DNA from: Candidatus Borrarchaeum yapensis
Lineage (GTDB): Archaea; Asgardarchaeota; Sifarchaeia; Borrarchaeales; Borrarchaeaceae
Assembly (NCBI GenBank): GCA_016840515.1
Contig: JAEOSF010000014.1
Coordinates: 1 to 64,000, forward strand
DNA: 64,000 nt
Direction of reading: 5' to 3'
The notes beneath the pieces are model-generated. The model did no database searches. It was not told the origin of the DNA and was given only the letters and a program-made list of their open reading frames with translations. Positions 1-64,000 of the stretch are shown here, piece by piece. Each line of letters begins with the position of its first letter. The first letter of the stretch is position 1. A program made the translations under genes and the position numbers.

Positions 1-1334
1 GTTAATGGTCTGTTCACTTCTGATTTGAACCATTCTGTATTGATAACTTTGCCTATTTCTTCGCGAAACAGTTCTTTAACGGTACCATCAAACTTAGGAG
101 AGATATATTGAGGTTTATGACTCACTTTTAAATCTTCAGATGGCGCTTCGCCTTTATCTGGTTCTTCTACTCCCGCTAATAATTTAATGAAAGTGCTCTT
201 TCCAAGTGCGTTGGCTCCAAGAATTCCTATTACTTCTCCGATGAATACTTTTCCTCCCTCTGTGGAGAGTTTAAATCCGTCATAACGTTTCTCCATCTCT
301 TCAAAATTGAAAAGTGCCTTGCCGACAGGTTTGGATCTCGGTGGTCTCAAATGAAATTGAATTGCATCCTTCCGAAATCTCATATTCTCAGATGGAAGAT
401 AGCCATCAAGAAATATATTGATACCTTCACGTACTCCATGTGGATGACTGACTACACCAAAGACAGCAGGTTCACCGTACAGCACGCAAACATATTCAGA
501 GAGATAATCTAAAACTGCCAAGTCGTGTTCGACCACAATAACTGTTTTTCCTTCTTTTGCTAGTCTTTGAATGACTTTGGCAACTTCTACACGCTGGTAA
601 ATATCCAGATAAGATGAGGGTTCATCAAACAAATAGACATCTGCATCTTTCAAAATCACCGCCGCGATAGCAACTCTTTGGAGTTCCCCGCCAGAGATCA
701 CACTAAGTTCTCTGTCCATTATCTTATCTATCCGTAAGTCTTCCATAATGCTTTTTAACATATTTCGTTCGTTTACTTTTTCAAGCAGTTCAGATACGAC
801 CCCTTTTGTTACAGTGGGTATTTTGTCCACGTATTGAGGTTTTTGAACAACACGTATAGACTCTGTTGAAAGTTTCTCAAAATAAGATTGTAACTCAGAG
901 CCTCTGTAAGCAGTAATTATCTCATCCCATTCAGGTGGTTCATCATAGAGGCCGAAATTTGGTTTGAAATCTCCTGAAAGGATTCTTAATGCAGTTGATT
1001 TACCAGTACCATTCTGTCCGATGAGTCCAGTCACTTTCTCTTGTCTCGGAATTGGTAAGCGGTATAATACAAATCTATTAGCTCCATAACGATGTGAAAT
1101 ATCCTTTTCCAGTTCTTCAGGTAAATTCACGACGTGTATTGCCCCAAATGGGCATTTCTTAACGCAGATTCCGGTACCAGTGCATAGATTCTCTGCGATT
1201 CTAGCTTTACCAGTTTCTGGGTCAAGTGTAATTGTTTCTTCACCCATGCGGACTCCTGGGCAATATTTTATGCACACAAGTCCACAGTCTTTTGATTTAC
1301 ATCGTTCAGGTTCTACAATTGCGATTCTTGGCAT
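1..1334 (-). CDS. Ribosome recycling ATPase ABCE1 (RNase L inhibitor homologue), partial
   Basis: N-terminal about 444 residues of ABCE1, the twin-ATPase that splits ribosomes after termination; the C-terminus lies beyond the window start. Seen in order: an N-terminal iron-sulphur region with two cysteine clusters (CKSKDCGLVC and CTGTGICVKKCP), first nucleotide-binding domain with Walker A GQNGTGKST, signature SGGELQRV and Walker B VYLFDEPSSYLD, a hinge, then the second domain starting with GANALGKST. ATG start at 1334 (MPRIAIVE), typical of the family. The second Walker A is slightly unusual (the family generally has GPNGIGKTT). The gene is transcribed toward the window edge, just upstream of the MtnA-like gene's 3' end. 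Identification is certain; only completeness is not. Confidence 0.95.
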   Translation of the reverse strand, partial: MPRIAIVEPERCKSKDCGLVCIKYCPGVRMGEETITLDPETGKARIAENLCTGTGICVKKCPFGAIHVVNLPEELEKDISHRYGANRFVLYRLPIPRQEKVTGLIGQNGTGKSTALRILSGDFKPNFGLYDEPPEWDEIITAYRGSELQSYFEKLSTESIRVVQKPQYVDKIPTVTKGVVSELLEKVNERNMLKSIMEDLRIDKIMDRELSVISGGELQRVAIAAVILKDADVYLFDEPSSYLDIYQRVEVAKVIQRLAKEGKTVIVVEHDLAVLDYLSEYVCVLYGEPAVFGVVSHPHGVREGINIFLDGYLPSENMRFRKDAIQFHLRPPRSKPVGKALFNFEEMEKRYDGFKLSTEGGKVFIGEVIGILGANALGKSTFIKLLAGVEEPDKGEAPSEDLKVSHKPQYISPKFDGTVKELFREEIGKVINTEWFKSEVNRPL

Positions 1335-1358
1335 TTAAGTCACTTATAACTTGATTGA

Positions 1359-2633
1359 TTAAAGATAAAAGCGAATATGTTCCGGTAAAGTGAGTTCGGT
1401 TTCTAATCTTCTTTTTACTTTATTCTCAACGATTGCTGGAGTTAAAGTGCGAATTTGTTCAGGGCTAAAAGCTCCAATGTCAGTAATAATCAAATCTATA
1501 AGGTTTCCAGGAGTTATATCGAAAGCAGGATTATATAACACAAATTTTCCTTTTTCGGGTGTGGAAACTATTGCTTCATTAGGTGGCCATTCGTTTAAAG
1601 CAGTTTCTGATAAAATTCCCTTACTTTTTTTGTCTTGAGCATCGAGTTTGTAGGGCCTAGACATTTCATCAATAGAACGCTCTTCTATTGGGATAGCACT
1701 CCCAGGTGTTTCTAGGTCCATGGTACTGTACGAAGTGGCATAATAGAAATGCACATCATCATAAAAGCGTGCGATTCTCGCAATATCAGAAGAGCCAATC
1801 TTATTTGCGATACCGCCATCACTTCCAATCCTGTCGACTCCTAATATTATCTTGTTGACCTTAAAGCGTTTAAATGCCTGTGATATCATATTGTCTGTAA
1901 CAATGACCACAGGTACGCCCGCTTTATTCAATTCCCAAGTTGTAAGGAGGTAGCCCTGACTTCGAGGTCTAGTTTCTTTGGCGACTACTGTCAGGTCCAC
2001 ACCTTTCGTATAGGCTTCCTCTAACATACCTAATGCATGACCACCATATGTGGAACTTAGAGACCCTCCATTGCAATGAGTCATTATAACATCACCATCT
2101 TCAAGGTACTTCATTCCTTCTTCTCTGAGGTAATTGCCTAAGATCAGATCAGAAGCAAGAATATAATCTGCAGTTTCTTTAACTGCATTGACAACCGAAT
2201 GAACATCAGCACTCATATCAAATGCTTTAATCGCAGCATGCATCGTAAGATCAACAGCCCAGAAAAGAGGGGCTGCCGTAGGTCTGCTACTTTTCACAAA
2301 TTTCGCAGCTTCCTCCATATTCTTGATCATTTCGCGTCCTGTCGATTGAAGTTGTTTTGCAGCTAAAACCATACAATATGCGGCACATACACCTAGGGCC
2401 TGACTGCCTCGAATACGCATTTCTTTGATCCCTTGAATCGCGCCTACCTTGTAATCAGTTGTTGACCAATGTGTCATCTCATATGGGAGTTTTAACTGAT
2501 CTAAAAGGACCATTTCGTCCTTCTCTTCGTTCCAATATACAGTTAGTGGAATTTTTGTATCTTTATGGACATATAACTCATCTTCAAAGACAAAATTCAT
2601 TTTAAATAATAGTTGTGTAATATTGACTGTCAA
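1359..2633 (-). CDS. mtnA: S-methyl-5-thioribose-1-phosphate isomerase (eIF2B-alpha-like family)
   Basis: Isomerase of the methionine salvage pathway converting methylthioribose-1-phosphate to methylthioribulose-1-phosphate, in the eIF2B alpha/beta/delta superfamily. Seen: the family's catalytic cysteine segment (MTHCNGGSL), the GVDRI segment carrying the catalytic aspartate and a GSQALGV segment near the N-terminus. At about 424 residues it is longer than usual (340-380), with an extended C-terminus. Start taken as TTG at 2633 behind a GAGGG Shine-Dalgarno; an in-frame ATG at 2600 is an alternative. A ribose-1,5-bisphosphate isomerase is the main alternative, but an MTA phosphorylase gene 7.5 kb away favours methionine salvage. 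Confidence 0.85.
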   Translation of the reverse strand: MTVNITQLLFKMNFVFEDELYVHKDTKIPLTVYWNEEKDEMVLLDQLKLPYEMTHWSTTDYKVGAIQGIKEMRIRGSQALGVCAAYCMVLAAKQLQSTGREMIKNMEEAAKFVKSSRPTAAPLFWAVDLTMHAAIKAFDMSADVHSVVNAVKETADYILASDLILGNYLREEGMKYLEDGDVIMTHCNGGSLSSTYGGHALGMLEEAYTKGVDLTVVAKETRPRSQGYLLTTWELNKAGVPVVIVTDNMISQAFKRFKVNKIILGVDRIGSDGGIANKIGSSDIARIARFYDDVHFYYATSYSTMDLETPGSAIPIEERSIDEMSRPYKLDAQDKKSKGILSETALNEWPPNEAIVSTPEKGKFVLYNPAFDITPGNLIDLIITDIGAFSPEQIRTLTPAIVENKVKRRLETELTLPEHIRFYL

Positions 2634-2746
2634 CTTTGTTTTCCCTCAGCCACCAATTTTAAGAGAGTGTAGTTTTTAATCAATAGATTAACTTAAAAAG
2701 TTCCCCATCAAACAAGACTATAAACAGTATAAATGGAGGATCACTA

Positions 2747-3520
2747 ATGCTTCACGCAATCTTCCTTTTAGATGCTAAGAGCGGCATTGAATACTTGAGC
2801 AAACAATTTTATGAAGAAAAATCTGAAAATGAGACGGTTATTGATCCAACTTTAATTGCTGGTTTTCTCAATGCAATATTTAGTTTCTCAAGAGAAGCAA
2901 GAATAGGAAGACTATCAGAAGTTCAAGCAGAAGACTTAACTTTTGTGTACAGGGTTGACCAAGACGGACAAGTTCTTATTGTAGCATTAGTTGATTCTGA
3001 AACTGACAAAAACTTGTTAGAGGATATCTTATCTAGCATTTCTACTCATTTTCGCGAAAAATATCCCACAGTTGGTGCACAGTGGGCTTATGATTCTGTG
3101 TTTTTTGAGGATTTCGAAGTTGTTCTTGATCAGATTTTTTACAAAGAGGTTACCGAATTTCTTTTAGAAGACTATCCTGATAAATTGGTTGCGCGAGTGC
3201 TTAAACTGTATCCCCTCTATTCTCTCAAGACTATTGAAAAACTTGGCGTTAACTCAGGTGCATCTATTCGGAAAAAGGCGGGAAAAGTAGACTTAAATAA
3301 GGAGTTGTCAAAATTTTCTGTTTCTGAAGTAAGCAAAGCAAAAGACAAGGTTGATCTAATTATGTGTCCTTTTTGTAGAGGAAAAAAAAGCAGAAAACCA
3401 GTGTGTAACTTCGTAGCAGGATTCATCAAAGGATTTCTAAACTTACCAGAGAACGCCGTTAAAGAGACTCATTGTTTTGCATGTGGAAATAACGTTTGTT
3501 CCTTTAAGATCACTGCTTGA
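2747..3520 (+). CDS. Longin-like/V4R domain protein
   Basis: About 257 residues. The C-terminal third is a V4R (vinyl-4-reductase-type small-ligand or metal-binding) domain, recognised by the cysteine-rich region MCPFCRGKKSRKPVC followed by CFACGNNVC. The N-terminal about 130 residues look like a longin/roadblock-type alpha-beta domain and resemble the N-terminus of the protein at 17568-18386 (an acidic strand-helix start, DPxLxxxFLxxxxxF, and a VYxx strand). Such longin-V4R combinations recall TRAPP-like and signalling modules reported from Asgard archaea. ATG start behind GGAGGATCAC. Ligand and partner are unknown. V4R is confident; the longin call is a fold guess. Confidence 0.7.
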   Translation: MLHAIFLLDAKSGIEYLSKQFYEEKSENETVIDPTLIAGFLNAIFSFSREARIGRLSEVQAEDLTFVYRVDQDGQVLIVALVDSETDKNLLEDILSSISTHFREKYPTVGAQWAYDSVFFEDFEVVLDQIFYKEVTEFLLEDYPDKLVARVLKLYPLYSLKTIEKLGVNSGASIRKKAGKVDLNKELSKFSVSEVSKAKDKVDLIMCPFCRGKKSRKPVCNFVAGFIKGFLNLPENAVKETHCFACGNNVCSFKITA

Positions 3521-3712
3521 TAAGTAATAAAATGTTTCTAATAAGGTTTAAATTAGTTCTAAAACGGTTTCCTTTGTCTACAACTGTTTTAAATTCTGTA
3601 TAGCGTTTCATGTTCAAGTTTCGCTCTCATATAAATCTTTTTTCCAGAAAGTTTATGTATAAGCGTTTTGTGGGTTCCTTACTTTCTCAATTAGAAAAAG
3701 GTGAATATCAAG

Positions 3713-4102
3713 ATGCAGGGCTATGTTCTACCAACAGACCCAAGTGATGTAGCGGTATTGACTGGAGAAGTATTCTTAGTTGTCGTTGGCGCGGTTATCG
3801 TAATACTTTCAGTACTTATTTGGAGAAACTATCCCGTTCTCACTAAAGAGGGATTTCTGGAAATTATCTTTGGCTTTATTGCATTTACTTTGCATTTTTT
3901 GTTCGACGCCTTAGACACACTTGCGACTGCTAGTGAAAACTTTTACGAAACTCAAGGACTTTTAGATGTTGCTGCTTCTTTTGGTGTAATTTATGGCACA
4001 TTCGATTTCTTAGATGGACTTTTTACAATTATAGGGCTTCTTCTAATAGCTATTGGAATCTTGAGAATTGCAGCCTATGGGAAACAACTCTGGGGTGAAT
4101 AA
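3713..4102 (+). CDS. Small membrane protein, three predicted transmembrane helices
   Basis: About 129 residues with three hydrophobic helices (VFLVVVGAVIVILSVLIW, a phenylalanine-rich middle helix, and LFTIIGLLLIAIGIL) and the C-terminal end QLWGE. ATG at 3713 is preferred because GGTG lies 8 bases before it; a GTG at 3701 is also in frame. It ends two bases before the next gene, with which it shares size, topology and a C-terminal LWGxE, so the two are probably diverged tandem duplicates forming one membrane complex. A TATA-like AGTTTATGTA with A-rich flank lies at about 3650. Function unknown. Confidence 0.7.
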   Translation: MQGYVLPTDPSDVAVLTGEVFLVVVGAVIVILSVLIWRNYPVLTKEGFLEIIFGFIAFTLHFLFDALDTLATASENFYETQGLLDVAASFGVIYGTFDFLDGLFTIIGLLLIAIGILRIAAYGKQLWGE

Positions 4103-4104
4103 AC

Positions 4105-4446
4105 ATGCAAATTATTGAACAATTTGTTTCTCCAAATGTCGCTGATGTCGTCTTAGAAGGCATGGCGTTGGTTCTTTTTCTCGTATTATTTATAGCTGCG
4201 ATTCGTGCGCGAAAAATATATCCCGCTATTGGAGGATTAGGCTGGGAGTCCATGATCCTCGCAATCATCTTCGGTATATTTAGTAGTGCACAAGACGTTT
4301 TTGATGAGTTTGTCTGGTTTACGACGACCTCTTATGCCGTATGGAAGAACATCAAGACAGCAACCATTATGATAAGCTTGATATTATTCCTTTATTACTT
4401 CTTAACTCTATATCGCTTCAGTGGTCGACTCTGGGGAAAAGAATAA
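4105..4446 (+). CDS. Small membrane protein, probable paralogue of its upstream neighbour
   Basis: About 113 residues with three hydrophobic helices (GMALVLFLVLFIAAI, SMILAIIFGIFSSA, TIMISLILFLYYFLTLY) and the C-terminus GRLWGKE, echoing the QLWGE end of the preceding protein. ATG start with GGTG 8 bases upstream, overlapping the end of the upstream gene, so the two are co-transcribed. The helices are separated by an acidic loop (QDVFDEFVWF). No family was recognised. Confidence 0.7.
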   Translation: MQIIEQFVSPNVADVVLEGMALVLFLVLFIAAIRARKIYPAIGGLGWESMILAIIFGIFSSAQDVFDEFVWFTTTSYAVWKNIKTATIMISLILFLYYFLTLYRFSGRLWGKE

Positions 4447-4460
4447 CCTTCTCTCAATTT

Positions 4461-4470
4461 CTTTTTTTTT
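4461..4470 (+). terminator. T-tract terminator after the membrane gene pair
   Basis: A C followed by nine T residues begins 15 bases after the stop of the second membrane gene. Archaeal RNA polymerase terminates at such T-runs. Confidence 0.6.
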
Positions 4471-4543
4471 ACCAATTTTAGATGAAAAAATCTCGATATT
4501 TCTCCTATTAACATGAAATCATTAATTTCATTTTAATATTATT

Positions 4544-5095
4544 TTAGAGGTATCTTCTGCAGGCAGCATAAATTAATTCTGTTCTCTTGGGTCCTAAACC
4601 TCTTATTTTGTCAATTGGCAATGTTCCATTGTCATAAAGTCGACAGTAGTCTTGAGCAGTCGCAATTGAGTTATTTACTAGCCCTTCTAAAACTGAATAG
4701 GGCACTCGTCCGAGATCTCCTAGAACAAGTTCAATAGGAATCGCTTTTTCCTCTATTTTCTCCTCTAATTCTTTGATTTTGATAGCTTCCTTTCCGTTTT
4801 CTATTAATTTCTTAGCCAATCGAGAATAACTCTCATAGTGATCAATTTTTATAGACTTATTTAGGAATACTGCTAAGAGATCTAAGCCCTTTGAAAACGC
4901 TAATACATCGAAATCTTCGAAAAGTAAAGCCATCGGTTTTTGAGTTCCTCCCATAAAATTCATATAAAAGTTAACAGCGAAGTCCTCAAAATTAAGTGAG
5001 GATGCATTCCCATTATCTCGTTGTTTTTTCCATTCAACTACGGGACCTCTATCATAATCGAATCGGATCTTAAACACTGCAAGGATGTCGTCCAT
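4544..5095 (-). CDS. Longin/roadblock-like partner of the small GTPase, with C-terminal helix-hairpin-helix-like tail
   Basis: About 183 residues. ATG at 5095 is chosen because AAGGTGG lies five bases upstream. The N-terminal about 100 residues (MDDILAVFKIRFDYDRGPV...) read like a longin or roadblock alpha-beta domain, followed by a charged helical linker (KIKELEEKIEE) and a C-terminal IRGLGPKRTELIY segment resembling a helix-hairpin-helix. It starts one base after the stop of the upstream GTPase gene, so the two form an operon. In other GTPase/longin pairs the longin protein is a regulator or partner (MglA-MglB, Rag-Ragulator type); the same role here is inferred. Confidence 0.6.
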   Translation of the reverse strand: MDDILAVFKIRFDYDRGPVVEWKKQRDNGNASSLNFEDFAVNFYMNFMGGTQKPMALLFEDFDVLAFSKGLDLLAVFLNKSIKIDHYESYSRLAKKLIENGKEAIKIKELEEKIEEKAIPIELVLGDLGRVPYSVLEGLVNNSIATAQDYCRLYDNGTLPIDKIRGLGPKRTELIYAACRRYL

Positions 5096-5096
5096 T

Positions 5097-5627
5097 TCAT
5101 TCCACCTTAACAACTTGTTCGATATTTGTTTTCAATATTTCTATGACGTTTTCTCTATGCAGCGGATCAATCGCTACTACAGGATAAGTTGGACATCGCA
5201 ATACGTTTGCTACTCTTTCAGCTGTCATAACTCCAGATAAATCCTGTTTATTTGCCAGAGCGACTATTTTCATCTTGTCCCCGCCATTTTCGTCCCTTTT
5301 ATTTAGCCAATCAATGATCATTTTTGTTTTTAAAACTCCTGTAGGCGTAGAATCCGTTACAACTATACATAATTTAGTATTGAGAAGATAAGAATTATAC
5401 ATTGGCCAGAAATTTTTCTGTCCTCCGAAATCCCAAAGATTAAGCTCATGTTCCCCGAGCATGCTTTTAATCATTTTCTGTCCGAAATTAAGTCCGATAG
5501 TTGGTCTATATTCTAACTGAGGCGCCTTTCCTAATAAGAGATTGATCATGGATGTTTTACCGACTTTAGGATAACCGATAAAGGCCACTTTAATTTGCGA
5601 AGTAGTCTGAGTTATTTGAGAGAAAAT
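5097..5627 (-). CDS. Arf-like small GTPase
   Basis: Ras-superfamily GTPase, about 176 residues. Visible motifs: P-loop GYPKVGKTS (residues 18-26), switch I threonine in RPTIGLNFG (Thr43), G3 WDFGGQ (65-70, the Arf/Sar/Rag-type WDxGGQ), and G4 NKQD as in Arf. There is no C-terminal lipidation cysteine and no N-terminal amphipathic Arf helix. A GTG at 5588 would leave the first beta strand truncated. In-frame sequence (SQIKVAFIG) extends back to an ATT at 5627, five bases after a GGGGG Shine-Dalgarno; I take ATT as the start. Immediately followed by a longin-like gene. Eukaryotic-type GTPases are abundant in Asgard archaea. Confidence 0.88.
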   Translation of the reverse strand: MFSQITQTTSQIKVAFIGYPKVGKTSMINLLLGKAPQLEYRPTIGLNFGQKMIKSMLGEHELNLWDFGGQKNFWPMYNSYLLNTKLCIVVTDSTPTGVLKTKMIIDWLNKRDENGGDKMKIVALANKQDLSGVMTAERVANVLRCPTYPVVAIDPLHRENVIEILKTNIEQVVKVE

Positions 5628-5763
5628 TGATACCCCCTTTAGTAAAGTAAAAAGAGAATTACGATGTTTTTAAAGACGCGTATTATCTACATATTGTCGA
5701 AACATCGCCGACAAAAAACCTTTTTGTTAAGATAAATTCTAAAAAAGTGAATAAAAGGTGTAT

Positions 5764-6957
5764 TCACAGATTTTTTTCAAGTTTTTCTATGAAATCAGCA
5801 GGTATTTCAGGAAGTTGTTTTGGTAACCGTTCTAACAATTGTTCTTTGTTAAGCATGCCCTCTTGGACACCAGATACCTCCCATATACTTCCCATAATGG
5901 TCATACCTGCATAGATTGACTCCACTAAATCAAATCCTCTTTGATACAGTGAAAGAAATCCTGCAGCAATTCCATCGCAGCAACCAATTGAATTTCCTGA
6001 TTTATTCAATTTGATTGGTCCAATCCTAATAGAATCTGCATTCCTTTGAAGAATTTGCGCCGTTCCAGTAATTTTATCTTCGACAATAATCACACGTGGC
6101 TTGTTGGTACCAGTGACGTCAAATATCTGTTCAGGTGCTTTGATTTTATATGCATCCAGAATTTGTTTGATCTCAGAGGGATTGCCAAATACAATTTCTG
6201 TTAGAGGAACAACGGTCTTAAGATAATTTGGTGTTACGCCATATGATCCCACGTCGATTACTACTTCTTTACCGAGATAAGCGCCTTCCTTTGCACAACC
6301 TGTCATAAATGCTTCTTCTGCAGAAGTGATAAACACAATATCTGTTTTCTTATCTAGAATACCTATTGGAATTGGCCTTCCTTCTTCTACTGGTGATGCA
6401 CCATTAATGTCATCAATGAAGAACCAGTCTATCCCTTTTGCATCTTTGTTACATACAATTGTCATCGTTTCTTTGTCTTTAACAATTAGGGTGTCTGCAT
6501 TAAGAATTTCTGGCGAATAATTCGAATTAAGATGTTCCCGTACCTTATCCCACTTCCCCCATAGTTTCTGGGGAACTTCAACTTCTAAGAGCTTCATATC
6601 CACACCTGTCTTTTTCAGATGATCGTAATAGGGACCTCCAAAGAACCCAGGATAATTTTCGTTGTAGTCATCGCCAAAAGTTGTGAGAAGGCGCACATCA
6701 CCACCCAATAAGGCGATTTGATATGCGATATGACCGCACCGACCCCCGTAGTTATAAGTGATGGGCTCGATCGCTTTGTCACGTAAATATCCTAATACCT
6801 TCTCCACATTCCATTCTTCACCATAAAACTCCGGAATAAGAGAATAAGGGATGGATTTTTTAAGATATTTTTTAAATGAAGCAGGAAGCGTTGTTGTGGA
6901 CTCGATTTTTATTTGCTCGTCTTTTCCAATTGTTCCTACCACAGCAATGGTTTTCAT
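5764..6957 (-). CDS. PfkB-family carbohydrate/nucleoside kinase
   Basis: Ribokinase/PfkB superfamily protein of about 397 residues, longer than the usual 300. Seen: N-terminal strand MKTIAVVGTIGKD, glycine-rich NYGGRCGHIAYQIALLGGDV (the first PfkB signature region), and near the C-terminus SIGCCDGIAAGF, which corresponds to the GAGD anion-hole/catalytic Asp motif with both small residues replaced by cysteine while Asp is retained. Extra sequence lies between residues 30 and 70. It phosphorylates a sugar or nucleoside; the substrate cannot be read from sequence. The genomic neighbourhood contains methionine-salvage genes, so a methylthioribose- or nucleoside-related substrate is possible but unproven. 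Confidence 0.8.
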   Translation of the reverse strand: MKTIAVVGTIGKDEQIKIESTTTLPASFKKYLKKSIPYSLIPEFYGEEWNVEKVLGYLRDKAIEPITYNYGGRCGHIAYQIALLGGDVRLLTTFGDDYNENYPGFFGGPYYDHLKKTGVDMKLLEVEVPQKLWGKWDKVREHLNSNYSPEILNADTLIVKDKETMTIVCNKDAKGIDWFFIDDINGASPVEEGRPIPIGILDKKTDIVFITSAEEAFMTGCAKEGAYLGKEVVIDVGSYGVTPNYLKTVVPLTEIVFGNPSEIKQILDAYKIKAPEQIFDVTGTNKPRVIIVEDKITGTAQILQRNADSIRIGPIKLNKSGNSIGCCDGIAAGFLSLYQRGFDLVESIYAGMTIMGSIWEVSGVQEGMLNKEQLLERLPKQLPEIPADFIEKLEKNL

Positions 6958-7212
6958 TCGCTCACGCTCTGATTGATAACACGTAATTTTTAAGAAATGA
7001 AAGCATATAGCATTTAATATAAAATAATGATAAATTCAATGATTCCTACAGCTCCCTTAAATATCTTACACAAATTTTCTTTCTATAATTAGCCTTCTGT
7101 AGCTTAGTTTTATGCCAAATAAGCTAAACCTCGAATAAATCTCCCATTAACTGATGTTTTTTTCCAAAAAATTTATGTTTAAGGGTTACGGGCCCCTCAT
7201 AAAGAAAAAGAT

Positions 7213-7935
7213 GTGGTGTATATGCCTTTTTGTAGTCAATGTGGGACTTCTATTGAGCCTACTGCGAAATTTTGTGCTAATTGTGGCACACCTGTAGCCC
7301 CCGGATCGCCAGTAGCACCGCCTCCAATTCCATCAACTGCTCCTACTATGACACACAATGGATTATTTGATCCTATGCGAACTGGTTACGTAATCAATGA
7401 AAACAGTTGGGACATGGGTGCTGGAGATATTCTGGATGAACGCGGACAGAAGATAGGATATATGGATAGAAAAATACTTAGTTTGAGAGCAGAGATCAAA
7501 TTAACCGAAATTGATGGCACAGTTGCTGCAACGATTCATAGGAAAATAGTTGCAGTAAAACCCACTTACGAGATAAAGGATAATTCTGATAATCTAGTTG
7601 GAAAAATAGAAAAAGCGCTCCTGAGTCTCCGTCCAAAACTGGCCGTTAAAGATAGTAGTGGAAATAAACTACTTGAGGTAAAAGGTAATTTCAAGGCATG
7701 GGATTTCACAGTTAAGGATATGCATGGAAGAGAAATAGGAAACGTAAAAAAACTTGATCGTTGGAAAGATGCTCTTTTTGGTGGCGGAATGTTTGACCGA
7801 AGTGATAAATACGCCCTTAAAATTCATGGAGACATAGATAGAAGGTTAGTTGTAGGGGCTGTTATTGCCATTGACAACATGTTCCATGATGAAACCGATC
7901 ACGACGATGACAACGACCAATTTGACCGATTTTAA
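7213..7935 (+). CDS. Zinc-ribbon protein with LURP-one/Tubby-C-like domain, copy 1
   Basis: About 240 residues: N-terminal zinc ribbon (CSQCGTSIEPTAKFCANCG), a short proline-rich linker, then about 170 residues with the repeating 'ixDxxGxxIGxixrK' strands of the LURP-one-related (LOR)/Tubby-C fold (DERGQKIGYMDRKIL, DNLVGKIEK, SGNKLLEVKGN, GREIGNVKK). The C-terminus has a D/H-rich tail. GTG at 7213 or the in-frame ATG at 7222 may be the start. Close paralogue of the next gene. LOR proteins bind membranes or lipids in eukaryotes; the archaeal role is unknown. It has its own promoter (AAAAAATTTATG at about 7166) and a T-rich terminator. Confidence 0.75.
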   Translation: MVYMPFCSQCGTSIEPTAKFCANCGTPVAPGSPVAPPPIPSTAPTMTHNGLFDPMRTGYVINENSWDMGAGDILDERGQKIGYMDRKILSLRAEIKLTEIDGTVAATIHRKIVAVKPTYEIKDNSDNLVGKIEKALLSLRPKLAVKDSSGNKLLEVKGNFKAWDFTVKDMHGREIGNVKKLDRWKDALFGGGMFDRSDKYALKIHGDIDRRLVVGAVIAIDNMFHDETDHDDDNDQFDRF

Positions 7936-7945
7936 TAACGCTCCT

Positions 7946-7977
7946 TATTTTTTTGGGATTTTTTTTCTTTTCTCTTA
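7946..7977 (+). terminator. T-rich terminator after the first LURP-one-like gene
   Basis: Two long T-runs within 30 bases start ten bases after the stop codon, a typical archaeal termination region. Confidence 0.6.
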
Positions 7978-8182
7978 TTGTTTTTCAATGTTTTAGTTAG
8001 AGTAGTTCATCGATTTGAGATTACCATGAACTATTTTACCCAAGACTTACATTCGGTTAACATCCGTGAAAATGAACAGTTTTAAGACAAGTTTAATAAA
8101 CGTAATTTATCATTAATTTTAGTGTAGATAAAGTCGTTTTAGCTTCACTTAAAATAAGATATTCTGTTTTGATGTGATGAAT

Positions 8183-8917
8183 ATGTATTGTGGAAACTGT
8201 GGAAACCCTGTTGATCCTGGAAAAATGAGATTCTGTCCTAAGTGTGGTACACCTTTAGAAGCTGAATTTGCAATGCCCCCTCCTCCTGTACCTCCGCCAC
8301 CTCCTTCGACTGCAGGTCATCCACCCCCCACGCCTACATTACCTCCGCCACCCCCTCATATAATGCAAGGTGGCTTGTTTGACCCTAGGCGAAACGGGTA
8401 TGTGATCCATGAGAAGACTTGGGACTGGGGAGGTGGAGATATACTGGATGAACGCGGACAAAAAATAGGGTATATGGATCGAAAAATACTTAGTTTGAGA
8501 GCAGAGATCAAATTAACCGAAATAAATGGCGTTGTGGCAGCTAAGATTCATAGGAAAATAGTTGCGATAAGACCGACGTATGAAATCAAAGATGCTCATG
8601 ATCAACTTATCGGTAAAATAGAAAAAAAGCTTCTTAGTATACGCCCTAAACTCTATGTAATTGATACAAGTGGAAACAAATTACTTGAGATAAAAGGTAA
8701 TTTTCTTGCCTGGGATTTCAGAATAAAAGATATGCGAAGCGGAAATGAAGTTGGTACTGTACAAAAACTCGATAGATGGAAGGATGTCTTTTTTGGTGGA
8801 GGATGGTTTGATCGAAGCGATAAGTTCGCGCTTAAGATTTATGGTAATATAGATAGACGTTTAGTTGTCGGAGCGGTTATCGCCATTGATAATATGTTCC
8901 ATGATCAATCTGACTAA
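8183..8917 (+). CDS. Zinc-ribbon protein with LURP-one/Tubby-C-like domain, copy 2
   Basis: About 244 residues, same plan as copy 1: zinc ribbon (CGNCGNPVDPGKMRFCPKCG), a longer linker of proline runs (residues about 35-60), then the LOR-like domain. Protein identity in the LOR domain is high, and about 42 bases in the middle (coding KILSLRAEIKLTE) are identical to copy 1, pointing to recent duplication or gene conversion. ATG 8183 preferred, with GTGATG as Shine-Dalgarno; a GTG at 8174 is in frame. Linker and tail differ from copy 1, so the two may act at different sites. Function unknown. Confidence 0.75.
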   Translation: MYCGNCGNPVDPGKMRFCPKCGTPLEAEFAMPPPPVPPPPPSTAGHPPPTPTLPPPPPHIMQGGLFDPRRNGYVIHEKTWDWGGGDILDERGQKIGYMDRKILSLRAEIKLTEINGVVAAKIHRKIVAIRPTYEIKDAHDQLIGKIEKKLLSIRPKLYVIDTSGNKLLEIKGNFLAWDFRIKDMRSGNEVGTVQKLDRWKDVFFGGGWFDRSDKFALKIYGNIDRRLVVGAVIAIDNMFHDQSD

Positions 8918-8933
8918 AAAAGAGTTTGAGAAT

Positions 8934-8960
8934 TCTTTCTTTTTCTTTTTTTTCGATTTT
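8934..8960 (+). terminator. T-rich terminator after the second LURP-one-like gene
   Basis: Consecutive T-runs (CTTTCTTTTTCTTTTTTTTC) begin 17 bases after the stop codon. Confidence 0.6.
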
Positions 8961-9093
8961 TCCTATTCCACTATTTTTTAATGCATTTAATTAAAACACT
9001 TCATTACAACAAGTTTACTACCAGAATCATTTGACCTGAAATACATCAGAATTTTGATTCTGAAACAAATTTAGCGATTAGGAGGAACTATGA

Positions 9094-10062
9094 TTGGGAA
9101 CTATAGGAGTGGTTACATGTGGCGGAGACGCACCAGGTATGAATGCCGCTATTCGAGCTATTACCCGTATCGCTTGTACCAAAAACCTGCAGGTTTTAGG
9201 TTTCGAGAATGGTTGGAACGGTCTAATAACAAACACATTTAGATCACTAACTCCTCACTCGGTTGGAGGAATTTTACATACAGGCGGTACAATCCTTCGA
9301 ACGTCTCGCTCTCTAAAGTTTAAAACAGAAGAGGGAATTAAAAAATCCGCTGAAACATTAGCGGACAATAATATTGATGGACTTGTGGTCATCGGAGGCA
9401 ATGGCTCTTTTAATGGAGCTTTGGAATTAAGCAAGAATCTTATTACTGACACTAAAATAATAGGCATACCTGCAACAATCGATAATGATGTTTTTGGAAC
9501 AGACGAGACTATAGGCTTCGATACTGCTGTAGATACAGCTGTTGTTGCAGTAGATAAAATTAGGGATACGATGGTTTCATTTAAACGGGTTTTTGTTATA
9601 GAAGTAATGGGACGAGAAAGAGGTTTCATTGCAGCAACAGTAGGGCTCGCGGTTGGGGCTGAAATAATTTTAGTTCCAGAAATAAAATTTGATAAGAACA
9701 AAGTTTTTGAAAGTATCAGAGAAAAACGTGCTAAAGGAAAAAGGTCGGGTATAATCGTGGCTGCCGAGGGAATAGGCGATTGTCAAAAACTTGCACAAGA
9801 AATAGAGGAAAATACAGGAGCAGAGACACGAAGGAGCGTACTAGGTTATATTCAACGAGGAGGCAATCCTTCTGCGAGAAGTAGGCTTCTAGCAAGTCTA
9901 TTTGCGAACAAGGCGATTGAATTATTGCTAAATGAACAAGCAAGCCGAATTGTTGGGCTACAAGATGGCGCTATAACAAGTATAGACCTTGAGACTTCAT
10001 GTAAGAAGGAAAAGCCACTAGAATTAGACTTAGTTAAATTGGCTGGCATTCTTTCAAGGTGA
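9094..10062 (+). CDS. ATP-dependent 6-phosphofructokinase family protein (PfkA type)
   Basis: About 322 residues, the usual length of bacterial-type PFK. Motifs: CGGDAPGMNAAIR (phosphate binding), PATIDNDVFGTD (catalytic Asp region, PATIDND), EVMGRERG (substrate binding). The nucleotide/Mg loop reads GGNGSFNGA instead of GGDGS: Asn replaces the conserved Mg-coordinating Asp. TTG start at 9094, eight bases after GGAGG; the nearby ATG at 9090 is out of frame. It would feed fructose-1,6-bisphosphate into glycolysis. PfkA-type enzymes are uncommon in archaea, so lateral origin is likely. The Asp-to-Asn change makes the phosphoryl donor uncertain. Confidence 0.88.
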   Translation: MGTIGVVTCGGDAPGMNAAIRAITRIACTKNLQVLGFENGWNGLITNTFRSLTPHSVGGILHTGGTILRTSRSLKFKTEEGIKKSAETLADNNIDGLVVIGGNGSFNGALELSKNLITDTKIIGIPATIDNDVFGTDETIGFDTAVDTAVVAVDKIRDTMVSFKRVFVIEVMGRERGFIAATVGLAVGAEIILVPEIKFDKNKVFESIREKRAKGKRSGIIVAAEGIGDCQKLAQEIEENTGAETRRSVLGYIQRGGNPSARSRLLASLFANKAIELLLNEQASRIVGLQDGAITSIDLETSCKKEKPLELDLVKLAGILSR

Positions 10063-10148
10063 ATTCTTAAATACTTTGCACCCATTTTCAGAAAAACACA
10101 GTTAAATGTTCTAAGAATGAATCAGAAATACAACTTTAGGTGATAAAA

Positions 10149-10976
10149 GTGCCCAGAATAGCAATCATTGGAGGCTCTGGCTTATATGAGCTTTTACAAA
10201 ACCCAACACATACTTTTGTGGACACACCTTTTGGAAAGACTCCTAGAATTGAAATCGGAAGTATAGATGATATTGAGGTTGCATTTCTTCCTAGACATTC
10301 ACGACCAGGGAATGAAACGGTTTCACATGCAATTCCTCCACATAAGGTAAATTACCGCGCAAATATCTACGGTTTAATGCAACTCGGCGTTGAACGAATT
10401 CTCGTATCAAATGCCGTTGGAACTCTTGACCCAAATCTCCCTCCAGGGAATATGTGTGTCGTTGACCAGTTTTTAGATATGACAAAAGAGGAACCTTATA
10501 CCTTTTATGATGGCGACACAACAATTGAACTCAAGGATGGTCGAAAAGTTTCGGGTACAGTTCATATTGACGTGAGTCAGCCTTTTTGCCCTGAATTACG
10601 AAGCGTACTCTTAGAGAGTGCTAGCAAAACTGGAGTCCCTGTAAAAGATGGAGGCGTCTATGTAAGAACTTCTGGCCCTCGCTTCGAGACCCCCGCAGAA
10701 ATCAATGCCTTTCGCATCTTAGGTGCGACAGTTGTTGGTATGACTGCGGCTCCTGAAGCTGTTTTAGCGCGTGAACTTGAACTTTGCTATGCAAGTATTT
10801 CCATGAGTACAAATTTCGCAGCCGGGATGCAACAAAAAATTTCACATGAAGAAGTAGGTGTGATCTTCGGACAGAACATTGAAAATGTGAAAAAAATTCT
10901 AAGAGAAGCTGTGCATCTAATTCCTAAGGAAAAATCGTGCCCTTGTCCCTCAGCGCTAGCAGGTGCAACTGCATAA
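10149..10976 (+). CDS. mtnP: S-methyl-5'-thioadenosine phosphorylase (MTAP/PNP family)
   Basis: About 275 residues. Cleaves methylthioadenosine to adenine and methylthioribose-1-phosphate, the substrate of the MtnA-like enzyme at 1359-2633. Motifs: IAIIGGSGLYEL, PRHSRPGNETVSHAIPPHKV (phosphate and purine pocket), VSNAVGTL, GGVYVRTSGPRFETPAEI, VVGMTAAPEAVLARE. GTG at 10149 is chosen because AGGTGAT lies just before it and it gives the family start MPRIAIIGGSG. A general purine nucleoside phosphorylase is possible; the GMTAAPE segment fits the MTAP branch. Confidence 0.9.
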   Translation: MPRIAIIGGSGLYELLQNPTHTFVDTPFGKTPRIEIGSIDDIEVAFLPRHSRPGNETVSHAIPPHKVNYRANIYGLMQLGVERILVSNAVGTLDPNLPPGNMCVVDQFLDMTKEEPYTFYDGDTTIELKDGRKVSGTVHIDVSQPFCPELRSVLLESASKTGVPVKDGGVYVRTSGPRFETPAEINAFRILGATVVGMTAAPEAVLARELELCYASISMSTNFAAGMQQKISHEEVGVIFGQNIENVKKILREAVHLIPKEKSCPCPSALAGATA

Positions 10977-11216
10977 GGTCTCTTTATTTTTCCTTTTGAC
11001 CCTAAGAAAACTGTTTGACAATTTTTTTTAAGACATACACTAATCATCTCGGCATGCCCATATCGTTGGAAGAGTAAAAGTAAAGTAAACCAGTAGGAGT
11101 CCTTTTAATACGTTATGTCGGCGAAATATGATTGTGTTTTGAACACGATTCTTTTAAATTAAATTGAGAATATATTATTGCACATCTGATAGAACAGTTT
11201 ATCATACTTTCAGGAA

Positions 11217-11972
11217 ATGAAAACTATGAAGTTAAGACCCCGACTTACTGCATATAAATTGTATATCTCTGATTTATATGCTGGTTCGTATGTTCGAAAA
11301 GAAAGAGTAGCCTTCTTAGATACCTCGATTGGTCCTGTCACAAGAGTGAGACTCTTATGTACAATAGTGCAGAGATATGACAATGTAGAAAAAAAATACA
11401 GTTCATTCACGCTAGATGATGCAACTGATACTATTAGACTAAAAGCCTGGCGGGAAGATATTGAAGCACTTGCAGATTATGAGGTCGGGGATATTGTAGA
11501 TGTTATTGGAAAAATACGTCAACAAGAAGATGGAGAATTATTCGTAATTCCTGAAAATGTCATTAAAGTAGAAGATGTTAATATTGAGCTGCTACGTCAG
11601 CTAGAAATTCTTGAGTTACACAACCTGATGGGTAGTAAAACCATAACTAAAACACAACCTGAGAAAGAACCCGAAGAAAAAGAACCCGAAGAAAAAGAAC
11701 CCGAAGAAAAAGAACCCGAAGAAAAAGAACCAAAAAAAACTAAACGTACTGAAAAAATTGAAACGCAGCTTCCACAAGAAAGTGAAGTCAACACAAGAAA
11801 AGAAGTCATGAACCTTATAAGAACACTTGACACAGGTAAAGGTGCACCTTATAAAGAAATCATAGAAAATTCTTCAGAAGACGATGAGGATGCTGTAGAA
11901 ACAATTATATTAGATTTATTAAACGAAGGAGTCATATATGAACCAGAACCAGGTCGCTATAAAGAATTATAA
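11217..11972 (+). CDS. RPA32-like single-stranded DNA-binding protein (OB fold plus winged helix)
   Basis: About 251 residues. Residues about 20-120 form an OB-fold (TSIGPVTRVRLLCTIVQRYDN..YSSFTLDDATDTIRLKAW..YEVGDIVDVIGKI), the nucleic-acid-binding unit of replication protein A; a low-complexity acidic linker of EPEEK repeats follows, then a C-terminal winged-helix-like domain (about 190-251, ending LLNEGVIYEPEPGRYKEL). This OB-linker-wH order is that of the eukaryotic RPA32 subunit. The linker is coded by four exact 15-base repeats. ATG 11217 or 11226 may be the start (AGGAAATGA upstream). It would act in replication and repair. Confidence 0.8.
   Translation: MKTMKLRPRLTAYKLYISDLYAGSYVRKERVAFLDTSIGPVTRVRLLCTIVQRYDNVEKKYSSFTLDDATDTIRLKAWREDIEALADYEVGDIVDVIGKIRQQEDGELFVIPENVIKVEDVNIELLRQLEILELHNLMGSKTITKTQPEKEPEEKEPEEKEPEEKEPEEKEPKKTKRTEKIETQLPQESEVNTRKEVMNLIRTLDTGKGAPYKEIIENSSEDDEDAVETIILDLLNEGVIYEPEPGRYKEL
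11667..11726 (+). repeat. Four tandem copies of a 15-base repeat inside the RPA32-like gene
   Basis: The unit GAACCCGAAGAAAAA occurs four times without change and encodes (EPEEK)4, with imperfect units on both sides. Perfect identity at synonymous positions suggests recent slippage expansion. Confidence 0.95.
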
Positions 11973-11986
11973 CGAGGTGATAAATT

Positions 11987-12409
11987 ATGGATGCTGATTT
12001 CTTTGATTATGGTGAACTGCTGAAAAAAGCAAAAGAACAAGTCCCCCCAGACATTTACCATCATAAGCGATTCGAAATACCTAATGTAGACCTTTTCATA
12101 GAAGGTAACAGGACTGTGGTACAGAATTGGAAAGATATTACTAGCAAATTAAATAGAGACTCCGCACATATTTTGAAATTCTTGACTAGAGAATTAGCGA
12201 CTGCAGGCACCATGGATGGACCACGAGCTATATTTCAAGGAAAATTCTCGAAGAACTTCCTTAACGGTTTGATTGAACGCTATGCCAAACGCTACCTCAT
12301 TTGCCCAACTTGCACATCTCCAGATACAGTTCTGTTAAAAGAAGGCCCTTATCATTTTATTAAATGTGAGGCATGCGGTGCAAAAGAAGCAGTTACAAAA
12401 CTGAAATAA
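11987..12409 (+). CDS. Translation initiation factor aIF2 beta subunit
   Basis: About 140 residues, the standard archaeal length. Seen: the family's RFEIPNVDLFIEGNRTVVQN start, a central alpha-beta domain (HILKFLTRELATAG) and the C-terminal Cys4 zinc ribbon (CPTC...KCEACG). It binds aIF2 gamma to deliver initiator tRNA. ATG behind GAGGTGAT, 15 bases after the RPA32-like gene, so co-transcribed with it and with DUF424 and NMD3 downstream in an informational cluster. Confidence 0.95.
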   Translation: MDADFFDYGELLKKAKEQVPPDIYHHKRFEIPNVDLFIEGNRTVVQNWKDITSKLNRDSAHILKFLTRELATAGTMDGPRAIFQGKFSKNFLNGLIERYAKRYLICPTCTSPDTVLLKEGPYHFIKCEACGAKEAVTKLK

Positions 12410-12451
12410 GAATGAAGATCAAAGCATAAGATCTTCCTCGGTGGAATTCCA

Positions 12452-12751
12452 ATGACAAAAGTATATTTTCGAGTCTTTAAAACGGAAAAGGATATTATGG
12501 TAGCAGTGTGCGATGCTGATATAGTCGGAAAAAAATTCTCTGATGGTAAAAGTAAACTGAATATCGAAGAGAATTTCTATAAAGGAACCTTGGGTACATT
12601 AGAAGACGGTATTCAAGCCATGAATGGTGCTACCATCATAAATGTCCTTGGGGAAAAAATCATCTCAAAAATGATCGATGATGGCATAATCAGTGAACAT
12701 AGTGTGATTTGTATTTGTGGAGTTCCTCACGCGCAAATAATTTGTATGTAG
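12452..12751 (+). CDS. DUF424 family protein
   Basis: About 99 residues matching the small archaeal DUF424 family: MTKVYFRVFKTEKDIMVAVCD start, central NIEENFYKG and a C-terminal VICICGVPHAQI. DUF424 genes commonly lie beside aIF2-beta and NMD3 genes in archaea, as here, which suggests a role in translation or ribosome assembly, still unproven. ATG with GGTGGA upstream; stop codon TAG. Confidence 0.85.
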   Translation: MTKVYFRVFKTEKDIMVAVCDADIVGKKFSDGKSKLNIEENFYKGTLGTLEDGIQAMNGATIINVLGEKIISKMIDDGIISEHSVICICGVPHAQIICM

Positions 12752-12835
12752 TCACCATGGAATCTATGCCTTTCTCTCCCTTTTAGTTATCTTGTGTTAT
12801 AATAATAATAATAAATGTAAGAAGGGGCGACTTTT

Positions 12836-13939
12836 ATACCTTCACCTACACGTTTCTGTATCAAATGCGGAAAGTTTGAGCCTGAAGTGTCTCTCATTGG
12901 CACTCTTTGTCCTAAATGTTATAAAGAGGAAATACCGGCTATAACTTTCAAAAAACCCATGTCTGTTCTTATATGTCCTCATTGCATTGCGACTAAAAGT
13001 GGTAGCAGATGGCATTACCCTTCCTCTGACGATCTAACTCAATTTATTGAATCTTTTGTCATAAAAAAGGTGAAAGAAAGTATAAATCTACAAAAATCCG
13101 ATGAACTCATTTCAATTGAACCCGAGTTTTTGTTGGATGAGGCTTCAAAAGAAATAGACGTAACAGTTACTATCAAACGTAGCCAAATTGCAACAGAACC
13201 CTACAGTGAGATAAGCAAAATCTCAATTCCTTTTGAATATCAACTTTGTCCAAGATGTTCCCGAGTTAAAAGCGGGTCTTACGAAGCCATACTTCAGGTA
13301 CGCGGAGCGAAAGGAACTCTTTCTCCAGAAGAACGTGAAAAAATTCTATCGTTGATTGAAAATACTATCAAAAATCGATTTAAAGAACCTCCTCAATCTA
13401 TTGTATCAAAGATTGTTCAAAAAAATGAAGGCATGGATTTGTACTTCGTTTCGTCTAATTTAGCTATTACACTTGCCTCTACCCTTCGAGATTCAGTTGC
13501 GGCATTAATGAAAACAACCTCAAAACTCGTTGGATTAGATAAATCCACAAATAAAAGACGATATCGGGTTTATATATCTGTTAGAATCCCTCATTTCCAA
13601 GTTGGAGATTTTATTAAACTGGATGATTCCTTTTATGAGATTCATGCTATTGGAGGAGGTAAAATTTCACTTCATAACCTCAAAACCAAAGCACATCGCT
13701 CCCTTTTAGCAAAAAACCTATGGACACAAATTTCTAATCGACAATTAGAGGTTCTTCCAAAAGAAGAGTATTTGCATTCATATCTCGTAATCGCTGAAAC
13801 CCCTGATTCTCTCCAAATCATGAATATGAAAACCTATGAGACTTATGAAGTCCAAAAAGAAATTAACAAAAGCATTGTAAGTGGAGATACCATTAAAGGT
13901 TTTCAGATCAATGATAACGTCTTTCTTTTAGAGAATTAA
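12836..13939 (+). CDS. NMD3 homologue (large ribosomal subunit maturation factor)
   Basis: About 367 residues. The N-terminus carries the NMD3 zinc-binding cysteine pairs: RFCIKCG, TLCPKC, LICPHC and LCPRCSR. Downstream are the eIF5A-like and OB-like beta-rich domains expected for the family (RRYRVYISVRIPHFQVGDFIKLDD). If translation began at the first conventional start, GTG 12887, the first CxxC pair would be lost. The open frame extends upstream to a stop at 12818 and contains only an ATA (12836), eight bases after AAGGGG, as a plausible start, so I place the start there. In eukaryotes NMD3 is the 60S export adaptor; in archaea it probably acts in 50S assembly. Confidence 0.85.
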   Translation: MPSPTRFCIKCGKFEPEVSLIGTLCPKCYKEEIPAITFKKPMSVLICPHCIATKSGSRWHYPSSDDLTQFIESFVIKKVKESINLQKSDELISIEPEFLLDEASKEIDVTVTIKRSQIATEPYSEISKISIPFEYQLCPRCSRVKSGSYEAILQVRGAKGTLSPEEREKILSLIENTIKNRFKEPPQSIVSKIVQKNEGMDLYFVSSNLAITLASTLRDSVAALMKTTSKLVGLDKSTNKRRYRVYISVRIPHFQVGDFIKLDDSFYEIHAIGGGKISLHNLKTKAHRSLLAKNLWTQISNRQLEVLPKEEYLHSYLVIAETPDSLQIMNMKTYETYEVQKEINKSIVSGDTIKGFQINDNVFLLEN

Positions 13940-14297
13940 GAATTCACAGTTTGCTTCATGGTCTAATTTTTGTTTCTCTCTGTTGATGTCTTCATTTTGC
14001 AGTCCTAGGACAACGCTTCATTCAATTTAAATAAATTTTATTGAGTATACGAATTCCTACAAATGTGCGAATAATGGATGCATAGAAAACAAACTTTTTG
14101 AAATCAGAAGATAAAAATTAATGCAAATAGTTCTGGATCACGTTAAGTTTTTTGTTTTCATCGTCGCGCGGTAATTATATAAAACTTAACTGATGAAATT
14201 GTCATAATTCTTTATTTCATTGAAGTTTATCAATCTGAATAGATCAACTCACTGAGATAACATGTAAGCACAAAAATGTTGTTTGTGGAGGAATTGT
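13940..14297. other. Intergenic region upstream of the aIF1A operon
   Basis: No coding potential seen on either strand. Contains a T-rich stretch after the NMD3 gene and a likely TATA box (AATTATATAAAAC, about 14172-14184) that may drive aIF1A-RIO1-KH. Confidence 0.4.
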
Positions 14298-14651
14298 TTG
14301 TCTAAGAAGAAAAAAAGTAAAGGAAAAGGTAAAGGAAAAGGTAAAGGAAAGAAAAATGTCGGTCCAAGCACAGATTATGCTGTCCGGAGAGTTCGTCTGC
14401 CTGATGAAGGCGAACTTCTAGGAATCGTTACCCGTCTCTTAGGTAATGACAGGGTAGTTGTAAAATGTACAGACGGGATCACCCGAACTTGTAGAATACC
14501 CGGACGGATGAGAAAACGCGTCTGGATTCGAGCAGATGATGTAGTCCTCGTGACTCCCTGGGACTTCCAGGATGAAAAAGCTGATATCATTTGGAGATAT
14601 AACCCTGGACAGGTAAGATTTTTAGAAGAACGAGGATATCTTGATTTATAG
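14298..14651 (+). CDS. Translation initiation factor aIF1A
   Basis: About 117 residues. S1/OB-fold factor that helps scan and position initiator tRNA. Seen: a lysine/glycine-rich N-terminal tail (KGKGKGKGKGKK), EGELLGIVTRLLGNDRV, CRIPGRMRKRVWIRADDVVLV and the C-terminal WRYNPGQVRFLEERGYL. TTG at 14298 is the start, six bases after GGAGG; an earlier in-frame TTG would place the Shine-Dalgarno inside the gene. First gene of a three-gene operon with RIO1 and a KH protein, a conserved archaeal arrangement. The K/G repeats derive from a 12-base AAAGGTAAAGGA repeat. Confidence 0.93.
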   Translation: MSKKKKSKGKGKGKGKGKKNVGPSTDYAVRRVRLPDEGELLGIVTRLLGNDRVVVKCTDGITRTCRIPGRMRKRVWIRADDVVLVTPWDFQDEKADIIWRYNPGQVRFLEERGYLDL

Positions 14652-14669
14652 TTATAGGTGGGTGGAACT

Positions 14670-15455
14670 GTGCCAGAGCGCGTCGCCCATGATGAAGTTG
14701 ATCGTTTAGAAAAGGATAAGATTGACAAACGGAGGATCAAAGATAAAGATTCTGATGACTTAAAGGTTGTTGAATCTGTATTTGATAAAGCGACTGTTCT
14801 TACTCTCGATAAACTGATTCGGAAGGGTGTCATTAAGCGATTTGTGGGAATAATTTCTTCTGGAAAAGAAGCAAATGTTTATTATGTGAAGAGCCCAGAG
14901 GATTCAGACGTTGCCGTCAAGATTTTTCGGACTCATTCTGAATTCAGAAAATATGCTCTTCCATACATCGAAGGCGATTATCGCTTCAAATTGAAACGAA
15001 AGGACGCTCGATCAATTACCTTCCTCTGGACTTTAAAAGAGTTTAAGAACTTACAACTCGCTAAGGCATGTGGTGTTAGAGTGCCTTCCCCCATTGAAGT
15101 CAGAAACAATGTCTTGGTAATGGAATTCATTGGTATTGATGGACTTCCTGCACCTCGAATGAAAGATATTCCACCAGAAAACCCTGAAAAGATATTTCAT
15201 CAAATACTTGAAGAGATTTCCCGCTTATATCATAAGGCAAAACTGGTTCATGCAGATTTAAGCGAATATAATATCCTGATGCACCATAATGAGCCTGTTT
15301 TGATTGACATCTCCCAAGGTGTTGTTCTTCACCATCCTCATGCAAAGGATTTCCTCTATCGAGATATTAAAACAATTGTTACTTACTTCAATAAACTAGA
15401 TGTTTCAACACCTCTCCCAAAGGAGATTTTTGATGAAATCATTAAAGAAAAATGA
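14670..15455 (+). CDS. RIO1-type serine/threonine kinase
   Basis: About 261 residues. Atypical kinase/ATPase acting in late small-subunit maturation. Motifs: P-loop-like ISSGKEANVYYV (RIO-specific SGKEA), VAVKIFRT with the catalytic Lys, VMEFIG hinge, LVHADLSEYNIL (catalytic loop, HxDLSEYN), LIDISQGV (metal-binding Asp) and FLYRDIKTIVTYF. GTG 14670 is chosen as start because GGTGG precedes it by four bases. It lies 18 bases after aIF1A and 22 before the KH gene. Confidence 0.93.
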   Translation: MPERVAHDEVDRLEKDKIDKRRIKDKDSDDLKVVESVFDKATVLTLDKLIRKGVIKRFVGIISSGKEANVYYVKSPEDSDVAVKIFRTHSEFRKYALPYIEGDYRFKLKRKDARSITFLWTLKEFKNLQLAKACGVRVPSPIEVRNNVLVMEFIGIDGLPAPRMKDIPPENPEKIFHQILEEISRLYHKAKLVHADLSEYNILMHHNEPVLIDISQGVVLHHPHAKDFLYRDIKTIVTYFNKLDVSTPLPKEIFDEIIKEK

Positions 15456-15477
15456 AGTTCCTCTTTAGGTGATCGAA

Positions 15478-16059
15478 ATGGCTATCTATGGGACTATGCG
15501 GACAAAAATCCCACACGAAAGAATTGCTGTTTGCATTGGAACGAATGGTGAGACTAAAAAGCATGTCGAGGATGTAACTCACACAAAAATCACAATTGAT
15601 AGTGTAGATGGAGTCGTCCTGGTAGAATCAACTCCACAAACAGAGGATCCACTTGCCGTCTGGCGTGCTCGAGATATCGTTCTTGCAATTGGGCGTGGAT
15701 TTTCTCCTAAACGCGCTTTTAAACTCCTTGATGAAGATATGATCCTAGAAATTATCTTTTTAGATACATCGGCCAATACACCGAAGGCACTTAAACGTAT
15801 CAGCGGACGCTTAATTGGCGAACGTGGCAAAACACGAAGAATTATAGAAGAATTTACTGGGGCAGCTCTCAGTATCTACGGTCATTCAGTGTCTCTCATT
15901 GGCACTATCGAAAGAGTAAATGTGGCAAAAGAGGCAGTTCAAATGCTTCTTAAAGGGTTAGCTCATAAAACTGTGTATTCTTTCTTAGATCGTAAACAAA
16001 GGGAATTGAAAAAGGCGGAACTGTCTCTTTGGAAACCTGCATCTGATTTTAACCTCTAA
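15478..16059 (+). CDS. KH-domain small-subunit assembly factor (Dim2/Pno1-like)
   Basis: About 193 residues with two KH-type RNA-binding regions: the first at residues about 10-80 (IPHERIAVCIGTNGETKKHVE, a degenerate GxxG), the second with GRLIGERGKTRRIIEEFTGA (GERG loop). Archaeal homologues of Pno1/Dim2 bind 16S rRNA near its 3' end and work with RIO1 and the endonuclease Nob1. ATG 15478 preferred, after AGGTGAT. Third gene of the aIF1A-RIO1 operon. Confidence 0.9.
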   Translation: MAIYGTMRTKIPHERIAVCIGTNGETKKHVEDVTHTKITIDSVDGVVLVESTPQTEDPLAVWRARDIVLAIGRGFSPKRAFKLLDEDMILEIIFLDTSANTPKALKRISGRLIGERGKTRRIIEEFTGAALSIYGHSVSLIGTIERVNVAKEAVQMLLKGLAHKTVYSFLDRKQRELKKAELSLWKPASDFNL

Positions 16060-16061
16060 AA

Positions 16062-17027
16062 TCAACCGAACATCTCTTGTAGCCAGCGGATGTACATTCT
16101 AATTCCATCTTCTAATTTCACTTCTGATTTCCAGCTTAATGTTTCTAATTTTGTTATGTCCAATAGCATCCTGTGTACATCTCCTTTCCATCCCTTTTTC
16201 CCACCGGTGTAAGAAAATTGCACATCGTCTAAATCAAATTCGTCAGCAATAATCTCTGCTATTTTTCTTACTTCAATTTGATCACTGACACCTACGTTGA
16301 AGGCATCATAGTTCATTTCACTATTGATTATATATTCAGTTATTTCCATAGTCGCCGCTATACAGTCTGAGATATACATATAACTTTTATTCTGCTTGCC
16401 ATCACCAAGAATCTCCAATTCTCTAGGATTTTTCTTTAACTTCCAGAAAAAATCATGCATGACTCCATGTATCGATCTAGGTCCATATATGTTAGCGTAT
16501 CTAAGTGAAACACCTTTCATGTTATAACACTCGCTATAGGCTGAGATATACATCTCGCATGCTGCTTTTGATGCGCCATATATACTTATTGGCTTCATTA
16601 TATAACTCTCTGGAGTTGGATAGACTTCAACGTCCCCGTAAATCGTTCCCCCAGATGACGCAAACACCAACAAACCTACATCATTTAATCTCATTGCTTC
16701 AAGAAGGTTCATTGTTCCAAGGACATTTATAGAAAAATCCATGTGAGGTTCCTTTACGCTCAATTTGACATCGGGATTAGCTGCAAAATGAAATACTGCA
16801 TCTTTGTCAGCACAATTCTCCTGTAACACTTTTTTTTCTCGTATATCTCCTCTCACGAATTTAAAATCTTCATTATTAATGTGTTCTTCAATATATTCCA
16901 TTGTTGAGGCAGAAAGATTATCAACAACCGTAACTTCATTCTCTAATTCTATTAAACGGTCTACTAGATGACTTCCTATAAATCCACAGCCGCCTGTTAC
17001 CAATACTCTCTTATTTTTTAATGGCAA
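16062..17027 (-). CDS. NAD-dependent sugar-nucleotide epimerase/dehydratase (SDR family)
   Basis: About 321 residues, extended short-chain dehydrogenase. Seen: NAD-binding VTGGCGFIGSHL, acidic VVDNLSAS, the catalytic YxxxK as YGASKAACE, the upstream serine strand FASSGGTIYG, and substrate-domain NIYGPRS. Closest to UDP-glucose 4-epimerase or dTDP-glucose dehydratase-like enzymes; exact sugar unknown. It would supply activated sugars for S-layer or lipid glycosylation. TTG start at 17027. It is convergent with the KH gene, with two bases between stops. Confidence 0.85.
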   Translation of the reverse strand: MPLKNKRVLVTGGCGFIGSHLVDRLIELENEVTVVDNLSASTMEYIEEHINNEDFKFVRGDIREKKVLQENCADKDAVFHFAANPDVKLSVKEPHMDFSINVLGTMNLLEAMRLNDVGLLVFASSGGTIYGDVEVYPTPESYIMKPISIYGASKAACEMYISAYSECYNMKGVSLRYANIYGPRSIHGVMHDFFWKLKKNPRELEILGDGKQNKSYMYISDCIAATMEITEYIINSEMNYDAFNVGVSDQIEVRKIAEIIADEFDLDDVQFSYTGGKKGWKGDVHRMLLDITKLETLSWKSEVKLEDGIRMYIRWLQEMFG

Positions 17028-17149
17028 AAGTATTTCACTTTTTAAGAGTTTATATTAGATTTGAGGAAAAATTCACATAAAATTCTTTCGTAATTTGTGG
17101 CAAAATTCGAGAGTTCGATTTGACTAATAGATTTCGTGTAAAAAGAGTA

Positions 17150-17242
17150 TGGCGCCGCCGGAAGGACTCGAACCTTCGACCAGCGGGTAACTGCCAAGGG
17201 TATGTTAACAGCCCGTCACTCTACCAACTGAGCTACGGCGGC
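17150..17242 (-). tRNA. tRNA-Asn (GTT) with a 17-base intron, CCA encoded
   Basis: Acceptor GCCGCCG pairs with CGGCGGC, D-arm GCTCAGTTGGTAGAG, T-arm GAAGGTTCGAGTCCTTC, discriminator G then CCA. The anticodon loop gives CTGTTA with anticodon GTT, and about 17 extra bases (around ACATACCCTTGGCAGTT) sit at the canonical 37/38 site. Removing them leaves 73 bases. Confidence 0.93.
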
Positions 17243-17567
17243 ACTTTAGCGACGACATTATGTCTTTTCAGTATTTTATAAATCTTCTCATTTTGAGCTA
17301 AGAACGCATCATTTACTTTCGTTTTTCTTTATACCTACACATATTACTTCCCATGGCATAAAAGATCTCAGTAAAAACTCGCACTTTGGATCATAGTTTT
17401 TTTCTTCTACATCTCAATACTTCTCTTTTTTTTAACGAATTTCTTATCGGCTTCAAAACATTTAACTCTTAAGCTGTCGGATATGAATATTAGAGAACTA
17501 AACCTTCAAATCAGTTTTGAATAGAGCATCAGAATATTCAATCAGCAGCGTTTAAAGAGGATATCCA
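17243..17567. other. Intergenic region between tRNA-Asn and the longin-like gene
   Basis: AT-rich. Apart from the probable tRNA-Asn promoter side and T-runs at about 17397-17433, no gene or clear structure is visible. Confidence 0.4.
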
Positions 17568-18386
17568 ATGATCCAAAATATATGGATTGTAGAAAAAGAT
17601 CGCGGTACTCGTTTGTTTCATAAACAATATGGCACTATAGATATAGATCCAGATCTATTCTCTGCTTTCCTTACTGGTCTTTATGGTTTTGCAGAAGTGG
17701 AACTTGGCGAAGCAGGAATCGACAGTATATCGATGGGCGATTTGAAGTGGGTTTATATTTACTCTCGTAACCTTTTGTTTATTATAGCCGGCGATAAAGA
17801 AGATTATGTCCCTCACTTAAAAGCCAAATTAAACGTTATCAAAAACGAGTTCTTCGCAAAATTTCCCATCTTTAATAAAGATTGGCAGGAAGCCTACAAG
17901 TATACGGGATTCAAAAGCCTTCAAGAACAGTTTTATCCTATAGTCGATGAATTAGTTGTCGATTGGATTCAGCTCGCAAAAGTCACAGATGCTGCAAATT
18001 ATATGGATATATGTGAAGTATGTCAGCATTTCATAGCCATCATTCGTAAAATAATTGCATCATGTGACGAAGAAAGAAAGAAAGCCCTCCTAAATATCCT
18101 GAAAATGCAAATTTTCGACCTTATAAAGGGAGAAGATGAATTGTCGAAGATCATAATCGAAGATGGCTTTATTGACTTCTTACGCGTCAATGTTTTTATG
18201 ATGCCAGAAGCTGCCGAGGATATCGTAAAAAAAATTTTAATAAGATGTTTTAACACCCTACGGAATGAATTAGGGTTTACGAATTTCCAAGCTATGTTCC
18301 GCAAAAAACTTATTCTATATCTTAAAACAGATTGGAAGCGCATACGTTCACTTGATCTTGATATGCTCCTTATCCATCTCTTGTAA
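17568..18386 (+). CDS. Longin-like domain protein with helical C-terminal half
   Basis: About 272 residues. The N-terminal about 130 (MIQNIWIVEKDRGTRLFHK..DPDLFSAFLTGLYGFAE..MGDLKWVYIYSRNLLFIIAGD) read as a longin-like alpha-beta domain and parallel the N-terminus of the V4R protein at 2747-3520, including DPxLxxxFLxxxxxF. The rest is predicted all-helical without recognised motifs. ATG behind AGAGGAT. Longin proteins serve as GTPase partners in eukaryotes and in Asgard archaea; an interaction with a host GTPase is inferred. The stop lies only seven bases from the 3' end of the convergent TnpB gene, so the transposon may have landed right at its 3' edge. Confidence 0.6.
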   Translation: MIQNIWIVEKDRGTRLFHKQYGTIDIDPDLFSAFLTGLYGFAEVELGEAGIDSISMGDLKWVYIYSRNLLFIIAGDKEDYVPHLKAKLNVIKNEFFAKFPIFNKDWQEAYKYTGFKSLQEQFYPIVDELVVDWIQLAKVTDAANYMDICEVCQHFIAIIRKIIASCDEERKKALLNILKMQIFDLIKGEDELSKIIIEDGFIDFLRVNVFMMPEAAEDIVKKILIRCFNTLRNELGFTNFQAMFRKKLILYLKTDWKRIRSLDLDMLLIHLL

Positions 18387-18392
18387 ACTATC

Positions 18393-19568
18393 TCACGCTA
18401 AAGTTGTGAGGCTTATAGCTGTACTTGGTATCAGTCCTCTTCTTTGCAGACGAGTTTCAACTTCATCATACGTTACAACATGGGCGTGTTTACCGCAGCC
18501 CAGCCCGGTAATCCGCATATAGCGTTGGGCTATATTTCGTGCACCGTTTAAATCAGAGTTAAGAGTATGACCACAAGTACGACATTCAAAGAAGCCCCGA
18601 TAACGTTGGGTGGTTCGAGTATGACACCGACTACACTCCTGACTGGTGTAGTGGGGTCTGACATACACCACTCTCACCCCTTTCAGGGCAGCTTTGTACT
18701 CCAAAAACCGTTGCAGTTCCCTGAAGGCCCACTTGTGTACCCACCTATTGTAGGTGGCAGTCTGCCTGATGTAGCTCAGGTCTTTCATCACCAACACGTC
18801 CCCTTCGGATAATGTCTCCACGATTCGTTTGGAAACGTTGTGGTTGACCCAGGTCATAAACCGTTTCCACGTACCGCTCGCGCGTTGCAATTTACGTTTT
18901 GCGGCACGTGTGCCTTTGGACTGGGGTTCAGCCACCAATCGCTCCCAGCGGATTCGTTGTGGTTTGACACTGCCAAAGAAGTCGCCGTCGCTGGTTACGG
19001 CCAAGGTATTCACTCCCAGATCGACACCCAGTATGTTATAGTGATTGCTAGTTTTTGGCTGGATGTCAGTCTCTTTTGAGAAGGTAAAACAGAAGAAGAA
19101 GCGACCTTTATAGTCCTTGATGAGGGTGCTCTCTCCTAGTTTCCACTCAAGATACTGCTCAAATACTTCAGGAATTACTATACTGAATTTGACACGAGCC
19201 TTAATAGTAGACAAAGAAAGAAGCGTCCAGTCTTTTGCTATGGAGGCACATCTCGGGAAATTATACCTGATAGACAGTTCTTGAGAAACTTCTGGTTTGG
19301 ATTGCGCCTTCTTGACCATTTCAACAGCTTGTGTAATAGCATTGATCACCAGCTGCGCCTGAAGTCCAAAGCGCTCTTTCACCTCAGCATAACAGCATCG
19401 TTGCAATGATGCCTTAGATGTAATGTTATGTTGCCAGGCGGTGTCAATGCACCATTGGACCGCTTGCGCATAGACCCTCATAGTGTCATTCAATACTTCA
19501 AAAACATCAGCCAGTTTGACTTTGGCGGTCACAACTACTTTCATAAGATGACACTGTGGTGGTGACAC
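18393..19568 (-). CDS. tnpB: TnpB-family RNA-guided nuclease-like protein (IS605 OrfB)
   Basis: About 391 residues with a RuvC-like fold split as in TnpB: RuvC-I GVDLGVNTLAV (Asp183), the position of the RuvC-II glutamate reads VLVMKDLSYIR (Lys262 in place of Glu, followed by Asp263), a zinc ribbon CSRC...CRTC (312-332) and RuvC-III SDLNGARNI (Asp339). TnpB uses a guide RNA from the element's end to cleave DNA at empty donor sites. The Glu-to-Lys change would be expected to weaken or abolish cutting, so this copy may be a nuclease-dead derivative. Start may be ATG at residue 9 (MKVVVTAKV). TnpA is absent. Confidence 0.9.
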   Translation of the reverse strand: MSPPQCHLMKVVVTAKVKLADVFEVLNDTMRVYAQAVQWCIDTAWQHNITSKASLQRCCYAEVKERFGLQAQLVINAITQAVEMVKKAQSKPEVSQELSIRYNFPRCASIAKDWTLLSLSTIKARVKFSIVIPEVFEQYLEWKLGESTLIKDYKGRFFFCFTFSKETDIQPKTSNHYNILGVDLGVNTLAVTSDGDFFGSVKPQRIRWERLVAEPQSKGTRAAKRKLQRASGTWKRFMTWVNHNVSKRIVETLSEGDVLVMKDLSYIRQTATYNRWVHKWAFRELQRFLEYKAALKGVRVVYVRPHYTSQECSRCHTRTTQRYRGFFECRTCGHTLNSDLNGARNIAQRYMRITGLGCGKHAHVVTYDEVETRLQRRGLIPSTAISLTTLA

Positions 19569-19618
19569 TATTTAAAGCTGGAGAGACCCTAGTATAAGTG
19601 AAAAGCTGCCTCAATTAC

Positions 19619-19641
19619 GCCCCACCCTCAAGGGTAGGGGC
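19619..19641. repeat. GC-rich hairpin at a probable insertion-sequence end
   Basis: GCCCC-ACCCT-CA-AGGGT-A-GGGGC forms a 10-bp stem. Such hairpins mark the ends of IS200/IS605 elements. In minus-strand orientation it resembles a right-end/guide-RNA hairpin, so it could also be the remnant of another copy. Confidence 0.55.
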
Positions 19642-19838
19642 TTCCTTGAGATGGAGCCGTGAACTCTACCTCTACCATCTTTCTCACAAAACGAGTTTTA
19701 AGCCTCTGTTCAACATCAAGTTTAGACGCCCTTTGTTAGAAGTTCCCTGGAATCTTTGGGGTGCAGTTTGCGTATTATTATCGCCAAGAGAGAAAGGCAT
19801 TTAAAACCCTATCACAGTTCTCACATCATTAATGGTTT

Positions 19839-19916
19839 GCTCCGGTGGTGTAGTCCGGCCAAGCATAAGGGGCTTTCGACCCCTTGACTCGGGTTCGAAT
19901 CCCGGCCGGAGCACCA
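19839..19916 (+). tRNA. tRNA-Glu (TTC), no intron, CCA encoded
   Basis: Acceptor GCTCCGG/CCGGAGC, D-arm GTGTAGTCCGGCCAAGCAT, anticodon loop CTTTCGA (anticodon TTC) on stem AGGGG/CCCCT, T-arm CTCGGGTTCGAATCCCGG, discriminator A, CCA. First of four clustered tRNA genes and the only uninterrupted one. Confidence 0.96.
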
Positions 19917-19941
19917 TATCACCCTTTAATATATTTGCTGT

Positions 19942-20118
19942 GCGGGGGTTGCCGAGCCAGGTCAAAGGCGATGGGCTTAGGGTAACTCCGTTTATGCCTG
20001 TTTTAAGACACCCATTGACGTAGGGAACCACTAGACCACCTAGGGTTCGCAGAAGTCTGCGTGGGTTCGAAAAATCGATGAGAAAACCTCATCTTCGAAA
20101 TTCCCATCCCCCGCACCA
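19942..20118 (+). tRNA. tRNA-Leu (TAG) with three introns, CCA encoded
   Basis: Acceptor GCGGGGG/CCCCCGC encloses 177 bases, about 89 more than a normal leucine tRNA. By aligning to the standard form I infer three insertions: about 28 bases at 37/38 after loop CTTAGG; about 31 bases in the variable arm after GACGTAGG; and 30 bases in the T-loop, where GTGGG and CCCAT stems flank TTCGAA..AATT with an internal hairpin (GATGAG...CTCATC). Removing all three leaves an 85-base type II tRNA plus CCA. Exact splice points need the bulge-helix-bulge fold. Confidence 0.88.
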
Positions 20119-20222
20119 CTCTTGGCGTTAGTTATTCCAAAAAGTTTTTATCGCACAACTAATACCACAGTTATACTCTTAAACGAAATGCCCTCTATCT
20201 TATCTGTGGCTGGGGTAAGTAT

Positions 20223-20358
20223 GGCCGGGGTGAATGAATCGAGTTTCAAACTCATTCATCCCCCTGGGTAGTGGTATCCTGCAATCCTAAGGGATTGTGG
20301 GCCATACTCCTAAGGGATTGTGGCTCCCTCGACCCGGGTTCAATTCCCGGTCCCGGCC
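20223..20358 (+). tRNA. tRNA-His (GTG) with at least two introns, CCA not encoded
   Basis: Acceptor GCCGGGG/TCCCGGC with the histidine-specific extra 5' G (20223) opposite discriminator C (20358). T-arm CCGGG-TTCAATT-CCCGG. Anticodon arm AGGGA-TTGTGGC-TCCCT gives GTG. An insertion of about 32 bases with a hairpin (TGAATGA...TCATTCA) separates the acceptor stem from the D-arm. A further 30 or so extra bases lie before or in the anticodon arm, where TCCTAAGGGATTGTGG occurs twice, so the second intron carries or created a copy of the 5' half of the anticodon arm. Confidence 0.85.
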
Positions 20359-20401
20359 CTCATTTACATCATTGAATCGGCTGTTTCATAGCGTTATCTG
20401 T

Positions 20402-20534
20402 GGGCCCGTAGCTCAGTTGGAAGTATTCCGGTGCAATTTCGCATCCATTTCAAAAGCGCCTGGTTTGCAGCCAGGAGGCCGCGGGAAGTTTTCAGACCCC
20501 TGAAAACTCGCGATTTCAAATCCCGCCGGGTCCA
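20402..20534 (+). tRNA. tRNA-Ala (TGC) with two non-canonical introns
   Basis: Acceptor GGGCCCG/CGGGTCC, discriminator A. Anticodon arm CCTGG-TTTGCAG-CCAGG is intact (anticodon TGC). One insertion of 31 bases lies in the D-arm between TTGGAAG and AGCGCC. A second of about 29 bases lies at the T-stem/T-loop border between GCGGG and TTCAAAT, containing the hairpin AGTTTTCAG/CTGAAAACT. Removing both restores a standard alanine tRNA. No intron is at the usual 37/38 site and CCA is not encoded. Confidence 0.9.
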
Positions 20535-20786
20535 TTCTGTTCTGTGTGGTGAATAGCCACCGGGCCCTCCCACTGTTTCTTTCATCATTTTTCTCTATTG
20601 GCTATGATGATTTATTTTTCTTCGAGCCTTACGAAACATTTTAAATTAAGCTGCAATTCCCCTACGTACTTACTCTTTTCAAACAGAAGTCTTTATAGAT
20701 TAAAGTCCAACAAGTAAGAACATTCTAGCAATGTGTTTCTGGACACAAAAAATGCACTCTATCTTGATCTAACCCGAGGAATTGGG

Positions 20787-22523
20787 ATGGAATTAGAGAA
20801 ATACGATAAATATGTGCTTTTGCTGATTGTAGCCAGCGCCTGTGTCAGTGTTATAGCACATTTTTACGACTATGCCTTTTATCAGGGCGATTTTATCATT
20901 AACGGCTGGAGCAGGTCTTTCGATGTTCCTGAGCACCTAATTTATTCCATAGAAATGTTAAGAGGAGGCTGGCCTGTTCAAAATCCTATGATTGCTGGCG
21001 CCTCAACTAATTATCCTATAGCACTCTCTTTACTGATTGCCATCTTCGTAAGAATCTCAGGCACTCCGGTTCTTCAGGCATTTCGATTCTTTTCTATTGT
21101 TCTAATTATCTTTGTTGGCTTAACCAGTTACATCATGGTCTCTTCACTCTTCAACAATAAACGAATAGCGTTCTATACCACCTTCTTTGTGCTTTTTTCT
21201 GGCGGGTATGGGTGGGTCACTGTCTTATTCCCATTCTTTGGATTACCTCGAACTATTGACTTCTTTCCGTATTATTACTGCATGATTGACACCTTCTTCT
21301 TTTACAGCATATTGATCAGCGTAAACCTCTTTAGACCTTTATCGAGAACTCTTGGTATCGGGCTTTTCTATTTCTATTTTTATTTTCTCAACTCGTTTAT
21401 AAAATCAAATAAAAGCAAACATCTGGTTTTCAATGCCGTTGTACTCGGAGTACTAATTAACAGTTCCCCTGGTATGGCGATCGAACTCTTTGTTTTAGCA
21501 ATAATGGCTTTGGTGTACTTCAAACAGTCTCTACACAATATCCTGAAATACTTCTTGATACATTTCGCTATTTTACCAGTATTTGCCATTCAATTATTAC
21601 TGGAATCTGTTTCTGGAACGATAACAGGCAGCATGGTGGTAAATCCCGGCAGATACATGCCACCTATCTATTACACCTCGCTTTTTGGAATCGCCTTTAT
21701 GTTTATGATTATTGGCGTCCTCTTCTATCCGATGAAAGAAAAAAAGACCAGAAATTTCCTCTATCTATGGCTGGTTATTGCTCTTCTGTTGGCTAATGTG
21801 GCAGTAATTGCTATGCGAGTACAATCTACTATTTCTGTCCTGCTATTAGCCAACAATCATATCTTCTCCTTATTACTCAACGTACCCTTCTACATGTTTG
21901 CCAGTTTAGGACTCGTGAAAATCCTTGATTTCACACCGCCAACTAAATGGTCAACTCCATGGCGCGTTTTCAGACGTTATGGAGTTCCCTTACTGATTAT
22001 TGCCTGTTCCTTATCTGTTCTTAGAATGGTGTATATCAACGGCTATGTTGTAAATGATCTGCCTACAGCCCAAAACGTCTATAAAGTGCAAGAACAGGAA
22101 TATACCGCCCTCCTCTGGATACGTGAAAATACCGAACTTGATGCCGTGTTCTTGACCTATCACTATACCGATATCGAAGCTACAAAGATCGCAAAAGAAC
22201 CTATTAGGATCGGGAGAGGGCATTCATGGGTCGCAGATATCGGGCAAAGAAGAGTCCTCTTAAACAGGCAGGGACATTTCCTCATACGGGGAATTGATTA
22301 TCAGGAATTCGTTAGAATTGGATCCGATATTGACCTCATCTATACCACCGCCGATATCCAACACGCCATAGAAGTAATAAAGACGTATCCCATCTCTTAT
22401 ATCTACGTTGGACCTGATGAACTTCAACAATACGGCGATGTGGTGAACAAATTCGAAAACCAAGATTATTTCGAACGTGTCTATTTCAATGACTTGATAA
22501 AAATCTATAGATTGAAAACATGA
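20787..22523 (+). CDS. Polytopic membrane protein, glycosyltransferase-like
   Basis: About 578 residues with some ten or more hydrophobic helices through residue 450, then a soluble C-terminal domain (YTALLWIRENTELDAVFLTYHYTD...). The plan (many helices, then an extracytoplasmic domain with 'LLWIRENT..DAVFL') resembles membrane glycosyltransferases of the GT-C class such as dolichyl-phosphate-mannose-dependent enzymes, but the N-terminal Asp-Glu loop motif is not obvious. ATG at 20787 is preferred (GAGGA six bases upstream). Probably acts in surface glycosylation; the call is tentative. Confidence 0.6.
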   Translation: MELEKYDKYVLLLIVASACVSVIAHFYDYAFYQGDFIINGWSRSFDVPEHLIYSIEMLRGGWPVQNPMIAGASTNYPIALSLLIAIFVRISGTPVLQAFRFFSIVLIIFVGLTSYIMVSSLFNNKRIAFYTTFFVLFSGGYGWVTVLFPFFGLPRTIDFFPYYYCMIDTFFFYSILISVNLFRPLSRTLGIGLFYFYFYFLNSFIKSNKSKHLVFNAVVLGVLINSSPGMAIELFVLAIMALVYFKQSLHNILKYFLIHFAILPVFAIQLLLESVSGTITGSMVVNPGRYMPPIYYTSLFGIAFMFMIIGVLFYPMKEKKTRNFLYLWLVIALLLANVAVIAMRVQSTISVLLLANNHIFSLLLNVPFYMFASLGLVKILDFTPPTKWSTPWRVFRRYGVPLLIIACSLSVLRMVYINGYVVNDLPTAQNVYKVQEQEYTALLWIRENTELDAVFLTYHYTDIEATKIAKEPIRIGRGHSWVADIGQRRVLLNRQGHFLIRGIDYQEFVRIGSDIDLIYTTADIQHAIEVIKTYPISYIYVGPDELQQYGDVVNKFENQDYFERVYFNDLIKIYRLKT

Positions 22524-22687
22524 CCCCTTTCAATAACACAAAGTCGTAAATCTCATTGCAAATTGTTGACATAAAATTGCTTGTTTTTATCATCATTAAT
22601 AGATGATATTGCTACATTCATGTTGTTATCGAAATCTTCTTACACCGAAATCGATTCTAATGCTAGCTACGGTAACTATATAGGCTA

Positions 22688-22701
22688 ATCACGCGCGTGA
22701 T
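22688..22701. repeat. 14-base perfect palindrome upstream of the rRNA promoter
   Basis: ATCACGCGCGTGAT is fully self-complementary. It is followed by GGTAAAAAAAAGG, a sequence that recurs with the same GCGATGGTAAAAAA context just before the putative rRNA TATA box. Possible operator. Confidence 0.5.
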
Positions 22702-22854
22702 GGTAAAAAAAAGGAATTGTTCATAGCTCTATGGACATCTATTTAGCATCGTTTGCAAAACTACACATCTGTGCTACTTATAACAGCGACCTGACAACAC
22801 TTTTTGTGAGGATATGTGCGCTCTTGCCTTGAAACCTTCATTACGCGATGGTAA

Positions 22855-22872
22855 AAAAGATACATATAAAAG
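22855..22872 (+). promoter_or_regulatory. Probable rRNA promoter (BRE plus TATA)
   Basis: AAAAAGATACATATAAAAG combines an A-rich BRE-like flank with a TATA box, about 570 bases before 16S and about 100 before the structured leader. Confidence 0.5.
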
Positions 22873-22970
22873 TGCAAAATGCGTAATATTTATATTGCTT
22901 CGCTGTATCACATAATTCCCCTCAATCTGAAATATCAATTTCGGATTTACTTAACCATGGGGGGACTTTT

Positions 22971-23231
22971 ACCAATTGAATGCAACATACAGACCTTAGT
23001 GCGTCTGTAGGTGAAGGAATTGGTTGTGAGTTCAACGATGAGCTTAAGGGACTGCGGATCTCAAGTCTCCTAATGACAAAGACTTGCCTAAAGAATGTGG
23101 TAGTCTTTGTGAAGGCGGATACTGTGGTTCGCAGCGCGGGTTCGCGCACCAGCACCCCCGATCACCAACTGCCTTATGAACTCTGGCAGGAGCTGCGGCG
23201 CCTCAACGGACTCGGGCTGAACCTTGAGTGA
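22971..23231 (+). ncRNA. GC-rich structured RNA in the 16S leader
   Basis: GC content rises sharply here compared with flanking DNA, and several stems are visible: ACCAATT/AATTGGT enclosing TACAGAC/GTCTGTA; ACAAAGACT (23076-23084)/AGTCTTTGT (23102-23110); GCGCG-GGTT-CGCGC (23134-23147); CTGCC/GGCAG (23169-23189). An 83-codon frame crosses it but has no Shine-Dalgarno and ignores the stems. I could not match it to SRP RNA (no GGAA..AGCAG motif) or RNase P RNA. It may be the pre-16S leader or an independent RNA. Confidence 0.45.
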
Positions 23232-23440
23232 TTAGATCCACCTTCCACAAACTTATAGTTATTACTTTTACGTATATCAAAGTACTTACCGCGATATACT
23301 TGCTTTCATCCCTCTTGTGGAGGAAGAGGGAATTGCGTTTCATGAGAATGTGGTCGTAGAAGGACTTAGTGGTTATGGTGAACACATTATCATAACTCGA
23401 TTGAGTCTCGTAAAATGAGCAGGCTCGCTTGTGGCTCCGA

Positions 23441-23592
23441 TACCGGTTGATCCTGCCGGACCCGACCGCTTTTGGGATGGGATTAAGCCATGCAAGTTGT
23501 GCGCTCCTAGCTGATGGAGAGCGGCGAAAAGCTCTGTAACGTGTAGTTAACCTCCCCTCAGGACGGGCATACCCTCGGGAAACTGAGGATAA
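23441..23592 (+). rRNA. 16S rRNA, 5' fragment only; gene interrupted
   Basis: Begins with the archaeal 16S 5' end (CCGGTTGATCCTGCCGGA), continues through GGGATTAAGCCATGCAAG and CGGGAAACTGAGGATAA (around helix 8), then diverges abruptly at about 23593 into AT-rich sequence with no 16S similarity. No downstream 16S signature (GTGCCAGCAGCCGC, the 900-region or the 3' end) appears anywhere to position 64000. Either an element of more than 40 kb is inserted here, or this is a fragment or an assembly join. Confidence 0.9.
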
Positions 23593-23824
23593 CTAAAAAT
23601 CATATTATAAAGAAAGAATCTAAAATAAATTATTTTATAGAGATGTTGTGTTTGGTATGTTATCTAAAGAGAATTAGAAGGTTTTTGAGTCTTTTAAGAC
23701 ACGAGAATCAAGTTAGGATAAAAAATGAATAAGATAGGAAAAAAGAATCATCATTAGTATAACCATAATTGACCATTAATTTCTTCTACGATCATATAAA
23801 AAAAGAAAGAGTGTTAGGAGTAGT

Positions 23825-25150
23825 TCATTTTTTGAAAAATTGAGATAGAGTTGGGCGGATGTTGGATATTTTTTTGTTGACATATTCTTTTAGAAAGGTG
23901 CAATAGTGATCCCTTACGCTGTATTGACCGACATTGACGGTTTTGGCGATCAGTTTCTGCGTTAAAATATGAATTTTATTGTATCTTTCTGCTAGTATAA
24001 GATCGGATGCATACAGTGCAGCAGAGGCGTAGGTTCTCGGATGTCTCCCAGAGTTCTTGAGTGATGTTGCATCAAGTGCCTGTTGAGCGGTCTTTTGTAG
24101 TAGAAATCTGTATGTTTCAATCTCCCAGTTTTGTTTAATAAGGCGTGATTTGATCTCGGGATTTGCTAGCAGATCACTTATTAGGTCGGATAAGAAGTCC
24201 TCGCTTTTTCTGCTCACATGAGATATGACATTCATTTGTTTGAGTTGTTGAAGTGTTTTGATGACTGAACTGTTTGAAATCTTATGACCTAAAATCTTAA
24301 TGTTGTCGATAATCTGTTGTAAATAAAAGGGTTCTTTATTCTCCTTAATGGCGGTATAGAGACAAGCGCATATTAAAACAGGGTGTGTGCTATATTCATC
24401 TTTAGAGAGTGTGTTTAAACTTTTTCGATATAAGTAAGCTGCTCTCATGTAAGTTTGTTCTGTTACTTGTAGGTTTGAGCAGGCACGCCTTAAGGATTTT
24501 AATGTTCTGTACTCTGATTCGCGTCCTTTGATTCTTGCTCGAAAGTTGAACAAACGCTTAAGTTTATTGAAGTGGTATTTAGTTTCATTGGGAAGAAGGT
24601 TGTTCTGTCCGTCACGTTTAATGACTGAGTAGTTGAAACCTATGAAACTCCCTAGACCGTCCACCATATCAACTCTCTCGCCTGTACTTACAAATTGCCT
24701 GCCCAAGTCTCCCTGTGCGGTGTTAATAGAAATAATAAATTCGGGTGTGACAAAAGCCTTGTCACCCTCCAGTCCACAAGCTTCACAAACATATACTCCT
24801 TGATATTGAGAAGTGGGGGAACCGCACTCGTCGCATGGTGGGTTTCCTTGATTGATTGTGAACCCAACAAGTTTGTGATTCTGATACTTCGGAATGATGA
24901 TGATTTTTTCAGTAAGGTGAAGAATGATGTTCATTATGCTTCTGAGGTTGTATTTACCGTTAAGAGCGCTGTGAATCTCGTCATATGTGTATAATTTTCC
25001 CTGCTGGTTGAGTTCGTGAATCTTTGCAAGTACCTCGTTTTTTGCTACTTCATCAAGTTGGTTAGTAGTGACAGCGAGTAGTTGGTTGCCATCAATAATA
25101 AATTTGGTTTGTTTGTTGTACTCGCGTAGTTTATTTCGATTTTTTTTCAA
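23825..25150 (-). CDS. TFB-like transcription initiation factor with N-terminal extension and PIP-box-like tail (TFB1)
   Basis: About 441 residues. Residues 106-125 hold a TFIIB-type zinc ribbon (CDEC...CEAC), followed by a B-finger-like linker (GLGSFIGF) and two cyclin-like repeats (about 190-290 and 320-420; ARIKGRESEYRTLKSLRRACSNL...SRHPRTYASAALYASDLI). The first about 105 residues are an added domain that looks winged-helix-like. The last ten residues RPTLSQFFKK fit a PCNA-interacting peptide (xxxLxxFF). TTG start with GGAGGG nine bases upstream. Its own promoter is A-rich and host-like. Probably directs polymerase to element promoters; clamp coupling is inferred. Confidence 0.85.
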   Translation of the reverse strand: MKKNRNKLREYNKQTKFIIDGNQLLAVTTNQLDEVAKNEVLAKIHELNQQGKLYTYDEIHSALNGKYNLRSIMNIILHLTEKIIIIPKYQNHKLVGFTINQGNPPCDECGSPTSQYQGVYVCEACGLEGDKAFVTPEFIISINTAQGDLGRQFVSTGERVDMVDGLGSFIGFNYSVIKRDGQNNLLPNETKYHFNKLKRLFNFRARIKGRESEYRTLKSLRRACSNLQVTEQTYMRAAYLYRKSLNTLSKDEYSTHPVLICACLYTAIKENKEPFYLQQIIDNIKILGHKISNSSVIKTLQQLKQMNVISHVSRKSEDFLSDLISDLLANPEIKSRLIKQNWEIETYRFLLQKTAQQALDATSLKNSGRHPRTYASAALYASDLILAERYNKIHILTQKLIAKTVNVGQYSVRDHYCTFLKEYVNKKISNIRPTLSQFFKK

Positions 25151-25195
25151 CTCGATCTACCCTCCGAATTAAACTATACTTAAATTAACATTAAT

Positions 25196-25215
25196 ATCAT
25201 ATATAAGTTTTTCTG
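25196..25215 (-). promoter_or_regulatory. TFB1 promoter with A-rich BRE
   Basis: On the minus strand AGAAAAACTTATATATG: an A-rich BRE next to a TATA box about 46 bases before the start codon. It differs from the GT-rich flank of most other element promoters. Confidence 0.6.
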
Positions 25216-25373
25216 AGAGATTTTTGGGTTATGTTATGTGATAAAATAGGATGATATGGGATTAAGTGAACGGGAAATGATTTTAGGAAAAAGGAGAATA
25301 CATGACGGAAATCGATTTTTTAAAATTGTCCTTAAAGTGACTTTAAAGAATGTTGAGATGTGAGTAAGAATAA

Positions 25374-26433
25374 TTAACGACAGTAGAAAAGAAGATTGGA
25401 CTGGTAGGTATCCTCGAAGGCGTTAGCCCATCTTATGTACTGCTTGGAGATGCAATTAAAGCTCGAATCGAGCAATAGCTCGTCGGCAATAAAAAATGGT
25501 CGGGACGTGTCATAACTCTCTATGCCGAAGGAGCGACCGTGTGTGGAAGTGTACTCCGAGTTTAATTGATGGGCGTAGTTGATTATTTCCTTTCGAGTTT
25601 CGCCCAGCAGGTGAAGGCGGGGGCGGTTGCCGTAGGGAATAAGGTGTATTTTTGGGTGGAAGATGTGAAACATTTCTTTGAGAAGTCTTTTGCTATCCCT
25701 GAGGTTGAACTCGTGCAAGGGGAAGGTCACCGCAAGGTCGATCGGACTGCATTCAAAGGAGTGGTCTTTGAGGAAACAACGTACACGCTGGGCGGATTGA
25801 CGAAACTCCTTACAGGTGGTGCCCTGAACCGTGAGGCGAAAGGTATAGCATAACCCGAGTTGTGCAAGGGTGGTGGTGTGTATCTTTTTAATGTAGTCAA
25901 GAAGTAACTCGTAACTTTGGAGGCTTTTTTGCGGATTCTGTACAAAATCGGGAAGGATGATCTGATAATGGAGAATTTTGGTTTTACGGACTATTTCCAA
26001 TTGATGTTTAAAGCGGATGATGGGATCAGAGGGGATTCTGGAAGATTTTCCGTTCTGTATTGCTTGGAACAGTTGGAAGGCACCGTTATCGATCCATAAT
26101 TCTGTGATACGCTGTGTTGAAAGGATTTTATCGGAGGCGTAGCGGTGGTAATCGAAGGGTGAGGAACATTCCCCGTAGATATTGACCATCAGTTCGTTGA
26201 ATCCGTTGATTAATTTCTGCCCTTTGTCGTTTACCATGTGCTGATACCAGTCAAGGTCGCGAGTGGTGATGACGGGCACCAGTCGGGGGTTTATATGACG
26301 TACCTCACCATCGAAGAAGTCGATGTTATAGACTGAACCATAGTCGAGTAGACTTGATGATTCTGCCCAGCTTTTCGGGGATGAGGTGTCCTCATCGAGT
26401 TCGAGTGATTCTTCATAAACACATTTTGTCATT
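25374..26433 (-). CDS. TGT/DpdA-like TIM-barrel protein (possible 7-deazaguanine transferase)
   Basis: About 353 residues, start ATG 26433 behind GAGGGG. Motifs in the order expected for tRNA-guanine transglycosylase-like barrels: WIDNGAFQ (residues 113-120, cf. DSGGFQ with the first catalytic Asp), IILPDF (158-163), PRLHLLGE (271-278) and FGIESYDTSRPF (302-313, the second Asp region). Phage DpdA enzymes of this fold place 7-deazaguanine bases in DNA to resist restriction. No preQ0 synthesis genes are in the window, so the base would come from the host archaeosine pathway. Family call moderate; DNA as substrate is inferred. Confidence 0.5.
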
Positions 26434-26477
26434 ATTGCCCCTCTGTGTATAATCTCAAAGTTCATATTCTAAATGAA

Positions 26478-26492
26478 TATATAAAGACCACG
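26478..26492 (-). promoter_or_regulatory. Element-type promoter of the TGT/DpdA-like gene
   Basis: Minus strand CGTGGTCTTTATATA: TATA box with a GTGGTC upstream flank, the clearest example of the element consensus. Confidence 0.65.
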
Positions 26493-26585
26493 AAAATAAA
26501 AAAAGAAAATATTAAGATACTTCTCTTCTCTAATGTAGTTCTAAGTGTTGTGAAAAGGAAAATAGAATAAAAAAAGAAAAATAGA

Positions 26586-27755
26586 TTAGAGTGAAGTTAT
26601 GTAGAAGTTGGACAGTTGGTTTTCCTTTGTGAAAAGGATCGCGTCTTGAAGCGTCTTAAATTCTTTTTGTTCTTTGCCTTTCGATGTGGAGTAGGTTACG
26701 CGGTGTGTGTCATGTTCTTCTGGTGTTGGTATCATCTTTTCTTCTTTTTGTCTATCACTTATTTTTTCGATGAGTTGATAATTGTTATCTGCATCTAAGA
26801 AAACAACTTCCTGTTGTTTTAATTCTTCTAAAGCGTCCAAAAAACTGTAGTATTCATCTTTGGTATCGAACTTTTGTTTGATGAGAGCTCGCCTTAGTTC
26901 GTATTGATCGCCTCGTATTTCTGATATTATCCATTCTTTTAATTTGTCAATCTCGGTTCTTATCTCATCAATTATAATGTATTTCTGTCTTTTTTCATCG
27001 AATTTGATGATCTTATTTTCTATTAGAAATTCAAAGGCTGGTTTGAAGTATATTTCGTGGGGTTCTTTTGCGAATAGTCCTCCTTTTATTGCTCTCTGGA
27101 GTTCTTCTGTGTTTTCGGATTTGATTTGAGTCAAAATCCAATTATTGTATTTTTCTGAAAGAAAAGCATGGTTATTTCTTTGTTCTTCTGTATGTTCGTC
27201 TTCTGTGTGTTGTGTTTTTGAATGTGAATTGTTTAAAGTGGATTCTGCTTCTATTTCATCTTCTTCTAAGTTAAGGGTATTAATTTCGGTATCTGTATCG
27301 GTTGCATTTTGCTTGACTACGAAAAAGTATCTATTCATTGAAGAATCAAAGGCTAGCAATCCTTCTCGATACATTTCTTCAAAGACTGTTCGACATAGTT
27401 CTTGCACTTCAGCGGGTGTGTTGGTATCGTTGCGGTTTATTATACTTAGTAATTGAACTTGGTCGGTGTCATCGATCTGAGAAATGATCCAATTTCTCAT
27501 TTTTGTCCTATGTGTTTCCTCTTTTGTTGGTTTTGTATCTGTTGCTGTTTTATGACTGATTGTTTTAGTTTTTGTGGTGTTTATTGTGCAGTAGTATCCG
27601 TTTGAAATTAGTGAGTTAACGATGCACTGTTTACACAAATCTGTTGTGATATCATCTTCTGAATGAATACAGTGATTGTGACATTCACGTAGTATTAGTT
27701 CAATTTCTACCTCTGGTTCGCGTTTTTTTGTTTTCGGTTTTTCTAGTATTTGCAT
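26586..27755 (-). CDS. Protein with cysteine cluster, three winged-helix-like repeats and a C-terminal RYxV module
   Basis: About 389 residues; ATG 27755 behind GAGAGG. N-terminus: CHNHC...CKQC zinc-type cluster (residues about 25-45). Then three related about 60-residue units starting WIISQI, WILTQI and WIISEI and ending in a hydrophobic wing (RYFFV, KYIII, NYQLI), separated by acidic linkers. The last about 40 residues (HRVTYSTSKG..FKTLQDAILFTKENQLSNFYI) match the end of the protein at 41761-42654 and the start of that at 54661-55605. Probably DNA-binding; no known family recognised. Confidence 0.65.
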   Translation of the reverse strand: MQILEKPKTKKREPEVEIELILRECHNHCIHSEDDITTDLCKQCIVNSLISNGYYCTINTTKTKTISHKTATDTKPTKEETHRTKMRNWIISQIDDTDQVQLLSIINRNDTNTPAEVQELCRTVFEEMYREGLLAFDSSMNRYFFVVKQNATDTDTEINTLNLEEDEIEAESTLNNSHSKTQHTEDEHTEEQRNNHAFLSEKYNNWILTQIKSENTEELQRAIKGGLFAKEPHEIYFKPAFEFLIENKIIKFDEKRQKYIIIDEIRTEIDKLKEWIISEIRGDQYELRRALIKQKFDTKDEYYSFLDALEELKQQEVVFLDADNNYQLIEKISDRQKEEKMIPTPEEHDTHRVTYSTSKGKEQKEFKTLQDAILFTKENQLSNFYITSL

Positions 27756-27789
27756 GATTATTCCTCTCATAGAATTTCATCAAAGAATG

Positions 27790-27803
27790 TATATAAAGAC
27801 CAC
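27790..27803 (-). promoter_or_regulatory. Element-type promoter
   Basis: Minus strand GTGGTCTTTATATA, 35 bases before the start of the winged-helix-repeat gene. Confidence 0.65.
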
Positions 27804-27842
27804 TAAGTTTCTATGTCTAAATGAAAAAAAAGAAAATGAGGT

Positions 27843-28136
27843 TTAGAAAAGATTTGAGATTCTAGCGTGGATTTTTTTGAGAAGAAATTTGAAGTAAGAG
27901 TAGTGTTGTTTTTTGTTTGTCTTGTGGTGTTTCTTATGACCTAGCGCGCAGGAAAGGCATAGAATAACCTTGCAGATTTTACAATAAAACCCTCTGCGTT
28001 TGATCTTGCCTAACACTCCGAGAAACGCATCGCCGCAGATGACGCACTCGAAATTCTCTTCGTCCAAGGTGTTCAAAATCTCATCTTCAAGTTGGCACAG
28101 GGGTACTACGCCCTCAATAAATGAGTCGTCCTTCAT
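27843..28136 (-). CDS. Small zinc-binding protein (B-box/FYVE-like cysteine pattern)
   Basis: About 97 residues. An acidic N-terminal half is followed by CVICGDAF...FYCKICKVILCLSC-x4-HKKHH, eight or so Cys/His in a spacing like double-zinc treble-clef domains. Basic C-terminus. Sits six bases downstream of the DUF4314-like gene in the same transcription unit. Function unknown; probably binds nucleic acid or protein. Confidence 0.6.
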   Translation of the reverse strand: MKDDSFIEGVVPLCQLEDEILNTLDEENFECVICGDAFLGVLGKIKRRGFYCKICKVILCLSCALGHKKHHKTNKKQHYSYFKFLLKKIHARISNLF

Positions 28137-28141
28137 TTTGA

Positions 28142-28339
28142 TTACTCCGTTATGACTTTGTAGCGGTCGATGCCTTCAAGTAGAGCTAGTTTGCTTCCGT
28201 CGTCCCAATTTACCCAGATTTGTTTCTGACCTCCGAGAATGGTGTCAATTCCTGTGACGGTGCCTGTATCGCCTCGTTTGAGGTGAGTGTATGGATCGCT
28301 GGTGTGTGTGAGTTCTATTCGATCGCCGATTTTTACCAT
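28142..28339 (-). CDS. DUF4314-like small protein
   Basis: About 65 residues: MVKIGDRIELTHTSDPYTHLKRGDTGTVTG, then IWVNWDDGSKLALL. This SH3-like fold with the T-SDPYT-L-GD-GTV pattern matches the DUF4314 family, frequent in phages and plasmids. ATG 28339 is chosen because GGAGG precedes it by eight bases; an upstream in-frame TTG would put the Shine-Dalgarno inside the gene. Confidence 0.7.
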   Translation of the reverse strand: MVKIGDRIELTHTSDPYTHLKRGDTGTVTGIDTILGGQKQIWVNWDDGSKLALLEGIDRYKVITE

Positions 28340-28387
28340 ATTGACATCCTCCAACAATTTTTGAACTAGAAAAAAGGAAAAAAAGGG

Positions 28388-28765
28388 TTAGTATTCTTCT
28401 GGAAGTAGGATGGTGTAGTATCCATGATCGTTTAAGCAGATGAAGACCTGTTGTTGCTCTCCTGATGGAAGTTCAATCATGCCCTCATAAAAGCGGTCTT
28501 GTTGCTCGGTGAAATTATTACTCCGTTTCTTTACTATTGCCAAGCATTGATTGAGAAGGTCGTACAGGTTAGGGATGTTTAAGCCCTCGTCGGTCTTGTA
28601 TCCCTTGCTCATGACTCCCATGGTGACATGAGAAAAGAGTCCTTTCTCCCAGTCGTTGTTTATGGTGAACAGATAGAACAGGGTGCCATCTTCCATCGCG
28701 TCGTCGGATGTGTAAACTGAGATCGGTTCGCCAAACAGATCATTTTCATTGTGTGGAATTGTCAT
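28388..28765 (-). CDS. DUF6573-like small protein
   Basis: About 125 residues; ATG 28765 directly after GGAGGG. NDLFGEPISVYTSDDAMEDGTLF near the start and a C-terminal TILLPEEY resemble the DUF6573 family of phage and plasmid proteins (FGE-I-YTR--A--DG... and ---LPEDY). Role unknown; such genes lie in early or accessory regions of phages. Confidence 0.6.
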   Translation of the reverse strand: MTIPHNENDLFGEPISVYTSDDAMEDGTLFYLFTINNDWEKGLFSHVTMGVMSKGYKTDEGLNIPNLYDLLNQCLAIVKKRSNNFTEQQDRFYEGMIELPSGEQQQVFICLNDHGYYTILLPEEY

Positions 28766-28808
28766 ACCCTCCGATTGGTGTATTTCACTATCCAATTTCT
28801 AAATGCCT

Positions 28809-28822
28809 TTATAAGCACCCCG
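28809..28822 (-). promoter_or_regulatory. Element-type promoter variant
   Basis: Minus strand CGGGGTGCTTATAA, about 43 bases before the DUF6573-like start. Confidence 0.5.
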
Positions 28823-29037
28823 TTTTTATGGAAAAGCCCGTAGCATTAAGAAAAGACGATAAGATCAAAAGAGAGAGAAGTTTAAGAAAAAGGATCAATT
28901 TGAAGACAGACTAAATATGTACTAAATCAATCATCTTAGAGATCACTATTACTATTTACTCAATTTCGTTTTATATAATATTATATTGATTGATGACAAA
29001 AGAGAACAGAAAAAAAGAGAGGGGATATTAAAAGGGG

Positions 29038-29235
29038 TTACTCCATATTGGCTACTAAGGAGTGTAGGAATTGATCTTCATACAGGGCATTGTGTGAATC
29101 TATTTTATCTTGTGGGCAACAGGGGCAGCCTTTGCCTTGTCGAAATCTGTGAGCTTCTGCGGGTGTCATATCGCCGTGCCGTATGCCGAAACTATCCCAG
29201 AGTTCGCCACAAATCGCGCATACAATATCTCCCAT
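29038..29235 (-). CDS. Small zinc-ribbon protein of phage type
   Basis: About 65 residues: CAICGELWDSFGIRHGDMTPAEAHRFRQGKGCPCC. The two cysteine pairs flank the WDS-G-R-GDMT-EEA pattern that I recall from small proteins of actinobacterial phages and plasmids. ATG 29235 with GGTG upstream; an ATG 12 bases earlier is also in frame. Function unknown. Confidence 0.6.
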   Translation of the reverse strand: MGDIVCAICGELWDSFGIRHGDMTPAEAHRFRQGKGCPCCPQDKIDSHNALYEDQFLHSLVANME

Positions 29236-29291
29236 ATTGTTCACCATGTTGGTATTTTATGACCTTTCTGAAAAAAAAGAGGAAATGAGGG

Positions 29292-29876
29292 TTAGACTGA
29301 AATCTTCTGCTTGTTTAACTGAGTGATCCAGTCCCCGTTTCTGCGTGCTTCAGCGTCTTGTGGGGCGTGTGCCATGACTGCATTGAGTTCGACTTTGCTG
29401 TAGTTATGTGTGTTTTCTAGTATGAAAAGCGCATCTTCAATGGTGTGTCGTTTATGTAGGGTGAGATGTTGATAGCGTGCTTTCAGCATTTTCAGGTCGA
29501 GATACTCTAGGGGATTTTGATTAAACAGTAGGTTGTAAATGATGGAAAGTTCCGTTTTCTGACCTAATCGGTCATGTGTGGTGATTGGTTCGTTGGGGAT
29601 AGGCAAAAGGTATTGTTTTAAGGTATCTACCTGATCTAGTGTGAGAATTTCCTGTAGTGTGCCAGATGTTGTGGGTTTGATACTAATGATAAGAGGGTGA
29701 TTGCTGACTGCGGGGATGGGTTGTGTTCCTGTGGGATCTCCGATTATATGAGTGAGTTCGATGTCGAATTTGTTTTCCAATACTTCGCTAAGTACGTCCG
29801 TGATTTTGAACATAGATTGAGTGAGTTCTTGGTTAGGTTGTTCATCTTTCAATTTAAAGACACAAACAAGTTCCAA
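29292..29876 (-). CDS. Hypothetical element protein, 194 residues
   Basis: No family recognised. Starts MELVCVFKLKDEQ; the middle has IISIKPTTSGTLQEILTLDQV and the C-terminal half is helical. Good Shine-Dalgarno-like GGGAGG upstream and an element-type promoter at 29934-29948 support a real gene. Confidence 0.6.
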   Translation of the reverse strand: MELVCVFKLKDEQPNQELTQSMFKITDVLSEVLENKFDIELTHIIGDPTGTQPIPAVSNHPLIISIKPTTSGTLQEILTLDQVDTLKQYLLPIPNEPITTHDRLGQKTELSIIYNLLFNQNPLEYLDLKMLKARYQHLTLHKRHTIEDALFILENTHNYSKVELNAVMAHAPQDAEARRNGDWITQLNKQKISV

Positions 29877-29933
29877 TTTTTATTCCTCCCTAAGTTGTGT
29901 GTTGGTAAGATCGTAAACTACCTTCAAACAGGA

Positions 29934-29948
29934 TTTAAAAAGACCACG
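29934..29948 (-). promoter_or_regulatory. Element-type promoter
   Basis: Minus strand CGTGGTCTTTTTAAA, same GTGGTC flank with a TTTAAA-type TATA box, 58 bases before the 194-residue gene. Confidence 0.6.
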
Positions 29949-30019
29949 TTTTTTTAGTCGGTTTAAGGGACTCTATGAGAGAAGAAATGATACTCATCTA
30001 ATTTCAGATGTAATGTGGA

Positions 30020-30196
30020 TTATCTCCATTTAATCGAGTTCCTTTTCTCTGAGATATGTTTAGGGCAAAGGTCTTGAGTGACGGTTCCGTCTTGATAGAC
30101 GGTAACTTTGCCTTGTATCCTGAGTATCTCGATTAAATTGAGGACTTCCTTGTACTATGGTTGTTTTGCGCATTCATCACAGATGTGGAATTTCAC
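30020..30196 (-). pseudogene. Small zinc-protein gene with one in-frame TAG
   Basis: A 59-codon frame starts at GTG 30196, nine bases after GGAGG. It reads MKFHICDECAKQP, then TAG (30155-30157), then YKEVLNLIEI... to a second cysteine motif DLCPKHISEK and TAA. CDEC before and CPKH after the TAG together make a plausible zinc knuckle, so the two parts look like one gene. Either a nonsense mutation, readthrough or recoding. Genes elsewhere in the window stop with TAG (DUF424, radical SAM), so TAG is not simply reassigned. Confidence 0.55.
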
Positions 30197-30216
30197 AGGT
30201 GTTTCCCTCCTGTTTC

Positions 30217-30585
30217 TCATAACCAATGATGTAGTGATTTAACTTCTGCATCTGATAGACTTTGTGATTTAACTTCAGATTCCGTGATACTGATTACAGT
30301 ATAGTTCTCTGGATCGAGGATATGTTGAGTTAATTTCATTATGTAACCTATCCTGTCTTTTTCATACTTGATGCGTTCCTTTCTATTTGTGGTGAAATCA
30401 TCGGGGAAATCAATAAAAAATTCTACAGTTTGCTGGTCGAGATCGATCTCGGTGGTTCGAGTTGCGATGTCGCCACAAGATTCAACAACATCAGTAAGAA
30501 TTAGTTCTTGGTCATTGTTTTCTCCATGTGAGTAGCGTGCGATAACTTTGAAGGTTCGCCAACATTCATCCACTTGTGTTGTCAT
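30217..30585 (-). CDS. Hypothetical element protein
   Basis: About 122 residues from ATG 30585 (MTTQVDECWRTFKVIARYSHG). Charged alpha-beta protein, no family recognised. Overlaps the 3' end of the small upstream gene by 20 bases, suggesting translational coupling. Confidence 0.55.
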   Translation of the reverse strand: MTTQVDECWRTFKVIARYSHGENNDQELILTDVVESCGDIATRTTEIDLDQQTVEFFIDFPDDFTTNRKERIKYEKDRIGYIMKLTQHILDPENYTVISITESEVKSQSLSDAEVKSLHHWL

Positions 30586-30772
30586 GTTTAGTTTCCATCT
30601 CCTTGAATCGTTTGTCAATTTTAATGATCCATTCGGCATGAGTGTTCTTGTCTAGTTTGGTGTTTAGGGAATTACGAATAAGTTTCATCATTTCTTTTTG
30701 GCAACCGTGTATTTGATCTTTTGGAAGTAATTTTAATGCGATAATGGTTCTTATTCTGTGAAACGGTTTCAT
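30566..30772 (-). CDS. Small basic hypothetical protein
   Basis: About 68 residues, rich in Lys and helical (MKPFHRIRTIIALKLL...HAEWIIKIDKRFKEME). Lies in the PCNA1 transcription unit and overlaps the next gene. No family recognised. Confidence 0.45.
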   Translation of the reverse strand: MKPFHRIRTIIALKLLPKDQIHGCQKEMMKLIRNSLNTKLDKNTHAEWIIKIDKRFKEMETKHDNTSG

Positions 30773-30807
30773 TTTATTTCACTCCACAAAGAAATTGAAA
30801 AAAAAGA

Positions 30808-31149
30808 TTATGAGAGGTCGATAGGTCTAATGATCTCGGTCTCCGAAAGGGGTGCTAAGTTGTGTTCTTTACGGATCGCGTTAGTGCGTTCAATTACCTC
30901 GTCAATGAGATCATCGGGCTGAGTGTAAGTTTTCTCGGTGAGTTCGCCCTTGGAGTAGGAAAGAAGTTTGAAGACGGTTTTGCCATCTTCTGTGCTTTTG
31001 CCGAAGAAAATTCGATCATTCGAGTAGGTTTCAATGGAGTTCTTGAATTGAAGTCCTCGCAACACAACGCAACTAGGTGTACGAAACAGTTGATCGGGGA
31101 TCTGATGACGTACTGTTACCACATTGCTTTTTGGTTTTACTTCTGTCAT
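30808..31149 (-). CDS. Hypothetical element protein, 113 residues
   Basis: No family recognised. N-terminal strands (VVTVRHQIPDQLFRTPSCVVLRGL), C-terminal helices (LIDEVIERTNAIRKEHNL). Its ATG overlaps the stop of the upstream zinc protein (ATGA type), so both are translated together with PCNA1. Confidence 0.6.
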   Translation of the reverse strand: MTEVKPKSNVVTVRHQIPDQLFRTPSCVVLRGLQFKNSIETYSNDRIFFGKSTEDGKTVFKLLSYSKGELTEKTYTQPDDLIDEVIERTNAIRKEHNLAPLSETEIIRPIDLS

Positions 31150-31562
31150 TTTAATTCATCTCCATTGTTCTCTTGTACTTGCACGTTTGCGTTCTTGAGA
31201 CATTCGATCAAAGTGGTCATGGTGTCGGGATCGGATTCAAAGACGGTTAGATCGGTTGCATTATCAATCAACCTGACTCTGCCCTCAATCGTACCATCGC
31301 GAACGGAAGTCCAAAAAAAGCCCTGTTGTCCGAGTAATCCCTTTTGGGTGGCGGTGAGAATATCGGAAATTGACAACGCTGATCCACGTTCGAGTTGCAG
31401 CATTTTGAGCAATATCTCGATTTTGAAGATTTTTTTCCAATGGGGATTTTTGGAAATCCATTCCTCTCGGCAATTCTCGTTACACCATTCAAGGGTGCCA
31501 AAGTGCGTGACTTCAATGGGTGTGTCGCAATTCTTACAGGCAACTACCTTTGTCATTAGCAT
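31146..31562 (-). CDS. Zinc-finger protein linked to PCNA1
   Basis: About 138 residues. N-terminal treble-clef-like zinc site ACKNCDTPIEVTHFGTLEWC-NENC, followed by a helical/winged-helix-like region (ISDILTATQKGLLGQQGFFW). Starts six bases after the PCNA1 stop. Possible clamp- or DNA-associated factor by position only. Confidence 0.6.
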   Translation of the reverse strand: MLMTKVVACKNCDTPIEVTHFGTLEWCNENCREEWISKNPHWKKIFKIEILLKMLQLERGSALSISDILTATQKGLLGQQGFFWTSVRDGTIEGRVRLIDNATDLTVFESDPDTMTTLIECLKNANVQVQENNGDELK

Positions 31563-31567
31563 TTTTT

Positions 31568-32338
31568 CTATTCGCCTCCCTCGATCCGTGGAGCTAAGAA
31601 GTAGTCGAGTTGATATGTTGGAGCTAGGATCCCAAGTTTAAGGGGCATATCGGTGGAGTATTCGATTTTAAGGTAGTCAAATGCGCCGACGGTTTTAGTC
31701 ATATCACTGAGGTATTTGAGGGCGTAGATAGCCTGAGATTCCGCTTTTACTTGGTATTCTCTGAGATTATCGCTTTGTTGTGACTCTGAGGCATCAATGA
31801 TAACTTCGACCTCTCCCGAGTCGCCATCAGAGGTGACTTTGATTCTCTCGGGTGTTGCTTGTAACGTGATGTAGTCGCCCACTACTTCGGCATCCTTAAG
31901 GATGTTCTTGAAGGTGGATGCTGACATGGAAATCAGGGTGTCGAATTTGATGTCGGGGATAGGGATATCCTCTCCGCTGTCCTCACCTAACAGTGAAAGA
32001 CTGAAATTGCGGGTAGCTTTTTCGGATTTGAGTTTGAGGTTCAGTTTGTTCTTAGTTTCATCAACGGTGAGTTCGAGGGTGTCGTCGTCGGTTGATCGTC
32101 GCATGATCTGCGTCATTTCTACCAGACTAACACCAAACGCTACTGAACCGTTGCAGTGATATTCCGTGAAGGAATTTGGTGAGAGTGCAAGATCAACCAT
32201 TGCTATATGAGCTTCATCGATAGCACGGGCATGGATGCCCTCGTCATCGGAGATAAAATGAATCTCCTTAACAAGAGCGGCTAATGACTCGGTGATGTTT
32301 TTCCAGATGTGTGCGTCAAGAGTGACTTTTACTACCAT
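31568..32338 (-). CDS. PCNA-like sliding clamp 1
   Basis: About 256 residues, the normal PCNA length. Archaeal/eukaryotic clamp features: N-terminal KVTLDAHIWKNITESLAALVKEIHF, EGIHARAIDEAHIAMVDLALSP (cf. D-SHVALV in the family), a central loop and a C-terminal YLKIEYSTDMPLKLG..YQLDYFLAPRIE (ending in the APRIE-type tail that receives partner peptides). Encircles DNA and recruits PIP-box proteins; FEN1 and possibly TFB1 of this element carry such peptides. Its promoter flank is GTTGTTCTCCTTAAATAC. A host PCNA must also exist elsewhere. Confidence 0.92.
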   Translation of the reverse strand: MVVKVTLDAHIWKNITESLAALVKEIHFISDDEGIHARAIDEAHIAMVDLALSPNSFTEYHCNGSVAFGVSLVEMTQIMRRSTDDDTLELTVDETKNKLNLKLKSEKATRNFSLSLLGEDSGEDIPIPDIKFDTLISMSASTFKNILKDAEVVGDYITLQATPERIKVTSDGDSGEVEVIIDASESQQSDNLREYQVKAESQAIYALKYLSDMTKTVGAFDYLKIEYSTDMPLKLGILAPTYQLDYFLAPRIEGGE

Positions 32339-32418
32339 AACACAAACCTCACATATTTTGTTGGAAATTTGTATTTAAGGAGAACAACTTTTTACAAGGT
32401 GCAAAAAAAGGAAAGGAA

Positions 32419-32889
32419 TTAGGGTGTGCGCTGTGAACTGAAGTCCGTAGTGTGTGAACGATTTTGGGTGGAGACTGTAGAATCATCTTTAAGGAGATAA
32501 TCAAGCATTTTAGCGACAATTTCAGATTCAATGTGTTGTGATTGTCGAATCGGTGGAGTCATGGCGACAGAGATTAGTTCCTCTCCCTCATCTGTAGGAG
32601 GAAAGTCATAGTGAGTGATAGAGTCAAAATGACCGTTGTGATTTAGAAGAGCTTGCAGAATTTGGATGGAAGCATCTTTCTCAAAACCTGTATAGACTTG
32701 TCTGAGTTTGTCTGTGCGTCCATTGGATATAACTAAGACGGGCTTTCCTTTTTGAAGGATAAGTTCAAAGCGTGAGTTGAACTTGCCATGTGGATCGTAG
32801 GTGTCACGCATTTGAATAGACCATTGAAGGACAAGCAAGCCGTTTTTGCTGTCATCAAAACCGATTTCTACTTTCGGTGTGCCTTTCAA
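32419..32889 (-). CDS. Hypothetical element protein, 156 residues
   Basis: Beta-rich N-terminal half (KVEIGFDDSKNGLLVLQWSIQMRD; FELILQKGKPVLVIS) and a Ser/Thr-rich tail. No family recognised. Own promoter (minus strand CGGGGAGTTTATAAA, about 32937-32951). Confidence 0.55.
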   Translation of the reverse strand: MKGTPKVEIGFDDSKNGLLVLQWSIQMRDTYDPHGKFNSRFELILQKGKPVLVISNGRTDKLRQVYTGFEKDASIQILQALLNHNGHFDSITHYDFPPTDEGEELISVAMTPPIRQSQHIESEIVAKMLDYLLKDDSTVSTQNRSHTTDFSSQRTP

Positions 32890-33044
32890 ATGTGATCCCC
32901 TCTAAAAAGTTGTCATAAATTACCTTCAAAATTGATTTATAAACTCCCCGTTTTTTTAGTCGGAATGTGGGGTGATGAAATTAGTTGAAAAGGATGAGGG
33001 GTTCGTAAAAGTTACAACATTCCAAAAGAAACATAATGTCGATG

Positions 33045-33260
33045 TTAGATTTTTTCAAGGAAGTAGGTACAGTCGGATTTGCTGATCTCGCCCTGTGACT
33101 CAAGAAACGAGATGCTTTGGATTATTTCATCGTAGGTGTACTGACGTTTACTACGAATCAATTCAATCAGCAGATGTTCATTGATGCCGAGTAATGGAAC
33201 GAAACTCTTCACATCCTCGACTATCTTGATGAATTTTTGTATAACAATTATCTCCAGCAT
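33045..33260 (-). CDS. Small hypothetical protein
   Basis: About 71 residues, winged-helix-like (YTYDEIIQSISFLESQGEISKSDCTYF). Starts next to the stop of the upstream regulator. No family recognised. Confidence 0.5.
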   Translation of the reverse strand: MLEIIVIQKFIKIVEDVKSFVPLLGINEHLLIELIRSKRQYTYDEIIQSISFLESQGEISKSDCTYFLEKI

Positions 33261-33261
33261 T

Positions 33262-33579
33262 TTATCGCCCTAAATCTTGCAATGCGAAGTAATAGACCTT
33301 TGGTCGTCCTGGTGTTTTCCGATCTTGTGAGAAACTGTCAACTAAGTCTTGAGCAACAAGTCTACTCAAAGCATTGATGACAGTGGTGAGTGGGATTTTG
33401 GTAATTTTTGACAGTCGTGGTCTTGTGGATGGACCTAGGTGAACAAGGAGTTCATAGACATATTGTGTCACCGAGAGGTCGGTTTCGGCAAATTTGCCCC
33501 TGCCCAAGTAGGTGTATCGCTGACCGAATGATCGCGTTTTTTTGATGGGCGGATGATTCTCTGTAGTGGTTCTTGTCAT
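33262..33579 (-). CDS. Winged-helix DNA-binding protein (MarR-like)
   Basis: About 105 residues. Residues 40-100 form a clear winged helix: VTQYVYELLVHLGPSTRPRLSKITKIPLTTVINALSRLVAQDLVDSF, wing KTPGRPKVYYF. Its ATG overlaps the stop of the upstream gene (ATGA). Likely transcription regulator of the element. Confidence 0.7.
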   Translation of the reverse strand: MTRTTTENHPPIKKTRSFGQRYTYLGRGKFAETDLSVTQYVYELLVHLGPSTRPRLSKITKIPLTTVINALSRLVAQDLVDSFSQDRKTPGRPKVYYFALQDLGR

Positions 33580-34094
33580 GGCAACTCATCTCGCGCGTGC
33601 TGGTTCTTTTCTGCTTTTGCAAATAATTGGTTTAAGGTGGGTTGTATGCCTGCCCAGACCCTCCAGTTGTGGATGGTGGTACGATTGAAAAGGGTAATCT
33701 CACTATCATCGATTTTCTTGCGCTTCTTGGATGTTTTTTTGCTGGATGTTTCTTTTGGAATATGAGTTATCTCACCAATTCCCTCCTTACTAAGAGTCGC
33801 TTGTGAAACGAACTCGGTGTGGGTGGTGATATGATTGATCGTTTTCCCGGTGAATAAATTTGTCTGTGCGGTGGTGAGCGTCCTTTTTTTCTTGTTATTC
33901 CGATGGTTGTTGTTCTTGTGTTGTTTACGCTTTTGAAGAATGATGACCTCGCCCTCGATCAATGATGGGATCTTATATCTGATCGTGGGTTCCTCACTTT
34001 CTTTTGGAACGAGTAAACTGTCATCCCTTATTTCCTCAAGTTCTTGTGTGGTGAGTCGTTTGCCTTTCGAGTTGCCGATTTTCACTTCTGTCAA
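33576..34094 (-). CDS. Basic hypothetical protein downstream of PCNA2
   Basis: About 172 residues. TTG 34094 is taken as the start: it overlaps the PCNA2 stop (TTGA) and lies after GGAGG, so translation is coupled. Central region is Lys/Asn-rich (KRKQHKNNNHRNNKKKR) and may contact DNA. No family recognised. Confidence 0.6.
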   Translation of the reverse strand: MTEVKIGNSKGKRLTTQELEEIRDDSLLVPKESEEPTIRYKIPSLIEGEVIILQKRKQHKNNNHRNNKKKRTLTTAQTNLFTGKTINHITTHTEFVSQATLSKEGIGEITHIPKETSSKKTSKKRKKIDDSEITLFNRTTIHNWRVWAGIQPTLNQLFAKAEKNQHARDELP

Positions 34095-34843
34095 TTGGTT
34101 GCCTCCTGAGAACGATGGGCGAGATAGAAATGGTAATCGGTGAAGTCTATGCAAAACGAAATATTAAGATGGGTGTTGGCTAATGCTAAACGAAACTCCT
34201 GCTTATTGCTAATCACGTTAGCGCATTTCTTAAGGTAATTGAGGGTGTAGATGCCATGAAAGTGTGGTGTGTTATCCTGATGACCATTATCTTGATTCAA
34301 AGATACGTTATGAGAGGCGGTGCTCTCACCTTCAAATGACTCAAATGAAAGCTGATCATAGTCCGATTTGATGGCAACACATTCGCTTGCTACCTCGATG
34401 TCCCTTACTGCTTCTTTCAAGTTCTCGCCCAGAAGGTCGAAGGTGGCATTATACGGTTCGTCTGGAACGGGGAGGTCGGCGATCTCGGTGCTGATGAGAT
34501 GGGTTTTGAAACTACGAGTCATACCATTGTGCCGATAGTTCAGAATGAATTTGTTCTTGGATGTGTCGATCCTGATCTCAATATCGGCATTGGTGGTTAT
34601 CCGTCTGGCAATTTCAAGACAATTAGGAAGGTATATGCCAAAGTTTATCGCTTCATCGCAATGATAGGATGAAAAACATTCTCTTGGGAACACGATGTCG
34701 AACATGGCCGCTTGGGTGTCGTCACAGGTCTTGACATGAAGACCGTTTTGATTGGCATAAAAGCCAACTTCTTTGGTTAGTTTTTGTAGACATTCGAGAG
34801 TCGTTTTCCATGGTCGAATTGACTCTAAAGTCATAACAATCAT
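34091..34843 (-). CDS. PCNA-like sliding clamp 2 (diverged)
   Basis: About 250 residues with the PCNA layout: TLESIRPWKTTLECLQKLTKEVGFYANQNGLHVKTCDDTQAAMFDIVFP, a second domain from about residue 125, and C-terminal NISFCIDFTDYHFYLAHRSQ. It lacks the APRIE-type C-terminal end of PCNA1 and is more diverged. Archaeal clamps can be heterotrimers, so it may assemble with PCNA1 or the host clamp, or form a specialised ring. Own element-type promoter at 34886-34900. Confidence 0.85.
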   Translation of the reverse strand: MIVMTLESIRPWKTTLECLQKLTKEVGFYANQNGLHVKTCDDTQAAMFDIVFPRECFSSYHCDEAINFGIYLPNCLEIARRITTNADIEIRIDTSKNKFILNYRHNGMTRSFKTHLISTEIADLPVPDEPYNATFDLLGENLKEAVRDIEVASECVAIKSDYDQLSFESFEGESTASHNVSLNQDNGHQDNTPHFHGIYTLNYLKKCANVISNKQEFRLALANTHLNISFCIDFTDYHFYLAHRSQEATN

Positions 34844-34885
34844 ATTGATCCCTCAAGTGAAGTCCACTAACCAAGTCTACCTGAC

Positions 34886-34900
34886 TATATAAAGACAACG
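34886..34900 (-). promoter_or_regulatory. Element-type promoter of PCNA2
   Basis: Minus strand CGTTGTCTTTATATA, GT-rich flank plus TATA, 43 bases before the start codon. Confidence 0.65.
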
Positions 34901-34945
34901 TAATTGTGGGGGTGATGGCAGGAGAAAAAAACGACAAAAAAGAAA

Positions 34946-35074
34946 CTACCAAAGAAAGAAGGGGTAACGAACTGTTGCGGGATCGTTGGTTACTCTATGG
35001 TGAAATACGTTCAATACATTTGTAATAGTCCTCGAAGATCGTTTGACAAACTTCTCATTTTTAGAATCAAACAT
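34946..35074 (-). CDS. Possible 42-residue protein
   Basis: ATG 35074 overlaps the stop of the upstream gene and opens a 43-codon frame rich in basic residues (KFVKRSSRTITNVLNVFHHR). No Shine-Dalgarno is visible and no family is recognised, so this is weak. Confidence 0.25.
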   Translation of the reverse strand: MFDSKNEKFVKRSSRTITNVLNVFHHRVTNDPATVRYPFFLW

Positions 35075-35756
35075 GACAGGATGCAACTGTTTCCTTGAAT
35101 TTATTATAGTCGCCTATAATATCTTGGATAGTGCCTTTGTCAATACTTGTTTCATGCGATATTTCTTCGATTGAAAGTTTTTTGAACTCATTTAGAAGGA
35201 TAACATCTAAGTAAGTCCATTGTTTGAAGTTTCTGGATGAAGGATCAAACTTCTCATAGGAGACTGCTAACCATTTTAAATCGCGTTTGGTGTTTTTGAA
35301 AGCAATTTCTGCTGATTTTGTTTCGATTCTGATTATGTCGTTTGTGAAAGGTTCTGATGGATCGCTCGTTTGTAGTTCTTCGAGTTGTTGTCTAAGGATA
35401 AAGCGAAAAACTTCTTTGATGGAGTCGAAAATATGTGCAACAATAGCAACCTCTTGTTCTGTGAGTCTTTTGGTGTTGAGTGGGATATCGCTGAAATCAA
35501 TAAGTTTGATTACGGCGTTTCTGATAGCCTCTTCATGTTTTCCGATAAAGGATAGAATGATGTCATCAAGGGTAAAGACTTCACCGCAAGCCTTGCACTT
35601 ACATTTTAATATGTCGATGTCCAAAACAGTCATTTTTTTGAGTAATGACTCAACTCTTATTTGATTATCTGATTCTTCTTCTGGATCAAGTTCTCCCATA
35701 AGTTCACTTAACTGAATATCGAACCATAGGTCCTGAAGTGTGTCGCAAACACACAA
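35067..35756 (-). CDS. Zinc- and HTH-containing hypothetical protein
   Basis: About 229 residues. A CxC-xx-C cluster (ILKCKCKACGEVFTLDDI) in the first third, a long helical middle, and a C-terminal sigma-like helix-turn-helix (LSIEEISHETSIDKGTIQDIIGDY). Suggests a DNA-binding regulator. No family recognised. Confidence 0.6.
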   Translation of the reverse strand: MCVCDTLQDLWFDIQLSELMGELDPEEESDNQIRVESLLKKMTVLDIDILKCKCKACGEVFTLDDIILSFIGKHEEAIRNAVIKLIDFSDIPLNTKRLTEQEVAIVAHIFDSIKEVFRFILRQQLEELQTSDPSEPFTNDIIRIETKSAEIAFKNTKRDLKWLAVSYEKFDPSSRNFKQWTYLDVILLNEFKKLSIEEISHETSIDKGTIQDIIGDYNKFKETVASCHV

Positions 35757-35805
35757 CTCCCTTATATTGTTATCGTTTGATATTTCATAACACTCTCCTT
35801 TGAAA

Positions 35806-36216
35806 TTAAACGGTTATTGTGTTTGCAAGATCGGGGTGTTGTTTATCCTCGCTGGTATCAAAAAAGAAATCTGCCCACTTGGAAAGCACGGTTTCTACCG
35901 ATTCATCTTTTACCTTGATTATTTTCTCAACAAATTCCTCCATTTCATCGCCATCAAAGTGTCGCCAAGTAGGATGTTGTTTTTTTAGTTTTTCTACTCC
36001 TTTGATGAGTAAAGTGCGATAATCTTCGTCCATTTGCTTATATGTGCCTTCAGCAAGTTTAATTTCTTCTTCTGAAAGTTCATCAAGTGGTAATTGAAGT
36101 TCAATAAAATATTTCGCTCTTCTGATTCCTGCTTTCACTTCGTTACTGTGCTTTAGGAAAAGGGCATCAACAGGTCTTAGTGATTCATAAATATCGCTCA
36201 CAAAATCATCCTCCAA
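35806..36216 (-). CDS. Hypothetical acidic helical protein
   Basis: About 136 residues, helical and acidic (LPLDELSEEEIKLAEGTYKQMDEDY). Shine-Dalgarno GGAGGA just before the ATG and a promoter with TTTTTATAGG at about 36246. No family recognised. Confidence 0.55.
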   Translation of the reverse strand: MEDDFVSDIYESLRPVDALFLKHSNEVKAGIRRAKYFIELQLPLDELSEEEIKLAEGTYKQMDEDYRTLLIKGVEKLKKQHPTWRHFDGDEMEEFVEKIIKVKDESVETVLSKWADFFFDTSEDKQHPDLANTITV

Positions 36217-36354
36217 TACTATCAGTCACAAGGTAATTTTAAATTTACCTATAAAAACTAAGCGTTTATTTTAGGCTATGGTTGGATGAAAAACAACAAA
36301 TGACGAAAAAGGAGAGAGAAAGGCTTTTGCATATTGAGAAAAATAAAAGATGGA

Positions 36355-36495
36355 TTAGTATAAGCCCTCGTTGTAATGATCCTTTATTGTAGCTGGTATT
36401 TCATCAACTTTGTTTATTAAGTCACAGCAGCATGGATCCAAACTACAGTGGCGACAAAGAGCCCCTTTTTTCTTATGAGTTTTTTCCTCGATCAT
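36355..36495 (-). CDS. Very small cysteine-rich protein
   Basis: About 46 residues from ATG 36495 (GGTAC upstream): MIEEKTHKKKGALCRHCSLDPCCCDL, five cysteines and one histidine within 14 residues, probably one zinc site. Own promoter (minus strand CGCTTAGTTTATATA, about 36531-36545). Confidence 0.5.
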   Translation of the reverse strand: MIEEKTHKKKGALCRHCSLDPCCCDLINKVDEIPATIKDHYNEGLY

Positions 36496-36655
36496 TTTTA
36501 TAGTACCTCCATAAGTTTTATTCAAAAAAACTATATAAACTAAGCGCAAAAGGTATTAGTCTAGGTGTAGAAATCTGGGAAAGGAGAAAACCTAAAAAAT
36601 ATATGGCAAAGGATGACACGGGCATTTACTTGGATGAGTAAGGAAAAAAATTAAC

Positions 36656-36958
36656 TCAGAGAACCCACGAAACCGTTGTGGTTTTTTCTGGTGGATCAAC
36701 AAAAGAAGGGATCAGCAAGCTGTCGTTATATGTCCGTACATTTGTCGCTCTGTCGAGGTCGTACAGAAAGCATTGTGGTGTGATGAATACGCGATGAGGA
36801 ATTTTATCCGAGAGGATAAGACGAGTGATGCCCTGAATCGTTTTAACTCGACAAACATCATCGTGAGGGATGATCTCCAACTCTACGGTGTCGGGTGGAT
36901 ACCAAAAGATCGTGCGAATGTTATGAATAAGTTGTGTGTTGATAACTTTCTTCGTAAT
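36656..36958 (-). CDS. Small hypothetical protein, paralogue of the next upstream gene, probable ATT start
   Basis: About 100 residues. The first ATG in frame lies 78 bases inside, but the translated sequence before it (INTQLIHNIRTIFWYPPDTVELE) aligns with INTQLFRNIRFMCFYPPDTIELE of the gene at 37031-37312. The frame opens after a TAA, and the only suitable start is ATT at 36958, seven bases after GGAGG (36966-36970). Shared core also includes V-TI-GI-R-ILS. Function unknown. Confidence 0.6.
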   Translation of the reverse strand: MTKKVINTQLIHNIRTIFWYPPDTVELEIIPHDDVCRVKTIQGITRLILSDKIPHRVFITPQCFLYDLDRATNVRTYNDSLLIPSFVDPPEKTTTVSWVL

Positions 36959-37030
36959 TTAGAATCCTCCACTCATTCTTTTTTCGATGGTGTTTTTGAA
37001 ATCTGATTTGAAGAGAGTGTTATGTTTTTT

Positions 37031-37312
37031 TTAAGATTTGAGTCGTGCTGAGGTATGATGGTAGAAAAACAGGAATTTGTTGATCTTTTTTACTGTAACA
37101 AACTCGGGAAAGTCAAAAGCTATGAGTTCTTGGTTGTTGTTGGTGACTAAGGGGTTTGAGTGCATGGTTAAAATAAAATGAGCGATCCCTGTGAGAGTGA
37201 TTATATGGCAGGTGTTGTTATGGGGGTTGATAGTTTCTAACTCAATGGTGTCTGGCGGATAAAAGCACATAAATCGAATGTTTCGGAACAGTTGAGTGTT
37301 GATGGTTGGCAT
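37031..37312 (-). CDS. Small hypothetical protein, paralogue of 36656-36958
   Basis: About 93 residues, MPTINTQLFRNIRFMCFYPPDTIELE start, then NTCHIITLTGIAHFIL. Beta-rich, no known family. Preserved similarity with its neighbour in sequence but not in bases shows both are under protein-level selection. No antisense gene is needed to explain the open frames on the other strand. Confidence 0.6.
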   Translation of the reverse strand: MPTINTQLFRNIRFMCFYPPDTIELETINPHNNTCHIITLTGIAHFILTMHSNPLVTNNNQELIAFDFPEFVTVKKINKFLFFYHHTSARLKS

Positions 37313-37327
37313 AATTCATGGAACCCC

Positions 37328-37987
37328 CTAATAGCCTCTCATCTTCTCATAGATTTCGTTAACTTTCATTGAATTGTCATCGACAGTACCTTTGAGTTCA
37401 GAGATCGCTTTTTTTAAGGATTCAACCTCTGAGGTACTTGTAGCCTGAGTAGTATCGCCTTTCGATGGATGGAAGGAGTTGAGTTGTTCCTTCAGTCGAT
37501 TAATTTCTAGTTCAAGTGTGTCGATACGAGCTGAGTCGTCGTTTCTAGTGGGGATTTCATTGGTTTTTTCTAGTGTGTGAGCAATATCTTCAACTTCCTT
37601 TAGTCTCTGCGATAAACTATTTACGTTCTCAGATAGTTTGTGTATCTCCTCGTCGGAGATTGAAGAGGGTGGGGTGAGGATGGTCGCTGTGGCACTAAAC
37701 TTTTCGACTTGTTTGATAATTTCTTCGACAAAAGCAGGGCGTACATCGATGTGCTGTTGTTTGACTCTTTTAAGAAGACCAAATTCTTCTTGAGCGTTCA
37801 ACCATTGACTCCATGAGGATTTGTTTGAGGGCGTGGCATCTTTGTTGTAGTCATATCGAATAAGTATCCATTTTTTCCTTACAAGTTCATCGAGTCTTGT
37901 TACGCAATCTTCTAAGCCTTGTTCAACGCCCGAGACACGTTCGTTTAACGTCTTTATTTGTTGTTCTAAGGATTTAGTTTTAGACAA
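37328..37987 (-). CDS. Coiled-coil protein
   Basis: About 219 residues with heptad-rich helices at 1-35 (LEQQIKTLNERVSGVEQGLEDCVTRL), 105-160 and 185-215 and a conserved-looking globular core (KKWILIRYDYNKDATP). TTG start seven bases after GGAGG, overlapping the upstream stop. Probably structural or a dimeric adaptor; no family recognised. Confidence 0.6.
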   Translation of the reverse strand: MSKTKSLEQQIKTLNERVSGVEQGLEDCVTRLDELVRKKWILIRYDYNKDATPSNKSSWSQWLNAQEEFGLLKRVKQQHIDVRPAFVEEIIKQVEKFSATATILTPPSSISDEEIHKLSENVNSLSQRLKEVEDIAHTLEKTNEIPTRNDDSARIDTLELEINRLKEQLNSFHPSKGDTTQATSTSEVESLKKAISELKGTVDDNSMKVNEIYEKMRGY

Positions 37988-38405
37988 AATGACGCCTCCT
38001 GATTGCTTCTGCGATCCCTTGATGGATGTCGCAGAAATGATGCCATGTGCTAGTGGTATAATCTAATTGACTGATCGTGGCCACATCACCACATTCTTCG
38101 CATTCCTGCCACACACGATGCTTTCTCCATCGTATACGTGTGTGTGCATGAGGAAGATCAAAAAAAGTGCTTGTGCGGATGATGACAAGCTTACTCATAT
38201 CTTCATTTGGATAAAACATCCAGCAACCTCGAAGTAAGGCTGGAAAACACTTACTTCGATGGAGAAAAAGGACATAAGCGCGAGTTGAGTTAGGGATATC
38301 TATTGATTGTGTTTCTTCTGAAGACTGTCGAATGTGTTTAATATTCAACATAATTAACATCACGGTGTGTAGTTGTGCGGTCAGTATCTTTTTCACAAAA
38401 GACAT
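37980..38405 (-). CDS. Zinc-binding hypothetical protein
   Basis: About 141 residues. C-terminal CEECGDVATISQLDYTTSTWHHFCDIH gives a Cys3-His type zinc site. The N-terminal 25 residues may be non-coding; an internal ATG could be the true start. No family recognised. Confidence 0.5.
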   Translation of the reverse strand: MSFVKKILTAQLHTVMLIMLNIKHIRQSSEETQSIDIPNSTRAYVLFLHRSKCFPALLRGCWMFYPNEDMSKLVIIRTSTFFDLPHAHTRIRWRKHRVWQECEECGDVATISQLDYTTSTWHHFCDIHQGIAEAIRRRHFV

Positions 38406-38758
38406 AGGCTGACATTCCTTGGAAGAGTTGATCGCGGTGTTGTGTGTATTAATATTAATCTACAATTAAAATACCATTAATGTACTATATAAAGGAATCG
38501 ACTACTTTTGCGAATGAGATTTTTGATTAGTAGGATGTGATATGACGAAATATACTCCAAAAAAAATAATAATCAAATATCTCTTTCGTTTAGAAGTAGA
38601 ATAATATTCTACGTAAAGAAACAAGTAAACAAATCACTTTCGATAAACTCAATACAACATATCAGATTAATAAAAAAATAAGTCAAATTAAAATAATCGT
38701 TTGTTTTAAAAAATTTATATAAATAAAGAACGAGTAAACAACATTGGCATGAAGTGGC
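38406..38758. other. Intergenic divergent promoter region
   Basis: Holds a promoter for the minus-strand block (CCTTTATATAG, about 38484-38496) and the plus-strand TFB2 promoter; AT-rich, no further gene seen. Confidence 0.5.
38703..38722 (+). promoter_or_regulatory. TFB2 promoter with A-rich BRE
   Basis: TTTTAAAAAATTTATATAAA: host-like A-rich flank joined to TATA, about 40 bases before the TFB2 start. Contrasts with the GT-rich flanks of other element promoters. Confidence 0.6.
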
Positions 38759-39793
38759 GTGGTGAAATGTGTGTGCGTGGAAAAATTCTGCAATGAATGC
38801 CGAGGAAATATAGTCCTGAATAAAGGGGTTTACGTTTGTGAAAATTGCGGATTGGAAGTCGCCAAACATTACAAACATTATGTAGATAGTTCTTATCTCA
38901 TTACGATCGAGGGTAGCAGCGGTTGTGACGCGAGGCAGTATGTTGGTCTAGGAAGCAGAAGTGATGTAGTCGGAGGATTAGGAAGTTGTATTGGAAGAGG
39001 TAAGGGGGGGTATGAGACAGACTACAATAAGGTTCCAATTTCAAAAGAAACGGCAACTCGAATGAGACATTTGGATAGAATCTACAATTTCAGGGCTCGG
39101 ATACGTGAAAAAGAGTCTGAATATCGTGTATTGAAGTCGTTAAATCGGACGGTTGCGTTGTTACAAGTTTCACAAGAAACAAAGAAGAGGGCCGCCTATA
39201 TTTACCGTAAAGGAGTTAAGATTCTAGATAAGGATGAAATAACCACACACCCTGTCTGTATGACAGGAGCATTGTTTATCTCGGTGCGAGAGTACGATGA
39301 ACCAATTACATTGCAAGAGATCGCGAGAACGTTTGAGGAGTTAGGGCATAGAGTTCCTGTTAAAAGCGTGTTGAAGGTAGTTGAAAATTTAAAGAGGCTA
39401 CCAGGAGTCAAATTAAAAACCAGAAGAAGTGAGGCATATATTCCTCGACTTGTGAGCAAGATTGTTCGACACCCTGAGGTTGTGGAAAGACTTAAAAAAA
39501 GGAGGCTATCCGCTTCTGGATATCAAGAACAGTTGAAGCATCATGCACTAGCATTATTAGAAAGAATAAGTAGGGAAGAACGTGGGGGGAGGCATCCATT
39601 TGTGTTTGCGGTTTCATCAGTATATGCCGCAGATTTGTTACTCGAAGAGATTCTTGGCAGAAAACATCTGCTCACGCAAAAAATGCTGGCACGCATTACA
39701 GAAGTGGCGCAATATAGCATCCGTGACCATAATACCACCCTATTTAAGAAATGTATCTCGGAACTGAGTAGTACGGAGGCTCCTCTTGCGTGA
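38759..39793 (+). CDS. TFB-like transcription initiation factor (TFB2)
   Basis: About 344 residues. N-terminal zinc ribbon with Cys11, Cys14, Cys27 and Cys30 (CNEC...CENC), GLGSCIGRGKGG linker, then two cyclin-like repeats (ARIREKESEYRVLKSLNRTVALLQV..; HPFVFAVSSVYAADLLLEEI..). Shares with TFB1 the SEYR-LKSL-R core, STHPV/TTHPV and the C-terminal QYSIRDH segment, so both are paralogues distinct from typical host TFB. GTG start at 38759. It lacks TFB1's N-terminal extension and PIP-like tail. One of the few plus-strand genes; its 3' end overlaps the next minus-strand gene. Confidence 0.85.
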   Translation: MVKCVCVEKFCNECRGNIVLNKGVYVCENCGLEVAKHYKHYVDSSYLITIEGSSGCDARQYVGLGSRSDVVGGLGSCIGRGKGGYETDYNKVPISKETATRMRHLDRIYNFRARIREKESEYRVLKSLNRTVALLQVSQETKKRAAYIYRKGVKILDKDEITTHPVCMTGALFISVREYDEPITLQEIARTFEELGHRVPVKSVLKVVENLKRLPGVKLKTRRSEAYIPRLVSKIVRHPEVVERLKKRRLSASGYQEQLKHHALALLERISREERGGRHPFVFAVSSVYAADLLLEEILGRKHLLTQKMLARITEVAQYSIRDHNTTLFKKCISELSSTEAPLA

Positions 39794-40090
39794 GATTTGA
39801 ACTTTGTTGCTATTGTTTGGATATTTTTTGTTTTTCATTTTATCTGGATACAAGATATCGATAATTTTGTCGGGACTGATTATCCCTCGATAGGCAAGTG
39901 TAGAACCAAGCAAAATGGATTTTATCCACTCAGGTAAGGAAAAAGAGAAATATACGCAGTCATCCTGAGTAGAAATTATTTTGTCTTGAATTGCATTAAA
40001 GAGGATTTGAGCTACTTTATCATTGAAGAAAAGGATTGAAGTTAGCCACGTTGGAATGCGTGTTGACGAGTTCGTCAATTTGACTTTCAT
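39740..40090 (-). CDS. Hypothetical protein convergent with TFB2
   Basis: About 116 residues (MKVKLTNSSTRIPTWLTSILFF...SLPEWIKSILLG), helical with a basic C-terminus. Starts five bases after the stop of the 529-residue gene, so it is probably in its transcript. The last about 18 codons overlap the TFB2 3' end on the other strand. Confidence 0.45.
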   Translation of the reverse strand: MKVKLTNSSTRIPTWLTSILFFNDKVAQILFNAIQDKIISTQDDCVYFSFSLPEWIKSILLGSTLAYRGIISPDKIIDILYPDKMKNKKYPNNSNKVQISRKRSLRTTQFRDTFLK

Positions 40091-40095
40091 TAGCC

Positions 40096-41685
40096 TTACT
40101 CAACGGAAAGTACCTCTGTGTTTGATGTTTTGTATAATCGGATGATTTTTTTCCAGATGTCTTGCCAATGTGGGATAAGTTCCTTTTCAGTCTCAGAGAC
40201 GATGAGATCAAAGAACTGTGAAAGGTCTCTCACAAAAAACTTACGAAGAAGTAAGGCATCAATCGTGTCATCAAACGCGAAGATTTCATCAAAGACCATT
40301 GTTTTATTTTCATCTGTACACAGATAAAGTCGCCAACCAAAGGAATTGGGATCAAGTTGCCGAAGGTATTCTTGATTACCTATCGTTAGTGGGTTTTTGT
40401 CCAAGAATTTCTTGACTTGGCCAAAATTATCAAATTCCAATAGTTCCATGATAAAAATCTTGACATGGGAAGGCATGGTATCGGGTAACTTAATATCTGT
40501 GACGGTCATGGGTGGTTCAGGTACGTCTGTTTCGGACTCGACTTCAGACTCGGTTTCTCGACTAATTTCCTGTATCTTTGGATCCTGTGGATGTAAATCG
40601 AGGAATGAGAGATATTCTTCAGAAGTATGGATATTAAATTCGTTTCGCAAGATGAAAATGATGGCATCAACGTCAGAAGCAAAGTTTCTTTCTGGACCAC
40701 ATATCGGTTTTTGATTTTGATAGATCGATGACTTTTGTATAGGACTGAGTTCGTAGGGATACCATCTATTTGTTGAGAGGTCCTGTACCACACGAAAAAC
40801 TCTATCACCGATACGGTAATGGGATTCGTAGTCGTTGTTTTTGAAGAATGGTTTTATAATACTTTCAAGTGTTGTGTTCTCGTGGGACTTGTTAACAGAT
40901 GTTTTTTCCTCCATATGAAGGAATAAGTCACCGATACCTTTCCATAAAACAGCAAAGTCTGACGTATGAGGGAGTTCTAATGATTTAACTATTTCAAAAA
41001 ACCGTTTACAGTCATTAATGAAGAAATAGGAATGGAGTATGGCAGCAAACGCTTCATTCTTCGATTCAAAGATGGGATCAGATTCTTCCTTTGTCACATA
41101 GTATCCTGCTGATGTCGATGACGGGGATATTCGTTTCAGTTCTATGTATTTCCATTGTCCTGTACGGGAACGGACAACCTCAAAGTATAGACCTCCAATT
41201 TCAAGGATGTCACAGCGATTCGGTGTGTTGATCTTCTTTAGGAAGTCGTCAAAGGATTGATGTTGAAAAACGGCCTTGCATAAAACTTGCAAATGAACGG
41301 GCATGGATGTAGGGATGTGCATTTCTTTGTTGGTGGTCTGAGGTAGGGTTTCCGGGATTTGTCTTGGTTGAGTTTCGGGGAGTGATTCTTCTGTTTCCCT
41401 AGTAGAAGTATGTGAGTCATCTTCTTTCATTTCGATTTCTTGAGACCGTTTTGTGTTAGTGATTTCCTTCCTAGTTGCCCTTTTTTCAGTTGTTTTTTCA
41501 AAAACATTTGGAGATAGGTGTTCGATGGCTTTCATTATATTGGAAGTGTTAAAACCTGCTTGTTTGAGTTGCCCAATTAAGCTACGAAGAAAGTCAGGAT
41601 TAGATATATGTTCTTGTAGAGGTTGTAATTGTTCTAAGATCGCTGCAATTTCTTTTTCATCATTAATGGTTGCGAGTTCAGTCAA
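40096..41685 (-). CDS. Hypothetical protein with three tandem repeats
   Basis: About 529 residues. After a low-complexity acidic N-terminal region (to about 120), three related units of about 120 residues follow, each with a beta pattern ending in a W-Y-Y/L motif and a 'DAxxxxLRxxF' helix: FDDFLKKINTP..GGLYFEVVRSRTGQWKYIEL..; IKPFFKNND..YRIGDRVFRVVQDLSTNRWYPYEL..; VKKFLDKNP..GNQEYLRQLDPNSFGWRLYL... No family recognised. Size and repeats suggest a scaffold or binding protein. Confidence 0.6.
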   Translation of the reverse strand: MTELATINDEKEIAAILEQLQPLQEHISNPDFLRSLIGQLKQAGFNTSNIMKAIEHLSPNVFEKTTEKRATRKEITNTKRSQEIEMKEDDSHTSTRETEESLPETQPRQIPETLPQTTNKEMHIPTSMPVHLQVLCKAVFQHQSFDDFLKKINTPNRCDILEIGGLYFEVVRSRTGQWKYIELKRISPSSTSAGYYVTKEESDPIFESKNEAFAAILHSYFFINDCKRFFEIVKSLELPHTSDFAVLWKGIGDLFLHMEEKTSVNKSHENTTLESIIKPFFKNNDYESHYRIGDRVFRVVQDLSTNRWYPYELSPIQKSSIYQNQKPICGPERNFASDVDAIIFILRNEFNIHTSEEYLSFLDLHPQDPKIQEISRETESEVESETDVPEPPMTVTDIKLPDTMPSHVKIFIMELLEFDNFGQVKKFLDKNPLTIGNQEYLRQLDPNSFGWRLYLCTDENKTMVFDEIFAFDDTIDALLLRKFFVRDLSQFFDLIVSETEKELIPHWQDIWKKIIRLYKTSNTEVLSVE

Positions 41686-41760
41686 TAAAACTACCCCTAG
41701 ACAATGATATAGCGCGGTATTTAAACTCCGCTCTTAGAAACAGAAAAAAGTGAGAGAGAG

Positions 41761-42654
41761 TTAAGTCGCAACAATAGGAACTAAAGTAAAATGTGACAAC
41801 CCCTTAGTGAAAGCGGTTGCTTCGTCGAGTGTATCGAACTCTATTTCTTTTCTGACTAATTCATTTTTCCGTATTTCTAGGAAACTTACACGGTATCGTT
41901 TCTGATGTTTGATGACAGATGTATTTACCTTTTGAAGACGGGTATCAGTTAAGGGTGTCCCCAAATCCTGAGCCGAATATTCTTCGGCGATACGTGTAAA
42001 TGTCGTGGGATCAAGTGTCATCTGGTTCTTAAGTAAGGTTTCTGCTGTTATGAATGATGATTCGGCGATTATTTCTTGCTCTTCATTGAGTTTTGTTTTC
42101 GAACCGTTTTCAATAACAATCTCCGTTGCCTGTTTTGAGAAGTTGTCATTCAACTGATATTTACCTTGATCGTTTTTGGTGACGGTGCCGTTGTTTGTCA
42201 TTTTCTGGAGAGTCTGAGTCAATTTTTCTTGAAAGTCTTTACCAAAATGTCCTCGGAGCCCTCCTTCTACAAGTGAACTTTCTCCGTTTAATTGTTCAAT
42301 GACCCATTTTTCGAGAGTTAAGTTTTCTTGTTTCGGATTCTCTTGTTCTTCATTGGATATGTTTGTGACAACTTTGGTTTCAGTATCTTGAGTTTCAGTT
42401 GACTCTTTTTCACGAATACTGAATTTTCCTCGATCAAGATGTTTAATATCGACTGTGTAATTGCAAAAATCAAGAGGTTTTTTCAGACATCCTTGACAAT
42501 CCTCTGGTGTGGGATCGCCTTGCACATCACTATTGGTGCAGGCGGTGCATGGTGTAAACCGAATCAGAAAGATATGTGATTTGTCGGTATTATTTTTTTC
42601 GTCTGTTTCTGGGATCGCCGTGCGTGTGTAGGCTTGTTCTAAGGTAACCGTCAT
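41761..42654 (-). CDS. Cysteine-cluster protein with RYxV C-terminal module
   Basis: About 297 residues; ATG 42654 after GGAGGG. N-terminus has CTACTNSD-x8-CQGC and another Cys (like the 26586-27755 protein), then acidic linkers and one winged-helix-like unit (LEKWVIEQLNGESSLVEGGLRGHFGKDF..GKYQL). The C-terminal 40 residues (KRYRVSFLEIRK..FDTLDEATAFTKGLSHFTLV) match the module in two other element proteins. Probable DNA-binding regulator. Confidence 0.6.
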   Translation of the reverse strand: MTVTLEQAYTRTAIPETDEKNNTDKSHIFLIRFTPCTACTNSDVQGDPTPEDCQGCLKKPLDFCNYTVDIKHLDRGKFSIREKESTETQDTETKVVTNISNEEQENPKQENLTLEKWVIEQLNGESSLVEGGLRGHFGKDFQEKLTQTLQKMTNNGTVTKNDQGKYQLNDNFSKQATEIVIENGSKTKLNEEQEIIAESSFITAETLLKNQMTLDPTTFTRIAEEYSAQDLGTPLTDTRLQKVNTSVIKHQKRYRVSFLEIRKNELVRKEIEFDTLDEATAFTKGLSHFTLVPIVAT

Positions 42655-42700
42655 GTGTATTCCCTCCAAGATAAAAGGCACAAACTATATTGAAGTCGGA

Positions 42701-42717
42701 TATAAAAACACAACGCG
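42701..42717 (-). promoter_or_regulatory. Element-type promoter
   Basis: Minus strand CGCGTTGTGTTTTTATA, GTTGTG flank plus TATA, 47 bases before the 297-residue gene. Confidence 0.55.
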
Positions 42718-42919
42718 AAAATAATTAGTATGTCTTGTTTCAAGAAAAATGGATATTACTTTAGAATCAGAAATAGTGTCGAAATTCACCCTTAAAACAA
42801 AAAAAAGTACATCCTAAACTCAAATGTAAACAAACATCATCAATTTAGATACTCAATTATTTTAGTGTGTTTGTTGAAATAAGCAAACTCACGGATTGAA
42901 ATTTTTATCAATAAGGCAA

Positions 42920-43400
42920 TTACTTGTTATTAAAGGGCGACGTAAGATGCGAATTGAGGGCGACAAGTATTTAATTAGAGACTATTTGTGTTCATCTCTC
43001 TAGTTTGTTATTAATTAATTTACTCTGAATTTTACGGGAAGGAAAAGAGCAATAACTTGATTAAAAGCAATCTAGAGAGCGATATGGAAAGAAATCTTAA
43101 AAGGAAAGAAAACCAATTGGTGGTTGTAAAGAATTCCAACGTATTTGTTATGAATCAGACAATAGAGAGCGATTTTGTTATCAATCATATTACCCCGTAA
43201 CTTAGATTGATGAAAACAGTATCATTCGTTGATTTTATGCGAGATATGATCGCTAAAATAAGAGAAGGATGTCACCCAAAAATAGAGTAACATAGCGATC
43301 TTGAATTTGTTATCGATTAGCGCGATGCGAGGTTTGGGGTGGCACGAGGCGGGAGCGTCATGTCGTTGTCATAGTATGCGCGCCCGATTGTTATGACCAG
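42920..43400. repeat. Iteron-like region, candidate replication origin
   Basis: The largest non-coding stretch of the element (about 1.1 kb, 42655-43753). It contains six copies of a TTTGTTAT-like motif (42923, 43004, 43144, 43174, 43306, 43387), the later ones followed by (C/G)AAT or CGATT, plus repeated AGAGCGAT/TAGCGATC and GGGCGAC motifs, and the inverted repeat TATGACC-AGG-GGTCATA near 43392. All six copies are in the same orientation. Iterons with AT-rich DNA are typical of plasmid and viral origins; assignment is inferred. Confidence 0.5.
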
Positions 43401-43753
43401 GGGTCATAGTGTGATGTTTTCATTAAAATGACCTTAATTCGTACTAAACAATATCAACTCTATGTCGTTCTTATAACCTGATTGGTTGTGTTAGACTTTT
43501 AGAATACTGCACAACATTAAGTAGATAAATTAATGAAATAAAGGTTCAATATGATTGATGTTCAAAGAAAAGAGACCACGATCCAAAACAAGACGTTGTT
43601 ATTTTATATGTGCTTAATATGACCTAAGAAGTTATTGAGAAAAAAATAAAACAAGCAAGTTTTAAACTGCCATTAAATTACACTAAACAGACTTGATACT
43701 GATTAAAACAGGATTAATAAACGCATAAAATGATGTTTTTGAAATAAAAAAAC

Positions 43754-43990
43754 TCAAGCATTCTTACTGCTGTCTTTAATGACAGTGAACGTTACTCCTG
43801 TGTATTTATTTCTATTTTTAATGATGCGCTGGATAAGTTTGAAGTTATCATAGTCGTTAGTTGATAGTCTTATCCTTGGTTGTTTTTTCGTACCGATAAA
43901 GTCTATTTGTTCAGCATATTGGCGTAACACAGAGATTCTGCCTAGAGCTCTGCGTTGGATTGGATTGAAAATTTCAAGGACAAAATCCAT
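43754..43990 (-). CDS. Small hypothetical protein
   Basis: About 78 residues; ATG 43990 after AAAGGAGG. MDFVLEIFNPIQRRALGRISVL..IRLSTNDYDNFKLIQRII; compact alpha-beta, no family recognised. First gene next to the putative origin. Confidence 0.55.
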   Translation of the reverse strand: MDFVLEIFNPIQRRALGRISVLRQYAEQIDFIGTKKQPRIRLSTNDYDNFKLIQRIIKNRNKYTGVTFTVIKDSSKNA

Positions 43991-44239
43991 CTTAAACCTC
44001 CTTTTAAGAGAGGAAATCATGCTATACAAGATCGTATATCTCTTCGAGATAGTCCTTACGGAGTTTTATGATGACTTTTTGGAACTTGATTGCGTTTTTC
44101 GATACATTTTATAGATCTGAAAATCCCCTATATAATCTCTGAGAATTTAGAACATCAAATCCTCTTGTGTAGCGATTATAAAGTCGACGTCATCTGGTGT
44201 TGATGAGAACGAATCGGTGATGGATAACTCAAATTATGT

Positions 44240-44515
44240 CTAGATGATTTGTTGTTCTTGAAGTGTGTGTAGTTTGACTTCGAGTACCTTCCTGTGTTTA
44301 CGTGTCGTGTTGAATTTAGCAATGATTGTATTAAGTCGTCCCAGTAATTTTTCACGTTTCTCTGAATTATATGGCAATCTCTCAATTTGTTTGATAATTT
44401 CATCTACTGAGTTGTTACAGTCTTGCAAGATTTTGACACAATCATCGAGTTTAGATTTGACTGCCTCAATATCTTCTGATTCGATTACAGGTGATGCGAG
44501 AAATGCTCGTGTCAT
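44240..44515 (-). CDS. Small coiled-coil protein
   Basis: About 91 residues, almost entirely helical with heptads (VKSKLDDCVKILQDCNNSVDEIIKQIERL...). GAGAGGG before the ATG and element-type promoter at 44549-44562. No family recognised. Confidence 0.6.
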   Translation of the reverse strand: MTRAFLASPVIESEDIEAVKSKLDDCVKILQDCNNSVDEIIKQIERLPYNSEKREKLLGRLNTIIAKFNTTRKHRKVLEVKLHTLQEQQII

Positions 44516-44548
44516 GTGGACCCTCTCATAGTATTTGACGAAAAATAA

Positions 44549-44562
44549 TATTTAAAGACCGC
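44549..44562 (-). promoter_or_regulatory. Element-type promoter
   Basis: Minus strand GCGGTCTTTAAATA, 34 bases before the coiled-coil gene; it abuts the 3' end of the 827-residue gene. Confidence 0.6.
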
Positions 44563-44569
44563 ATTTTTT

Positions 44570-47053
44570 TCAAGTCGTCCTGGTAATTTCAGGAGGTGCT
44601 GATTGTTGCATCGCCCAGAATGTGTTATTGAGTTTTAGAACATCTTGAAATATTTCGTCTGGATATCGATCCTTAAGACTGTCGTTAAGGATAGGGGCTA
44701 TTATAATGGCTACATCTTGTTTGTCATCGACCAAAAAACAGGGAATGTTTGGCAAGTGACAGACGTAGAGTTTAATGTTGGGGTTGTCATTCCCTCCAAG
44801 GCAGTCATATGCTTTTATTATGAAGTCAAGATGGTAATTAGAGAAGATTGGAATCATTATGTTGTCATCATTCGATTCACCATCGTCAAAGCGGAAATGT
44901 GTGCGATAGTTATCGATGGCTTGTTGGTCTATAAGCGATTTTTTGTGTACTGAGTCGCGTAATAGTTGCAATCGATCCGTGTAATGATGTTCTGGAAAAT
45001 AAAAGGATGATTGTTGTAGCTCGCTCCAAAACCCGATACCACAGTGATGTTTTGGATCAAACATAAGTATCTTTAACGGATCGGTAGGAGGAAGTAGTAA
45101 ATGGCGAATGTCCTCGGAGTCGGTGTTAGAGAAATCCCATCCCATAAAGAAAGTTAGCCAATTATCTCTCCACTCTCTGCGTATCTTAGTCCAGAATGCG
45201 GATGAATCTATTACTTGTCCCTTTGTCTCTTGTTTTTCCTCGGTGTATAGTTCTTGATTGTCACCATTGGTTGCTGTTTCGTCAAATTCGGTTGGTTTTG
45301 ATTGCTCTTTTCCTTCATGATGTTGAGTTGAATCATCCACATCATCTTCAGCATTAATAATAAGCGATGATATTTCACCTGAATCCTGGTGACCGGAAAA
45401 TTTCTCTTTTGTGCGTGCAATCTTCACTACCTGTTTTAATTCTTCACTCTCAAGAAACCGATTAGCGATGTTTTGTAGATGTTTGTTATCGCTGGCGGGA
45501 AGTAAGATTGAGGTCGTAAGTTGTTTGATAGTCGCCTTAAATTGAGTAAGTGAGGAATCGATATCCTCTCCATCTGATAGAATTTCAACTAGCGATTCGA
45601 ATTCTTCTTGAATCTCTTGCTCGTGTTCTCCAATTAAGTCTATGAGTTTTCTTCTTTTATTGACAAGTGTTTCGACTTCATAACTATTGAAAAGTTGATC
45701 GGCGATATGAAATATCTCTTCGGCTTGTTTTTCAGATATATTAAACTGAGCAAGGTTGGCTTTAAGATCATACATTCTGGTACTAAATCCATCAAAAGCC
45801 TGTTTCAAATGTTCTTCATTACGAGCATGGTTTATCGCGTGGCGTAGATCGATAAAGGATTCCTGAAGTTGATTACGTGCAAAATTATGCTTAATGGTCT
45901 GAATGAGTGGATGTAACACATGAATGGAATTGATGGTCCGTTTTGGTGTTTCTTTTGTTTTCGTTTCTTCCTTAGATATTGACGGTTTATCGAGTAGATT
46001 GTCTTGTTTAATACCGTTAGTTGTTTTGGTTGTTTTTGTACCTTCAAATGTGATATAAACGACTCCTAGTACCTCTCGTAATTGTGTGAAGATGGGTAGG
46101 TCGTTTCGATTGAGATAATCTTCCGTTTCTTTTAATAATCGAGACGTTTCAGCGGGATCGTTGGATAAAGTTTTTACTGTTTCCCAGAACTGAAGTAATG
46201 CCTCACCCCATCTTTCACGGGAAATTGTGTAACGCAAATCCGTTTCAAAACCACCGATTAGTATCCTGAGTTGCTGATCGTTTTTAAAAACAGTTTGTGT
46301 TTTTTGGCAATCATCTGACTGTTTACTTATTGGTTGTTCCATCGGAGTTGGTTCTAACTTTTCTTCTGCTGACTGATCGTTGTTTGTTGTGGTCGATTCC
46401 TCGTTTTTCTGTTGTTGTGATATGAACTCGATCAATTTGCGTTTGATGACACGATTGATTTCATCCTCGCGTTCTTTGAAGAATTCAAAAGCTCTAAGTT
46501 CGATATCTCCTCCGAAATCAGGATATGTCTCTTGCAACTCTTCTACGCTCTTATTTCTCGTCTCTAACGCCGTTTGAAAATCTTTCTCGGATGTCGCCTC
46601 ACCTAAAACCTTAATGAACTCATCGAATGATTGTTCGAGTTTTTTATCGATCTCGATCAGGATGGTTTCGAGATTGTCTGGATCATATTGTTCGATCAAT
46701 GCTAACCGATTTTTAATCTCTTCACTTTCAAGCAATCGCCGCGCTTTTTTACGGATTCTTGCGTTTTCTTCTGGATCGGGAAAGAGACTTTGGCAAATAC
46801 CATCGATGGATTCCCTAAATGAACCAAGTGCGTTCTTTGCACACAGTTGATCCCAACATTCAATGAGTGCCGAGTGTAATGAGTTGTAAGCTGCCTGCAA
46901 TTGGTTGTCGTGTAGTTCGCGAATATCTTTTGTTGTTTCATTCAAAATCTCTTTTTCTTCATCAGTCTTTGTTTTAGTGGTTGGCGGAAAAAACTTTGTA
47001 ATTCGACCGCCCTTTGTAGTCCTGCTCTTTTTTTTAGATCGTCTCTTCGGCAT
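44570..47053 (-). CDS. Large helical repeat protein with N-terminal PIP-like motif
   Basis: About 827 residues; ATG 47053 after GAGGGG. A basic start (MPKRRSKKKSR) is followed by GGRITKFFPP (residues 15-24), close to a PCNA-interacting peptide (xxxIxxFF without the first Gln). Residues about 50-220 and 370-560 are related helical units, each ending near LLESEEIKNRL or FLESEELKQVV; acidic linkers lie between. The last about 200 residues are globular (WTKIRREWRDNWLTFFMGWDFSN...). The largest gene in the element; no family recognised. May be a clamp-associated scaffold. Confidence 0.65.
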   Translation of the reverse strand: MPKRRSKKKSRTTKGGRITKFFPPTTKTKTDEEKEILNETTKDIRELHDNQLQAAYNSLHSALIECWDQLCAKNALGSFRESIDGICQSLFPDPEENARIRKKARRLLESEEIKNRLALIEQYDPDNLETILIEIDKKLEQSFDEFIKVLGEATSEKDFQTALETRNKSVEELQETYPDFGGDIELRAFEFFKEREDEINRVIKRKLIEFISQQQKNEESTTTNNDQSAEEKLEPTPMEQPISKQSDDCQKTQTVFKNDQQLRILIGGFETDLRYTISRERWGEALLQFWETVKTLSNDPAETSRLLKETEDYLNRNDLPIFTQLREVLGVVYITFEGTKTTKTTNGIKQDNLLDKPSISKEETKTKETPKRTINSIHVLHPLIQTIKHNFARNQLQESFIDLRHAINHARNEEHLKQAFDGFSTRMYDLKANLAQFNISEKQAEEIFHIADQLFNSYEVETLVNKRRKLIDLIGEHEQEIQEEFESLVEILSDGEDIDSSLTQFKATIKQLTTSILLPASDNKHLQNIANRFLESEELKQVVKIARTKEKFSGHQDSGEISSLIINAEDDVDDSTQHHEGKEQSKPTEFDETATNGDNQELYTEEKQETKGQVIDSSAFWTKIRREWRDNWLTFFMGWDFSNTDSEDIRHLLLPPTDPLKILMFDPKHHCGIGFWSELQQSSFYFPEHHYTDRLQLLRDSVHKKSLIDQQAIDNYRTHFRFDDGESNDDNIMIPIFSNYHLDFIIKAYDCLGGNDNPNIKLYVCHLPNIPCFLVDDKQDVAIIIAPILNDSLKDRYPDEIFQDVLKLNNTFWAMQQSAPPEITRTT

Positions 47054-47097
47054 GGATATTCCCCTCAAAAATGAACTACTATCTTAGTCAAGACAGG

Positions 47098-47113
47098 TAT
47101 AAAAACACACCGC
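47098..47113 (-). promoter_or_regulatory. Element-type promoter
   Basis: Minus strand GCGGTGTGTTTTTATA, 45 bases before the 827-residue gene. Confidence 0.55.
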
Positions 47114-47127
47114 AAGAAAAAGAAAAA

Positions 47128-48141
47128 CTAGGCCATCACGCAATTGCATCGTATACGCCGAAAGTTCATGCTAAGTGCCTTCCATATACCAAGAGTTTCT
47201 TTACACAACCCGACCTTACGATAATTGTAATTATCTTTCAAATACTGAATTAAAGTCAAATACATAGTAAAGCGAATATCAAATGGAATTTTTTTACCCC
47301 AGTTAGAGGATTCGGACAAATATTTAACCCATGATTTATCCGTCGCTGCATTGATTGTGCTTTGCAGACCCCGCAAGGAGCCGAGAGTGATTGAATCGGG
47401 GACGAATTTTGAGAAAATATCATCTATAAGTGAAAGATATTTCTCATTCCAGTTCTCTACTGATACCATCGGGTCGATCCTGAGTCTTGTCACATAGCCT
47501 TTTTCATGTACTCTTTTTGCTGCTGCGATTCTTGATTTTGGTGACGGTGCCTTTTTCTCCCATCTTTTAGCAACATCATGGGCGTTTACAGAAAAACTAA
47601 CGATGAACCGCTGTGTATTATCGAGAGTTAACAGGTTCTTGACGTTGTTCGACTTTGTGAGTAACAAGATTTTATGGTGGAGTTGAGGATCATGTTCTTC
47701 GAGAATATCGTAGACAAACTTGGTAAATGGAGGATCGAGATGTTCTGCCACAAAGGAATCCGATAGTTCTCCAGAACTCAACAAAGTTGAGCCTTGGTAC
47801 TTGGTAGCTAATGCGACAAGATGTTTTTCTAGTTTAGCAAAATCCTTTATATGTGGATTGCCTAGCCATTCTGGGAAGAACCTGAGAGTACCCCTTAAAT
47901 AACACCATGCACAATCAAATCGACACCCAGCGGCCCATTTTAGTTGCAAGAAATGAGGACATACGACATCTGTGTCTTTTCGAGGAAATGGTGTCTTGGA
48001 GAAACGAGTGATTATCGAACCATCGCTAACCTTAATCAGCGTTTCTCTTACCTTACCATCTAGATTGCGTAACTTGCCGGATTTGACTCGTAGACCTGAT
48101 TTTCGAGCAACCGTTCCACCATGCAACGTCCTTTGTGGTAT
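47128..48141 (-). CDS. Radical SAM protein, photoproduct-lyase-like
   Basis: About 337 residues. GCRFDCAWCYL gives the CxxxCxxC iron-sulphur site of radical SAM enzymes in the CYL context of spore-photoproduct-lyase-like proteins. Downstream strands (LLSSGELSDSF, HKILLLTKSNN, RFIVSFSVNAHDVAKRWEKKAPS, VTRLRIDPMV) complete the barrel. Photoproduct lyase repairs UV thymine dimers; homologues of unknown substrate are common. The frame reads back past TTG 48126 to an ATA at 48141, nine bases after GGAGG, giving MPQRTLHGGTVARKSG; ATA is preferred. Likely a repair gene of the element. Confidence 0.75.
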   Translation of the reverse strand: MPQRTLHGGTVARKSGLRVKSGKLRNLDGKVRETLIKVSDGSIITRFSKTPFPRKDTDVVCPHFLQLKWAAGCRFDCAWCYLRGTLRFFPEWLGNPHIKDFAKLEKHLVALATKYQGSTLLSSGELSDSFVAEHLDPPFTKFVYDILEEHDPQLHHKILLLTKSNNVKNLLTLDNTQRFIVSFSVNAHDVAKRWEKKAPSPKSRIAAAKRVHEKGYVTRLRIDPMVSVENWNEKYLSLIDDIFSKFVPDSITLGSLRGLQSTINAATDKSWVKYLSESSNWGKKIPFDIRFTMYLTLIQYLKDNYNYRKVGLCKETLGIWKALSMNFRRIRCNCVMA

Positions 48142-48219
48142 TGCTTTTTGCCTCCATTAGGTTTTTTTCATGTGAGTAGAAGAAAAAGGAAAATAAAAGT
48201 TAAGAAAAAATATTTACGG

Positions 48220-48636
48220 TTAAAGCGATAGCGGTATAACAGGTTTTAGTTCGATACGCGTATTGGTGTCGGCGTTGAGTTCTTTCAAACTCTTAAATTT
48301 GTTCCCACAGTTAACACAGTAGATCGGATTATCGTCTAATGGATGTTTATGATCTAGGCATCCTGTATTTATATTGAGTTGAGAGAAATCTCCTTTGATC
48401 AACAAGATGGTGTTATCATTGCATTTTGGACAACGATATTCAACGTCCACTTCCTTGGTATCGAGGTCGTCGACGGATTGATACGATTGATTACATTTTA
48501 GGCAGTGAAATGAGGGAGTATCTGAAACGATTTTTATACAGCCGAAGTTTAGATCCAATTCTTGAATAAGTGAGGTTCGCTCGATGATCTCGCGTCCCCC
48601 GCATGACTTACATAAATATATGATCCTCTTCAACAC
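48220..48636 (-). CDS. Multi-zinc-ribbon protein
   Basis: About 138 residues with four CxxC pairs and further Cys/His: LCKSCGG, FHCLKCNQSY, YRCPKCNDN, YCVNCGNKF. Two or three zinc ribbons in tandem. TTG or ATG start behind GGGAGG. Likely nucleic-acid binding; function unknown. Confidence 0.6.
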   Translation of the reverse strand: MLKRIIYLCKSCGGREIIERTSLIQELDLNFGCIKIVSDTPSFHCLKCNQSYQSVDDLDTKEVDVEYRCPKCNDNTILLIKGDFSQLNINTGCLDHKHPLDDNPIYCVNCGNKFKSLKELNADTNTRIELKPVIPLSL

Positions 48637-48686
48637 TATCCTCCCTTGATGTGTGTTTTAAGATCGTAGTCTAAGATGAAAAATGG

Positions 48687-48700
48687 TATATAAAGACAAC
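48687..48700 (-). promoter_or_regulatory. Element-type promoter
   Basis: Minus strand GTTGTCTTTATATA, 51 bases before the multi-zinc-ribbon gene. Confidence 0.6.
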
Positions 48701-48714
48701 CTGGTTGCTGTAAT

Positions 48715-49191
48715 TTACTTAATGATCTTGAAACGAAGTTCCTTGAGCAAATCCTCATCAACAATAACGACATGATGGTTGCTGCGGACAAGAGAGTAAC
48801 CAGAAGTTAAAAAATCTGCCTGCACCAATTTAGCTAGTTTTACATACTCAGCAAGGCATTCCTCATAATCACTCCAGTCTTGCTCTTTGTCCAACCAGCG
48901 ATGTTCGCACAGACCGATAGCAAAACATTCAGAGATTTGACAGATTTTGTCTTCTCGAATGATCAACACGGTTTCTAGGATACACCCATCCTTGTGTTGG
49001 CGGGCAAATTCTTCCGCTGCTTCTGGTGTGAAACAAAAGTACGCCCCCCTGCCAAGCATCCATGTTTCAGAGATGTCGGGAATCACGAAACCCGATTTTA
49101 TGATGTTTAGTGCCTGCACCTTACCTGTCCCATGATAGAGTTTGGTGGTGTTCAGATTCGACTCGGTGGGTTTTATTGCGGTATCAGTCAT
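48715..49191 (-). CDS. PARP-like ADP-ribosyltransferase domain protein
   Basis: About 158 residues. LYHGTGKVQALNIIKSGF (His20-Gly-Thr) and LGRGAYFCFTPEAAEEFA (Gly47, Tyr51) match the first two NAD-binding signatures of PARP-type ADP-ribosyltransferases. The third catalytic position is unclear: the C-terminal strand reads NHHVVIVDED without the usual Glu, as in some mono-ADP-ribosyltransferases. Phages such as T4 use ADP-ribosylation to alter host polymerase, so a takeover or toxin function is conceivable. Own element-type promoter at 49222. Confidence 0.65.
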   Translation of the reverse strand: MTDTAIKPTESNLNTTKLYHGTGKVQALNIIKSGFVIPDISETWMLGRGAYFCFTPEAAEEFARQHKDGCILETVLIIREDKICQISECFAIGLCEHRWLDKEQDWSDYEECLAEYVKLAKLVQADFLTSGYSLVRSNHHVVIVDEDLLKELRFKIIK

Positions 49192-49221
49192 CGGTTGCCC
49201 CTAAACTGAACTCAAGGGAAG

Positions 49222-49235
49222 TATATAAGGACAAC
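49222..49235 (-). promoter_or_regulatory. Element-type promoter
   Basis: Minus strand GTTGTCCTTATATA, 31 bases before the ADP-ribosyltransferase-like gene. Confidence 0.6.
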
Positions 49236-49425
49236 AGTCGTCTTGCAGTTACGTCTGATGGCAGTGTGTTAAGAAAACTGCTAAGTAATTCTTTTTGCCA
49301 ATTATTCTTGTCGACAGGCGTTTTTTATCGAAGGTAACCAAAATTTAGTGCATTAAAATGAAGTTATAAATGATCTGGAATGAGTTACGAAAGAATTGGA
49401 ATGGATTTAGGCAATGATTAAGTTA

Positions 49426-49824
49426 TTACATGATACGTTTCTTTAAACATCGTGTCTCTTTGTAACGTTCGTACCGTGCCGCTGCTTTCTCAGGATCAGG
49501 AAGTTCGACATCTTGTATCAGTCTTTTGATCTCTGCGAGTTTTTTTGGGTTTATACCAAAGGCAGACCGACTACGTGTACCATATCGCATGATATATTTT
49601 CTTTTGAGTAACGGCGGGAGGTTGTGGTGTGATCTAGGTCCGGGGTAAATATTCTTCGAAATCGAGTCCGCATCAATCCCGATTCTTTTGCGGATGCCGC
49701 CGAAGGATAGCGGACCCTTCATTAATGCAGCTAGTATCAATAGTTGTGATTGTGTCAGACTTGGTGGTGTGTCTGCTATCTCCGTCCTGGTAGTTGTGAT
49801 TTCTCTATCATTCGTTTTCGACAT
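49426..49824 (-). CDS. Winged-helix protein, paralogue A
   Basis: About 132 residues: LILAALMKGPLSFGGIRKRIGIDADSISKNIYPGPR, a winged-helix DNA-binding domain, then KLAEIKRLIQDVELPDPEKAAARYERYK. Paralogue of the upstream gene, which it overlaps by 17 bases. Regulator or DNA-packaging adaptor; no family name recognised. Confidence 0.65.
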   Translation of the reverse strand: MSKTNDREITTTRTEIADTPPSLTQSQLLILAALMKGPLSFGGIRKRIGIDADSISKNIYPGPRSHHNLPPLLKRKYIMRYGTRSRSAFGINPKKLAEIKRLIQDVELPDPEKAAARYERYKETRCLKKRIM

Positions 49825-50320
49825 GACATAGCCTCCCGTATTTCAGATCATACAATTCGTTTAGTTTCCGCTCTATGTGTTTGCGGTGTGCTGCTCTAAT
49901 CTTACGAATATGTGCTCGTTGTACCACCGCAATTGCTTCATATCGCACCGCCGCCTCCGTAGGGTCAGCAAGTTCCACGGATTGGGTGAGTCTCATAATT
50001 TCCTTCAGTTTCTTCGCATTTACACGAAAGAAGGATCGACCTTTTTTTCCACATCTTTGTATTAAATTTAGTTGTAACAATAAAGGAGTGGATTCCCTTC
50101 TGGGATAAAGACGTCTAAGTAGTTCACTCGAACTTATACCCAGTCGTTTGGCGATGTCTGAAGGTTTACGGGGTTCCTCAAGCAAAGCGAGCAAGATCTT
50201 CCTTTCGAGCTTGGGTAGTTTAAATTTGTTTAACAAATGTGGATTAGCCTCTAGGATCATCCGTTGTATCCCCTGTCGTGATTTTTCCACTATTTTGCCG
50301 TCGATGACGACTTTTACCAT
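49808..50320 (-). CDS. Winged-helix protein, paralogue B
   Basis: About 170 residues; ATG 50320. After a beta start (MVKVVIDGKIVEKSRQGIQRMI) it carries KILLALLEEPRKPSDIAKRLGISSSELLRRLYPRR and KLKEIMRLTQSVELADPTEAAVRYEAI, clearly homologous to the downstream protein. Basic C-terminus (HIRKIRAAHRKHIERK). Probable DNA-binding. Confidence 0.65.
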   Translation of the reverse strand: MVKVVIDGKIVEKSRQGIQRMILEANPHLLNKFKLPKLERKILLALLEEPRKPSDIAKRLGISSSELLRRLYPRRESTPLLLQLNLIQRCGKKGRSFFRVNAKKLKEIMRLTQSVELADPTEAAVRYEAIAVVQRAHIRKIRAAHRKHIERKLNELYDLKYGRLCHVENE

Positions 50321-50541
50321 TATATCGACTCTTTTGAACATCTTAGTATTATTTCACTATACTTAGGGATGAAGTATTTTATAAAAAGGAAGGAAATCTC
50401 ATCCACGGTTTCATCAATTAAAGGGAAGTAAACATTAATGCGATCAGTTACTCATATTATTTTTTCGGTTCTTGAGCTCTTTTTATACTAATTTAGATCT
50501 AGGATAGTGACTACACGTCGATATTATGGAGATGGAAAACG

Positions 50542-50757
50542 ATGCTTGGGTTAGTAGGCAGTATTGTTGGATGGAGTGCATTCCTTAGTACCGTCTTGGT
50601 CATTATCTATACATTGCAGCAGATTCTCAACTCTGTGCTGGGGGTTGAATTCTATTATAACATCCGATTTTACATCGAATTTCTGTTTGCTGAACTAAAG
50701 ACGTATTTTCGAGTGCTGTGCGGTCATCTCAAAAAACCTGAAATCAAAAACGGCTAA
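50542..50757 (+). CDS. Small membrane protein
   Basis: About 71 residues. One hydrophobic helix (LVGSIVGWSAFLSTVLVIIYTLQ) followed by an amphipathic aromatic segment. ATG with GGAGATGG upstream; promoter CTTTTTATACTAA at about 50480. One of the few plus-strand genes. Function unknown. Confidence 0.5.
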   Translation: MLGLVGSIVGWSAFLSTVLVIIYTLQQILNSVLGVEFYYNIRFYIEFLFAELKTYFRVLCGHLKKPEIKNG

Positions 50758-50808
50758 CTCCATAACATTTATTTTTTACAAAAAGAGATTTTGACCGAAG
50801 TAGAATTA

Positions 50809-51297
50809 TTAAATGTCGATATCCTCTTCATCGTCCATATATGCTGGACCGTTGTTTTGAATATCAAGGATCGAGTGAGCGCACTTTTCACAGATAGGAT
50901 CCTCTCTTTTGACCTGCTTGTTAGTAATATCTCTAATGGCAGCTGCTGCCACCTCTGTTAACAAATATCCTTTTGTGATGTCTAGACCACACACTACACA
51001 TGGAACGGTTTTCTTGCTCACCTGTTTAATCACCTTTTTGATTAATTGATTTAATTCTTCAACATGGATCGCACAAAAAGTGCCGTATTTCATGCTGTAG
51101 AGTTTTTCAAGAGTGTCGATTTCTTTATGCCTGTGTTCACAATCAAGACATTTCTTGACGTGGATTATTTCATTGTCTTTTGGACACTTTATTACTCTGA
51201 TTACTTTACTGGACAGTTCACAATCCTCCTTTGCCTTTTCCTCGTTAAATCGTTCATAGAAGCATCTGCAGAAACAATCGGTTCTTATTATGTTCAA
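50809..51297 (-). CDS. Zinc-binding protein with several cysteine pairs
   Basis: Up to 162 residues. Cysteine sites: IKCPKD...CLDC-EHRH, CVVCGLDI, PICEKCAHS. A TTG at 51297 opens the frame, but a CTG at 51216 lies eight bases after AAAGGAGG and would remove a 44-base overlap with the ASCH gene; start unsure. Acidic C-terminus DDEEDIDI. Role unknown. Confidence 0.55.
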   Translation of the reverse strand: MNIIRTDCFCRCFYERFNEEKAKEDCELSSKVIRVIKCPKDNEIIHVKKCLDCEHRHKEIDTLEKLYSMKYGTFCAIHVEELNQLIKKVIKQVSKKTVPCVVCGLDITKGYLLTEVAAAAIRDITNKQVKREDPICEKCAHSILDIQNNGPAYMDDEEDIDI

Positions 51298-51706
51298 AGA
51301 TGATCCGTTTTACATCTTGGCTCTTAAAATACTTCCACTCTTCCTTAAATTCATGGAGCCAGCGGAACCGATTTACGGTAAACTCTGTAGTAAAAAATTG
51401 TTTATCGAGTTTATTTTCGTATTTACTTACGAGATATTCCTTCAATTCCTCGAATGAATTGAAACCGTCGAGTTTGGCGATGCGATCGTCCATTGAAGTG
51501 ATAGTCATTGACTCAATATCCTCAATTACAGAAACACCGAGAAAATGCGGGACGCCAAGTTCTCTTTTCCGTTGAATTGATAGTCTCGCCTTCCAGTAGT
51601 TCGTTGTTATGTCACCAACGCGTAACCGGTGAGTGAGCCTGATAGTCTGCCTTTTAGTTCGCTCTATGAGTTGATGGAGGAAAACAGAGAACGAAATCGC
51701 TGGCAT
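51254..51706 (-). CDS. ASCH-like domain protein
   Basis: About 150 residues. ISFSVFLHQLIERTKRQTIR..LRVGD..YWKARLSIQRKRELG, then FLGVSVIEDIESMTI...IAKLDGFNSFEELKEYL follow the ASCH (PUA-like RNA-binding) pattern, including K-QTIR and DGF-S-EE. ASCH proteins bind RNA or modified nucleosides and occur in phages. ATG 51706. Own promoter CATGTGTCTTTTTATAT at about 51762-51777. Confidence 0.65.
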   Translation of the reverse strand: MPAISFSVFLHQLIERTKRQTIRLTHRLRVGDITTNYWKARLSIQRKRELGVPHFLGVSVIEDIESMTITSMDDRIAKLDGFNSFEELKEYLVSKYENKLDKQFFTTEFTVNRFRWLHEFKEEWKYFKSQDVKRIIFEHNKNRLFLQMLL

Positions 51707-52297
51707 ATCACACAACTTCCATTAGTAGAGAGAATGCTGATACTCGAATACTAATGTTTAAAAGAATATAAAAAGACACATGAGAATAGGAAATTAGAAA
51801 ATATTTAATATTAGAGTCATTAGTTTTGTTTGAGCATTGCTAGTCCAAAACACGGAAAATGCGGATGAAACCCCTCTCCACCACCACACCAGAGTCATCC
51901 CCGCTTTTTCCGACACCACACACCATTGATAACCCAATTCAAAGAAGGTGATATGGTGCTAAGACATGGAGTTCAGGTATTAATAAACCTTTCTTCACGA
52001 AAAAGTAGTTAGCATCACTGGTGAAGGAAAGATACTAAGCTACAACGACGGATGTTTCATTTTAAACGAAGTCTCCATCCTAAAAACATTTTTTATAGAT
52101 GTGTTGTAAGTTTCTAAGAGCATATACGGACGGTGTGTTAATGATGTCCGAAATGCCGCTCGTTTCGTAGAACAAAGAATAGTCCCAATTATATTAACTC
52201 GACTTATTCGAATTTTTGTACTATTTTCATGCTTTAGTAAGAAGTAGACATTTTTTATAGAATGATGTAGAACAGAATAGGGTAGGGATGAACTGAG
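51707..52297. other. Intergenic region with a long hairpin
   Basis: No convincing gene. Contains the ASCH promoter, a strong inverted repeat (51853-51912) and a TATA-like CATTTTTTATAG at about 52249 before the protease gene. Confidence 0.5.
51853..51912. repeat. Long inverted repeat
   Basis: CGGAAAATGCGGATGA pairs with TCATCCCCGCTTTTTCCG (16 positions, one mismatch and a two-base bulge) around a CA/CC-rich 26-base loop. GC-rich for the element. Could be a cruciform, a small RNA or an att/ori feature. Confidence 0.55.
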
Positions 52298-52924
52298 TTG
52301 TATGTGGGACGAGTTCTTAAACCTATTCTCGCAGTGTTTTTAACGATAATAGTAATGTACCTGCCAGTCTTATTCATTCATGAATTAGGCCATTGTATTG
52401 TAATCGCTTTATATGGGGGGAATTGGGTTATCGTGTCCGATCTTACAAGTGGTGGACATATTATGTATACGATCGGTGAATTTCATAATTATGATGGTAA
52501 TTGGCGGACTCTTGACTTCTGGATAGCCTTTGGAGGACCATTGATTTCACATATTACTGGTTTACTGTTGTTGATAGCAGGGACTAAAGTTGAGCGATAT
52601 AAAAGGTTGAGTCTTACTATAATAGGGGGATTGTCGTTATCTGATGGCTGGTATGGAATATTTAATGAAAGCCGTTCTGCACATCAAGGCGATTATACAA
52701 CGTTATTTAATTTTTTTTCACTAGACATCACATTATTATCCGTGTCTGTTGTTGCCATACTAATTTGTGTGATGATTACGTCGTTATGCACTTATTCGAT
52801 TATGAGAGGTTTTTTAGTTGATTTCTTAGGAAAATGCGATGAGGAGACTCTTATCTTGTTGAAGAATAATACGTCCCTGATAACACGAATAAGAATACTG
52901 ATGAAGACCGATATCTATGATTGA
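52298..52924 (+). CDS. M50-like membrane metalloprotease
   Basis: About 208 residues. The second helix carries HELGH (HExxH zinc motif) in YLPVLFIHELGHCIVI, followed by FGGPLISHITGLLLL, analogous to the GGP-xN segment of site-2 proteases, and two further helices. TTG start at 52298. Site-2 proteases cut membrane-embedded regulators; the substrate here is unknown. Plus strand with a different promoter type. Confidence 0.65.
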   Translation: MYVGRVLKPILAVFLTIIVMYLPVLFIHELGHCIVIALYGGNWVIVSDLTSGGHIMYTIGEFHNYDGNWRTLDFWIAFGGPLISHITGLLLLIAGTKVERYKRLSLTIIGGLSLSDGWYGIFNESRSAHQGDYTTLFNFFSLDITLLSVSVVAILICVMITSLCTYSIMRGFLVDFLGKCDEETLILLKNNTSLITRIRILMKTDIYD

Positions 52925-52954
52925 ATAGGGACTTTATTTTATTAAAGAGGGGGG

Positions 52955-53045
52955 AATAGCCCCACCGAAAGGTGGGGGCAAAAAAACAGTCGTCGTCATA
53001 TGAGAGGGGTGTTTATGACGACTCTCAACCAACACACACCGAAAT
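52955..53045 (-). ncRNA. Candidate small RNA with two hairpins
   Basis: An element-type promoter (53066-53080) faces about 90 bases without a credible frame. Predicted transcript has an inverted repeat GTCGTCATA/TATGACGAC (52992-53022), then T7 and the strong hairpin GCCCCCACC-TTTC-GGTGGGGC (52959-52979). GC-rich compared with its surroundings. Confidence 0.45.
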
Positions 53046-53065
53046 CGATAGCATAATTGCAAAAG

Positions 53066-53080
53066 GGTTTATAAGCACCG
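53066..53080 (-). promoter_or_regulatory. Element-type promoter facing the candidate small RNA
   Basis: Minus strand CGGTGCTTATAAACC with no protein gene downstream within 140 bases. Confidence 0.5.
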
Positions 53081-53236
53081 CGCAAACGAAGCATTAGTAG
53101 ATATATGTGACAAAATAACTGATTTCAGGTTTCAAGGGGTCATGGATGAGAACAACACGGGTTTTCTTGATTATGAAAAAGAGAATAAAGGGTGAGGGAT
53201 GACAGATGTTTGTCAGTCCTAGGAGTTAATGACAAC

Positions 53237-53413
53237 TCACTCAAGACCTTGTTCTACACATGACTTGGTATAGATACCAAATTGTTCGCTGAGTGCCGTC
53301 AATGATACCTTAAACCCATATTCCTCAAGAATTTCTCGGAGACGAAGTACCAGTTCAACGGGGTCTAACGGTTGAGACGGAGTCAATTCCAATAGGAGAT
53401 GTTGTACGGTCAT
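53237..53413 (-). CDS. Small protein, 58 residues
   Basis: MTVQHLLLELTPSQPLDP then VELVLRLREILEEYGFK, helical. Its ATG overlaps the stop of the upstream gene (ATGA) and AGGTG lies before it, so translation is coupled. No family recognised. Confidence 0.6.
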   Translation of the reverse strand: MTVQHLLLELTPSQPLDPVELVLRLREILEEYGFKVSLTALSEQFGIYTKSCVEQGLE

Positions 53414-53847
53414 AAATCACACCTGCATGCGGGAGTGTAACTTCTGAAATTGACCTGGGATACATCATAGATCGCGAACAGCAATGACAGTATACCTATC
53501 AATTGCTTAAGGTTGTGTAAGGAATCGGTGATGCATCGACTTGCGCTAGGTGAAATCTTACGAAAGTAAGTGCAGTCGTATTGTGTGCAGTCACTACATC
53601 TGTTATTCTTGACCAATCGTTGTGAAAAACAGTTCTTGTCATGTCCATTCTGGAAGATTTGAATGACGCATTGATGATCGCAAAATCCAGTGATGGTAAG
53701 CGTAGTAAGGGAAGCAGATGTCTTGATTGTGTAGGTATTGAATAATCTCCTCCTTTCGGTATCTAAGACCTCCCGAATGTTAACAAGGATGTCGTGCTGT
53801 GGTAGTTGCTGGATAACGACTGTTTCCGATGTTTGTGTGGTCGCCAT
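53410..53847 (-). CDS. Cysteine-rich protein, paralogue of upstream gene
   Basis: About 145 residues. DHQCVIQIFQNGHDKNCF..NNRCSDCTQYDC matches RCGHTADISVYEGFF..NERCENCTAENC of the next protein, and both continue with a Leu-rich helix (SLHNLKQLIGIL/NLHALETIVEQI). Zinc site likely. Starts two bases after the upstream stop. Function unknown. Confidence 0.6.
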   Translation of the reverse strand: MATTQTSETVVIQQLPQHDILVNIREVLDTERRRLFNTYTIKTSASLTTLTITGFCDHQCVIQIFQNGHDKNCFSQRLVKNNRCSDCTQYDCTYFRKISPSASRCITDSLHNLKQLIGILSLLFAIYDVSQVNFRSYTPACRCDL

Positions 53848-53849
53848 TG

Positions 53850-54230
53850 TTATCTGCTCCCTTTACAAGTTGCCGAAAGACGCCCTTGAGTCTTTAACAT
53901 ATCTGAGATCTGTTCTACTATGGTTTCAAGTGCGTGTAGGTTGACTTTGATGGTTTCAGAATGACATCGAGTACCACGGATCTCACAGTTTTCAGCGGTG
54001 CAGTTTTCACATCTCTCATTTTTCTCAAAGACCGTATAGAAGAACCCTTCATACACAGAGATATCGGCTGTGTGGCCGCAGCGCCCATCGAGGGAAATAG
54101 TTGCAATAGAGCCATGTTGTGCAAGACGATGATCGATGAGGAGTTGTCCTGCATCTGAGTTCAAAAATTGGCGGATGGGTGACAGATCAAGTTTGACTTC
54201 AGGGAAAGCCAAATTCACATTATGAGTTAT
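53850..54230 (-). CDS. Cysteine-rich protein, probable ATA start
   Basis: About 126 residues. An ATG at 54254 would place GGAGG inside the coding region; an ATA at 54230 lies seven bases after that GGAGG and gives MTHNVNLAFPEVKLDL, so ATA is preferred. Core RCGHTADISVYEGFF and CENCTAENC-EIRGTRC are shared with the downstream paralogue. Own promoter GGGGGCTTTTTATAA at about 54330. Confidence 0.6.
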   Translation of the reverse strand: MTHNVNLAFPEVKLDLSPIRQFLNSDAGQLLIDHRLAQHGSIATISLDGRCGHTADISVYEGFFYTVFEKNERCENCTAENCEIRGTRCHSETIKVNLHALETIVEQISDMLKTQGRLSATCKGSR

Positions 54231-54254
54231 GCTATCGCCTCCTAAAATTTTCAA

Positions 54255-54660
54255 ATATGTTGTATATTGAGGGGGCGTACGCGAGTGTTCGGTGTTGGTA
54301 TTACCCCTAAATCTATCTTCAGATTGTTATAAAAAGCCCCCTCAATTTTTTCTCAAAAAATAAGTTAATAGATGTTCTTTCATTGGCAGATACATTGATA
54401 CGTTTTCTGAGTCGTAAATCCAACAGAAAACCAAAGAAAGCAAGGTTTGATCCGTATTGCATATCAGAAGTATTATGCGTCTACTTCTTTAATGACTTCC
54501 AAGATATCAAGTAATTTATTTTCCGATTCTTCAGCGATCTGTTGTTTCTTCAGTTGTAATTTTGCAAATCCAATAGTGATTTCTCGACTGTGTAAATGTC
54601 TTGCTTGTATGTCAATTTTTTTGCATATAAGATGAATTAAAAAATTAGGGAAAATGGATT
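54255..54660. other. Intergenic region with a start-less coding-like frame
   Basis: On the minus strand about 54470-54665 an open frame ends ...AKLQLKKQQIAEESENKL.. and looks protein-like (amphipathic helix), but it has no ATG/GTG/TTG and no Shine-Dalgarno. Perhaps a gene remnant. A promoter for the downstream cysteine-rich gene is at about 54330. Confidence 0.3.
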
Positions 54661-55605
54661 TTATAGAGAGATATCTGTCATTTTAGATTGACTGTCAATT
54701 ACCATTATTTTTTCGACGATTCTGGGGGTAACCGCTTGCAAGTGTTTACAATGTTTAATTTTATAGTTTATTGAAAGCACATACCTCTCATTCTTTTGTT
54801 TATCAGGAGCTTTAACTACCAACACGCCATCTGCAAACTTTTCAAATGTTTTATTTTTTATATCATTACCTCTCACGGTCTCCTTCTGTTTATTCCATTC
54901 TTGTTCAATATCTAGCGCTCTAGTACAGATTACTGATCTATCCTGGAGAGTAACAAACGCAATATATCCATCGAATTTGGCTGCATCTCTTGTTTCACTG
55001 ATATTTACGAAGGCCCGGTGTGAGGAAAAGAAATCATCTTCAGTACGATCCTTCCATCCCTTTAACTCGAATTTAGTGATGAGTTCGTTTCTGTAACTTA
55101 TGTCTAAGTCGGCCGCTGAATTATTTCCATACTTTTGCAATCTTTCACCTAGCTGATGCCATTCATCCTCAGCAGTTAAAGATGATCCGAAATTGAGTTG
55201 TGTGAGGTCTATAACACCTTTAAAGTCGTCAAGAGCCTCCATTAGTGTTTCTATGAAAATTAATTGACTAACAAGTGAGTCCCTGCTCTCTTTTTCAATA
55301 CCTGTATACCATCTACATTTTGGACAATATTTGTATTGTCCTCTGCTATCCTCTTGAGATATTAGTTCGACTTTACCATGCCAGTTAAGGATGGAGTTAG
55401 GACATAGACCATCATTATCGCTGTGAATGTGAATCGCCGCCGTTTCGAGTTTCCGGATATAGTAATTTTCTAGGTTATTTCGTCGGACAAAATTTAATGC
55501 TTTCTCAAGTGAGGAGCATTCCTCAAGTCTTACTCCTGCTTGACATACAGCATAACGGGTAGAGGAAACTCCCATGTCAAAAGACTTACTCCTTAATCCA
55601 AACAC
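54661..55605 (-). CDS. Possible PD-(D/E)xK nuclease with N-terminal RYxV module
   Basis: About 314 residues. Residues 16-53 (TRYAVCQAGVRLEECSSLEKALNFVRRNNLENYYI) match the module at the C-termini of the proteins at 26586 and 41761. A zinc-type pair (YCPKCRWY) is near 105. ADLDISYRNELITKFELKGW gives a D-x(n)-ExK pattern of restriction-like nucleases, and AKFDGYIAFVT follows. The nuclease call is pattern-based only. It may cleave or tag DNA; no homologue recognised. Confidence 0.5.
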   Translation of the reverse strand: MFGLRSKSFDMGVSSTRYAVCQAGVRLEECSSLEKALNFVRRNNLENYYIRKLETAAIHIHSDNDGLCPNSILNWHGKVELISQEDSRGQYKYCPKCRWYTGIEKESRDSLVSQLIFIETLMEALDDFKGVIDLTQLNFGSSLTAEDEWHQLGERLQKYGNNSAADLDISYRNELITKFELKGWKDRTEDDFFSSHRAFVNISETRDAAKFDGYIAFVTLQDRSVICTRALDIEQEWNKQKETVRGNDIKNKTFEKFADGVLVVKAPDKQKNERYVLSINYKIKHCKHLQAVTPRIVEKIMVIDSQSKMTDISL

Positions 55606-55842
55606 CCCCTTGGCAAATGTGTTGGTTTGAAATGTAAGTCATTATCTTTGTACAGGTTGCTATTTAAAGTACCCACAAAAGAGAGAATCTTTCTCCGAGA
55701 AATGATGAAGAAATACACATTGTCTTTTGTAGGTGGTGTTTTAACAAAAACTGATGGGGACTTCTGGCTGGGTGCGGAAGAAAAGTAGTGTTGGTGCTGG
55801 TTTTAAATAGCAAACTGAATAGAAGTTAAAAAGAGTGGAGTT

Positions 55843-56508
55843 GTGATGATGAGTGACCACATTCCTCGAAAACACTGGTTAGTGATACCTCTTTCACGCG
55901 TATATATTGATTATAAAAGATGGATACAAGTGACGAAGGACCCAAACCCTGTGATCGGAGCAGCTGAGTTTGGAGGAGTTCATAGGGTGCATTTCAAAAG
56001 TAGAACATCATCAAATCATGAAGGGTATCTGGTTTGGATTTCACAAAAAAAGATTGATGATCAACCATACTTGCAGTATACGTGTGAATGCCCTCATTTC
56101 ACTCAGCGCATATATCCTCGCCTCGAAAAACAATATCAACCACAAAAAACCTCCGAAAATGCGGAATCATTCATTTTGGTAGAAGATTGGCATAACTTGG
56201 ATAAACATGCATACATATCTGCACAAGAAGTTTTGAAATTAAGGATTCAAGTTGCACTGCCTCTATACCTTCAGGCTGATTTCGGATTGATTAAAGCAGG
56301 ACGATATAAGAAACGAATGGAGGAAAAGGGAGTTACGTCTTTGTTGGAACTTATGAAGTTAGAAAAAACCCCTGACGTTGATGTGAAGGTGTTAGAGATA
56401 ATACACCGTGCAAAACAGATGTTTGAAAAGGTGGATATAATCGAGAATACGAAGGGTAGTTTTGTTGCCGCCTCAGAATTCCTTTTGAACGATCAAACAC
56501 CGTCGTAA
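55843..56508 (+). CDS. Hypothetical protein, 221 residues
   Basis: IPRKHWLVIPLSRVYIDYKRWIQV start, YTCECPHF in the middle (a short CxCxxH reminiscent of SWIM-type zinc sites but incomplete), helical C-terminal third. Plus strand; promoter GGTTTTAAATAGC at about 55798 also has a GGTGCTGG flank. GTG or ATG start. No family recognised. Confidence 0.5.
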   Translation: MMMSDHIPRKHWLVIPLSRVYIDYKRWIQVTKDPNPVIGAAEFGGVHRVHFKSRTSSNHEGYLVWISQKKIDDQPYLQYTCECPHFTQRIYPRLEKQYQPQKTSENAESFILVEDWHNLDKHAYISAQEVLKLRIQVALPLYLQADFGLIKAGRYKKRMEEKGVTSLLELMKLEKTPDVDVKVLEIIHRAKQMFEKVDIIENTKGSFVAASEFLLNDQTPS

Positions 56509-56548
56509 GTCATATAATAGATCACATTCATTCACTTTTTTCGGTGCA

Positions 56549-56869
56549 TTAATCATCGCTTATCTCACTAAAGAGTGAAAATGAAAGGGTGCAAGTCTTA
56601 GGATCGTCATTTGATTTCGTAGCGATAATCTTCTGATTGGCGAGTCCTCGGATGGTCATAATGGTACCGTGTGTGGTTTCTTGGGGGTAGTTTACTTGGT
56701 ATTGGTCAAAAACAATTGTATCCAATTGATCGGACTTGGAAAAGATATTATTAGCAGTTTTAAAGATCAGTTTTCGTAGATCGAGTGATAACTGCATGAA
56801 TCCAAAAGATTCCATTGGCAATAGTAATTGGGATATGATTCCATCCTCCTTTTTGTTCCCTAACATCAA
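56549..56869 (-). CDS. Hypothetical protein upstream of nothing recognised
   Basis: About 106 residues (MMLGNKKEDGIISQLLLPMES..TIMTIRGLANQKIIATKSND); alpha-beta, no family recognised. Own promoter GTGACTTTATATAAC at about 56882-56896, GT-type flank. Confidence 0.5.
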   Translation of the reverse strand: MMLGNKKEDGIISQLLLPMESFGFMQLSLDLRKLIFKTANNIFSKSDQLDTIVFDQYQVNYPQETTHGTIMTIRGLANQKIIATKSNDDPKTCTLSFSLFSEISDD

Positions 56870-56923
56870 ACACGAAACTTGTTATATAAAGTCACTAATT
56901 CTGTAAAACGAAATTGTATTACA

Positions 56924-57949
56924 TTAGAAAAAGCGATCCATTGTTGATTGTCGGGTATCTGTAGCTTTTTCAAGTCGCTCGATGGCGTTTTCGATTCGAT
57001 TTTTAGCAAAATCATGCTCTTCGCATAGAAATTCGGTTAGTTTTTCGCGTTTAGGTTGACGCCATTTCAGATCATAGGCATCGGTTACTTCAGGATTTTT
57101 GAATATGTTATATATTTGATCGACGGGAACGTCGTTTAACACGTTTTTTTCTTGTATAATGGTTCCCAGCTCACCGTATTGCTTGATCCATTTAAGTGCC
57201 GTTTTCGGTCCAACTTTTGCCACACCTTCGTTAAAGTCGGTGCCAATAAGAATACCAATACCGATTAGTTGTCCAAGAGTGATCTCTAGATGCTCAAGTA
57301 GTTGATCTAGGTAGATCAGTTCAGGCTTAATCTCTACGTATGTCTGTTTGCGTGGTAGTTTGCGACGTCCTGTGGATGTGAGATTCCTAACAAATTTTTC
57401 GGCATTAAATAACAGACTATCCAGATCTCGAGAAGCAGTTGCCCAGACATCACCCTGACTATTCATATATGCGGCTTGTGCTTCACCTTCTGAAGGTGAT
57501 TGCACAAATGGGATCCCCATGTGTGATAGTAGCGACTTGGCATCGGAGATCATATCAGTATCGAATCGCGAGGTTGCCTGAGCGTGTCTACGAGCAGATT
57601 CATAATCCCCTCTTGCGAGTGAAGCAAGCCATTTTTCTGTTGCGGTGTCCTTAATCTGTTTTCTTTCCTTGATGGTTTCACTTTTTAATTCTGGAGGTTT
57701 GCCATCAAAAATAAATACAGGACGTATGTTCAGTTCGACAAGGTTAACAGTACGGTAGAACAATCCGTTTAGGTGTGACGTCACTCTTCCCTTTTTATCC
57801 TTAAGTGGGTGTCCATCAGTTTGGCGGATTATAGATAAAAATTGGTACAAAGTATTCATTGCGTCAACGGCGATGTCTTTACCGCTGAGATCTCTTAGTT
57901 CAATTTGATGAACTGAGTCCTTTAAGAGAGGACTAATTTTAACCCCCAT
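56924..57949 (-). CDS. Flap endonuclease FEN1
   Basis: About 341 residues, normal FEN1 length. N domain MGVKISPLLKD, IAVDAMNTLYQFL (Asp of the active site), PVFIFDGKPPELK; I domain IPFVQSPSEGEAQAAYMN (catalytic Glu pair), ATASRDLDSLLF (SxDxD), and the helix-two-turn-helix GIGILIGTDFNEGVAKVGPKTAL. It ends in a perfect PCNA-interacting peptide QSTMDRFF (334-341). Removes Okazaki flaps with PCNA; the element supplies both. Archaeal type. Confidence 0.95.
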   Translation of the reverse strand: MGVKISPLLKDSVHQIELRDLSGKDIAVDAMNTLYQFLSIIRQTDGHPLKDKKGRVTSHLNGLFYRTVNLVELNIRPVFIFDGKPPELKSETIKERKQIKDTATEKWLASLARGDYESARRHAQATSRFDTDMISDAKSLLSHMGIPFVQSPSEGEAQAAYMNSQGDVWATASRDLDSLLFNAEKFVRNLTSTGRRKLPRKQTYVEIKPELIYLDQLLEHLEITLGQLIGIGILIGTDFNEGVAKVGPKTALKWIKQYGELGTIIQEKNVLNDVPVDQIYNIFKNPEVTDAYDLKWRQPKREKLTEFLCEEHDFAKNRIENAIERLEKATDTRQSTMDRFF

Positions 57950-58206
57950 GGTTATAACACCTTAGAATAGAATGAAAGGTATTGGGATTGCATTATATTT
58001 AGTTCCAAATGAATATGTAAAGAGGGAGTTCTGTCGAACCTTTTTAGAATTTTATGACTGCCCATATGAGGCGAGCGAGTCTTATGATATATAGGAAATA
58101 GAATATGTTTAAACGTATTAATATGTTGATATAACAGACTCTTTTTCCTGAAACATTTTTTAATGGGGAAGCAGGGGGTTTAACGGGGAACATACGACGA
58201 GAGGGG

Positions 58207-58521
58207 ATGATAAAAATCCTCACTACACCAGCATTGGAAATTATGATATTCGTGTCACCTACGACTTCACGTCATGTTTTAGAAAAACGTCTTCGACAGG
58301 TCGTTGAACAAAGAAACCTGCCGATTAAGGTCACTAAAATAAACGTGGTAAAGAAACCCGAAGTAGCGGAAGAATATGACATAGTTGCTTGTCCCACGCT
58401 TGTATTTAGTGGTTATATGCGAATATGTGGAGTCTTCGAGCAGGATGACTTAGAAGAGATGGTTACTAATTATTTCGGTGCCATCATTGAAGGTCATAGT
58501 AACGTGAATTCATTTGCATAA
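58207..58521 (+). CDS. Thioredoxin-fold-like protein without CxxC
   Basis: About 104 residues: IMIFVSPTTSRHVLEKRLRQVVEQ, KVTKINVVKKPEVAEEYDIVACPTLVFSG (cis-Pro strand as in thioredoxin/KaiB-like folds), and a C-terminal helix. The CxxC redox site is absent, so it is probably not a disulphide oxidoreductase. ATG after GAGGGG. Confidence 0.55.
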   Translation: MIKILTTPALEIMIFVSPTTSRHVLEKRLRQVVEQRNLPIKVTKINVVKKPEVAEEYDIVACPTLVFSGYMRICGVFEQDDLEEMVTNYFGAIIEGHSNVNSFA

Positions 58522-58625
58522 AACGAATTTTAAAGACAATGTTTTTTTCAAATTACTCAAATCATCATCCTGATAACATTTAATAAGAAAACGCAAGTGA
58601 ATGAGATAAGACACCTTGTTCGAAT

Positions 58626-58874
58626 GTGAGATATATGCAACTTGGATCAATAACATGGCTTGATGCCGTGCCGTGGTTAAGGAGAGCATATCCTTATTTA
58701 GCAGTGATTTTACTGATTTTAGGGATATTGAGTACCATTAATTTGATATTATATATTGAAACTGCGAGAATCAGAACCGTTACAGGAGTGATGGTTCGCA
58801 TTATAATTGTGGCCCTGACATGGGCTTTCGGAATACATTTTCTATTGGTTACGTGGGGAAGTTCAATTATTTAA
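58626..58874 (+). CDS. Small membrane protein, two helices
   Basis: About 82 residues, hydrophobic segments YLAVILLILGILSTINLIL and VRIIIVALTWAFGIHFLL. GTG start. Followed by another small membrane gene in the same direction. Function unknown. Confidence 0.5.
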   Translation: MRYMQLGSITWLDAVPWLRRAYPYLAVILLILGILSTINLILYIETARIRTVTGVMVRIIIVALTWAFGIHFLLVTWGSSII

Positions 58875-58904
58875 GAGCCGTTGATAATTAGAGGGTAACA
58901 ATTA

Positions 58905-59108
58905 ATGCAAGACGATTGGAGGAGCCTAAGAAAACTGAGTTATTTGCTGCCAATAACCGGGATTTTGATGTTCAGCATCGTAGCTTTCATTTCTTATAGT
59001 ATTGGGACTGAGTTTGTTGTTCATCTTGAGTTTTTGGTGATCATTTTTGCAGCTCTTGGGGTTCTAATAGTGATAATAGGAATGCTTCTCCTAAAAAATC
59101 GTTTATAA
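58905..59108 (+). CDS. Small membrane protein, two helices
   Basis: About 67 residues: LSYLLPITGILMFSIVAFISY and FLVIIFAALGVLIVIIGMLLL. ATG; ends just before a shared promoter region. Function unknown. Confidence 0.5.
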   Translation: MQDDWRSLRKLSYLLPITGILMFSIVAFISYSIGTEFVVHLEFLVIIFAALGVLIVIIGMLLLKNRL

Positions 59109-59147
59109 GCACCACTACAGCACACGAAATTTAGTGTTTGGAATTAA

Positions 59148-59447
59148 CTACAGTTTTCTTATGAGTGCCTCATTAATTGCCTCTAACTCGGGTTGTAATA
59201 ACTCTTTCAGGACCAGTAATACCGATTTTGGATATCCATCATATTTCTGATTAAACGGTCTAATCTCACAAAGGTTTATGGCTAAACGCGCGAGTAGAGA
59301 GTTCAAAGGATCCCTCATTTGAACCCGTTTAAAGAATACATCACGACCAACTTGCCTGTATTCTTCTGCGGTTAGAACGTCTACGCTTAACTCCGTTACC
59401 TCATCGGTTGGCGTTTCATCTTTTGGTTTCTTGCCTAATAGTTGCAT
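59148..59447 (-). CDS. Hypothetical protein, 99 residues
   Basis: ATG after GAGGAGG. Acidic start, then EEYRQVGRDVFFKRVQMRDPLNSLLARLAINLCEI; helical. Own promoter CCTTCTTTATATAC at about 59502-59515. No family recognised. Confidence 0.55.
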   Translation of the reverse strand: MQLLGKKPKDETPTDEVTELSVDVLTAEEYRQVGRDVFFKRVQMRDPLNSLLARLAINLCEIRPFNQKYDGYPKSVLLVLKELLQPELEAINEALIRKL

Positions 59448-59662
59448 TTTTTTACCTCCTCGGTGGTTGGTGTTTTGTCTCTGTGATTAATGCGCGGAAA
59501 ATTGTATATAAAGAAGGAAATTTAAAATCAGGAAGAAAAAATAGTCTACTTTTGCATAATATACTACAAAAAAGAGCGATATTCCAAGTAACCCAAGAAA
59601 CTCCAGCTCACCCCATATCAGACCTATGGGTGATAATTAAATATGCTTTATGATCTTTATAA

Positions 59663-59941
59663 TCAAATAACCATTATTCCTAGAACTATTACAAGCGCGA
59701 AAACCCCACCAAGAATGGTAGCGAGAATATCGTTTGCCTCGACGTGTTTTGTAAGTCGCGGGATGTCGTAAAGTTCTTTCCCTATAGACGCGATTATCAC
59801 TACCATGAAACTAATAACCAGATTATAACGACTAACGACATTCCCGATCCAGATTAGATCAAGAAACATCAATATCACGAAGGTAATTATGTAAATTATA
59901 AATCCTGCTATAATATGCTGAATTTTGTCCTTTGGGATCAT
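59663..59941 (-). CDS. Three-helix membrane protein of phage type
   Basis: About 92 residues from ATG 59941: MIPKDKIQHIIAGFIIYIITF, a middle helix, KELYDIPRLTKHVEANDILATILGGVFALVI. The DK-H--AG start with EAND-AT-GG end resembles small phage membrane proteins. Its start overlaps the upstream stop. Function unknown. Confidence 0.55.
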   Translation of the reverse strand: MIPKDKIQHIIAGFIIYIITFVILMFLDLIWIGNVVSRYNLVISFMVVIIASIGKELYDIPRLTKHVEANDILATILGGVFALVIVLGIMVI

Positions 59942-60489
59942 CTTACATCTTCTGTTTGCCACACATCTAAGAAATTCTCTGTAGGAAATCGCAATGATTG
60001 TAAGGTGCCGTCAATTTTCACATAACGTTCTTTTCTTTTTCGCGGGTTTCCAAAAATTAAGTAAAGTACAGCAATTATGATGATGGCAAGGCTTATTGTA
60101 TCCCACCACGAAAATATGTGAGATGGGAACACAAGGATCATCACAAAGACGAATGGGACGAAAAACGGGATAGACATGAGTAATTTTGCGTCAAACAAGT
60201 GAAAAGTGGAGTGAATAGAAAATATCGAATCGGGGGCGAGGATAGTATCATCCCAAGTTTTATTTTTTACTGCATTAGATGTATCCGAGGCGTGAGGGGA
60301 TACGTCCTTTGAAATGATCCACTTATCATAGGGGACATGACATCGAAACACCCTGCCACATTTTACGCAGACCTTCTCGGAGGCCAATTGATAGGTTTCT
60401 TGGTAGGGATATCGAGATGACGACACCGCAAAAGACGATATCTGTGTAATTATTGCTTTTCTGCCGCTACAGGACCAATGCTCACACAT
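59938..60489 (-). CDS. Zinc- and membrane-domain protein
   Basis: About 183 residues; ATG 60489 after GAGAGGGG. N-terminal CEHWSCSGR and KVCVKCGRVFRCH (zinc site), then two hydrophobic helices (MSIPFFVPFVFVMILVF, TISLAIIIIAVLYLIF) and a basic cytoplasmic tail. Coupled to the downstream membrane gene. No family recognised. Confidence 0.55.
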   Translation of the reverse strand: MCEHWSCSGRKAIITQISSFAVSSSRYPYQETYQLASEKVCVKCGRVFRCHVPYDKWIISKDVSPHASDTSNAVKNKTWDDTILAPDSIFSIHSTFHLFDAKLLMSIPFFVPFVFVMILVFPSHIFSWWDTISLAIIIIAVLYLIFGNPRKRKERYVKIDGTLQSLRFPTENFLDVWQTEDVR

Positions 60490-60716
60490 ACAAACCCCTC
60501 TCAACTCTTCGGTTGATTTTTTACCCCAATATAAGAGATGGTCACGAGATATTTAAATTTTATAGGAAAAAACTGTTCATTTAAAGTGACATGAATCACC
60601 AAAAATGCGATTTTCTTTGAATTAAACTCAAGCTTTTTTTTAATTTATTTATAAAATAACGCATATTATGTTATTTTGGCAAATTCTTTTGCGTTTAAAC
60701 ATCTAAGAGGCAATAT

Positions 60717-62339
60717 GTGAAGATATATATAGGAGAACAGTATGTAGAGGACGGCATGGATTCAGAAACAACCACTCCGTCAAAAGCCAACGAGACCACT
60801 CTGATGCGTGAATGTGATAGTATTGCTAAATTGCTTAGCGTTCCATCTGATGATGAATCACAACTAGATCTTCACAGATACGATTCATTAAATAAATCAG
60901 AACGTCTTATGCGACTTTTTCTTGATTTATACTTACCAAAGAATGTATTTCCTGAAATCATCGCAGAAGACCTCGCCTATTTAGTCGCGTATAACCTTCT
61001 TGCTCATGATGAAAGGGAGAAACTTTTAAATGATTGGTATGTACTTCGAGGTTTAGACCCCTTGCGAGAAACCGAAGCATTTATGCGCTTTCCAGACGGA
61101 ACGATTTACCGAAGCATTCACGACCTACTTTGTGCCAATTCAATAACATTCGGCGAGTTCCTTTCTATTCTGTTGCAAAGAACGAAAAGGATTGCCAAAT
61201 ACAAAAAAGAACCGTTAACTTGTTACGAGGTAACACGACTTATAGATAATGCCTATATGTCTTGGAAGACGACACTTTCTGCAGAAGATATCAAAGTAGT
61301 GAAATGTGTGCAGAAAATCCCTCTCATTAAAAAAAAGGAAATTTCAAATATTTTAAAATTGAATGAAAATACCGTATCGGGTATAATCAAACGACTCAAG
61401 ACCGCGAATAATTTTTCTGTTCAAGGCCGGCCAAGAGAGTCTGCCTTGGGTATGCAATCAGTGATATTTAAGACGGGGGAAAGACTTTCCATCGACTTCC
61501 CATATTTGCTATCCGTTCAAGAACTTAGAGCAGGTAATGTTATTTATGACTATGCTTTCCGATTACCAAAACACACGGACACGATCTCTCCGTTAGAAGA
61601 TGTCGTTACTGTGATGGAAGATAACATAAACAACTTTTCACTTTTGAAATTCATGGGATGCAAACATTCACTGTCGTTCCGATATTACAACCCAATAAAA
61701 ACCTGCTGGATGATCGATTGGGTAGCTTGGTCTTTGCTATTAAAGGATAAGTTAAATTCGGGTAAATCTGACAAGAAAACACATTCTTCCAAGATTGATA
61801 ATAAAGAATTCAATCCACACTTCTTCGATGTTAAGGATTTGCACATTCTTAATTGCTTTCATAATGATATGCGTGTTCCGATGACAAAGTTGGGAAAGCA
61901 ACTTGATATGACCTCGCAAGGCATTAAGAATAGGATAATACGCTTGTTGGATGAAGGTTTTGTCGATACCGCTACGATTTTACACCAAATTGGTCTCGAA
62001 GAACAAATTATACTTGAGTATAATGGTGATGAAGACTACACACAGACTTTAAAATCAGCGATTTATGAGTTACCGGAGAGTTTCACTTACTTAATGACCC
62101 CACTGCGACCAAAAACACCAAATCAAATTCTTGTTGCTTGGTTGCGACTTCCAGCAGGAAGTTTAATGAATCTTACAAAAACTCTCACGCGGATTTTAGG
62201 CAATAAAGGCAACATTTGGATCGCGCATCGATTTCAATTTAGAGCCAGCACAAGACCGCTCCCCATCGAGATGTTTGACCAGAAGTCAAACAGGTGGCGC
62301 TGGGATGAGGAAGTACTCAAAAACTTAATAATTAGTTAA
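60717..62339 (+). CDS. Transcription regulator with two helix-turn-helix domains
   Basis: About 540 residues. First HTH around 200-240 (KKKEISNILKLNENTVSGIIKRLKT), second at about 375-420 (DLHILNCFHNDMRVPMTKLGKQLDMTSQGIKNRIIRLLDEGF, Lrp/AsnC-like winged helix), then an alpha-beta C-terminal domain. GTG start after GAGGC. Promoter ATTTATTTATAAAAT with T-rich flank at about 60641. One of the few long plus-strand genes; likely a master regulator of the element. Confidence 0.65.
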   Translation: MKIYIGEQYVEDGMDSETTTPSKANETTLMRECDSIAKLLSVPSDDESQLDLHRYDSLNKSERLMRLFLDLYLPKNVFPEIIAEDLAYLVAYNLLAHDEREKLLNDWYVLRGLDPLRETEAFMRFPDGTIYRSIHDLLCANSITFGEFLSILLQRTKRIAKYKKEPLTCYEVTRLIDNAYMSWKTTLSAEDIKVVKCVQKIPLIKKKEISNILKLNENTVSGIIKRLKTANNFSVQGRPRESALGMQSVIFKTGERLSIDFPYLLSVQELRAGNVIYDYAFRLPKHTDTISPLEDVVTVMEDNINNFSLLKFMGCKHSLSFRYYNPIKTCWMIDWVAWSLLLKDKLNSGKSDKKTHSSKIDNKEFNPHFFDVKDLHILNCFHNDMRVPMTKLGKQLDMTSQGIKNRIIRLLDEGFVDTATILHQIGLEEQIILEYNGDEDYTQTLKSAIYELPESFTYLMTPLRPKTPNQILVAWLRLPAGSLMNLTKTLTRILGNKGNIWIAHRFQFRASTRPLPIEMFDQKSNRWRWDEEVLKNLIIS

Positions 62340-62386
62340 TTTGATTTCTTTTTGGTTTGTTAACATGAGTAAAATCAAGGATTAGA

Positions 62387-62656
62387 TTATCGACTCTTAT
62401 AATCGCTGGATTTTTCTTCGTGGTCGATGAGGATCTTACAACAACGACCCTGAAAATAGCATACGCCCTTGCAATCCCAGTTTCTGGGCGTTTTTGGATC
62501 GAGTGTGCATTTTGAACGAATTTTTGGATCATCATCCACATAAAAAGGACATTCACCGTATTCAGAGGTGTATGAACTCAGTAATGACTTATTCCGATCT
62601 TGTTTAAATTGTGGTGAAGGACTGTTATTTCCTCCTATGTCATTTTCATAGGACAT
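62387..62656 (-). CDS. Small cysteine-rich protein
   Basis: About 89 residues. Cysteines in CPFYVDDDPKIRSKC..NWDCKGVCYFQGRCC, six to seven in 45 residues, could hold an iron-sulphur cluster or zinc. GGAGG-like start. No family recognised. Confidence 0.55.
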   Translation of the reverse strand: MSYENDIGGNNSPSPQFKQDRNKSLLSSYTSEYGECPFYVDDDPKIRSKCTLDPKTPRNWDCKGVCYFQGRCCKILIDHEEKSSDYKSR

Positions 62657-62893
62657 GGTGTTTATCCCCCCTTTGAGGTTCGTATATTTTTGTGGATCAC
62701 TTTAAATATCTTGATTTATCTTCCACGATAACATCGCTTTCATCTTTAGCGATGATTTAAACCGACTTGTGTTTTCGGTATGATGTGTGTTCAGTTGAAA
62801 AAATCCCGAATTACGGACCTTTCCTTGTGATTTTGTGCAAACTCGTGAGACCACGCATCAATAAATTATCACATCAGTATACTAATGTTTCAA

Positions 62894-63328
62894 TTAAAAA
62901 AACGCTGAAATAACTGTACAATCCGCGAACTTCCTTCTCTTGGTTTTTGTGCGGGGTTCATCCACGAAACCAAAAAGAACGGTCTGTCCTTCTGAGTTAT
63001 GGGATTTATTGAAATACAATCGGGTTTCTTGTGGTCCTGCCTTGATGTTATCGGGAAAGACCTGCGGGACTACCCGTCGCATCAAATCTATCACTATATT
63101 AACGTCAATGCCTTGCGCCTCATATTCTTTGACTAACCGATACATGAAACCGTCTTGATGCAGTTTATTTTGCAAGGCATGTAGTCTATCCATGATAATT
63201 TTAAGTTGAAAAGCGGTGATGAAAGTGGTTTCGTTAAACGGCGTGACTTTTCTTAAATTGGTACTCTCAGGCTTGTAGTAATTAATAGTGGTTGCATCAA
63301 ACAAATGATTTTGAACGCTCCTTGACAT
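62894..63328 (-). CDS. Hypothetical protein, 144 residues
   Basis: Helical middle (FQLKIIMDRLHALQNKLHQDGFMYRLVKEYEAQGIDVNIVIDLMRRVV) and C-terminal strands. No family recognised. Confidence 0.5.
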   Translation of the reverse strand: MSRSVQNHLFDATTINYYKPESTNLRKVTPFNETTFITAFQLKIIMDRLHALQNKLHQDGFMYRLVKEYEAQGIDVNIVIDLMRRVVPQVFPDNIKAGPQETRLYFNKSHNSEGQTVLFGFVDEPRTKTKRRKFADCTVISAFF

Positions 63329-63502
63329 AGTATGAGTATCTAGATGATGATTTTTCCCTTAAAAGTCTTGGAGGTATCTTGTTCAAGTGAAATCGCCTCT
63401 TTTTTGACAATTTAACTCGACATAATTTCTGATTTCTTGAGTAAACGGACTGAACAAAAAGAGAACTCATGCAAGTAAACAATTTACTATAGTAAGTTAC
63501 GT

Positions 63503-64000
63503 CTAATGAAAGATATTGTGGATCTTTTCTGCCTTCTTCTTTCCGATGCCATGGACCGCCTGTAAATCCTTAAGAGTGGCGTTGGCTATACATTGAATTG
63601 TTTTAAAATGTTTGAGAAGTGTTTCTGCTAACTTTTCGCCTATGAGAGGTATCGAGGCAAGAGCATAATGTTTCAAATTCTTCTCTGGTAAATGAATACC
63701 TTTTGGCTTTCTTCGCCATCGTCCGTGTGGGGACTTGTTGTTTTTACCCTGTTTTTCTCGACTGATAGTGATCTCCAAAAATGACTTGAGAGCATCTTGG
63801 TAATTTTCAATGGGGACGATAGGTATATTATACACAAAAAGTACCTCTTGAATAGCCCCCGAAACCTGATTCCAAAGCGCTGAGATGTCGTTTTTGCGTA
63901 TGTCATGTGGTATATTTTCATAAAACTCACTGGGAACTCCTTGGACAAGGAGCATACAGCGTCTTATAGGATGATTGAGTACATAGCCATTTTTCAAGAT
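63503..64000 (-). CDS. Hef/XPF-type structure-specific nuclease, C-terminal part
   Basis: The frame is open to the window edge, so this is a partial gene. Visible: end of the ERCC4-type nuclease domain (CMLLVQGVPSEFY, helices to about 110) and a tandem helix-hairpin-helix domain (YALASIPLIGEKLAETLLKHF; DLQAVHGIGKKKAEKI). The catalytic GDxxxExKxxxD motif must lie beyond the window. Cuts branched or forked DNA, usually with PCNA. Completes the element's replication-repair set with PCNA and FEN1. Confidence 0.85.
   Translation of the reverse strand: MLKNGYVLNHPIRRCMLLVQGVPSEFYENIPHDIRKNDISALWNQVSGAIQEVLFVYNIPIVPIENYQDALKSFLEITISREKQGKNNKSPHGRWRRKPKGIHLPEKNLKHYALASIPLIGEKLAETLLKHFKTIQCIANATLKDLQAVHGIGKKKAEKIHNIFH

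Follow-up and report, generated by a model that had tools for sequence, protein, structure and literature searches.

An archaeal 16S rRNA gene start joined to large element DNA in Candidatus Borrarchaeum yapensis: possible replacement of an rRNA operon

In Candidatus Borrarchaeum yapensis, the 5' end of an archaeal 16S rRNA gene stops abruptly at position 23588 of the window and is followed by different DNA up to the end of the contig at 71,960. The window is the whole stretch of DNA analysed here, that is, the first 64,000 bases of the 71,960-base contig C13, which belongs to a bin (G000) of 3.63 Mb in 124 contigs. Our best explanation, to which we assign a probability of slightly under one half (about 0.47), is that a large integrated element truncated or replaced the rRNA copy at this place and that a working copy lies elsewhere. 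We consider it rather probable that the join of 16S and element exists in cells, an estimate that operon replacement shares with a clean insertion of the element. If the join is real, the inside of an rRNA gene is a very unusual landing place for an element, and a large element has cost this Asgard archaeon, whose sister possesses just one rRNA operon, the operon at the ancestral site. This would imply operon relocation, and the relocation of rRNA by mobile DNA would become directly testable. In addition, the analysis describes a large host-adapted Asgard element with TFB and replication genes of its own.

The 16S stump matches the Rfam archaeal SSU model from model position 1 (E 7.6e-28 for 23440-23600, a stretch ended near the break). 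Rfam scans of the whole window miss it, because a 5' piece that breaks off in helix 3 gets a low score in any scan that does not allow for truncation; only truncated-end scanning finds it. A syntenic gene assigns the window to the Asgard genus Borrarchaeum, and colinearity with the closest relative, Ca. Borrarchaeum weybense (G002, contig C5), ends exactly at 23588. The preliminary description had placed the break after about 152 bases, extending the consensus match through the letters ATAA after GAGG; these fit the general archaeal consensus but not that of the genus Borrarchaeum, which has GAGGTCAATTCCC or GAGACTAATTCC. This mismatch to the genus, together with the end of colinearity, therefore puts the break after about 148 nt of 16S; the abrupt break itself is as first described.

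Position 31 of the stump is T, where all 19 other Asgard 16S genes compared (G002, G003 and 17 others) have A, and this change, A31T, counts for reading the stump as dead. Decay does not go beyond A31T and the loss of 2 nt in a loop, which counts against the integrated-element reading. The stump differs from B. weybense by five substitutions, four of them on the weybense side. Gauging pseudogene decay against the leader was uninformative, with 6 changes in 201 positions of the leader versus 5 in 147 of the 16S, the latter mostly on the weybense branch.

At the same locus B. weybense has an intact 16S-23S operon, the single one in its genome, and thus an uninterrupted, empty site. Its 16S is 2,666 nt long and intron-bearing, its 23S is 4,804 nt long, and 11 kb of DNA separate the operon from the RNase P RNA gene (rnpB) downstream. 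No colinear counterpart of the 10 kb downstream of the B. weybense 23S occurs in the B. yapensis bin. Two of the clean insertions that set the left part of the window apart from B. weybense lie at 18390-19658 and 20594-22174, and the former carries a TnpB/Cas12f-like gene. A tRNA-like gene at 20402-20534, seen only at a relaxed threshold, has insertions of about 33 and about 36 nt and is probably a multi-intron tRNA.

The far side of the locus lies on another contig of the bin, C79, which is colinear with B. weybense for about 15 kb from rnpB onward, colinearity beginning 5 nt before the RNase P RNA. On its rRNA-facing side (C79R), 18.6 kb of this contig bear the element signature, and a TFB gene lies within them. 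No 23S was found before rnpB on C79, and no 16S from nt 149 onward was found on C13 or C79. The interval from 16S to rnpB holds element DNA at both ends, with at least 67 kb between the stump and rnpB, on separate contigs. C13 and C79 leave the chromosome on opposite sides of the locus for DNA of one kind, which makes a random chimeric join at 23588 unlikely. Two genes in the 23S-rnpB interval of B. weybense are related to genes of C13 right of the break (C13R) and of C79R (47%, E 4e-20; 39%, E 5e-6), so that this interval is a plausible hot spot for elements and may be used repeatedly. C79 also encodes a PAPS reductase-like protein (C79:28983-30125) next to a weakly DpdA-like protein (C79:30289-31335, E 0.005), a pair of possible DNA base modification genes.

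Apart from a 46-nt fragment on contig C9, the 3.63-Mb bin has no other match to 16S or 23S; the rest of the 16S gene, which the preliminary description would have sought in the neighbouring sequence, was not found in the bin. From 23589 to 71,960 there are no rRNA matches beyond one 18-mer. This is an exact 23S match at window 34385-34402, inside the second PCNA gene, and is probably due to chance (E 0.005).

The earlier suggestion of more than 40 kb of element DNA past the break is supported by the gene content and by a switch of oligonucleotide signature around the junction, and the extent on C13 is 48.4 kb. In tetranucleotide signature, C13R, C9 and C79R group together (r 0.78-0.89), with correlations to the left flank of 0.42-0.46. 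The gene set (Table 1) includes three TFB genes over C13R and C79R, two PCNA genes, FEN1/XPG, an ERCC4 nuclease, RadA and an SMC-like protein, and C13R also encodes many small proteins of no recognised family. The element belongs to the host lineage, because one of its PCNA proteins is 62% identical to that of the host genus. TFB 1 and the C79 TFB are both transcribed outward, each toward its own junction; their promoters are 96% identical over 82 bp, while the proteins are 38% identical. Such shared promoters ahead of diverged proteins suggest a shared or autoregulated TFB circuit.

Replication genes are divided between contigs, with two PCNA genes, FEN1 and RadA on C13 and both primase subunits, PriS and PriL, on C9; no DNA polymerase gene was seen in the element stretches. 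The long AT-rich non-coding stretches at 42,700-43,750 and at C9:18500-19500 have a 154-bp core (81%) and TTGTTATNAAT-type repeats in common, and both may be replication origins, as judged from sequence features. No transposase was recognised in the element stretches, and Pfam and partial PHROGs scans of C13R and C79R gave no capsid or packaging genes; a HerA/terminase-like ATPase is found on C9 only. Searches of viral contigs and GTDB genomes returned no relatives of the element proteins, and the exact junction-side pattern was absent from the viral contigs; four viral contigs matched in a RadA search and share only RadA with the element. The junction-side protein encoded at 25374-26465 occurs elsewhere only as a fragment, in a genome of the same class (G004). 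A small contig of that genome bears homologues of a single gene from C13R and a single gene from C9.

Table 1. Features of the window, of the remainder of its contig, and of the cassette related to C9. Coordinates are those of the window unless another contig is named.
Feature	Position	Strand	Evidence or remarks
Host chromosome upstream of the rRNA operon and 16S leader (ABCE1, PFK, NMD3, epimerase, tRNA-Glu, others)	1..23439		91% identical to and colinear with B. weybense C5 save for three clean insertions
16S rRNA 5' stump, nt 1-148	23440..23588	+	RF01959, 100.5 bits; alignment with G002, G003 and 17 other Asgard 16S ends
GGAAACTGAGG, final 11 nt of the 16S match	23578..23588	+	Also the first 11 nt of the C9 16S fragment (C9:2580-2622, minus)
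Element DNA	23589..64000, on to contig 71,960		No synteny with G002; oligonucleotide signature like C9 (r 0.89) and C79R (0.78), unlike the left part (0.46)
TFB (TFIIB-like) 1, read toward the junction	23825..25150	-	Pfam TFIIB 2.7e-6; NCBIfam TFIIB subfamily 5.5e-10; 38% identical to C79 TFB
TFB 1 promoter region	25154..25235	-	96% identical to the C79 TFB promoter (C79:26938-27019)
PCNA sliding clamp 1	31568..32338	-	62% identical to host-genus PCNA
PCNA-like clamp 2	34091..34843	-	Profile match
TFB 2	38759..39793	+	39% identical to TFB 1; NCBIfam TFIIB 1.9e-9
Candidate replication origin, about 1 kb, AT-rich, non-coding	42700..43750		Three TTGTTATNAAT repeats; 154-bp core 81% shared with C9; putative function
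Spore photoproduct lyase-like radical SAM protein	47128..48126	-	Profile match
FEN1/XPG flap endonuclease	56924..57949	-	Profile match
540-aa protein with Lrp/AsnC-type winged helix	60717..62339	+	Profile match
ERCC4/XPF-type nuclease with HhH	63503..64000 (to contig 64,372)	-	Profile match
RadA	contig 65,324-66,286		Same contig, past the window; profile match
SMC/Rad50-like protein	contig 68,622-71,027		Same contig, past the window; profile match
Cassette copies	G000:C9 1298-8941; G000:C46 1-4500; G002:C4 747822 and 906355; module G004:C203 110-240		

The 16S fragment on C9 (C9:2580-2625, minus strand) is a 43-46 nt copy of 16S nt 141-186 that is altered at conserved sites and lies between two repeat modules. 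It starts at GGAAACTGAGG, the same 11 nt that end the stump on C13, and is followed by element repeats. We rejected C9 as a plain right end of the insertion, since 16S does not go on there. A short repeat of the junction, proposed earlier for the right end of the element, is absent from the C79 boundary; the 11-bp sequence is common only to the C13 junction and the C9 fragment. The modules around the fragment are part of a cassette that recurs in this family. It encodes a 1323-aa helicase-Cas1 fusion, a protein of RAMP/Csm3 type and a 274-aa protein with repeat modules of about 150 nt (GGTCTGACGCC core) on either side, along with LRR genes. This cassette is possibly an undescribed Cas1-linked system. 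The 16S fragment is found in the C9 copy and in none of the others, and RNA of the C9 module has no unusual folding stability (z -0.33).

The preferred reading is that a large replicon of the host lineage, mobile now or in the past, integrated at the rRNA locus. It would span everything between 16S nt 148 and the 5' end of rnpB, and if it does, what is left of this 16S copy is a dead 5' stump. The replicon may first have lodged between the rRNA genes and rnpB, beside the operon, where B. weybense has element-like genes too. Recombination between element and operon, or a deletion, would then have removed the rest of the 16S and the 23S, presumably by means of host-type recombination functions, and the RadA and nucleases of the element could have favoured such an event. 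We prefer recombination or deletion because no integrase domain was found with Pfam in 86 proteins of C13R, C79R and C9, and because no attachment repeat is present at both ends. C13R, C79R and C9 would form one element, although the unassembled middle leaves room for several. Because the sister has one operon, the cell presumably needs a working operon at another site, which would either have escaped binning or lie within the unassembled middle of the element. The single operon of the sister and the absence of a second copy from the bin count against operon loss.

Short-read assemblies fail at rRNA operons, and the join might accordingly be an artefact in which the true order is 16S-23S-element-rnpB. 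In that case a real element follows an intact operon, which the assembler left out by joining nt 148 to element DNA. This is the main rival to the preferred reading, and we hold it less probable than that reading. The sister species has an intact single operon at this place and element-like genes between 23S and rnpB, and the bin lacks the 23S and the remainder of the 16S, the usual outcome where assembly or binning of rRNA operons fails. At least one 16S fragment, that of C9, sits on the element, and a second could have produced a false join. However, the contig runs across the join without a gap, and no universally conserved part of the 16S lies at nt 148, the break preceding any 16S stretch long and conserved enough to halt an assembler; where contigs of other genomes end in 16S, they mostly do so nearer nt 345-380. 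Moreover, C13 has no second copy of the junction word, and A31T at an invariant base would be unexpected in a working gene. The B. weybense study used metaSPAdes for assembly (PMC9723677), and the elements known from Heimdallarchaeum adjoin the 16S gene rather than lying inside it (PMC8813620), which again suits a skipped operon. A chance fusion of the chromosome with an extrachromosomal element that is not integrated, confined to position 23588, would suit the plasmid-like replication genes and candidate origins, but it is very improbable given that the opposite flank of the locus enters the same kind of DNA on a different contig.

The preliminary description had the element lying within the 16S gene, and of this the element-type DNA holds; DNA of that kind was found at the other flank, on C79, too. 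A clean insertion does not fare as well, there being neither a repeat at both ends nor an integrase. Operon replacement or deletion, or an assembly skip, fits as well or nearly as well as a clean insertion with the remainder of the 16S beyond it. Site-specific integration at an 11-bp core, GGAAACTGAGG, would make C13 one junction and C9 a decayed reciprocal trace, with 16S-23S beyond the right end. It draws on the start of the C9 fragment, the sole further piece of 16S in the bin, at exactly the 11 nt where the C13 match to 16S ends, a positional coincidence that we estimate at about 2%. It is more elegant than recombination or deletion but less supported, and we hold it improbable: the C9 fragment is just 43-46 nt long, has changed conserved sites and runs into element repeats instead of 16S, no integrase domain occurs among the proteins scanned, and C79 lacks 23S before rnpB. 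The same C9 copy of nt 141-186, in a repeat-module array beside the helicase-Cas1 fusion and a Cas7-like protein, and with the junction falling in the same 11 nt, might instead mean that the element targets the host 16S on purpose, with RNA or homology guiding its integration into the rRNA gene; the working operon of the host would then lie elsewhere or on the element itself. We give such targeting a very small chance. Least credible of all is a giant intron or a split 16S gene whose 148-nt 5' piece is functional and is joined or assembled in trans. The genus Borrarchaeum does have several introns in its 16S, but B. weybense has none at nt 148, no Rfam intron family matches at the junction, the size is far beyond that of known rRNA introns, and A31T lies within the piece. 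The earlier view that this is not an ordinary intron thus agrees with the 48.4-kb length, the lack of 16S nt 149 onward on C13 and C79 and the lack of an Rfam intron match.

Among known systems, archaeal rRNA introns (bulge-helix-bulge or group I introns, with homing endonuclease; for group I, PMC6125680) likewise insert within the rRNA gene, but the Borrarchaeum insert differs in size, position and gene content and gave no intron signal in the Rfam scans. Elements that use tyrosine recombinases, such as SSV, pT26-2 and the thaumarchaeal iMGEs (PMC8371274; PMC6563490), are also large and located at structural-RNA genes; they usually restore their target, unlike the present case, in which no integrase was found. 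The Borrarchaeum element may also be compared with extrachromosomal replicons. Methanoperedens plasmids and Borgs are large and have much host-like genetic machinery, as does the element described here. They are extrachromosomal (PMC9674854), whereas both ends of the Borrarchaeum element appear to abut the chromosome, and the likeness is one of kind. Similar in setting are HeimM2 and HeimV2 of Heimdallarchaeum, Asgard mobile elements at a 16S locus that lie between the only 16S gene and a tRNA-Arg gene and leave the 16S intact, HeimV2 being 44 kb long (PMC8813620). They differ from the Borrarchaeum element in lying outside the 16S and in their giant-gene and viral content, which is not seen here. 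The targets listed in two surveys of archaeal integration are tRNA genes, protein genes and intergenic sites, and the main texts make no mention of rRNA genes (PMC8371274; PMC6563490). Given Heimdallarchaeum and these surveys, the kind of element is therefore known, and an rRNA gene as its target would be new.

Follow-up and report, generated by a model that had tools for sequence, protein, structure and literature searches.

The TFB1 gene and its surroundings

The window, i.e. the whole 64,000-nucleotide stretch of DNA analysed here, contains DNA of a mobile element whose host is an Asgard (Promethearchaeota) archaeon. Close to one border of the element lies the gene for TFB1, for which we recognize the following features:

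23825–25150, minus strand: TFB1 gene, 441 aa, with a TTG start (25150) and GGAGGG ~9 nt upstream
25154–25232, minus strand: 79-bp promoter/leader block upstream of TFB1, with an A-rich BRE (AGAAAAACTTATATAT) and a Shine-Dalgarno sequence
24914–25051, minus strand: N-terminal extension of three helices, residues 34–79, winged-helix-like (AlphaFold, alignments)
24776–24835, minus strand: zinc ribbon (C106, C109, C122, C125), invariant in 44 homologues
23858–24589, minus strand: cyclin-fold core, residues 188–431, pLDDT mostly >90, matched to TFIIB/TFB by Foldseek
23825–23857, minus strand: PIP-like C-terminal tail RPTLSQFFKK, residues 432–441, and the stop codon (evidence: codons, terminal-motif count, FEN1-matrix score)

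The GGAGGG sequence in front of the TTG codon supports this start. TFB1 matches the Pfam TFIIB family at 2.7e-6, better than the curated cut-off, its best PDB folds in Foldseek are TFIIB/TFB chains, and it has the hallmarks of this family, namely a zinc ribbon, two cyclin repeats and the TFIIB fold. Judged by sequence and structural model, it is a TFIIB-family factor, a predicted archaeal promoter-recognition factor of the mobile element. Its N-terminal extension is missing from the closest homologues in our alignments. In total, this genome (3.63 Mb in 124 contigs, with 10% contamination) encodes five close TFBs: TFB1, TFB2, a TFB in an element-like region on contig C79, and two chromosomal types.

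The surroundings of these genes hold several further observations. At 23440–23600 of the window, the element starts after only ~150–160 nt of an archaeal 16S gene, of which no other copy was found in this assembly; the related genome G002 continues into an intact, intron-bearing 16S gene. This break, on contig C13, may represent either an insertion into the 16S gene or an assembly misjoin. The 16S stretch spanning it has a 46-bp copy on contig C9 (C9:2580–2625; L146:1500–1546), located among repeated units of ~130 nt (ACGACATTTA...GAGGCGTCAGACC...CATGCAGAAGAACGTA...); this copy could be an attachment site, an intron target or a guide-like sequence. A complete RNase P RNA gene borders a second element region (L040:2970–3360), which begins right at the 5' end of this gene; genus-level synteny stops at exactly that point. 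As for gene content, 47128–48126 encodes a photoproduct-lyase-like radical SAM protein, and plasmid P-10H_0 (LC711081, uncultured archaeon) has one between its TFBs; 48715–49191, a gene under a promoter of the element class described below, yields a weak match (1.7e-4) to the catalytic domain of PARP; and the region from 63503 to 64000 and beyond (L038:3504–4373, 5325–6287) encodes an ERCC4-type nuclease with a helix-hairpin-helix and a RadA/Rad51 protein of the same element.

A PIP-like tail and the clamps it could bind

Besides TFB1, the window encodes a second TFB, two sliding clamps and several proteins with canonical or weak PIP-like motifs:

31568–32338, minus strand: PCNA1, PIP-pocket residues kept (AIDEAHI, MP, LAPRIE)
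33621–33644, minus strand: weak PIP-like motif QPTLNQLF (score 7.0) near the C-terminus of a 192-aa protein encoded beside PCNA2
34091–34843, minus strand: PCNA2, clamp fold (pLDDT 89), pocket changed (TCDDTQA, H for P, LAHRSQ)
38759–39793, plus strand: TFB2, of the same TFB family, without PIP tail, with an A-rich host-type promoter
46988–47011, minus strand: weak N-terminal PIP-like motif GGRITKFF (score 5.2) in an 832-aa protein
56924–57949, minus strand: element FEN1 nuclease, 61–63% identical to FEN1 of the host genus
56927–56950, minus strand: canonical PIP box QSTMDRFF at the FEN1 C-terminus
62897–62917, minus strand: weaker PIP-like tail TVISAFF (score 7.2) of a 144-aa protein (62894–63328)

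The initial annotation had read the end of TFB1 as a terminal clamp-binding peptide of the pattern xxxLxxFF, and the codons at 23825–23857 do encode it (C-terminal peptide SNIRPTLSQFFKK). The tail lies outside the folded core, with a pLDDT of ~50 and a short helix at 435–440 in the AlphaFold model, and its place at the extreme C-terminus is flexible and exposed, as is typical of PIP boxes. Leu occupies position 4 (L435), where Leu, Ile or Met is expected, and the aromatic positions 7 and 8 are taken by F438 and F439. Position 1 is Arg in place of Gln; in some Asgard FEN1 PIP boxes this position is likewise Arg, or else Lys or Pro, with one family ending in RTSLDMWFKK, and Gln is therefore not strict in this phylum. 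A second tailed protein of this genome, the C79 TFB (PKQPQTNLFQFLS; C-terminal peptide KQPQTNLFQFLS), has Gln at position 1 and F followed by L at positions 7 and 8.

Within four residues of the C-terminus, [LIM]xxFF occurs in three of the 56 element ORFs (TFB1, FEN1 and the 144-aa protein), where 0.12 are expected, and in 2 of 254 ORFs from host controls. On a score matrix derived exclusively from the FEN1 PIP boxes of ~30 Asgard genomes, the element FEN1 reaches 17.1, TFB1 13.2 and the C79 TFB 12.9, while just 0.056% of shuffled tails score as high as that of TFB1. Among 448 control ORFs, comparable scores were obtained for FEN1s and a TFB1 fragment only, with 10.0 as the best value for a non-FEN1 control (~418 proteins). 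The TFB1 tail also resembles Asgard FEN1 tails in its basic flanks and its position at the very C-terminus, and the host FEN1 end KKQATLFDWL is similar to the tail QTNLFQFL of the C79 TFB. The terminal-motif count and the matrix score led us to reject a chance hydrophobic end, and the tail has the look of an authentic sliding-clamp docking motif. Two other candidates were discarded: the tails SRFPMLF and SKFPMFF of another Asgard family, which look alike, score at most 0.1; and PIP tails are not a trait of most element proteins, with C-terminal scores >7 confined to TFB1, FEN1, the C79 TFB and the 144-aa protein. In the papers searched, PIP boxes were not reported for any TFB or TFIIB, an absence that is weak evidence.

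Both of the clamps previously annotated on the element belong to the PCNA family, and we aligned them with further clamps, host PCNA included (27 in total). At the positions that we take to form the PIP pocket, assigned through this alignment and general knowledge from established PCNA-PIP structures, PCNA1 and host PCNA keep AIDEAHI, a Pro in a late strand and LAPRIE; the change to LAHRSQ is seen in PCNA2 alone among the 27. Since the pocket is kept in PCNA1 and host PCNA and lost in PCNA2, the tail would be expected on one of the former two. This refines the earlier proposal, in that only one of the element's own clamps appears suited to bind a PIP box. PCNA2 may instead be a structural partner that forms a heteromer with PCNA1.

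Conservation of the tail among TFB1 homologues had been named as a check, and its outcome is mixed. We inspected how 68 homologues, drawn from dozens of Asgard genomes, end at the C-terminus and found the tail in two, TFB1 and the C79 TFB, which rules it out as a general TFB feature. Two of the three element TFBs carry it; it is missing from ~60 chromosomal homologues, from TFB2 and from the same-family TFB of plasmid P-10H_0, and is therefore an element-specific addition. The tailless plasmid TFB also led us to reject a general gain of the tail in mobile TFBs. Searches of viral contigs with TFB1, TFB1 alignments and PCNA2 found no relative, nor did searches of phage records; a search of genome contigs gave two matches, an ordinary Loki TFB and a partial ORF, both without PIP tail.

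A tree places all three element TFBs with the host genus (100/99), on long branches and with their mutual order open. The cores of TFB1 and the C79 TFB are ~38% identical, yet the 79-bp upstream block is 97% identical between the two genes, with no other copy in the genome, and for this reason the tail looks like an element trait that was kept while the rest of the TFB diverged. The DNA over LxQF[FL] is shared at 12 of 15 positions. The chromosomal part of contig C13 stops inside the 16S gene, and that of C79 where the RNase P RNA has its 5' end; a single contig of a related genome holds both break points ~19 kb apart, and the two element regions may therefore be one insertion. As both tailed TFBs come from one metagenome-assembled genome and perhaps from one insertion, their likeness does not amount to conservation across independent genomes.

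A promoter class and a TFB family linked to Orc1/Cdc6

Upstream of element genes, the A-rich BRE of host genes is replaced by GT(G/T)GTC, immediately followed by TTATATA. The strict motif was seen nine times in element DNA against ~0.03 expected and a relaxed version 30 times against 4.4, with most matches located 19–80 nt ahead of ORFs and on their coding strand; in host stretches of this genome, the count is near chance. Examples in the window are:

26480–26491, minus strand: GTGGTCTTTATA, 26 nt before ORF 25374–26465
27792–27803, minus strand: GTGGTCTTTATA, 33 nt before ORF 26586–27770
34888–34899, minus strand: GTTGTCTTTATA, 56 nt before PCNA2
48689–48700, minus strand: GTTGTCTTTATA, 64 nt before ORF 48220–48636
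49224–49235, minus strand: GTTGTCCTTATA, 44 nt before ORF 48715–49191

The genes for TFB1, TFB2 and the C79 TFB have A-rich host-type BREs instead (AGAAAAACTTATATAT, AAAAAATTTATATAA), as if they were read by the host TFB first. Genome-wide, six of the 11 exact GTKGTCYTTATAWA sites fall within element DNA, which makes up 1.8% of the genome, compared to two for reversed-pattern controls. The remaining sites recur in the related genome G002 and include both Orc1/Cdc6 promoters, and GTKGTC-TTATATA promoters common to two Asgard species belong to two Orc1/Cdc6 genes, a 93-aa protein and a small thioredoxin-like reading frame. Because GTKGTC was found before Orc1/Cdc6 in this genus only, the promoter class may be specific to this lineage. 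When the host promoter sites were scanned with Rfam and for tRNAs, no RNA gene came up, and a Pol III-like reading of the class is therefore not supported.

The Orc1/Cdc6 genes appear in a second context, the neighborhood of TFB1's chromosomal relatives. We analysed 21 Asgard loci, each comprising 11–20 kb around a family TFB, and found an Orc1/Cdc6 gene within 20 kb of the TFB in 14 of them, or in 11 of 18 when we set aside two G002 loci, picked with a nearby Orc1/Cdc6 promoter known, and the Loki locus from which the idea of a link first arose. Control host DNA, 293 kb in length, contains no Orc1/Cdc6 gene. This divergent family looks like an origin-linked alternative TFB, and its tailless host members may also read GTKGTC promoters.

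Proposed replication-coupled transcription, its alternatives and known parallels

From the observed sequences, folds, promoter class, conservation pattern and linkage, we propose that an origin-linked TFB was captured by the element and equipped with a clamp tether for replication-coupled transcription, a mechanism to which, taken as a whole, we give an even chance. TFB1 would descend from the family whose chromosomal members sit near Orc1/Cdc6, and the element version would have gained the winged-helix-like domain at its N-terminus and the PIP box at its C-terminus. Host TFB would read the A-rich-BRE promoters of the TFB genes, and the TFB1 thus made would, together with host TBP and RNA polymerase, bind the GTKGTC-TTATATA promoters of the element; recognition of GTKGTC by TFB1's family is likely. 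On replicating element DNA, the flexible tail would then bind a PCNA ring, that of PCNA1 or of the host, and such binding, too, is likely. The tether would hold TFB1 near its promoters and raise their output when the element replicates, an activation by the clamp that is plausible; no gp33-like coactivator was identified. The element, this suggests, may tie gene expression to DNA replication. The earlier interpretation of clamp coupling is partly supported at the level of sequence, with indirect support from the dedicated promoter class and from the linkage of the TFB family to replication-initiator genes, and the surrounding evidence makes the observation more interesting than first stated. 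A broader scenario, which we put forward tentatively and with somewhat less than even confidence, is that Asgard archaea possess a second TFB family, linked to origins, which has GTKGTC as its own BRE and controls Orc1/Cdc6 genes, and that mobile elements captured it, placed many genes under its promoter and joined the factor to a sliding clamp, bringing about replication-coupled transcription in Archaea with parts unrelated to those of T4.

A working PIP box could also serve another purpose than transcription activation. A promoter-bound TFB might draw the clamp, or the replisome, to promoters or origins of the element, or ride along with forks to limit conflicts, in keeping with the linkage of the TFB family to Orc1/Cdc6 genes and with the element's clamps, FEN1, ERCC4-type nuclease and RadA, which lead one to expect clamp traffic on its DNA. 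However, the same promoter class stands before many element genes, which points to gene expression rather than to one origin, and T4, the known parallel, uses such tails for transcription activation (PMC9690074); we consider this explanation rather unlikely, while taking it seriously.

A good deal less probable is that the tail does not bind clamps at all. It would then be either a product of chance or a hydrophobic peptide that docks onto a different partner (RNA polymerase, TFE or an element protein). Arg at position 1 of TFB1 would fit this idea, as would the fact that chromosomal homologues and TFB2 dispense with the tail, and the DNA run (TTTTTCAAAAAA) that encodes part of it could hide a sequencing error. 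Yet matrix scores near those of FEN1 PIP boxes, at ~6e-4 per shuffled tail, occur twice in element TFBs, and the basic flanks and terminal position match Asgard FEN1 tails. Finally, host PCNA has the same pocket as PCNA1 and should be bound by the tail as well, but that the tailed TFB takes over host PCNA or marks host forks, sequestering the clamp rather than coupling its own genes, is very improbable for an element with its own clamps and promoter class, and a basal factor would be a roundabout sequestering agent.

If true, a replication-coupled factor of the TFIIB family that has a PIP box of its own would be an independent invention of the T4 logic, built from eukaryote-like parts and located in those archaea that are closest to eukaryotes. 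In addition, both the promoter class and the linkage of TFB to Orc1/Cdc6 could serve to test for an alternative TFB regulon on Asgard chromosomes that is linked to replication.

Among known proteins, TFB1 shares the zinc ribbon, the GLGSxIG linker and the cyclin-fold core with archaeal TFB and TFIIB, but it belongs to a divergent, Orc1/Cdc6-linked family, has an extra N-terminal domain, and ends in a PIP-like tail that is missing in the 66 other relatives checked. With PIP-box proteins such as archaeal FEN1, the RFC large subunit and Pab0431, whose C-terminal PIP box is a published case from archaea (PMC3820547), it has in common the terminal h-x-x-F-F and basic flanks; unlike them, it is a transcription initiation factor and not a replication or repair enzyme, and Arg replaces Gln. 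Among known replicons, plasmid P-10H_0 is close: within ~6 kb it encodes PCNA, Orc/Cdc6, two TFBs, one of them of TFB1's family, and a photoproduct-lyase-like radical SAM protein, whereas its family TFB has no PIP tail.

The classic example of clamp-coupled transcription comes from the T4-like phages. In T4, gp55 and gp33 bind the clamp gp45 via C-terminal motifs (PMC9690074, PMC7892883), and the logic would hence be the same, with unrelated parts. In both cases, a promoter-specificity factor carries a C-terminal clamp-binding motif, here as judged from its sequence, the clamp is encoded by the same genome, and there is a dedicated promoter class. Conversely, the element relies on a TFIIB fold, PCNA and a PIP box, where T4 has a sigma-like factor, gp45 and a gp45 motif. 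That the parts are unrelated, as originally suggested, holds true: they belong to the TFIIB and PCNA families and have no homology to gp55, gp33 or gp45. The element would thus work like T4 late transcription by analogy, and not as a member of that system.

Follow-up and report, generated by a model that had tools for sequence, protein, structure and literature searches.

Divergent TFB genes and a G-rich BRE promoter class in a probable mobile element of Candidatus Borrarchaeum yapensis

Haloarchaea possess several TFBs, for which some promoter specificity is described in PMC7289017, and the same source reports another paralogue with a special role, Sulfolobus TFB3, as acting in trans with a canonical TFB. 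The degree of true promoter specificity conferred by archaeal TFB paralogues is an open question. Proteins with the TFB fold are also found on viral genomes (Saccharolobus solfataricus rod-shaped virus 1 and giant viruses), and SIRV1 and SIRV2 carry, according to PMC5569661, a virus-specific GTC motif beside TATA, on its downstream side. Large elements of Asgard genomes, the aloposons and HeimV, are described in PMC8813620; the words TFB, TFIIB and PCNA do not occur in the main text of that source. The titles and opening parts of abstracts covered by our literature search, a set with most subscription papers and preprints outside it, name neither an Asgard alternative TFB nor a G-rich BRE.

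We analysed a window of 64,000 nucleotides, positions 1 to 64,000 of contig JAEOSF010000014.1 (hereafter C13). As in haloarchaea, several TFBs are encoded in the host genome; unlike the haloarchaeal sets, with their multiple TBPs, only one TBP gene was found, which makes it unlikely that the promoter class is chosen by TBP, and a divergent TFB family with a recognition helix of its own appears to pair with a G-rich rather than an A-rich BRE. In contrast to TFB3, members of this family (alt-TFBs) keep the zinc ribbon and both cyclin folds and are associated with a distinct BRE class. The model of one of them, TFB2, matches the viral TFB/TFIIB proteins in BFVD; here, unlike in the viral cases, the TFB shares its element with a promoter class, and the G-rich hexamer lies directly upstream of TATA, in the BRE position, and not downstream like the SIRV motif.

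The element and a second region

The left limit of the putative element was placed at 23589, since the synteny with G177 C5 (~91%) breaks off at 23588. The element (23589-64000, unstranded) fills the rest of the window and continues to the contig end at 71,960 with its right end not reached; at 56-64 kb, matches within the genus are short gene matches only (65-72%). We infer that it is mobile. Genes were called as simple longest ORFs (table 11, without UAG recoding; UAG is recoded as pyrrolysine in the host lineage according to PMC9723677). The longest ORF in the covered part encodes 832 aa, whereas aloposons carry tandem genes for proteins of 3,000-6,000 aa. Pfam scans of 29 element proteins, taken from the 58 ORFs that the element has within the window and the further ones of L009, revealed neither an integrase nor a virion protein, and a PHROGs search with 10 proteins returned two matches, both of unknown function. 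A search for direct repeats of 14 bases around the element gave a single match of 16 bases. The recognisable proteins include a PCNA homologue (31568-32338), a PCNA/Rad9-like protein (34091-34843) and, past the window end in the right-hand block (58000-64000, on to 71,960, unstranded), a Rad51-family recombinase (Pfam match in L009).

Another region of the same genome, C79 (perhaps together with C9), shares with the C13 element a TFB as the sole detected common protein, and the same promoter class. On G177 C5 the two host flanks stop 18.4 kb apart, the C79 flank at 351,139, where the RNase P RNA gene ends, and the C13 flank at 332,717, within the 16S rRNA gene. This proximity led us to reject as unproven the view of C13 and C79 as two independent elements: they may represent the opposite ends of a single element or island, with an outward-facing TFB gene at either end and the same 79-bp promoter in front of both, or C79 may be another element, separate from C13. 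Their common features therefore need not be independent. A G177 gene of 167 aa, with GTGGAC before TATA, is located between the two flank ends and has a relative in C79 (39% over 57 aa, 5e-8), and for both reasons it was not counted as a host gene.

A divergent TFB family

TFB1 (23825-25150, minus strand) is a protein of 441 aa with an N-terminal extension of ~100 aa, which matches Pfam TFIIB at 2.7e-6 (27.8 bits; curated cut-off 23.6) and aligns with the alt-TFB family. TFB2 (38759-39793, plus strand; 344 aa) has no match to Pfam TFIIB, but the profile of the family alignment (A1) matches 1ais/1d3u at 2.2e-7. In structural comparison, the AlphaFold model of TFB2 (mean pLDDT 78.4) matches 1d3u_B, the chain that represents TFB in the complex with TBP and BRE (Z 16.6, rmsd 3.3, 194 residues), and likewise 1ais_B (Z 16.8, rmsd 3.0, 184 residues). 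The N-terminal zinc ribbon is present, with C11, C14, C27 and C30 (TFB2 numbering) invariant in a six-row alignment; it is followed by two cyclin folds as predicted by the model and a C-terminal HTH as predicted from the alignment. Against the NCBIfam profile of canonical TFBs (PRK00423.1, cut-off 384 bits), TFB1, TFB2 and the chromosomal copy C18 score 38.8, 37.1 and 86.5 bits, respectively. All three belong to a divergent paralogue family and are not canonical TFBs.

Family members were found in 175 of the 227 genomes of the phylum, six of which (G020, G031, G167, G168, G169 and G181) have only weak matches (E > 1e-9) that could be canonical TFBs. The seven canonical TFB copies of the host genome carry the recognition helix T[ED]VT[IVL]R[NT]R, while in alt-TFBs it reads EYS[IV]RDH in 29 of 29 loci; these 29 were the top matches when whole proteins were searched, and we use them in place of all 175 genomes because the loci L111-L144 were partly chosen by a pattern that contains the helix. 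The corresponding segments are QYSVRDH in TFB1, QYSIRDH in TFB2 and EYTVRAH in the C79 protein. In the alignment the altered helix coincides with the BRE-side HTH, and the change is conserved. Scans of IMG/VR with two queries (TFB2 and alignment A1) detected no relative.

The host chromosome has alt-TFB copies of its own (C18 and C103), with the same recognition helix as the element TFBs. The initial annotation had proposed an early gene class read by the host TFB and a later one read by the element TFB. The two promoter classes stand, as does the presence of a TFB whose BRE-side helix differs, while the division between host and element is an oversimplification, as the same alt-TFB family resides on the chromosome; the chromosomal copies that were aligned in the genus have A-rich promoters, the C18-type copy has host neighbours with G-rich ones, and the contrast is therefore between canonical and alternative TFBs.

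Two classes of promoters

The G-rich class is degenerate (approximately G-N-[GT]-G-T-[CG] followed by [TC]TT[AT][AT]A[TA]A). Literal GTGGTC stands before TATA at three element promoters only, all on the minus strand: 26478-26491 (gene 25374-26465) and 27790-27803 (gene 26586-27770), both with TTTATATA, and 29934-29947 (gene 29292-29876) with TTTTTAAA. Other minus-strand G-BRE promoters are GGGGTG CTTATAAA at 28808-28821 (28388-28795), GGGGAG TTTATAAA at 32936-32949 (32419-32889) and GTTGTC TTTATATA at 34886-34899, in front of the PCNA/Rad9-like gene; the PCNA homologue has a G-BRE-like promoter, GTTCTC CTTAAATA, at 32372-32385 (minus). Further on, still on the minus strand, we found GCGGAG TTTAAATA at 41718-41731 (40096-41685), GTTGTG TTTTTATA at 42701-42714 (41761-42681), GCGGTC TTTAAATA at 44549-44562 (44240-44515), GGTGTG TTTTTATA at 47098-47111 (44570-47068), GTTGTC at 48687-48700 (48220-48636, with TTTATATA) and at 49222-49235 (48715-49191, with CTTATATA), and GGGGGC TTTTTATA at 54328-54341 (53850-54254). 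Two more sites are G-BRE-like, GAGCTC TTTTTATA at 50474-50487 on the plus strand (small ORF 50542-50757) and TGTGTC TTTTTATA at 51767-51780 on the minus strand (51254-51715).

With an unbiased choice of TATA, the class accounts for 14 of the 30 TATA-bearing element promoters, a conservative count, as the automatic choice overlooked the GTGGTC promoter of 25374-26465; the other promoters, about half, are not G-type. Thus the initial annotation, which had assigned the GTGGTC type to most other genes, was right about a distinct G-rich class and overstated its share. G-type promoters are limited to the left part of the element (14/23 before 58 kb vs 0/7 in the right-hand block; p = 0.007). The motif reached an EM log-likelihood of 137.9, compared with a mean of 59.6 (SD 6.5, maximum 78.7) in 40 dinucleotide shuffles, and, among the 27 upstreams from C79 and C9, 11 reached at least 10 bits with the motif trained on C13 (null mean 0.35). 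G-rich TATA contexts make up 25/54 in the element regions vs 5/192 in host upstreams, two sets with different limits on gene length and spacing. Genome-wide, GTKGTCTTTWTATA has 39 matches with at most one mismatch (7 in C13 alone), against 20 over the entire genome for its reversed control; 20 of the 39 fall within C13, C79 and C9 (2.1% of the genome), a fraction that is partly circular, as the limits of C9 were drawn with the sites visible. At the level of the phylum, GTKGTCTTTWTATA matches in 34 of 227 genomes; the genus has 16 sites vs 0 in control columns, and outside the genus the 32 exact sites in 223 genomes are below the reversed control (manual count), i.e. there is no enrichment.

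A-enrichment directly 5' of TATA, the norm for archaeal BREs according to PMC7289017, is absent from the G-rich class and present in the promoters of the TFB genes. The A-rich BREs that the initial annotation had noted at both TFB genes were borne out: the TFB1 promoter (25214-25200, minus strand; AGAAAAACTTATATA) has AGAAAAA before CTTATATA (hexamer GAAAAA), and that of TFB2 (38706-38721, plus strand; TTAAAAAATTTATATA) has TTAAAAAA before TTTATATA (hexamer AAAAAA). Over 79 bp, the promoter and leader of TFB1 (25154-25232, minus strand) are 97% identical to those of the C79 TFB gene, while the proteins share 38% identity. At least five A in the hexamer before TATA were found for 3/3 TFB genes (TFB1, TFB2, C79) vs 1/46 other genes of C13, C79 and C9 (Fisher p = 2e-4), in a post hoc test in which TATA was selected blind to the flank and the three cases are really two, since TFB1 and C79 share one promoter sequence; the C79 site was entered by hand, and its printed register is off by one base without effect on the A count. 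No G-type site occurs within 300 bases in the upstreams of eight TFB genes of the genus (TFB1, TFB2, C79, C18, G177 C3, G177 C7, G175 and G176). An A-rich promoter also recurs at alt-TFB genes on the chromosome, five in all from four genomes, with TAAAAATA or GAAAAATA before [CT]TTATAAG in four of them and AATAATA in G175.

Our use of "host-like" for the A-rich promoters is based on the literature, on tRNA genes, on the alt-TFB genes of chromosomes and, among the seven canonical TFB genes inspected, on a single one. Among 33 tRNA upstreams (9 of 12 matches plus 24 of 34 matches, some of those from G177 C1 being masked or within tRNA clusters), a TATA-like site lies between -39 and -56 in 10, and in 9 of these it is preceded by at least three A in six bases (by eye); three orthologue pairs reduce these 10 to 7 distinct cases. 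EM on 287 and 434 host upstreams yielded an AT-rich blur with no clean canonical TATA/BRE motif, and TATA counts were similar in sense and antisense (192 vs 175), so we claim no host consensus.

Beside the C18-type alt-TFB copy, host genes carry conserved G-rich promoters. Footprints next to chromosomal alt-TFB genes are CGCGGAC-TTTAAATA at an Arf-like GTPase (identical in 3/3 genes from two genomes), GCGGGG-TTTATATA at a helicase (2/2) and G[CT]TGG[CT]-TTTTTATA at a membrane gene (4/4); away from alt-TFB, a gene of 93-98 aa has GTGGTC-TTTATATA (3/3). In other Asgards, 26 of 45 alt-TFB loci have a pilin-like gene nearby (BLAST), and its promoter is G-rich at 17/26 loci vs 6/145 control genes, where the TATA alternatives were picked after viewing the pilin upstreams and then applied equally to the controls, which include a small number of long-start pilin ORFs. 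Three TFB2-like genes lie in 80 kb of G115 where no G-BRE site occurs, and one of the three has a G-rich hexamer upstream (GGGAGC before TTTTATATA); both observations count against the pairing as a general rule.

A proposed circuit and its alternatives

We propose that, in the host, one TBP works with two kinds of TFB on two classes of promoters: canonical TFBs would read A-rich BREs, and an alt-TFB, with its changed BRE-side helix, would read the G-rich BRE directly before TATA. With the alt-TFB genes under A-rich promoters, canonical TFB would have to make alt-TFB first, which would then turn on the G-BRE genes. The mobile element would have acquired its alt-TFB from this host lineage and placed about half of its genes under G-rich BREs, thereby gaining a self-supplied second wave of transcription. 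We consider it somewhat probable that such a circuit operates and that the element captured it from the host. What the sequence shows in its favour is the existence of the two promoter classes, the homology to TFB, the altered recognition helix, a comparable arrangement on the host chromosome and the G-rich promoter of the pilin-like gene in several Asgard groups. We infer that alt-TFB probably binds the G-rich BRE and canonical TFB does not, and that the A-rich class would precede the G-rich class in time. A two-step design is plausible, yet the host appears to own the same circuit.

The element may also be able to use the host copy of alt-TFB. If a chromosomal alt-TFB of the C18/C103 type read the G-BRE genes of the element, the element TFBs would only add dose or tune specificity, and there would be no element-driven cascade. 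The identical recognition helix, the G-BRE genes of the host and the position of the element TFBs inside a Borrarchaeota/Sifarchaeota clade (support 99/97) agree with this; the tree was made without the canonical row L005, for which a wrong ORF had been picked, and the branches of TFB1, TFB2 and C79 in it are marked as long, which leaves the precise position of these three uncertain. We regard this explanation as unlikely: the two alt-TFB genes of the C13 element and the third in C79, as well as a TFB1-type promoter kept nearly identical despite strong protein divergence, suggest that the extra copies matter.

It is still less probable that the G-rich hexamer is an operator of an ordinary DNA-binding regulator set against TATA, with TFB not being the reader. 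The element does encode HTH-like proteins (60717-62339, above the Pfam cut-off, and 49808-50341, a weak match), and regulators of archaeal viruses and plasmids with BRE-overlapping sites are known (PMC5569661). However, the length of the hexamer and its zero gap to TATA fit a BRE, and a G-rich hexamer occupies the same position at alt-TFB-linked genes of other Asgard groups. The possibility that alt-TFB works in trans alongside canonical TFB, in the manner of Sulfolobus TFB3, and does not itself read a BRE has that precedent (PMC7289017) and the strong divergence of alt-TFBs, far below the cut-off for canonical TFBs, in its favour; given a protein that retains the ribbon, both cyclin folds and the C-terminal helices, with the BRE-side helix altered in a conserved fashion, we find it improbable. 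Finally, that the A-rich hexamers of the TFB genes are mere AT-rich sequence split off by chance, as the small number of genes, the AT-rich intergenic DNA and the post hoc test might suggest, is very improbable in view of their conservation at chromosomal alt-TFB genes of four genomes and of the nearly identical promoter in C79.

To return to the proposed circuit, a similar pairing is found on the host chromosome and near related TFBs in other Asgards, and it therefore looks as if an old cellular switch has been taken over by the element. A broader reading, to which we lean only tentatively and which we judge slightly less probable than not, is that an ancient second Asgard TFB, sigma-like and working with one TBP, sends RNA polymerase to G-rich BRE promoters, including that of the pilin-like gene, and was captured by a large mobile DNA of Borrarchaeum, many promoters of which were rewritten. 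Two TFB families that differ in the BRE-side helix coexist here with two visibly distinct BRE classes and a single TBP, which makes a clean testable case, and an in vitro assay of the pairing of alt-TFB with the G-rich BRE would need few proteins and only short templates. If it is true, it would constitute a sigma-like switch in the TFIIB-type system of close relatives of eukaryotes, and mobile DNA would carry its own copies of that transcription switch.

Limits of the C13 element and a second region on C79 and C9

Synteny of the window (C13:1-64000; source genome 3.63 Mb) with G177, another genome of the genus, covers 1-23588 (~91% identity, gapped) and ends at 23588, inside the 16S rRNA gene as seen in G177, where the whole 16S is present. 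The 116-base 16S piece in the window (23473-23588) was not reported by Rfam. A TnpB/IS605 OrfB-like gene at 18393-19568 lies in a stretch missing from the syntenic G177 region (gap 18389-19659). At 56-64 kb no syntenic match was found in the genus, only short matches of 65-72%, and we take 23589 to the contig end (71,960) as a single element. It encodes the divergent TFBs TFB1 (23825-25150, minus strand) and TFB2 (38759-39793, plus strand), a PCNA homologue (31568-32338), a second sliding-clamp-like protein (34091-34843) matched about equally by PCNA and Rad9 models, an XPG/FEN1-type nuclease, a spore-photoproduct-lyase-like radical SAM protein and a Rad51-family recombinase; it may be a virus, a plasmid or another type of element.

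On contig C79 the stretch syntenic with G177 reaches as far as the RNase P RNA gene, and a second region starts at 23,358; the same G-rich promoters (a G-rich hexamer, or BRE, directly before TATA) occur from there and on contig C9 from about 19.6 kb, and the directions of the genes would be compatible with a join of C79 and C9 at their contig ends. This region carries its own TFB gene of the divergent family, hereafter alt-TFB as distinct from canonical TFB (C79:25802-26878). BLASTP between the gene sets of C13 and C79 plus C9 matched the TFBs (38% identity) and nothing else. Over 79 bp of promoter and leader, by contrast, the TFB1 gene of C13 and the TFB gene of C79 are 97% identical, and none of the four genomes of the genus holds a further match to this stretch. 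The earlier view of C13 and C79 as two unrelated elements is withdrawn, because their host flanks (window 23588/23589, in 16S rRNA, and C79:23357/23358, at the RNase P RNA gene end) are 18.4 kb apart on G177 C5; for the same reason they may come from opposite ends of a single large element, both ends having a TFB gene close by that faces outward, or else be two neighbours. The near-identical promoter beside diverged proteins is striking under either arrangement, and could be explained, for example, by a promoter that was recently exchanged or duplicated. Our best explanation is independent of the one-versus-two question, so confidence in it is unchanged.

Several further observations concern these regions. 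A 46-base 16S-like piece (C9:2580-2625, in L079) spans the same 16S point as the host-element junction of C13; it may reflect an integration site, a captured rRNA piece or an assembly artefact. An apparently non-coding stretch of 154 bp is 80% alike between the window (43297-43448) and C9 (18874-19025) and is a possible replication or integration site. A 23-codon ORF following GGAGGG (C79:26863-26934, within L058) runs into the beginning of the TFB gene of C79, a possible case of translational coupling.

Two promoter classes

The initial annotation placed the TFB1 and TFB2 promoters correctly to within a few bases, and its statement that their BREs are A-rich holds. The hexamer before TATA is GAAAAA for TFB1 and AAAAAA for TFB2, and at least five A are found in 3/3 TFB genes vs 1/46 other genes, the sole exception being 59938-60504. 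According to PMC7289017 the general archaeal BRE is A-rich; in this genus such BREs occur at tRNA genes possessing a TATA, at the chromosomal alt-TFB genes, and at one canonical TFB gene (locus L006, AAAAAC-TTTAAATA) of the seven inspected, the other six showing no clear site by eye.

The G-rich class that the annotation ascribed to most other genes is real but does not comprise most of the element: 14 of 30 promoters of the C13 element are G-type, every one left of 58 kb. Motif fitting by EM on 49 element upstreams (seed TTTATATA) yielded GNKGTC immediately 5' of [TC]TTWWAWA, with a log-likelihood of 137.9 vs 59.6 (SD 6.5) in 40 dinucleotide shuffles. Taken alone and weighted by motif share, the six BRE columns carry information (2.83; shuffle mean 1.62, maximum 2.90) that lies close to the highest shuffle values and is not significant by itself. 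Transfer to the second region is stronger support: among the 27 upstreams of C79 and C9, 11 score at least 10 bits (null mean 0.35). Scored with the element-derived motif, G-type TATA contexts number 25/54 in the three regions (C13, C79, C9) vs 5/192 in host upstreams.

The alt-TFB family and its chromosomal setting

The alt-TFB family profile matches the TBP-TFB-DNA structures 1ais and 1d3u (2.2e-7), and the AlphaFold model of TFB2 superimposes on both (1ais: Z 16.8, rmsd 3.0, 184 residues; 1d3u: Z 16.6, rmsd 3.3, 194 residues). The helix aligning to the canonical C-terminal HTH reads EYS[IV]RDH in 29/29 best-matching loci and T[ED]VT[IVL]R[NT]R in the canonical copies of the source genome; its position is presumably that of the BRE-contacting helix. 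The BRE contact is made by the second cyclin fold of TFB, according to PMC7289017. TFB2 relatives (E up to 1e-5) occur in 175/227 genomes of the phylum, six of these having weak matches only, and in 41/45 good genomes. In the tree, TFB1, TFB2 and the C79 protein group on long branches with Borrarchaeota/Sifarchaeota chromosomal copies (99/97). A single TBP gene was detected in the source genome.

In the neighbourhoods counted (C18 and C103 of the source genome, G177 C3 and C7), the alt-TFBs of C18 and both G177 contigs have partner genes and a type II/IV secretion ATPase beside them, and that of C103 has partner genes; the C18 ATPase scores above the cut-off of Pfam T2SSE and below those of the FlaI/TadA models. 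The chromosomal alt-TFB promoter is A-rich in five aligned upstreams, and a GAAC-N5-GTTC-like site is conserved further upstream. This inverted repeat, of the GAACTATTTGTTC type (L057, L059, L061, L062, L063; with a different final base instead of C in G175 and G176, also genomes of the genus), is likely an operator of some regulator. Footprinted G-rich BREs, compared across two or three genomes of this single genus, precede neighbouring genes for an Arf-like GTPase (CGCGGACTTTAAATA, 3/3), an SF1-type helicase (GCGGGGTTTATATA, 2/2) and a 92 aa membrane protein (G[CT]TGG[CT]TTTTTATA, 4/4), and, away from alt-TFB, a 93-98 aa gene (GTGGTCTTTATATA, 3/3). Separately, ARAGORN reported tRNA-Pyl(cta) candidates (L089:7397, L016:15248), in agreement with the pyrrolysine recoding published for the Borrarchaeum lineage (PMC9723677).

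Other Asgard archaea and the proposed cascade

In loci whose titles name Hermod-, Thor- or Heimdallarchaeota, and in one named Lokiarchaeota, a small gene that we read from its sequence as pilin-like is found no more than about 6 kb from alt-TFB (no Pfam hit for two proteins tried, no NCBIfam hit for one). Many of these genes carry a G-rich hexamer ahead of TATA in their promoter (GTGGGG-CTTAAATA, GTGGTG-TTTTTAAT and others), with at least three G in 17/26 pilin-like loci vs 6/145 control genes of the same loci (p = 2e-12, overstated, as related species are not independent). The G-rich pilin-like promoter is present in three different lineages; outside the genus the GTKGTC form shows no enrichment. 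Another Asgard genome, G115, has three TFB2-like genes within 46 kb (G115:C69:105614-151180, L204-L207), and one of them is interrupted by a stop. No GTKGTC-type site was found in this stretch, possibly another TFB-bearing element without G-rich promoters; pairs of similar neighbouring genes were seen there by eye. One G115 TFB2-like gene has a G-rich hexamer before TATA, hence not all TFB genes follow the A-rich rule.

The proposed cascade, an early class read by host TFB and a later one by element TFB, was a reasonable inference from a real pattern. The G-BRE genes may be driven by the element alt-TFB, the host alt-TFB or both. The pattern is better framed as a circuit of the cell, with two TFBs and two BREs, which mobile DNA would have taken over.
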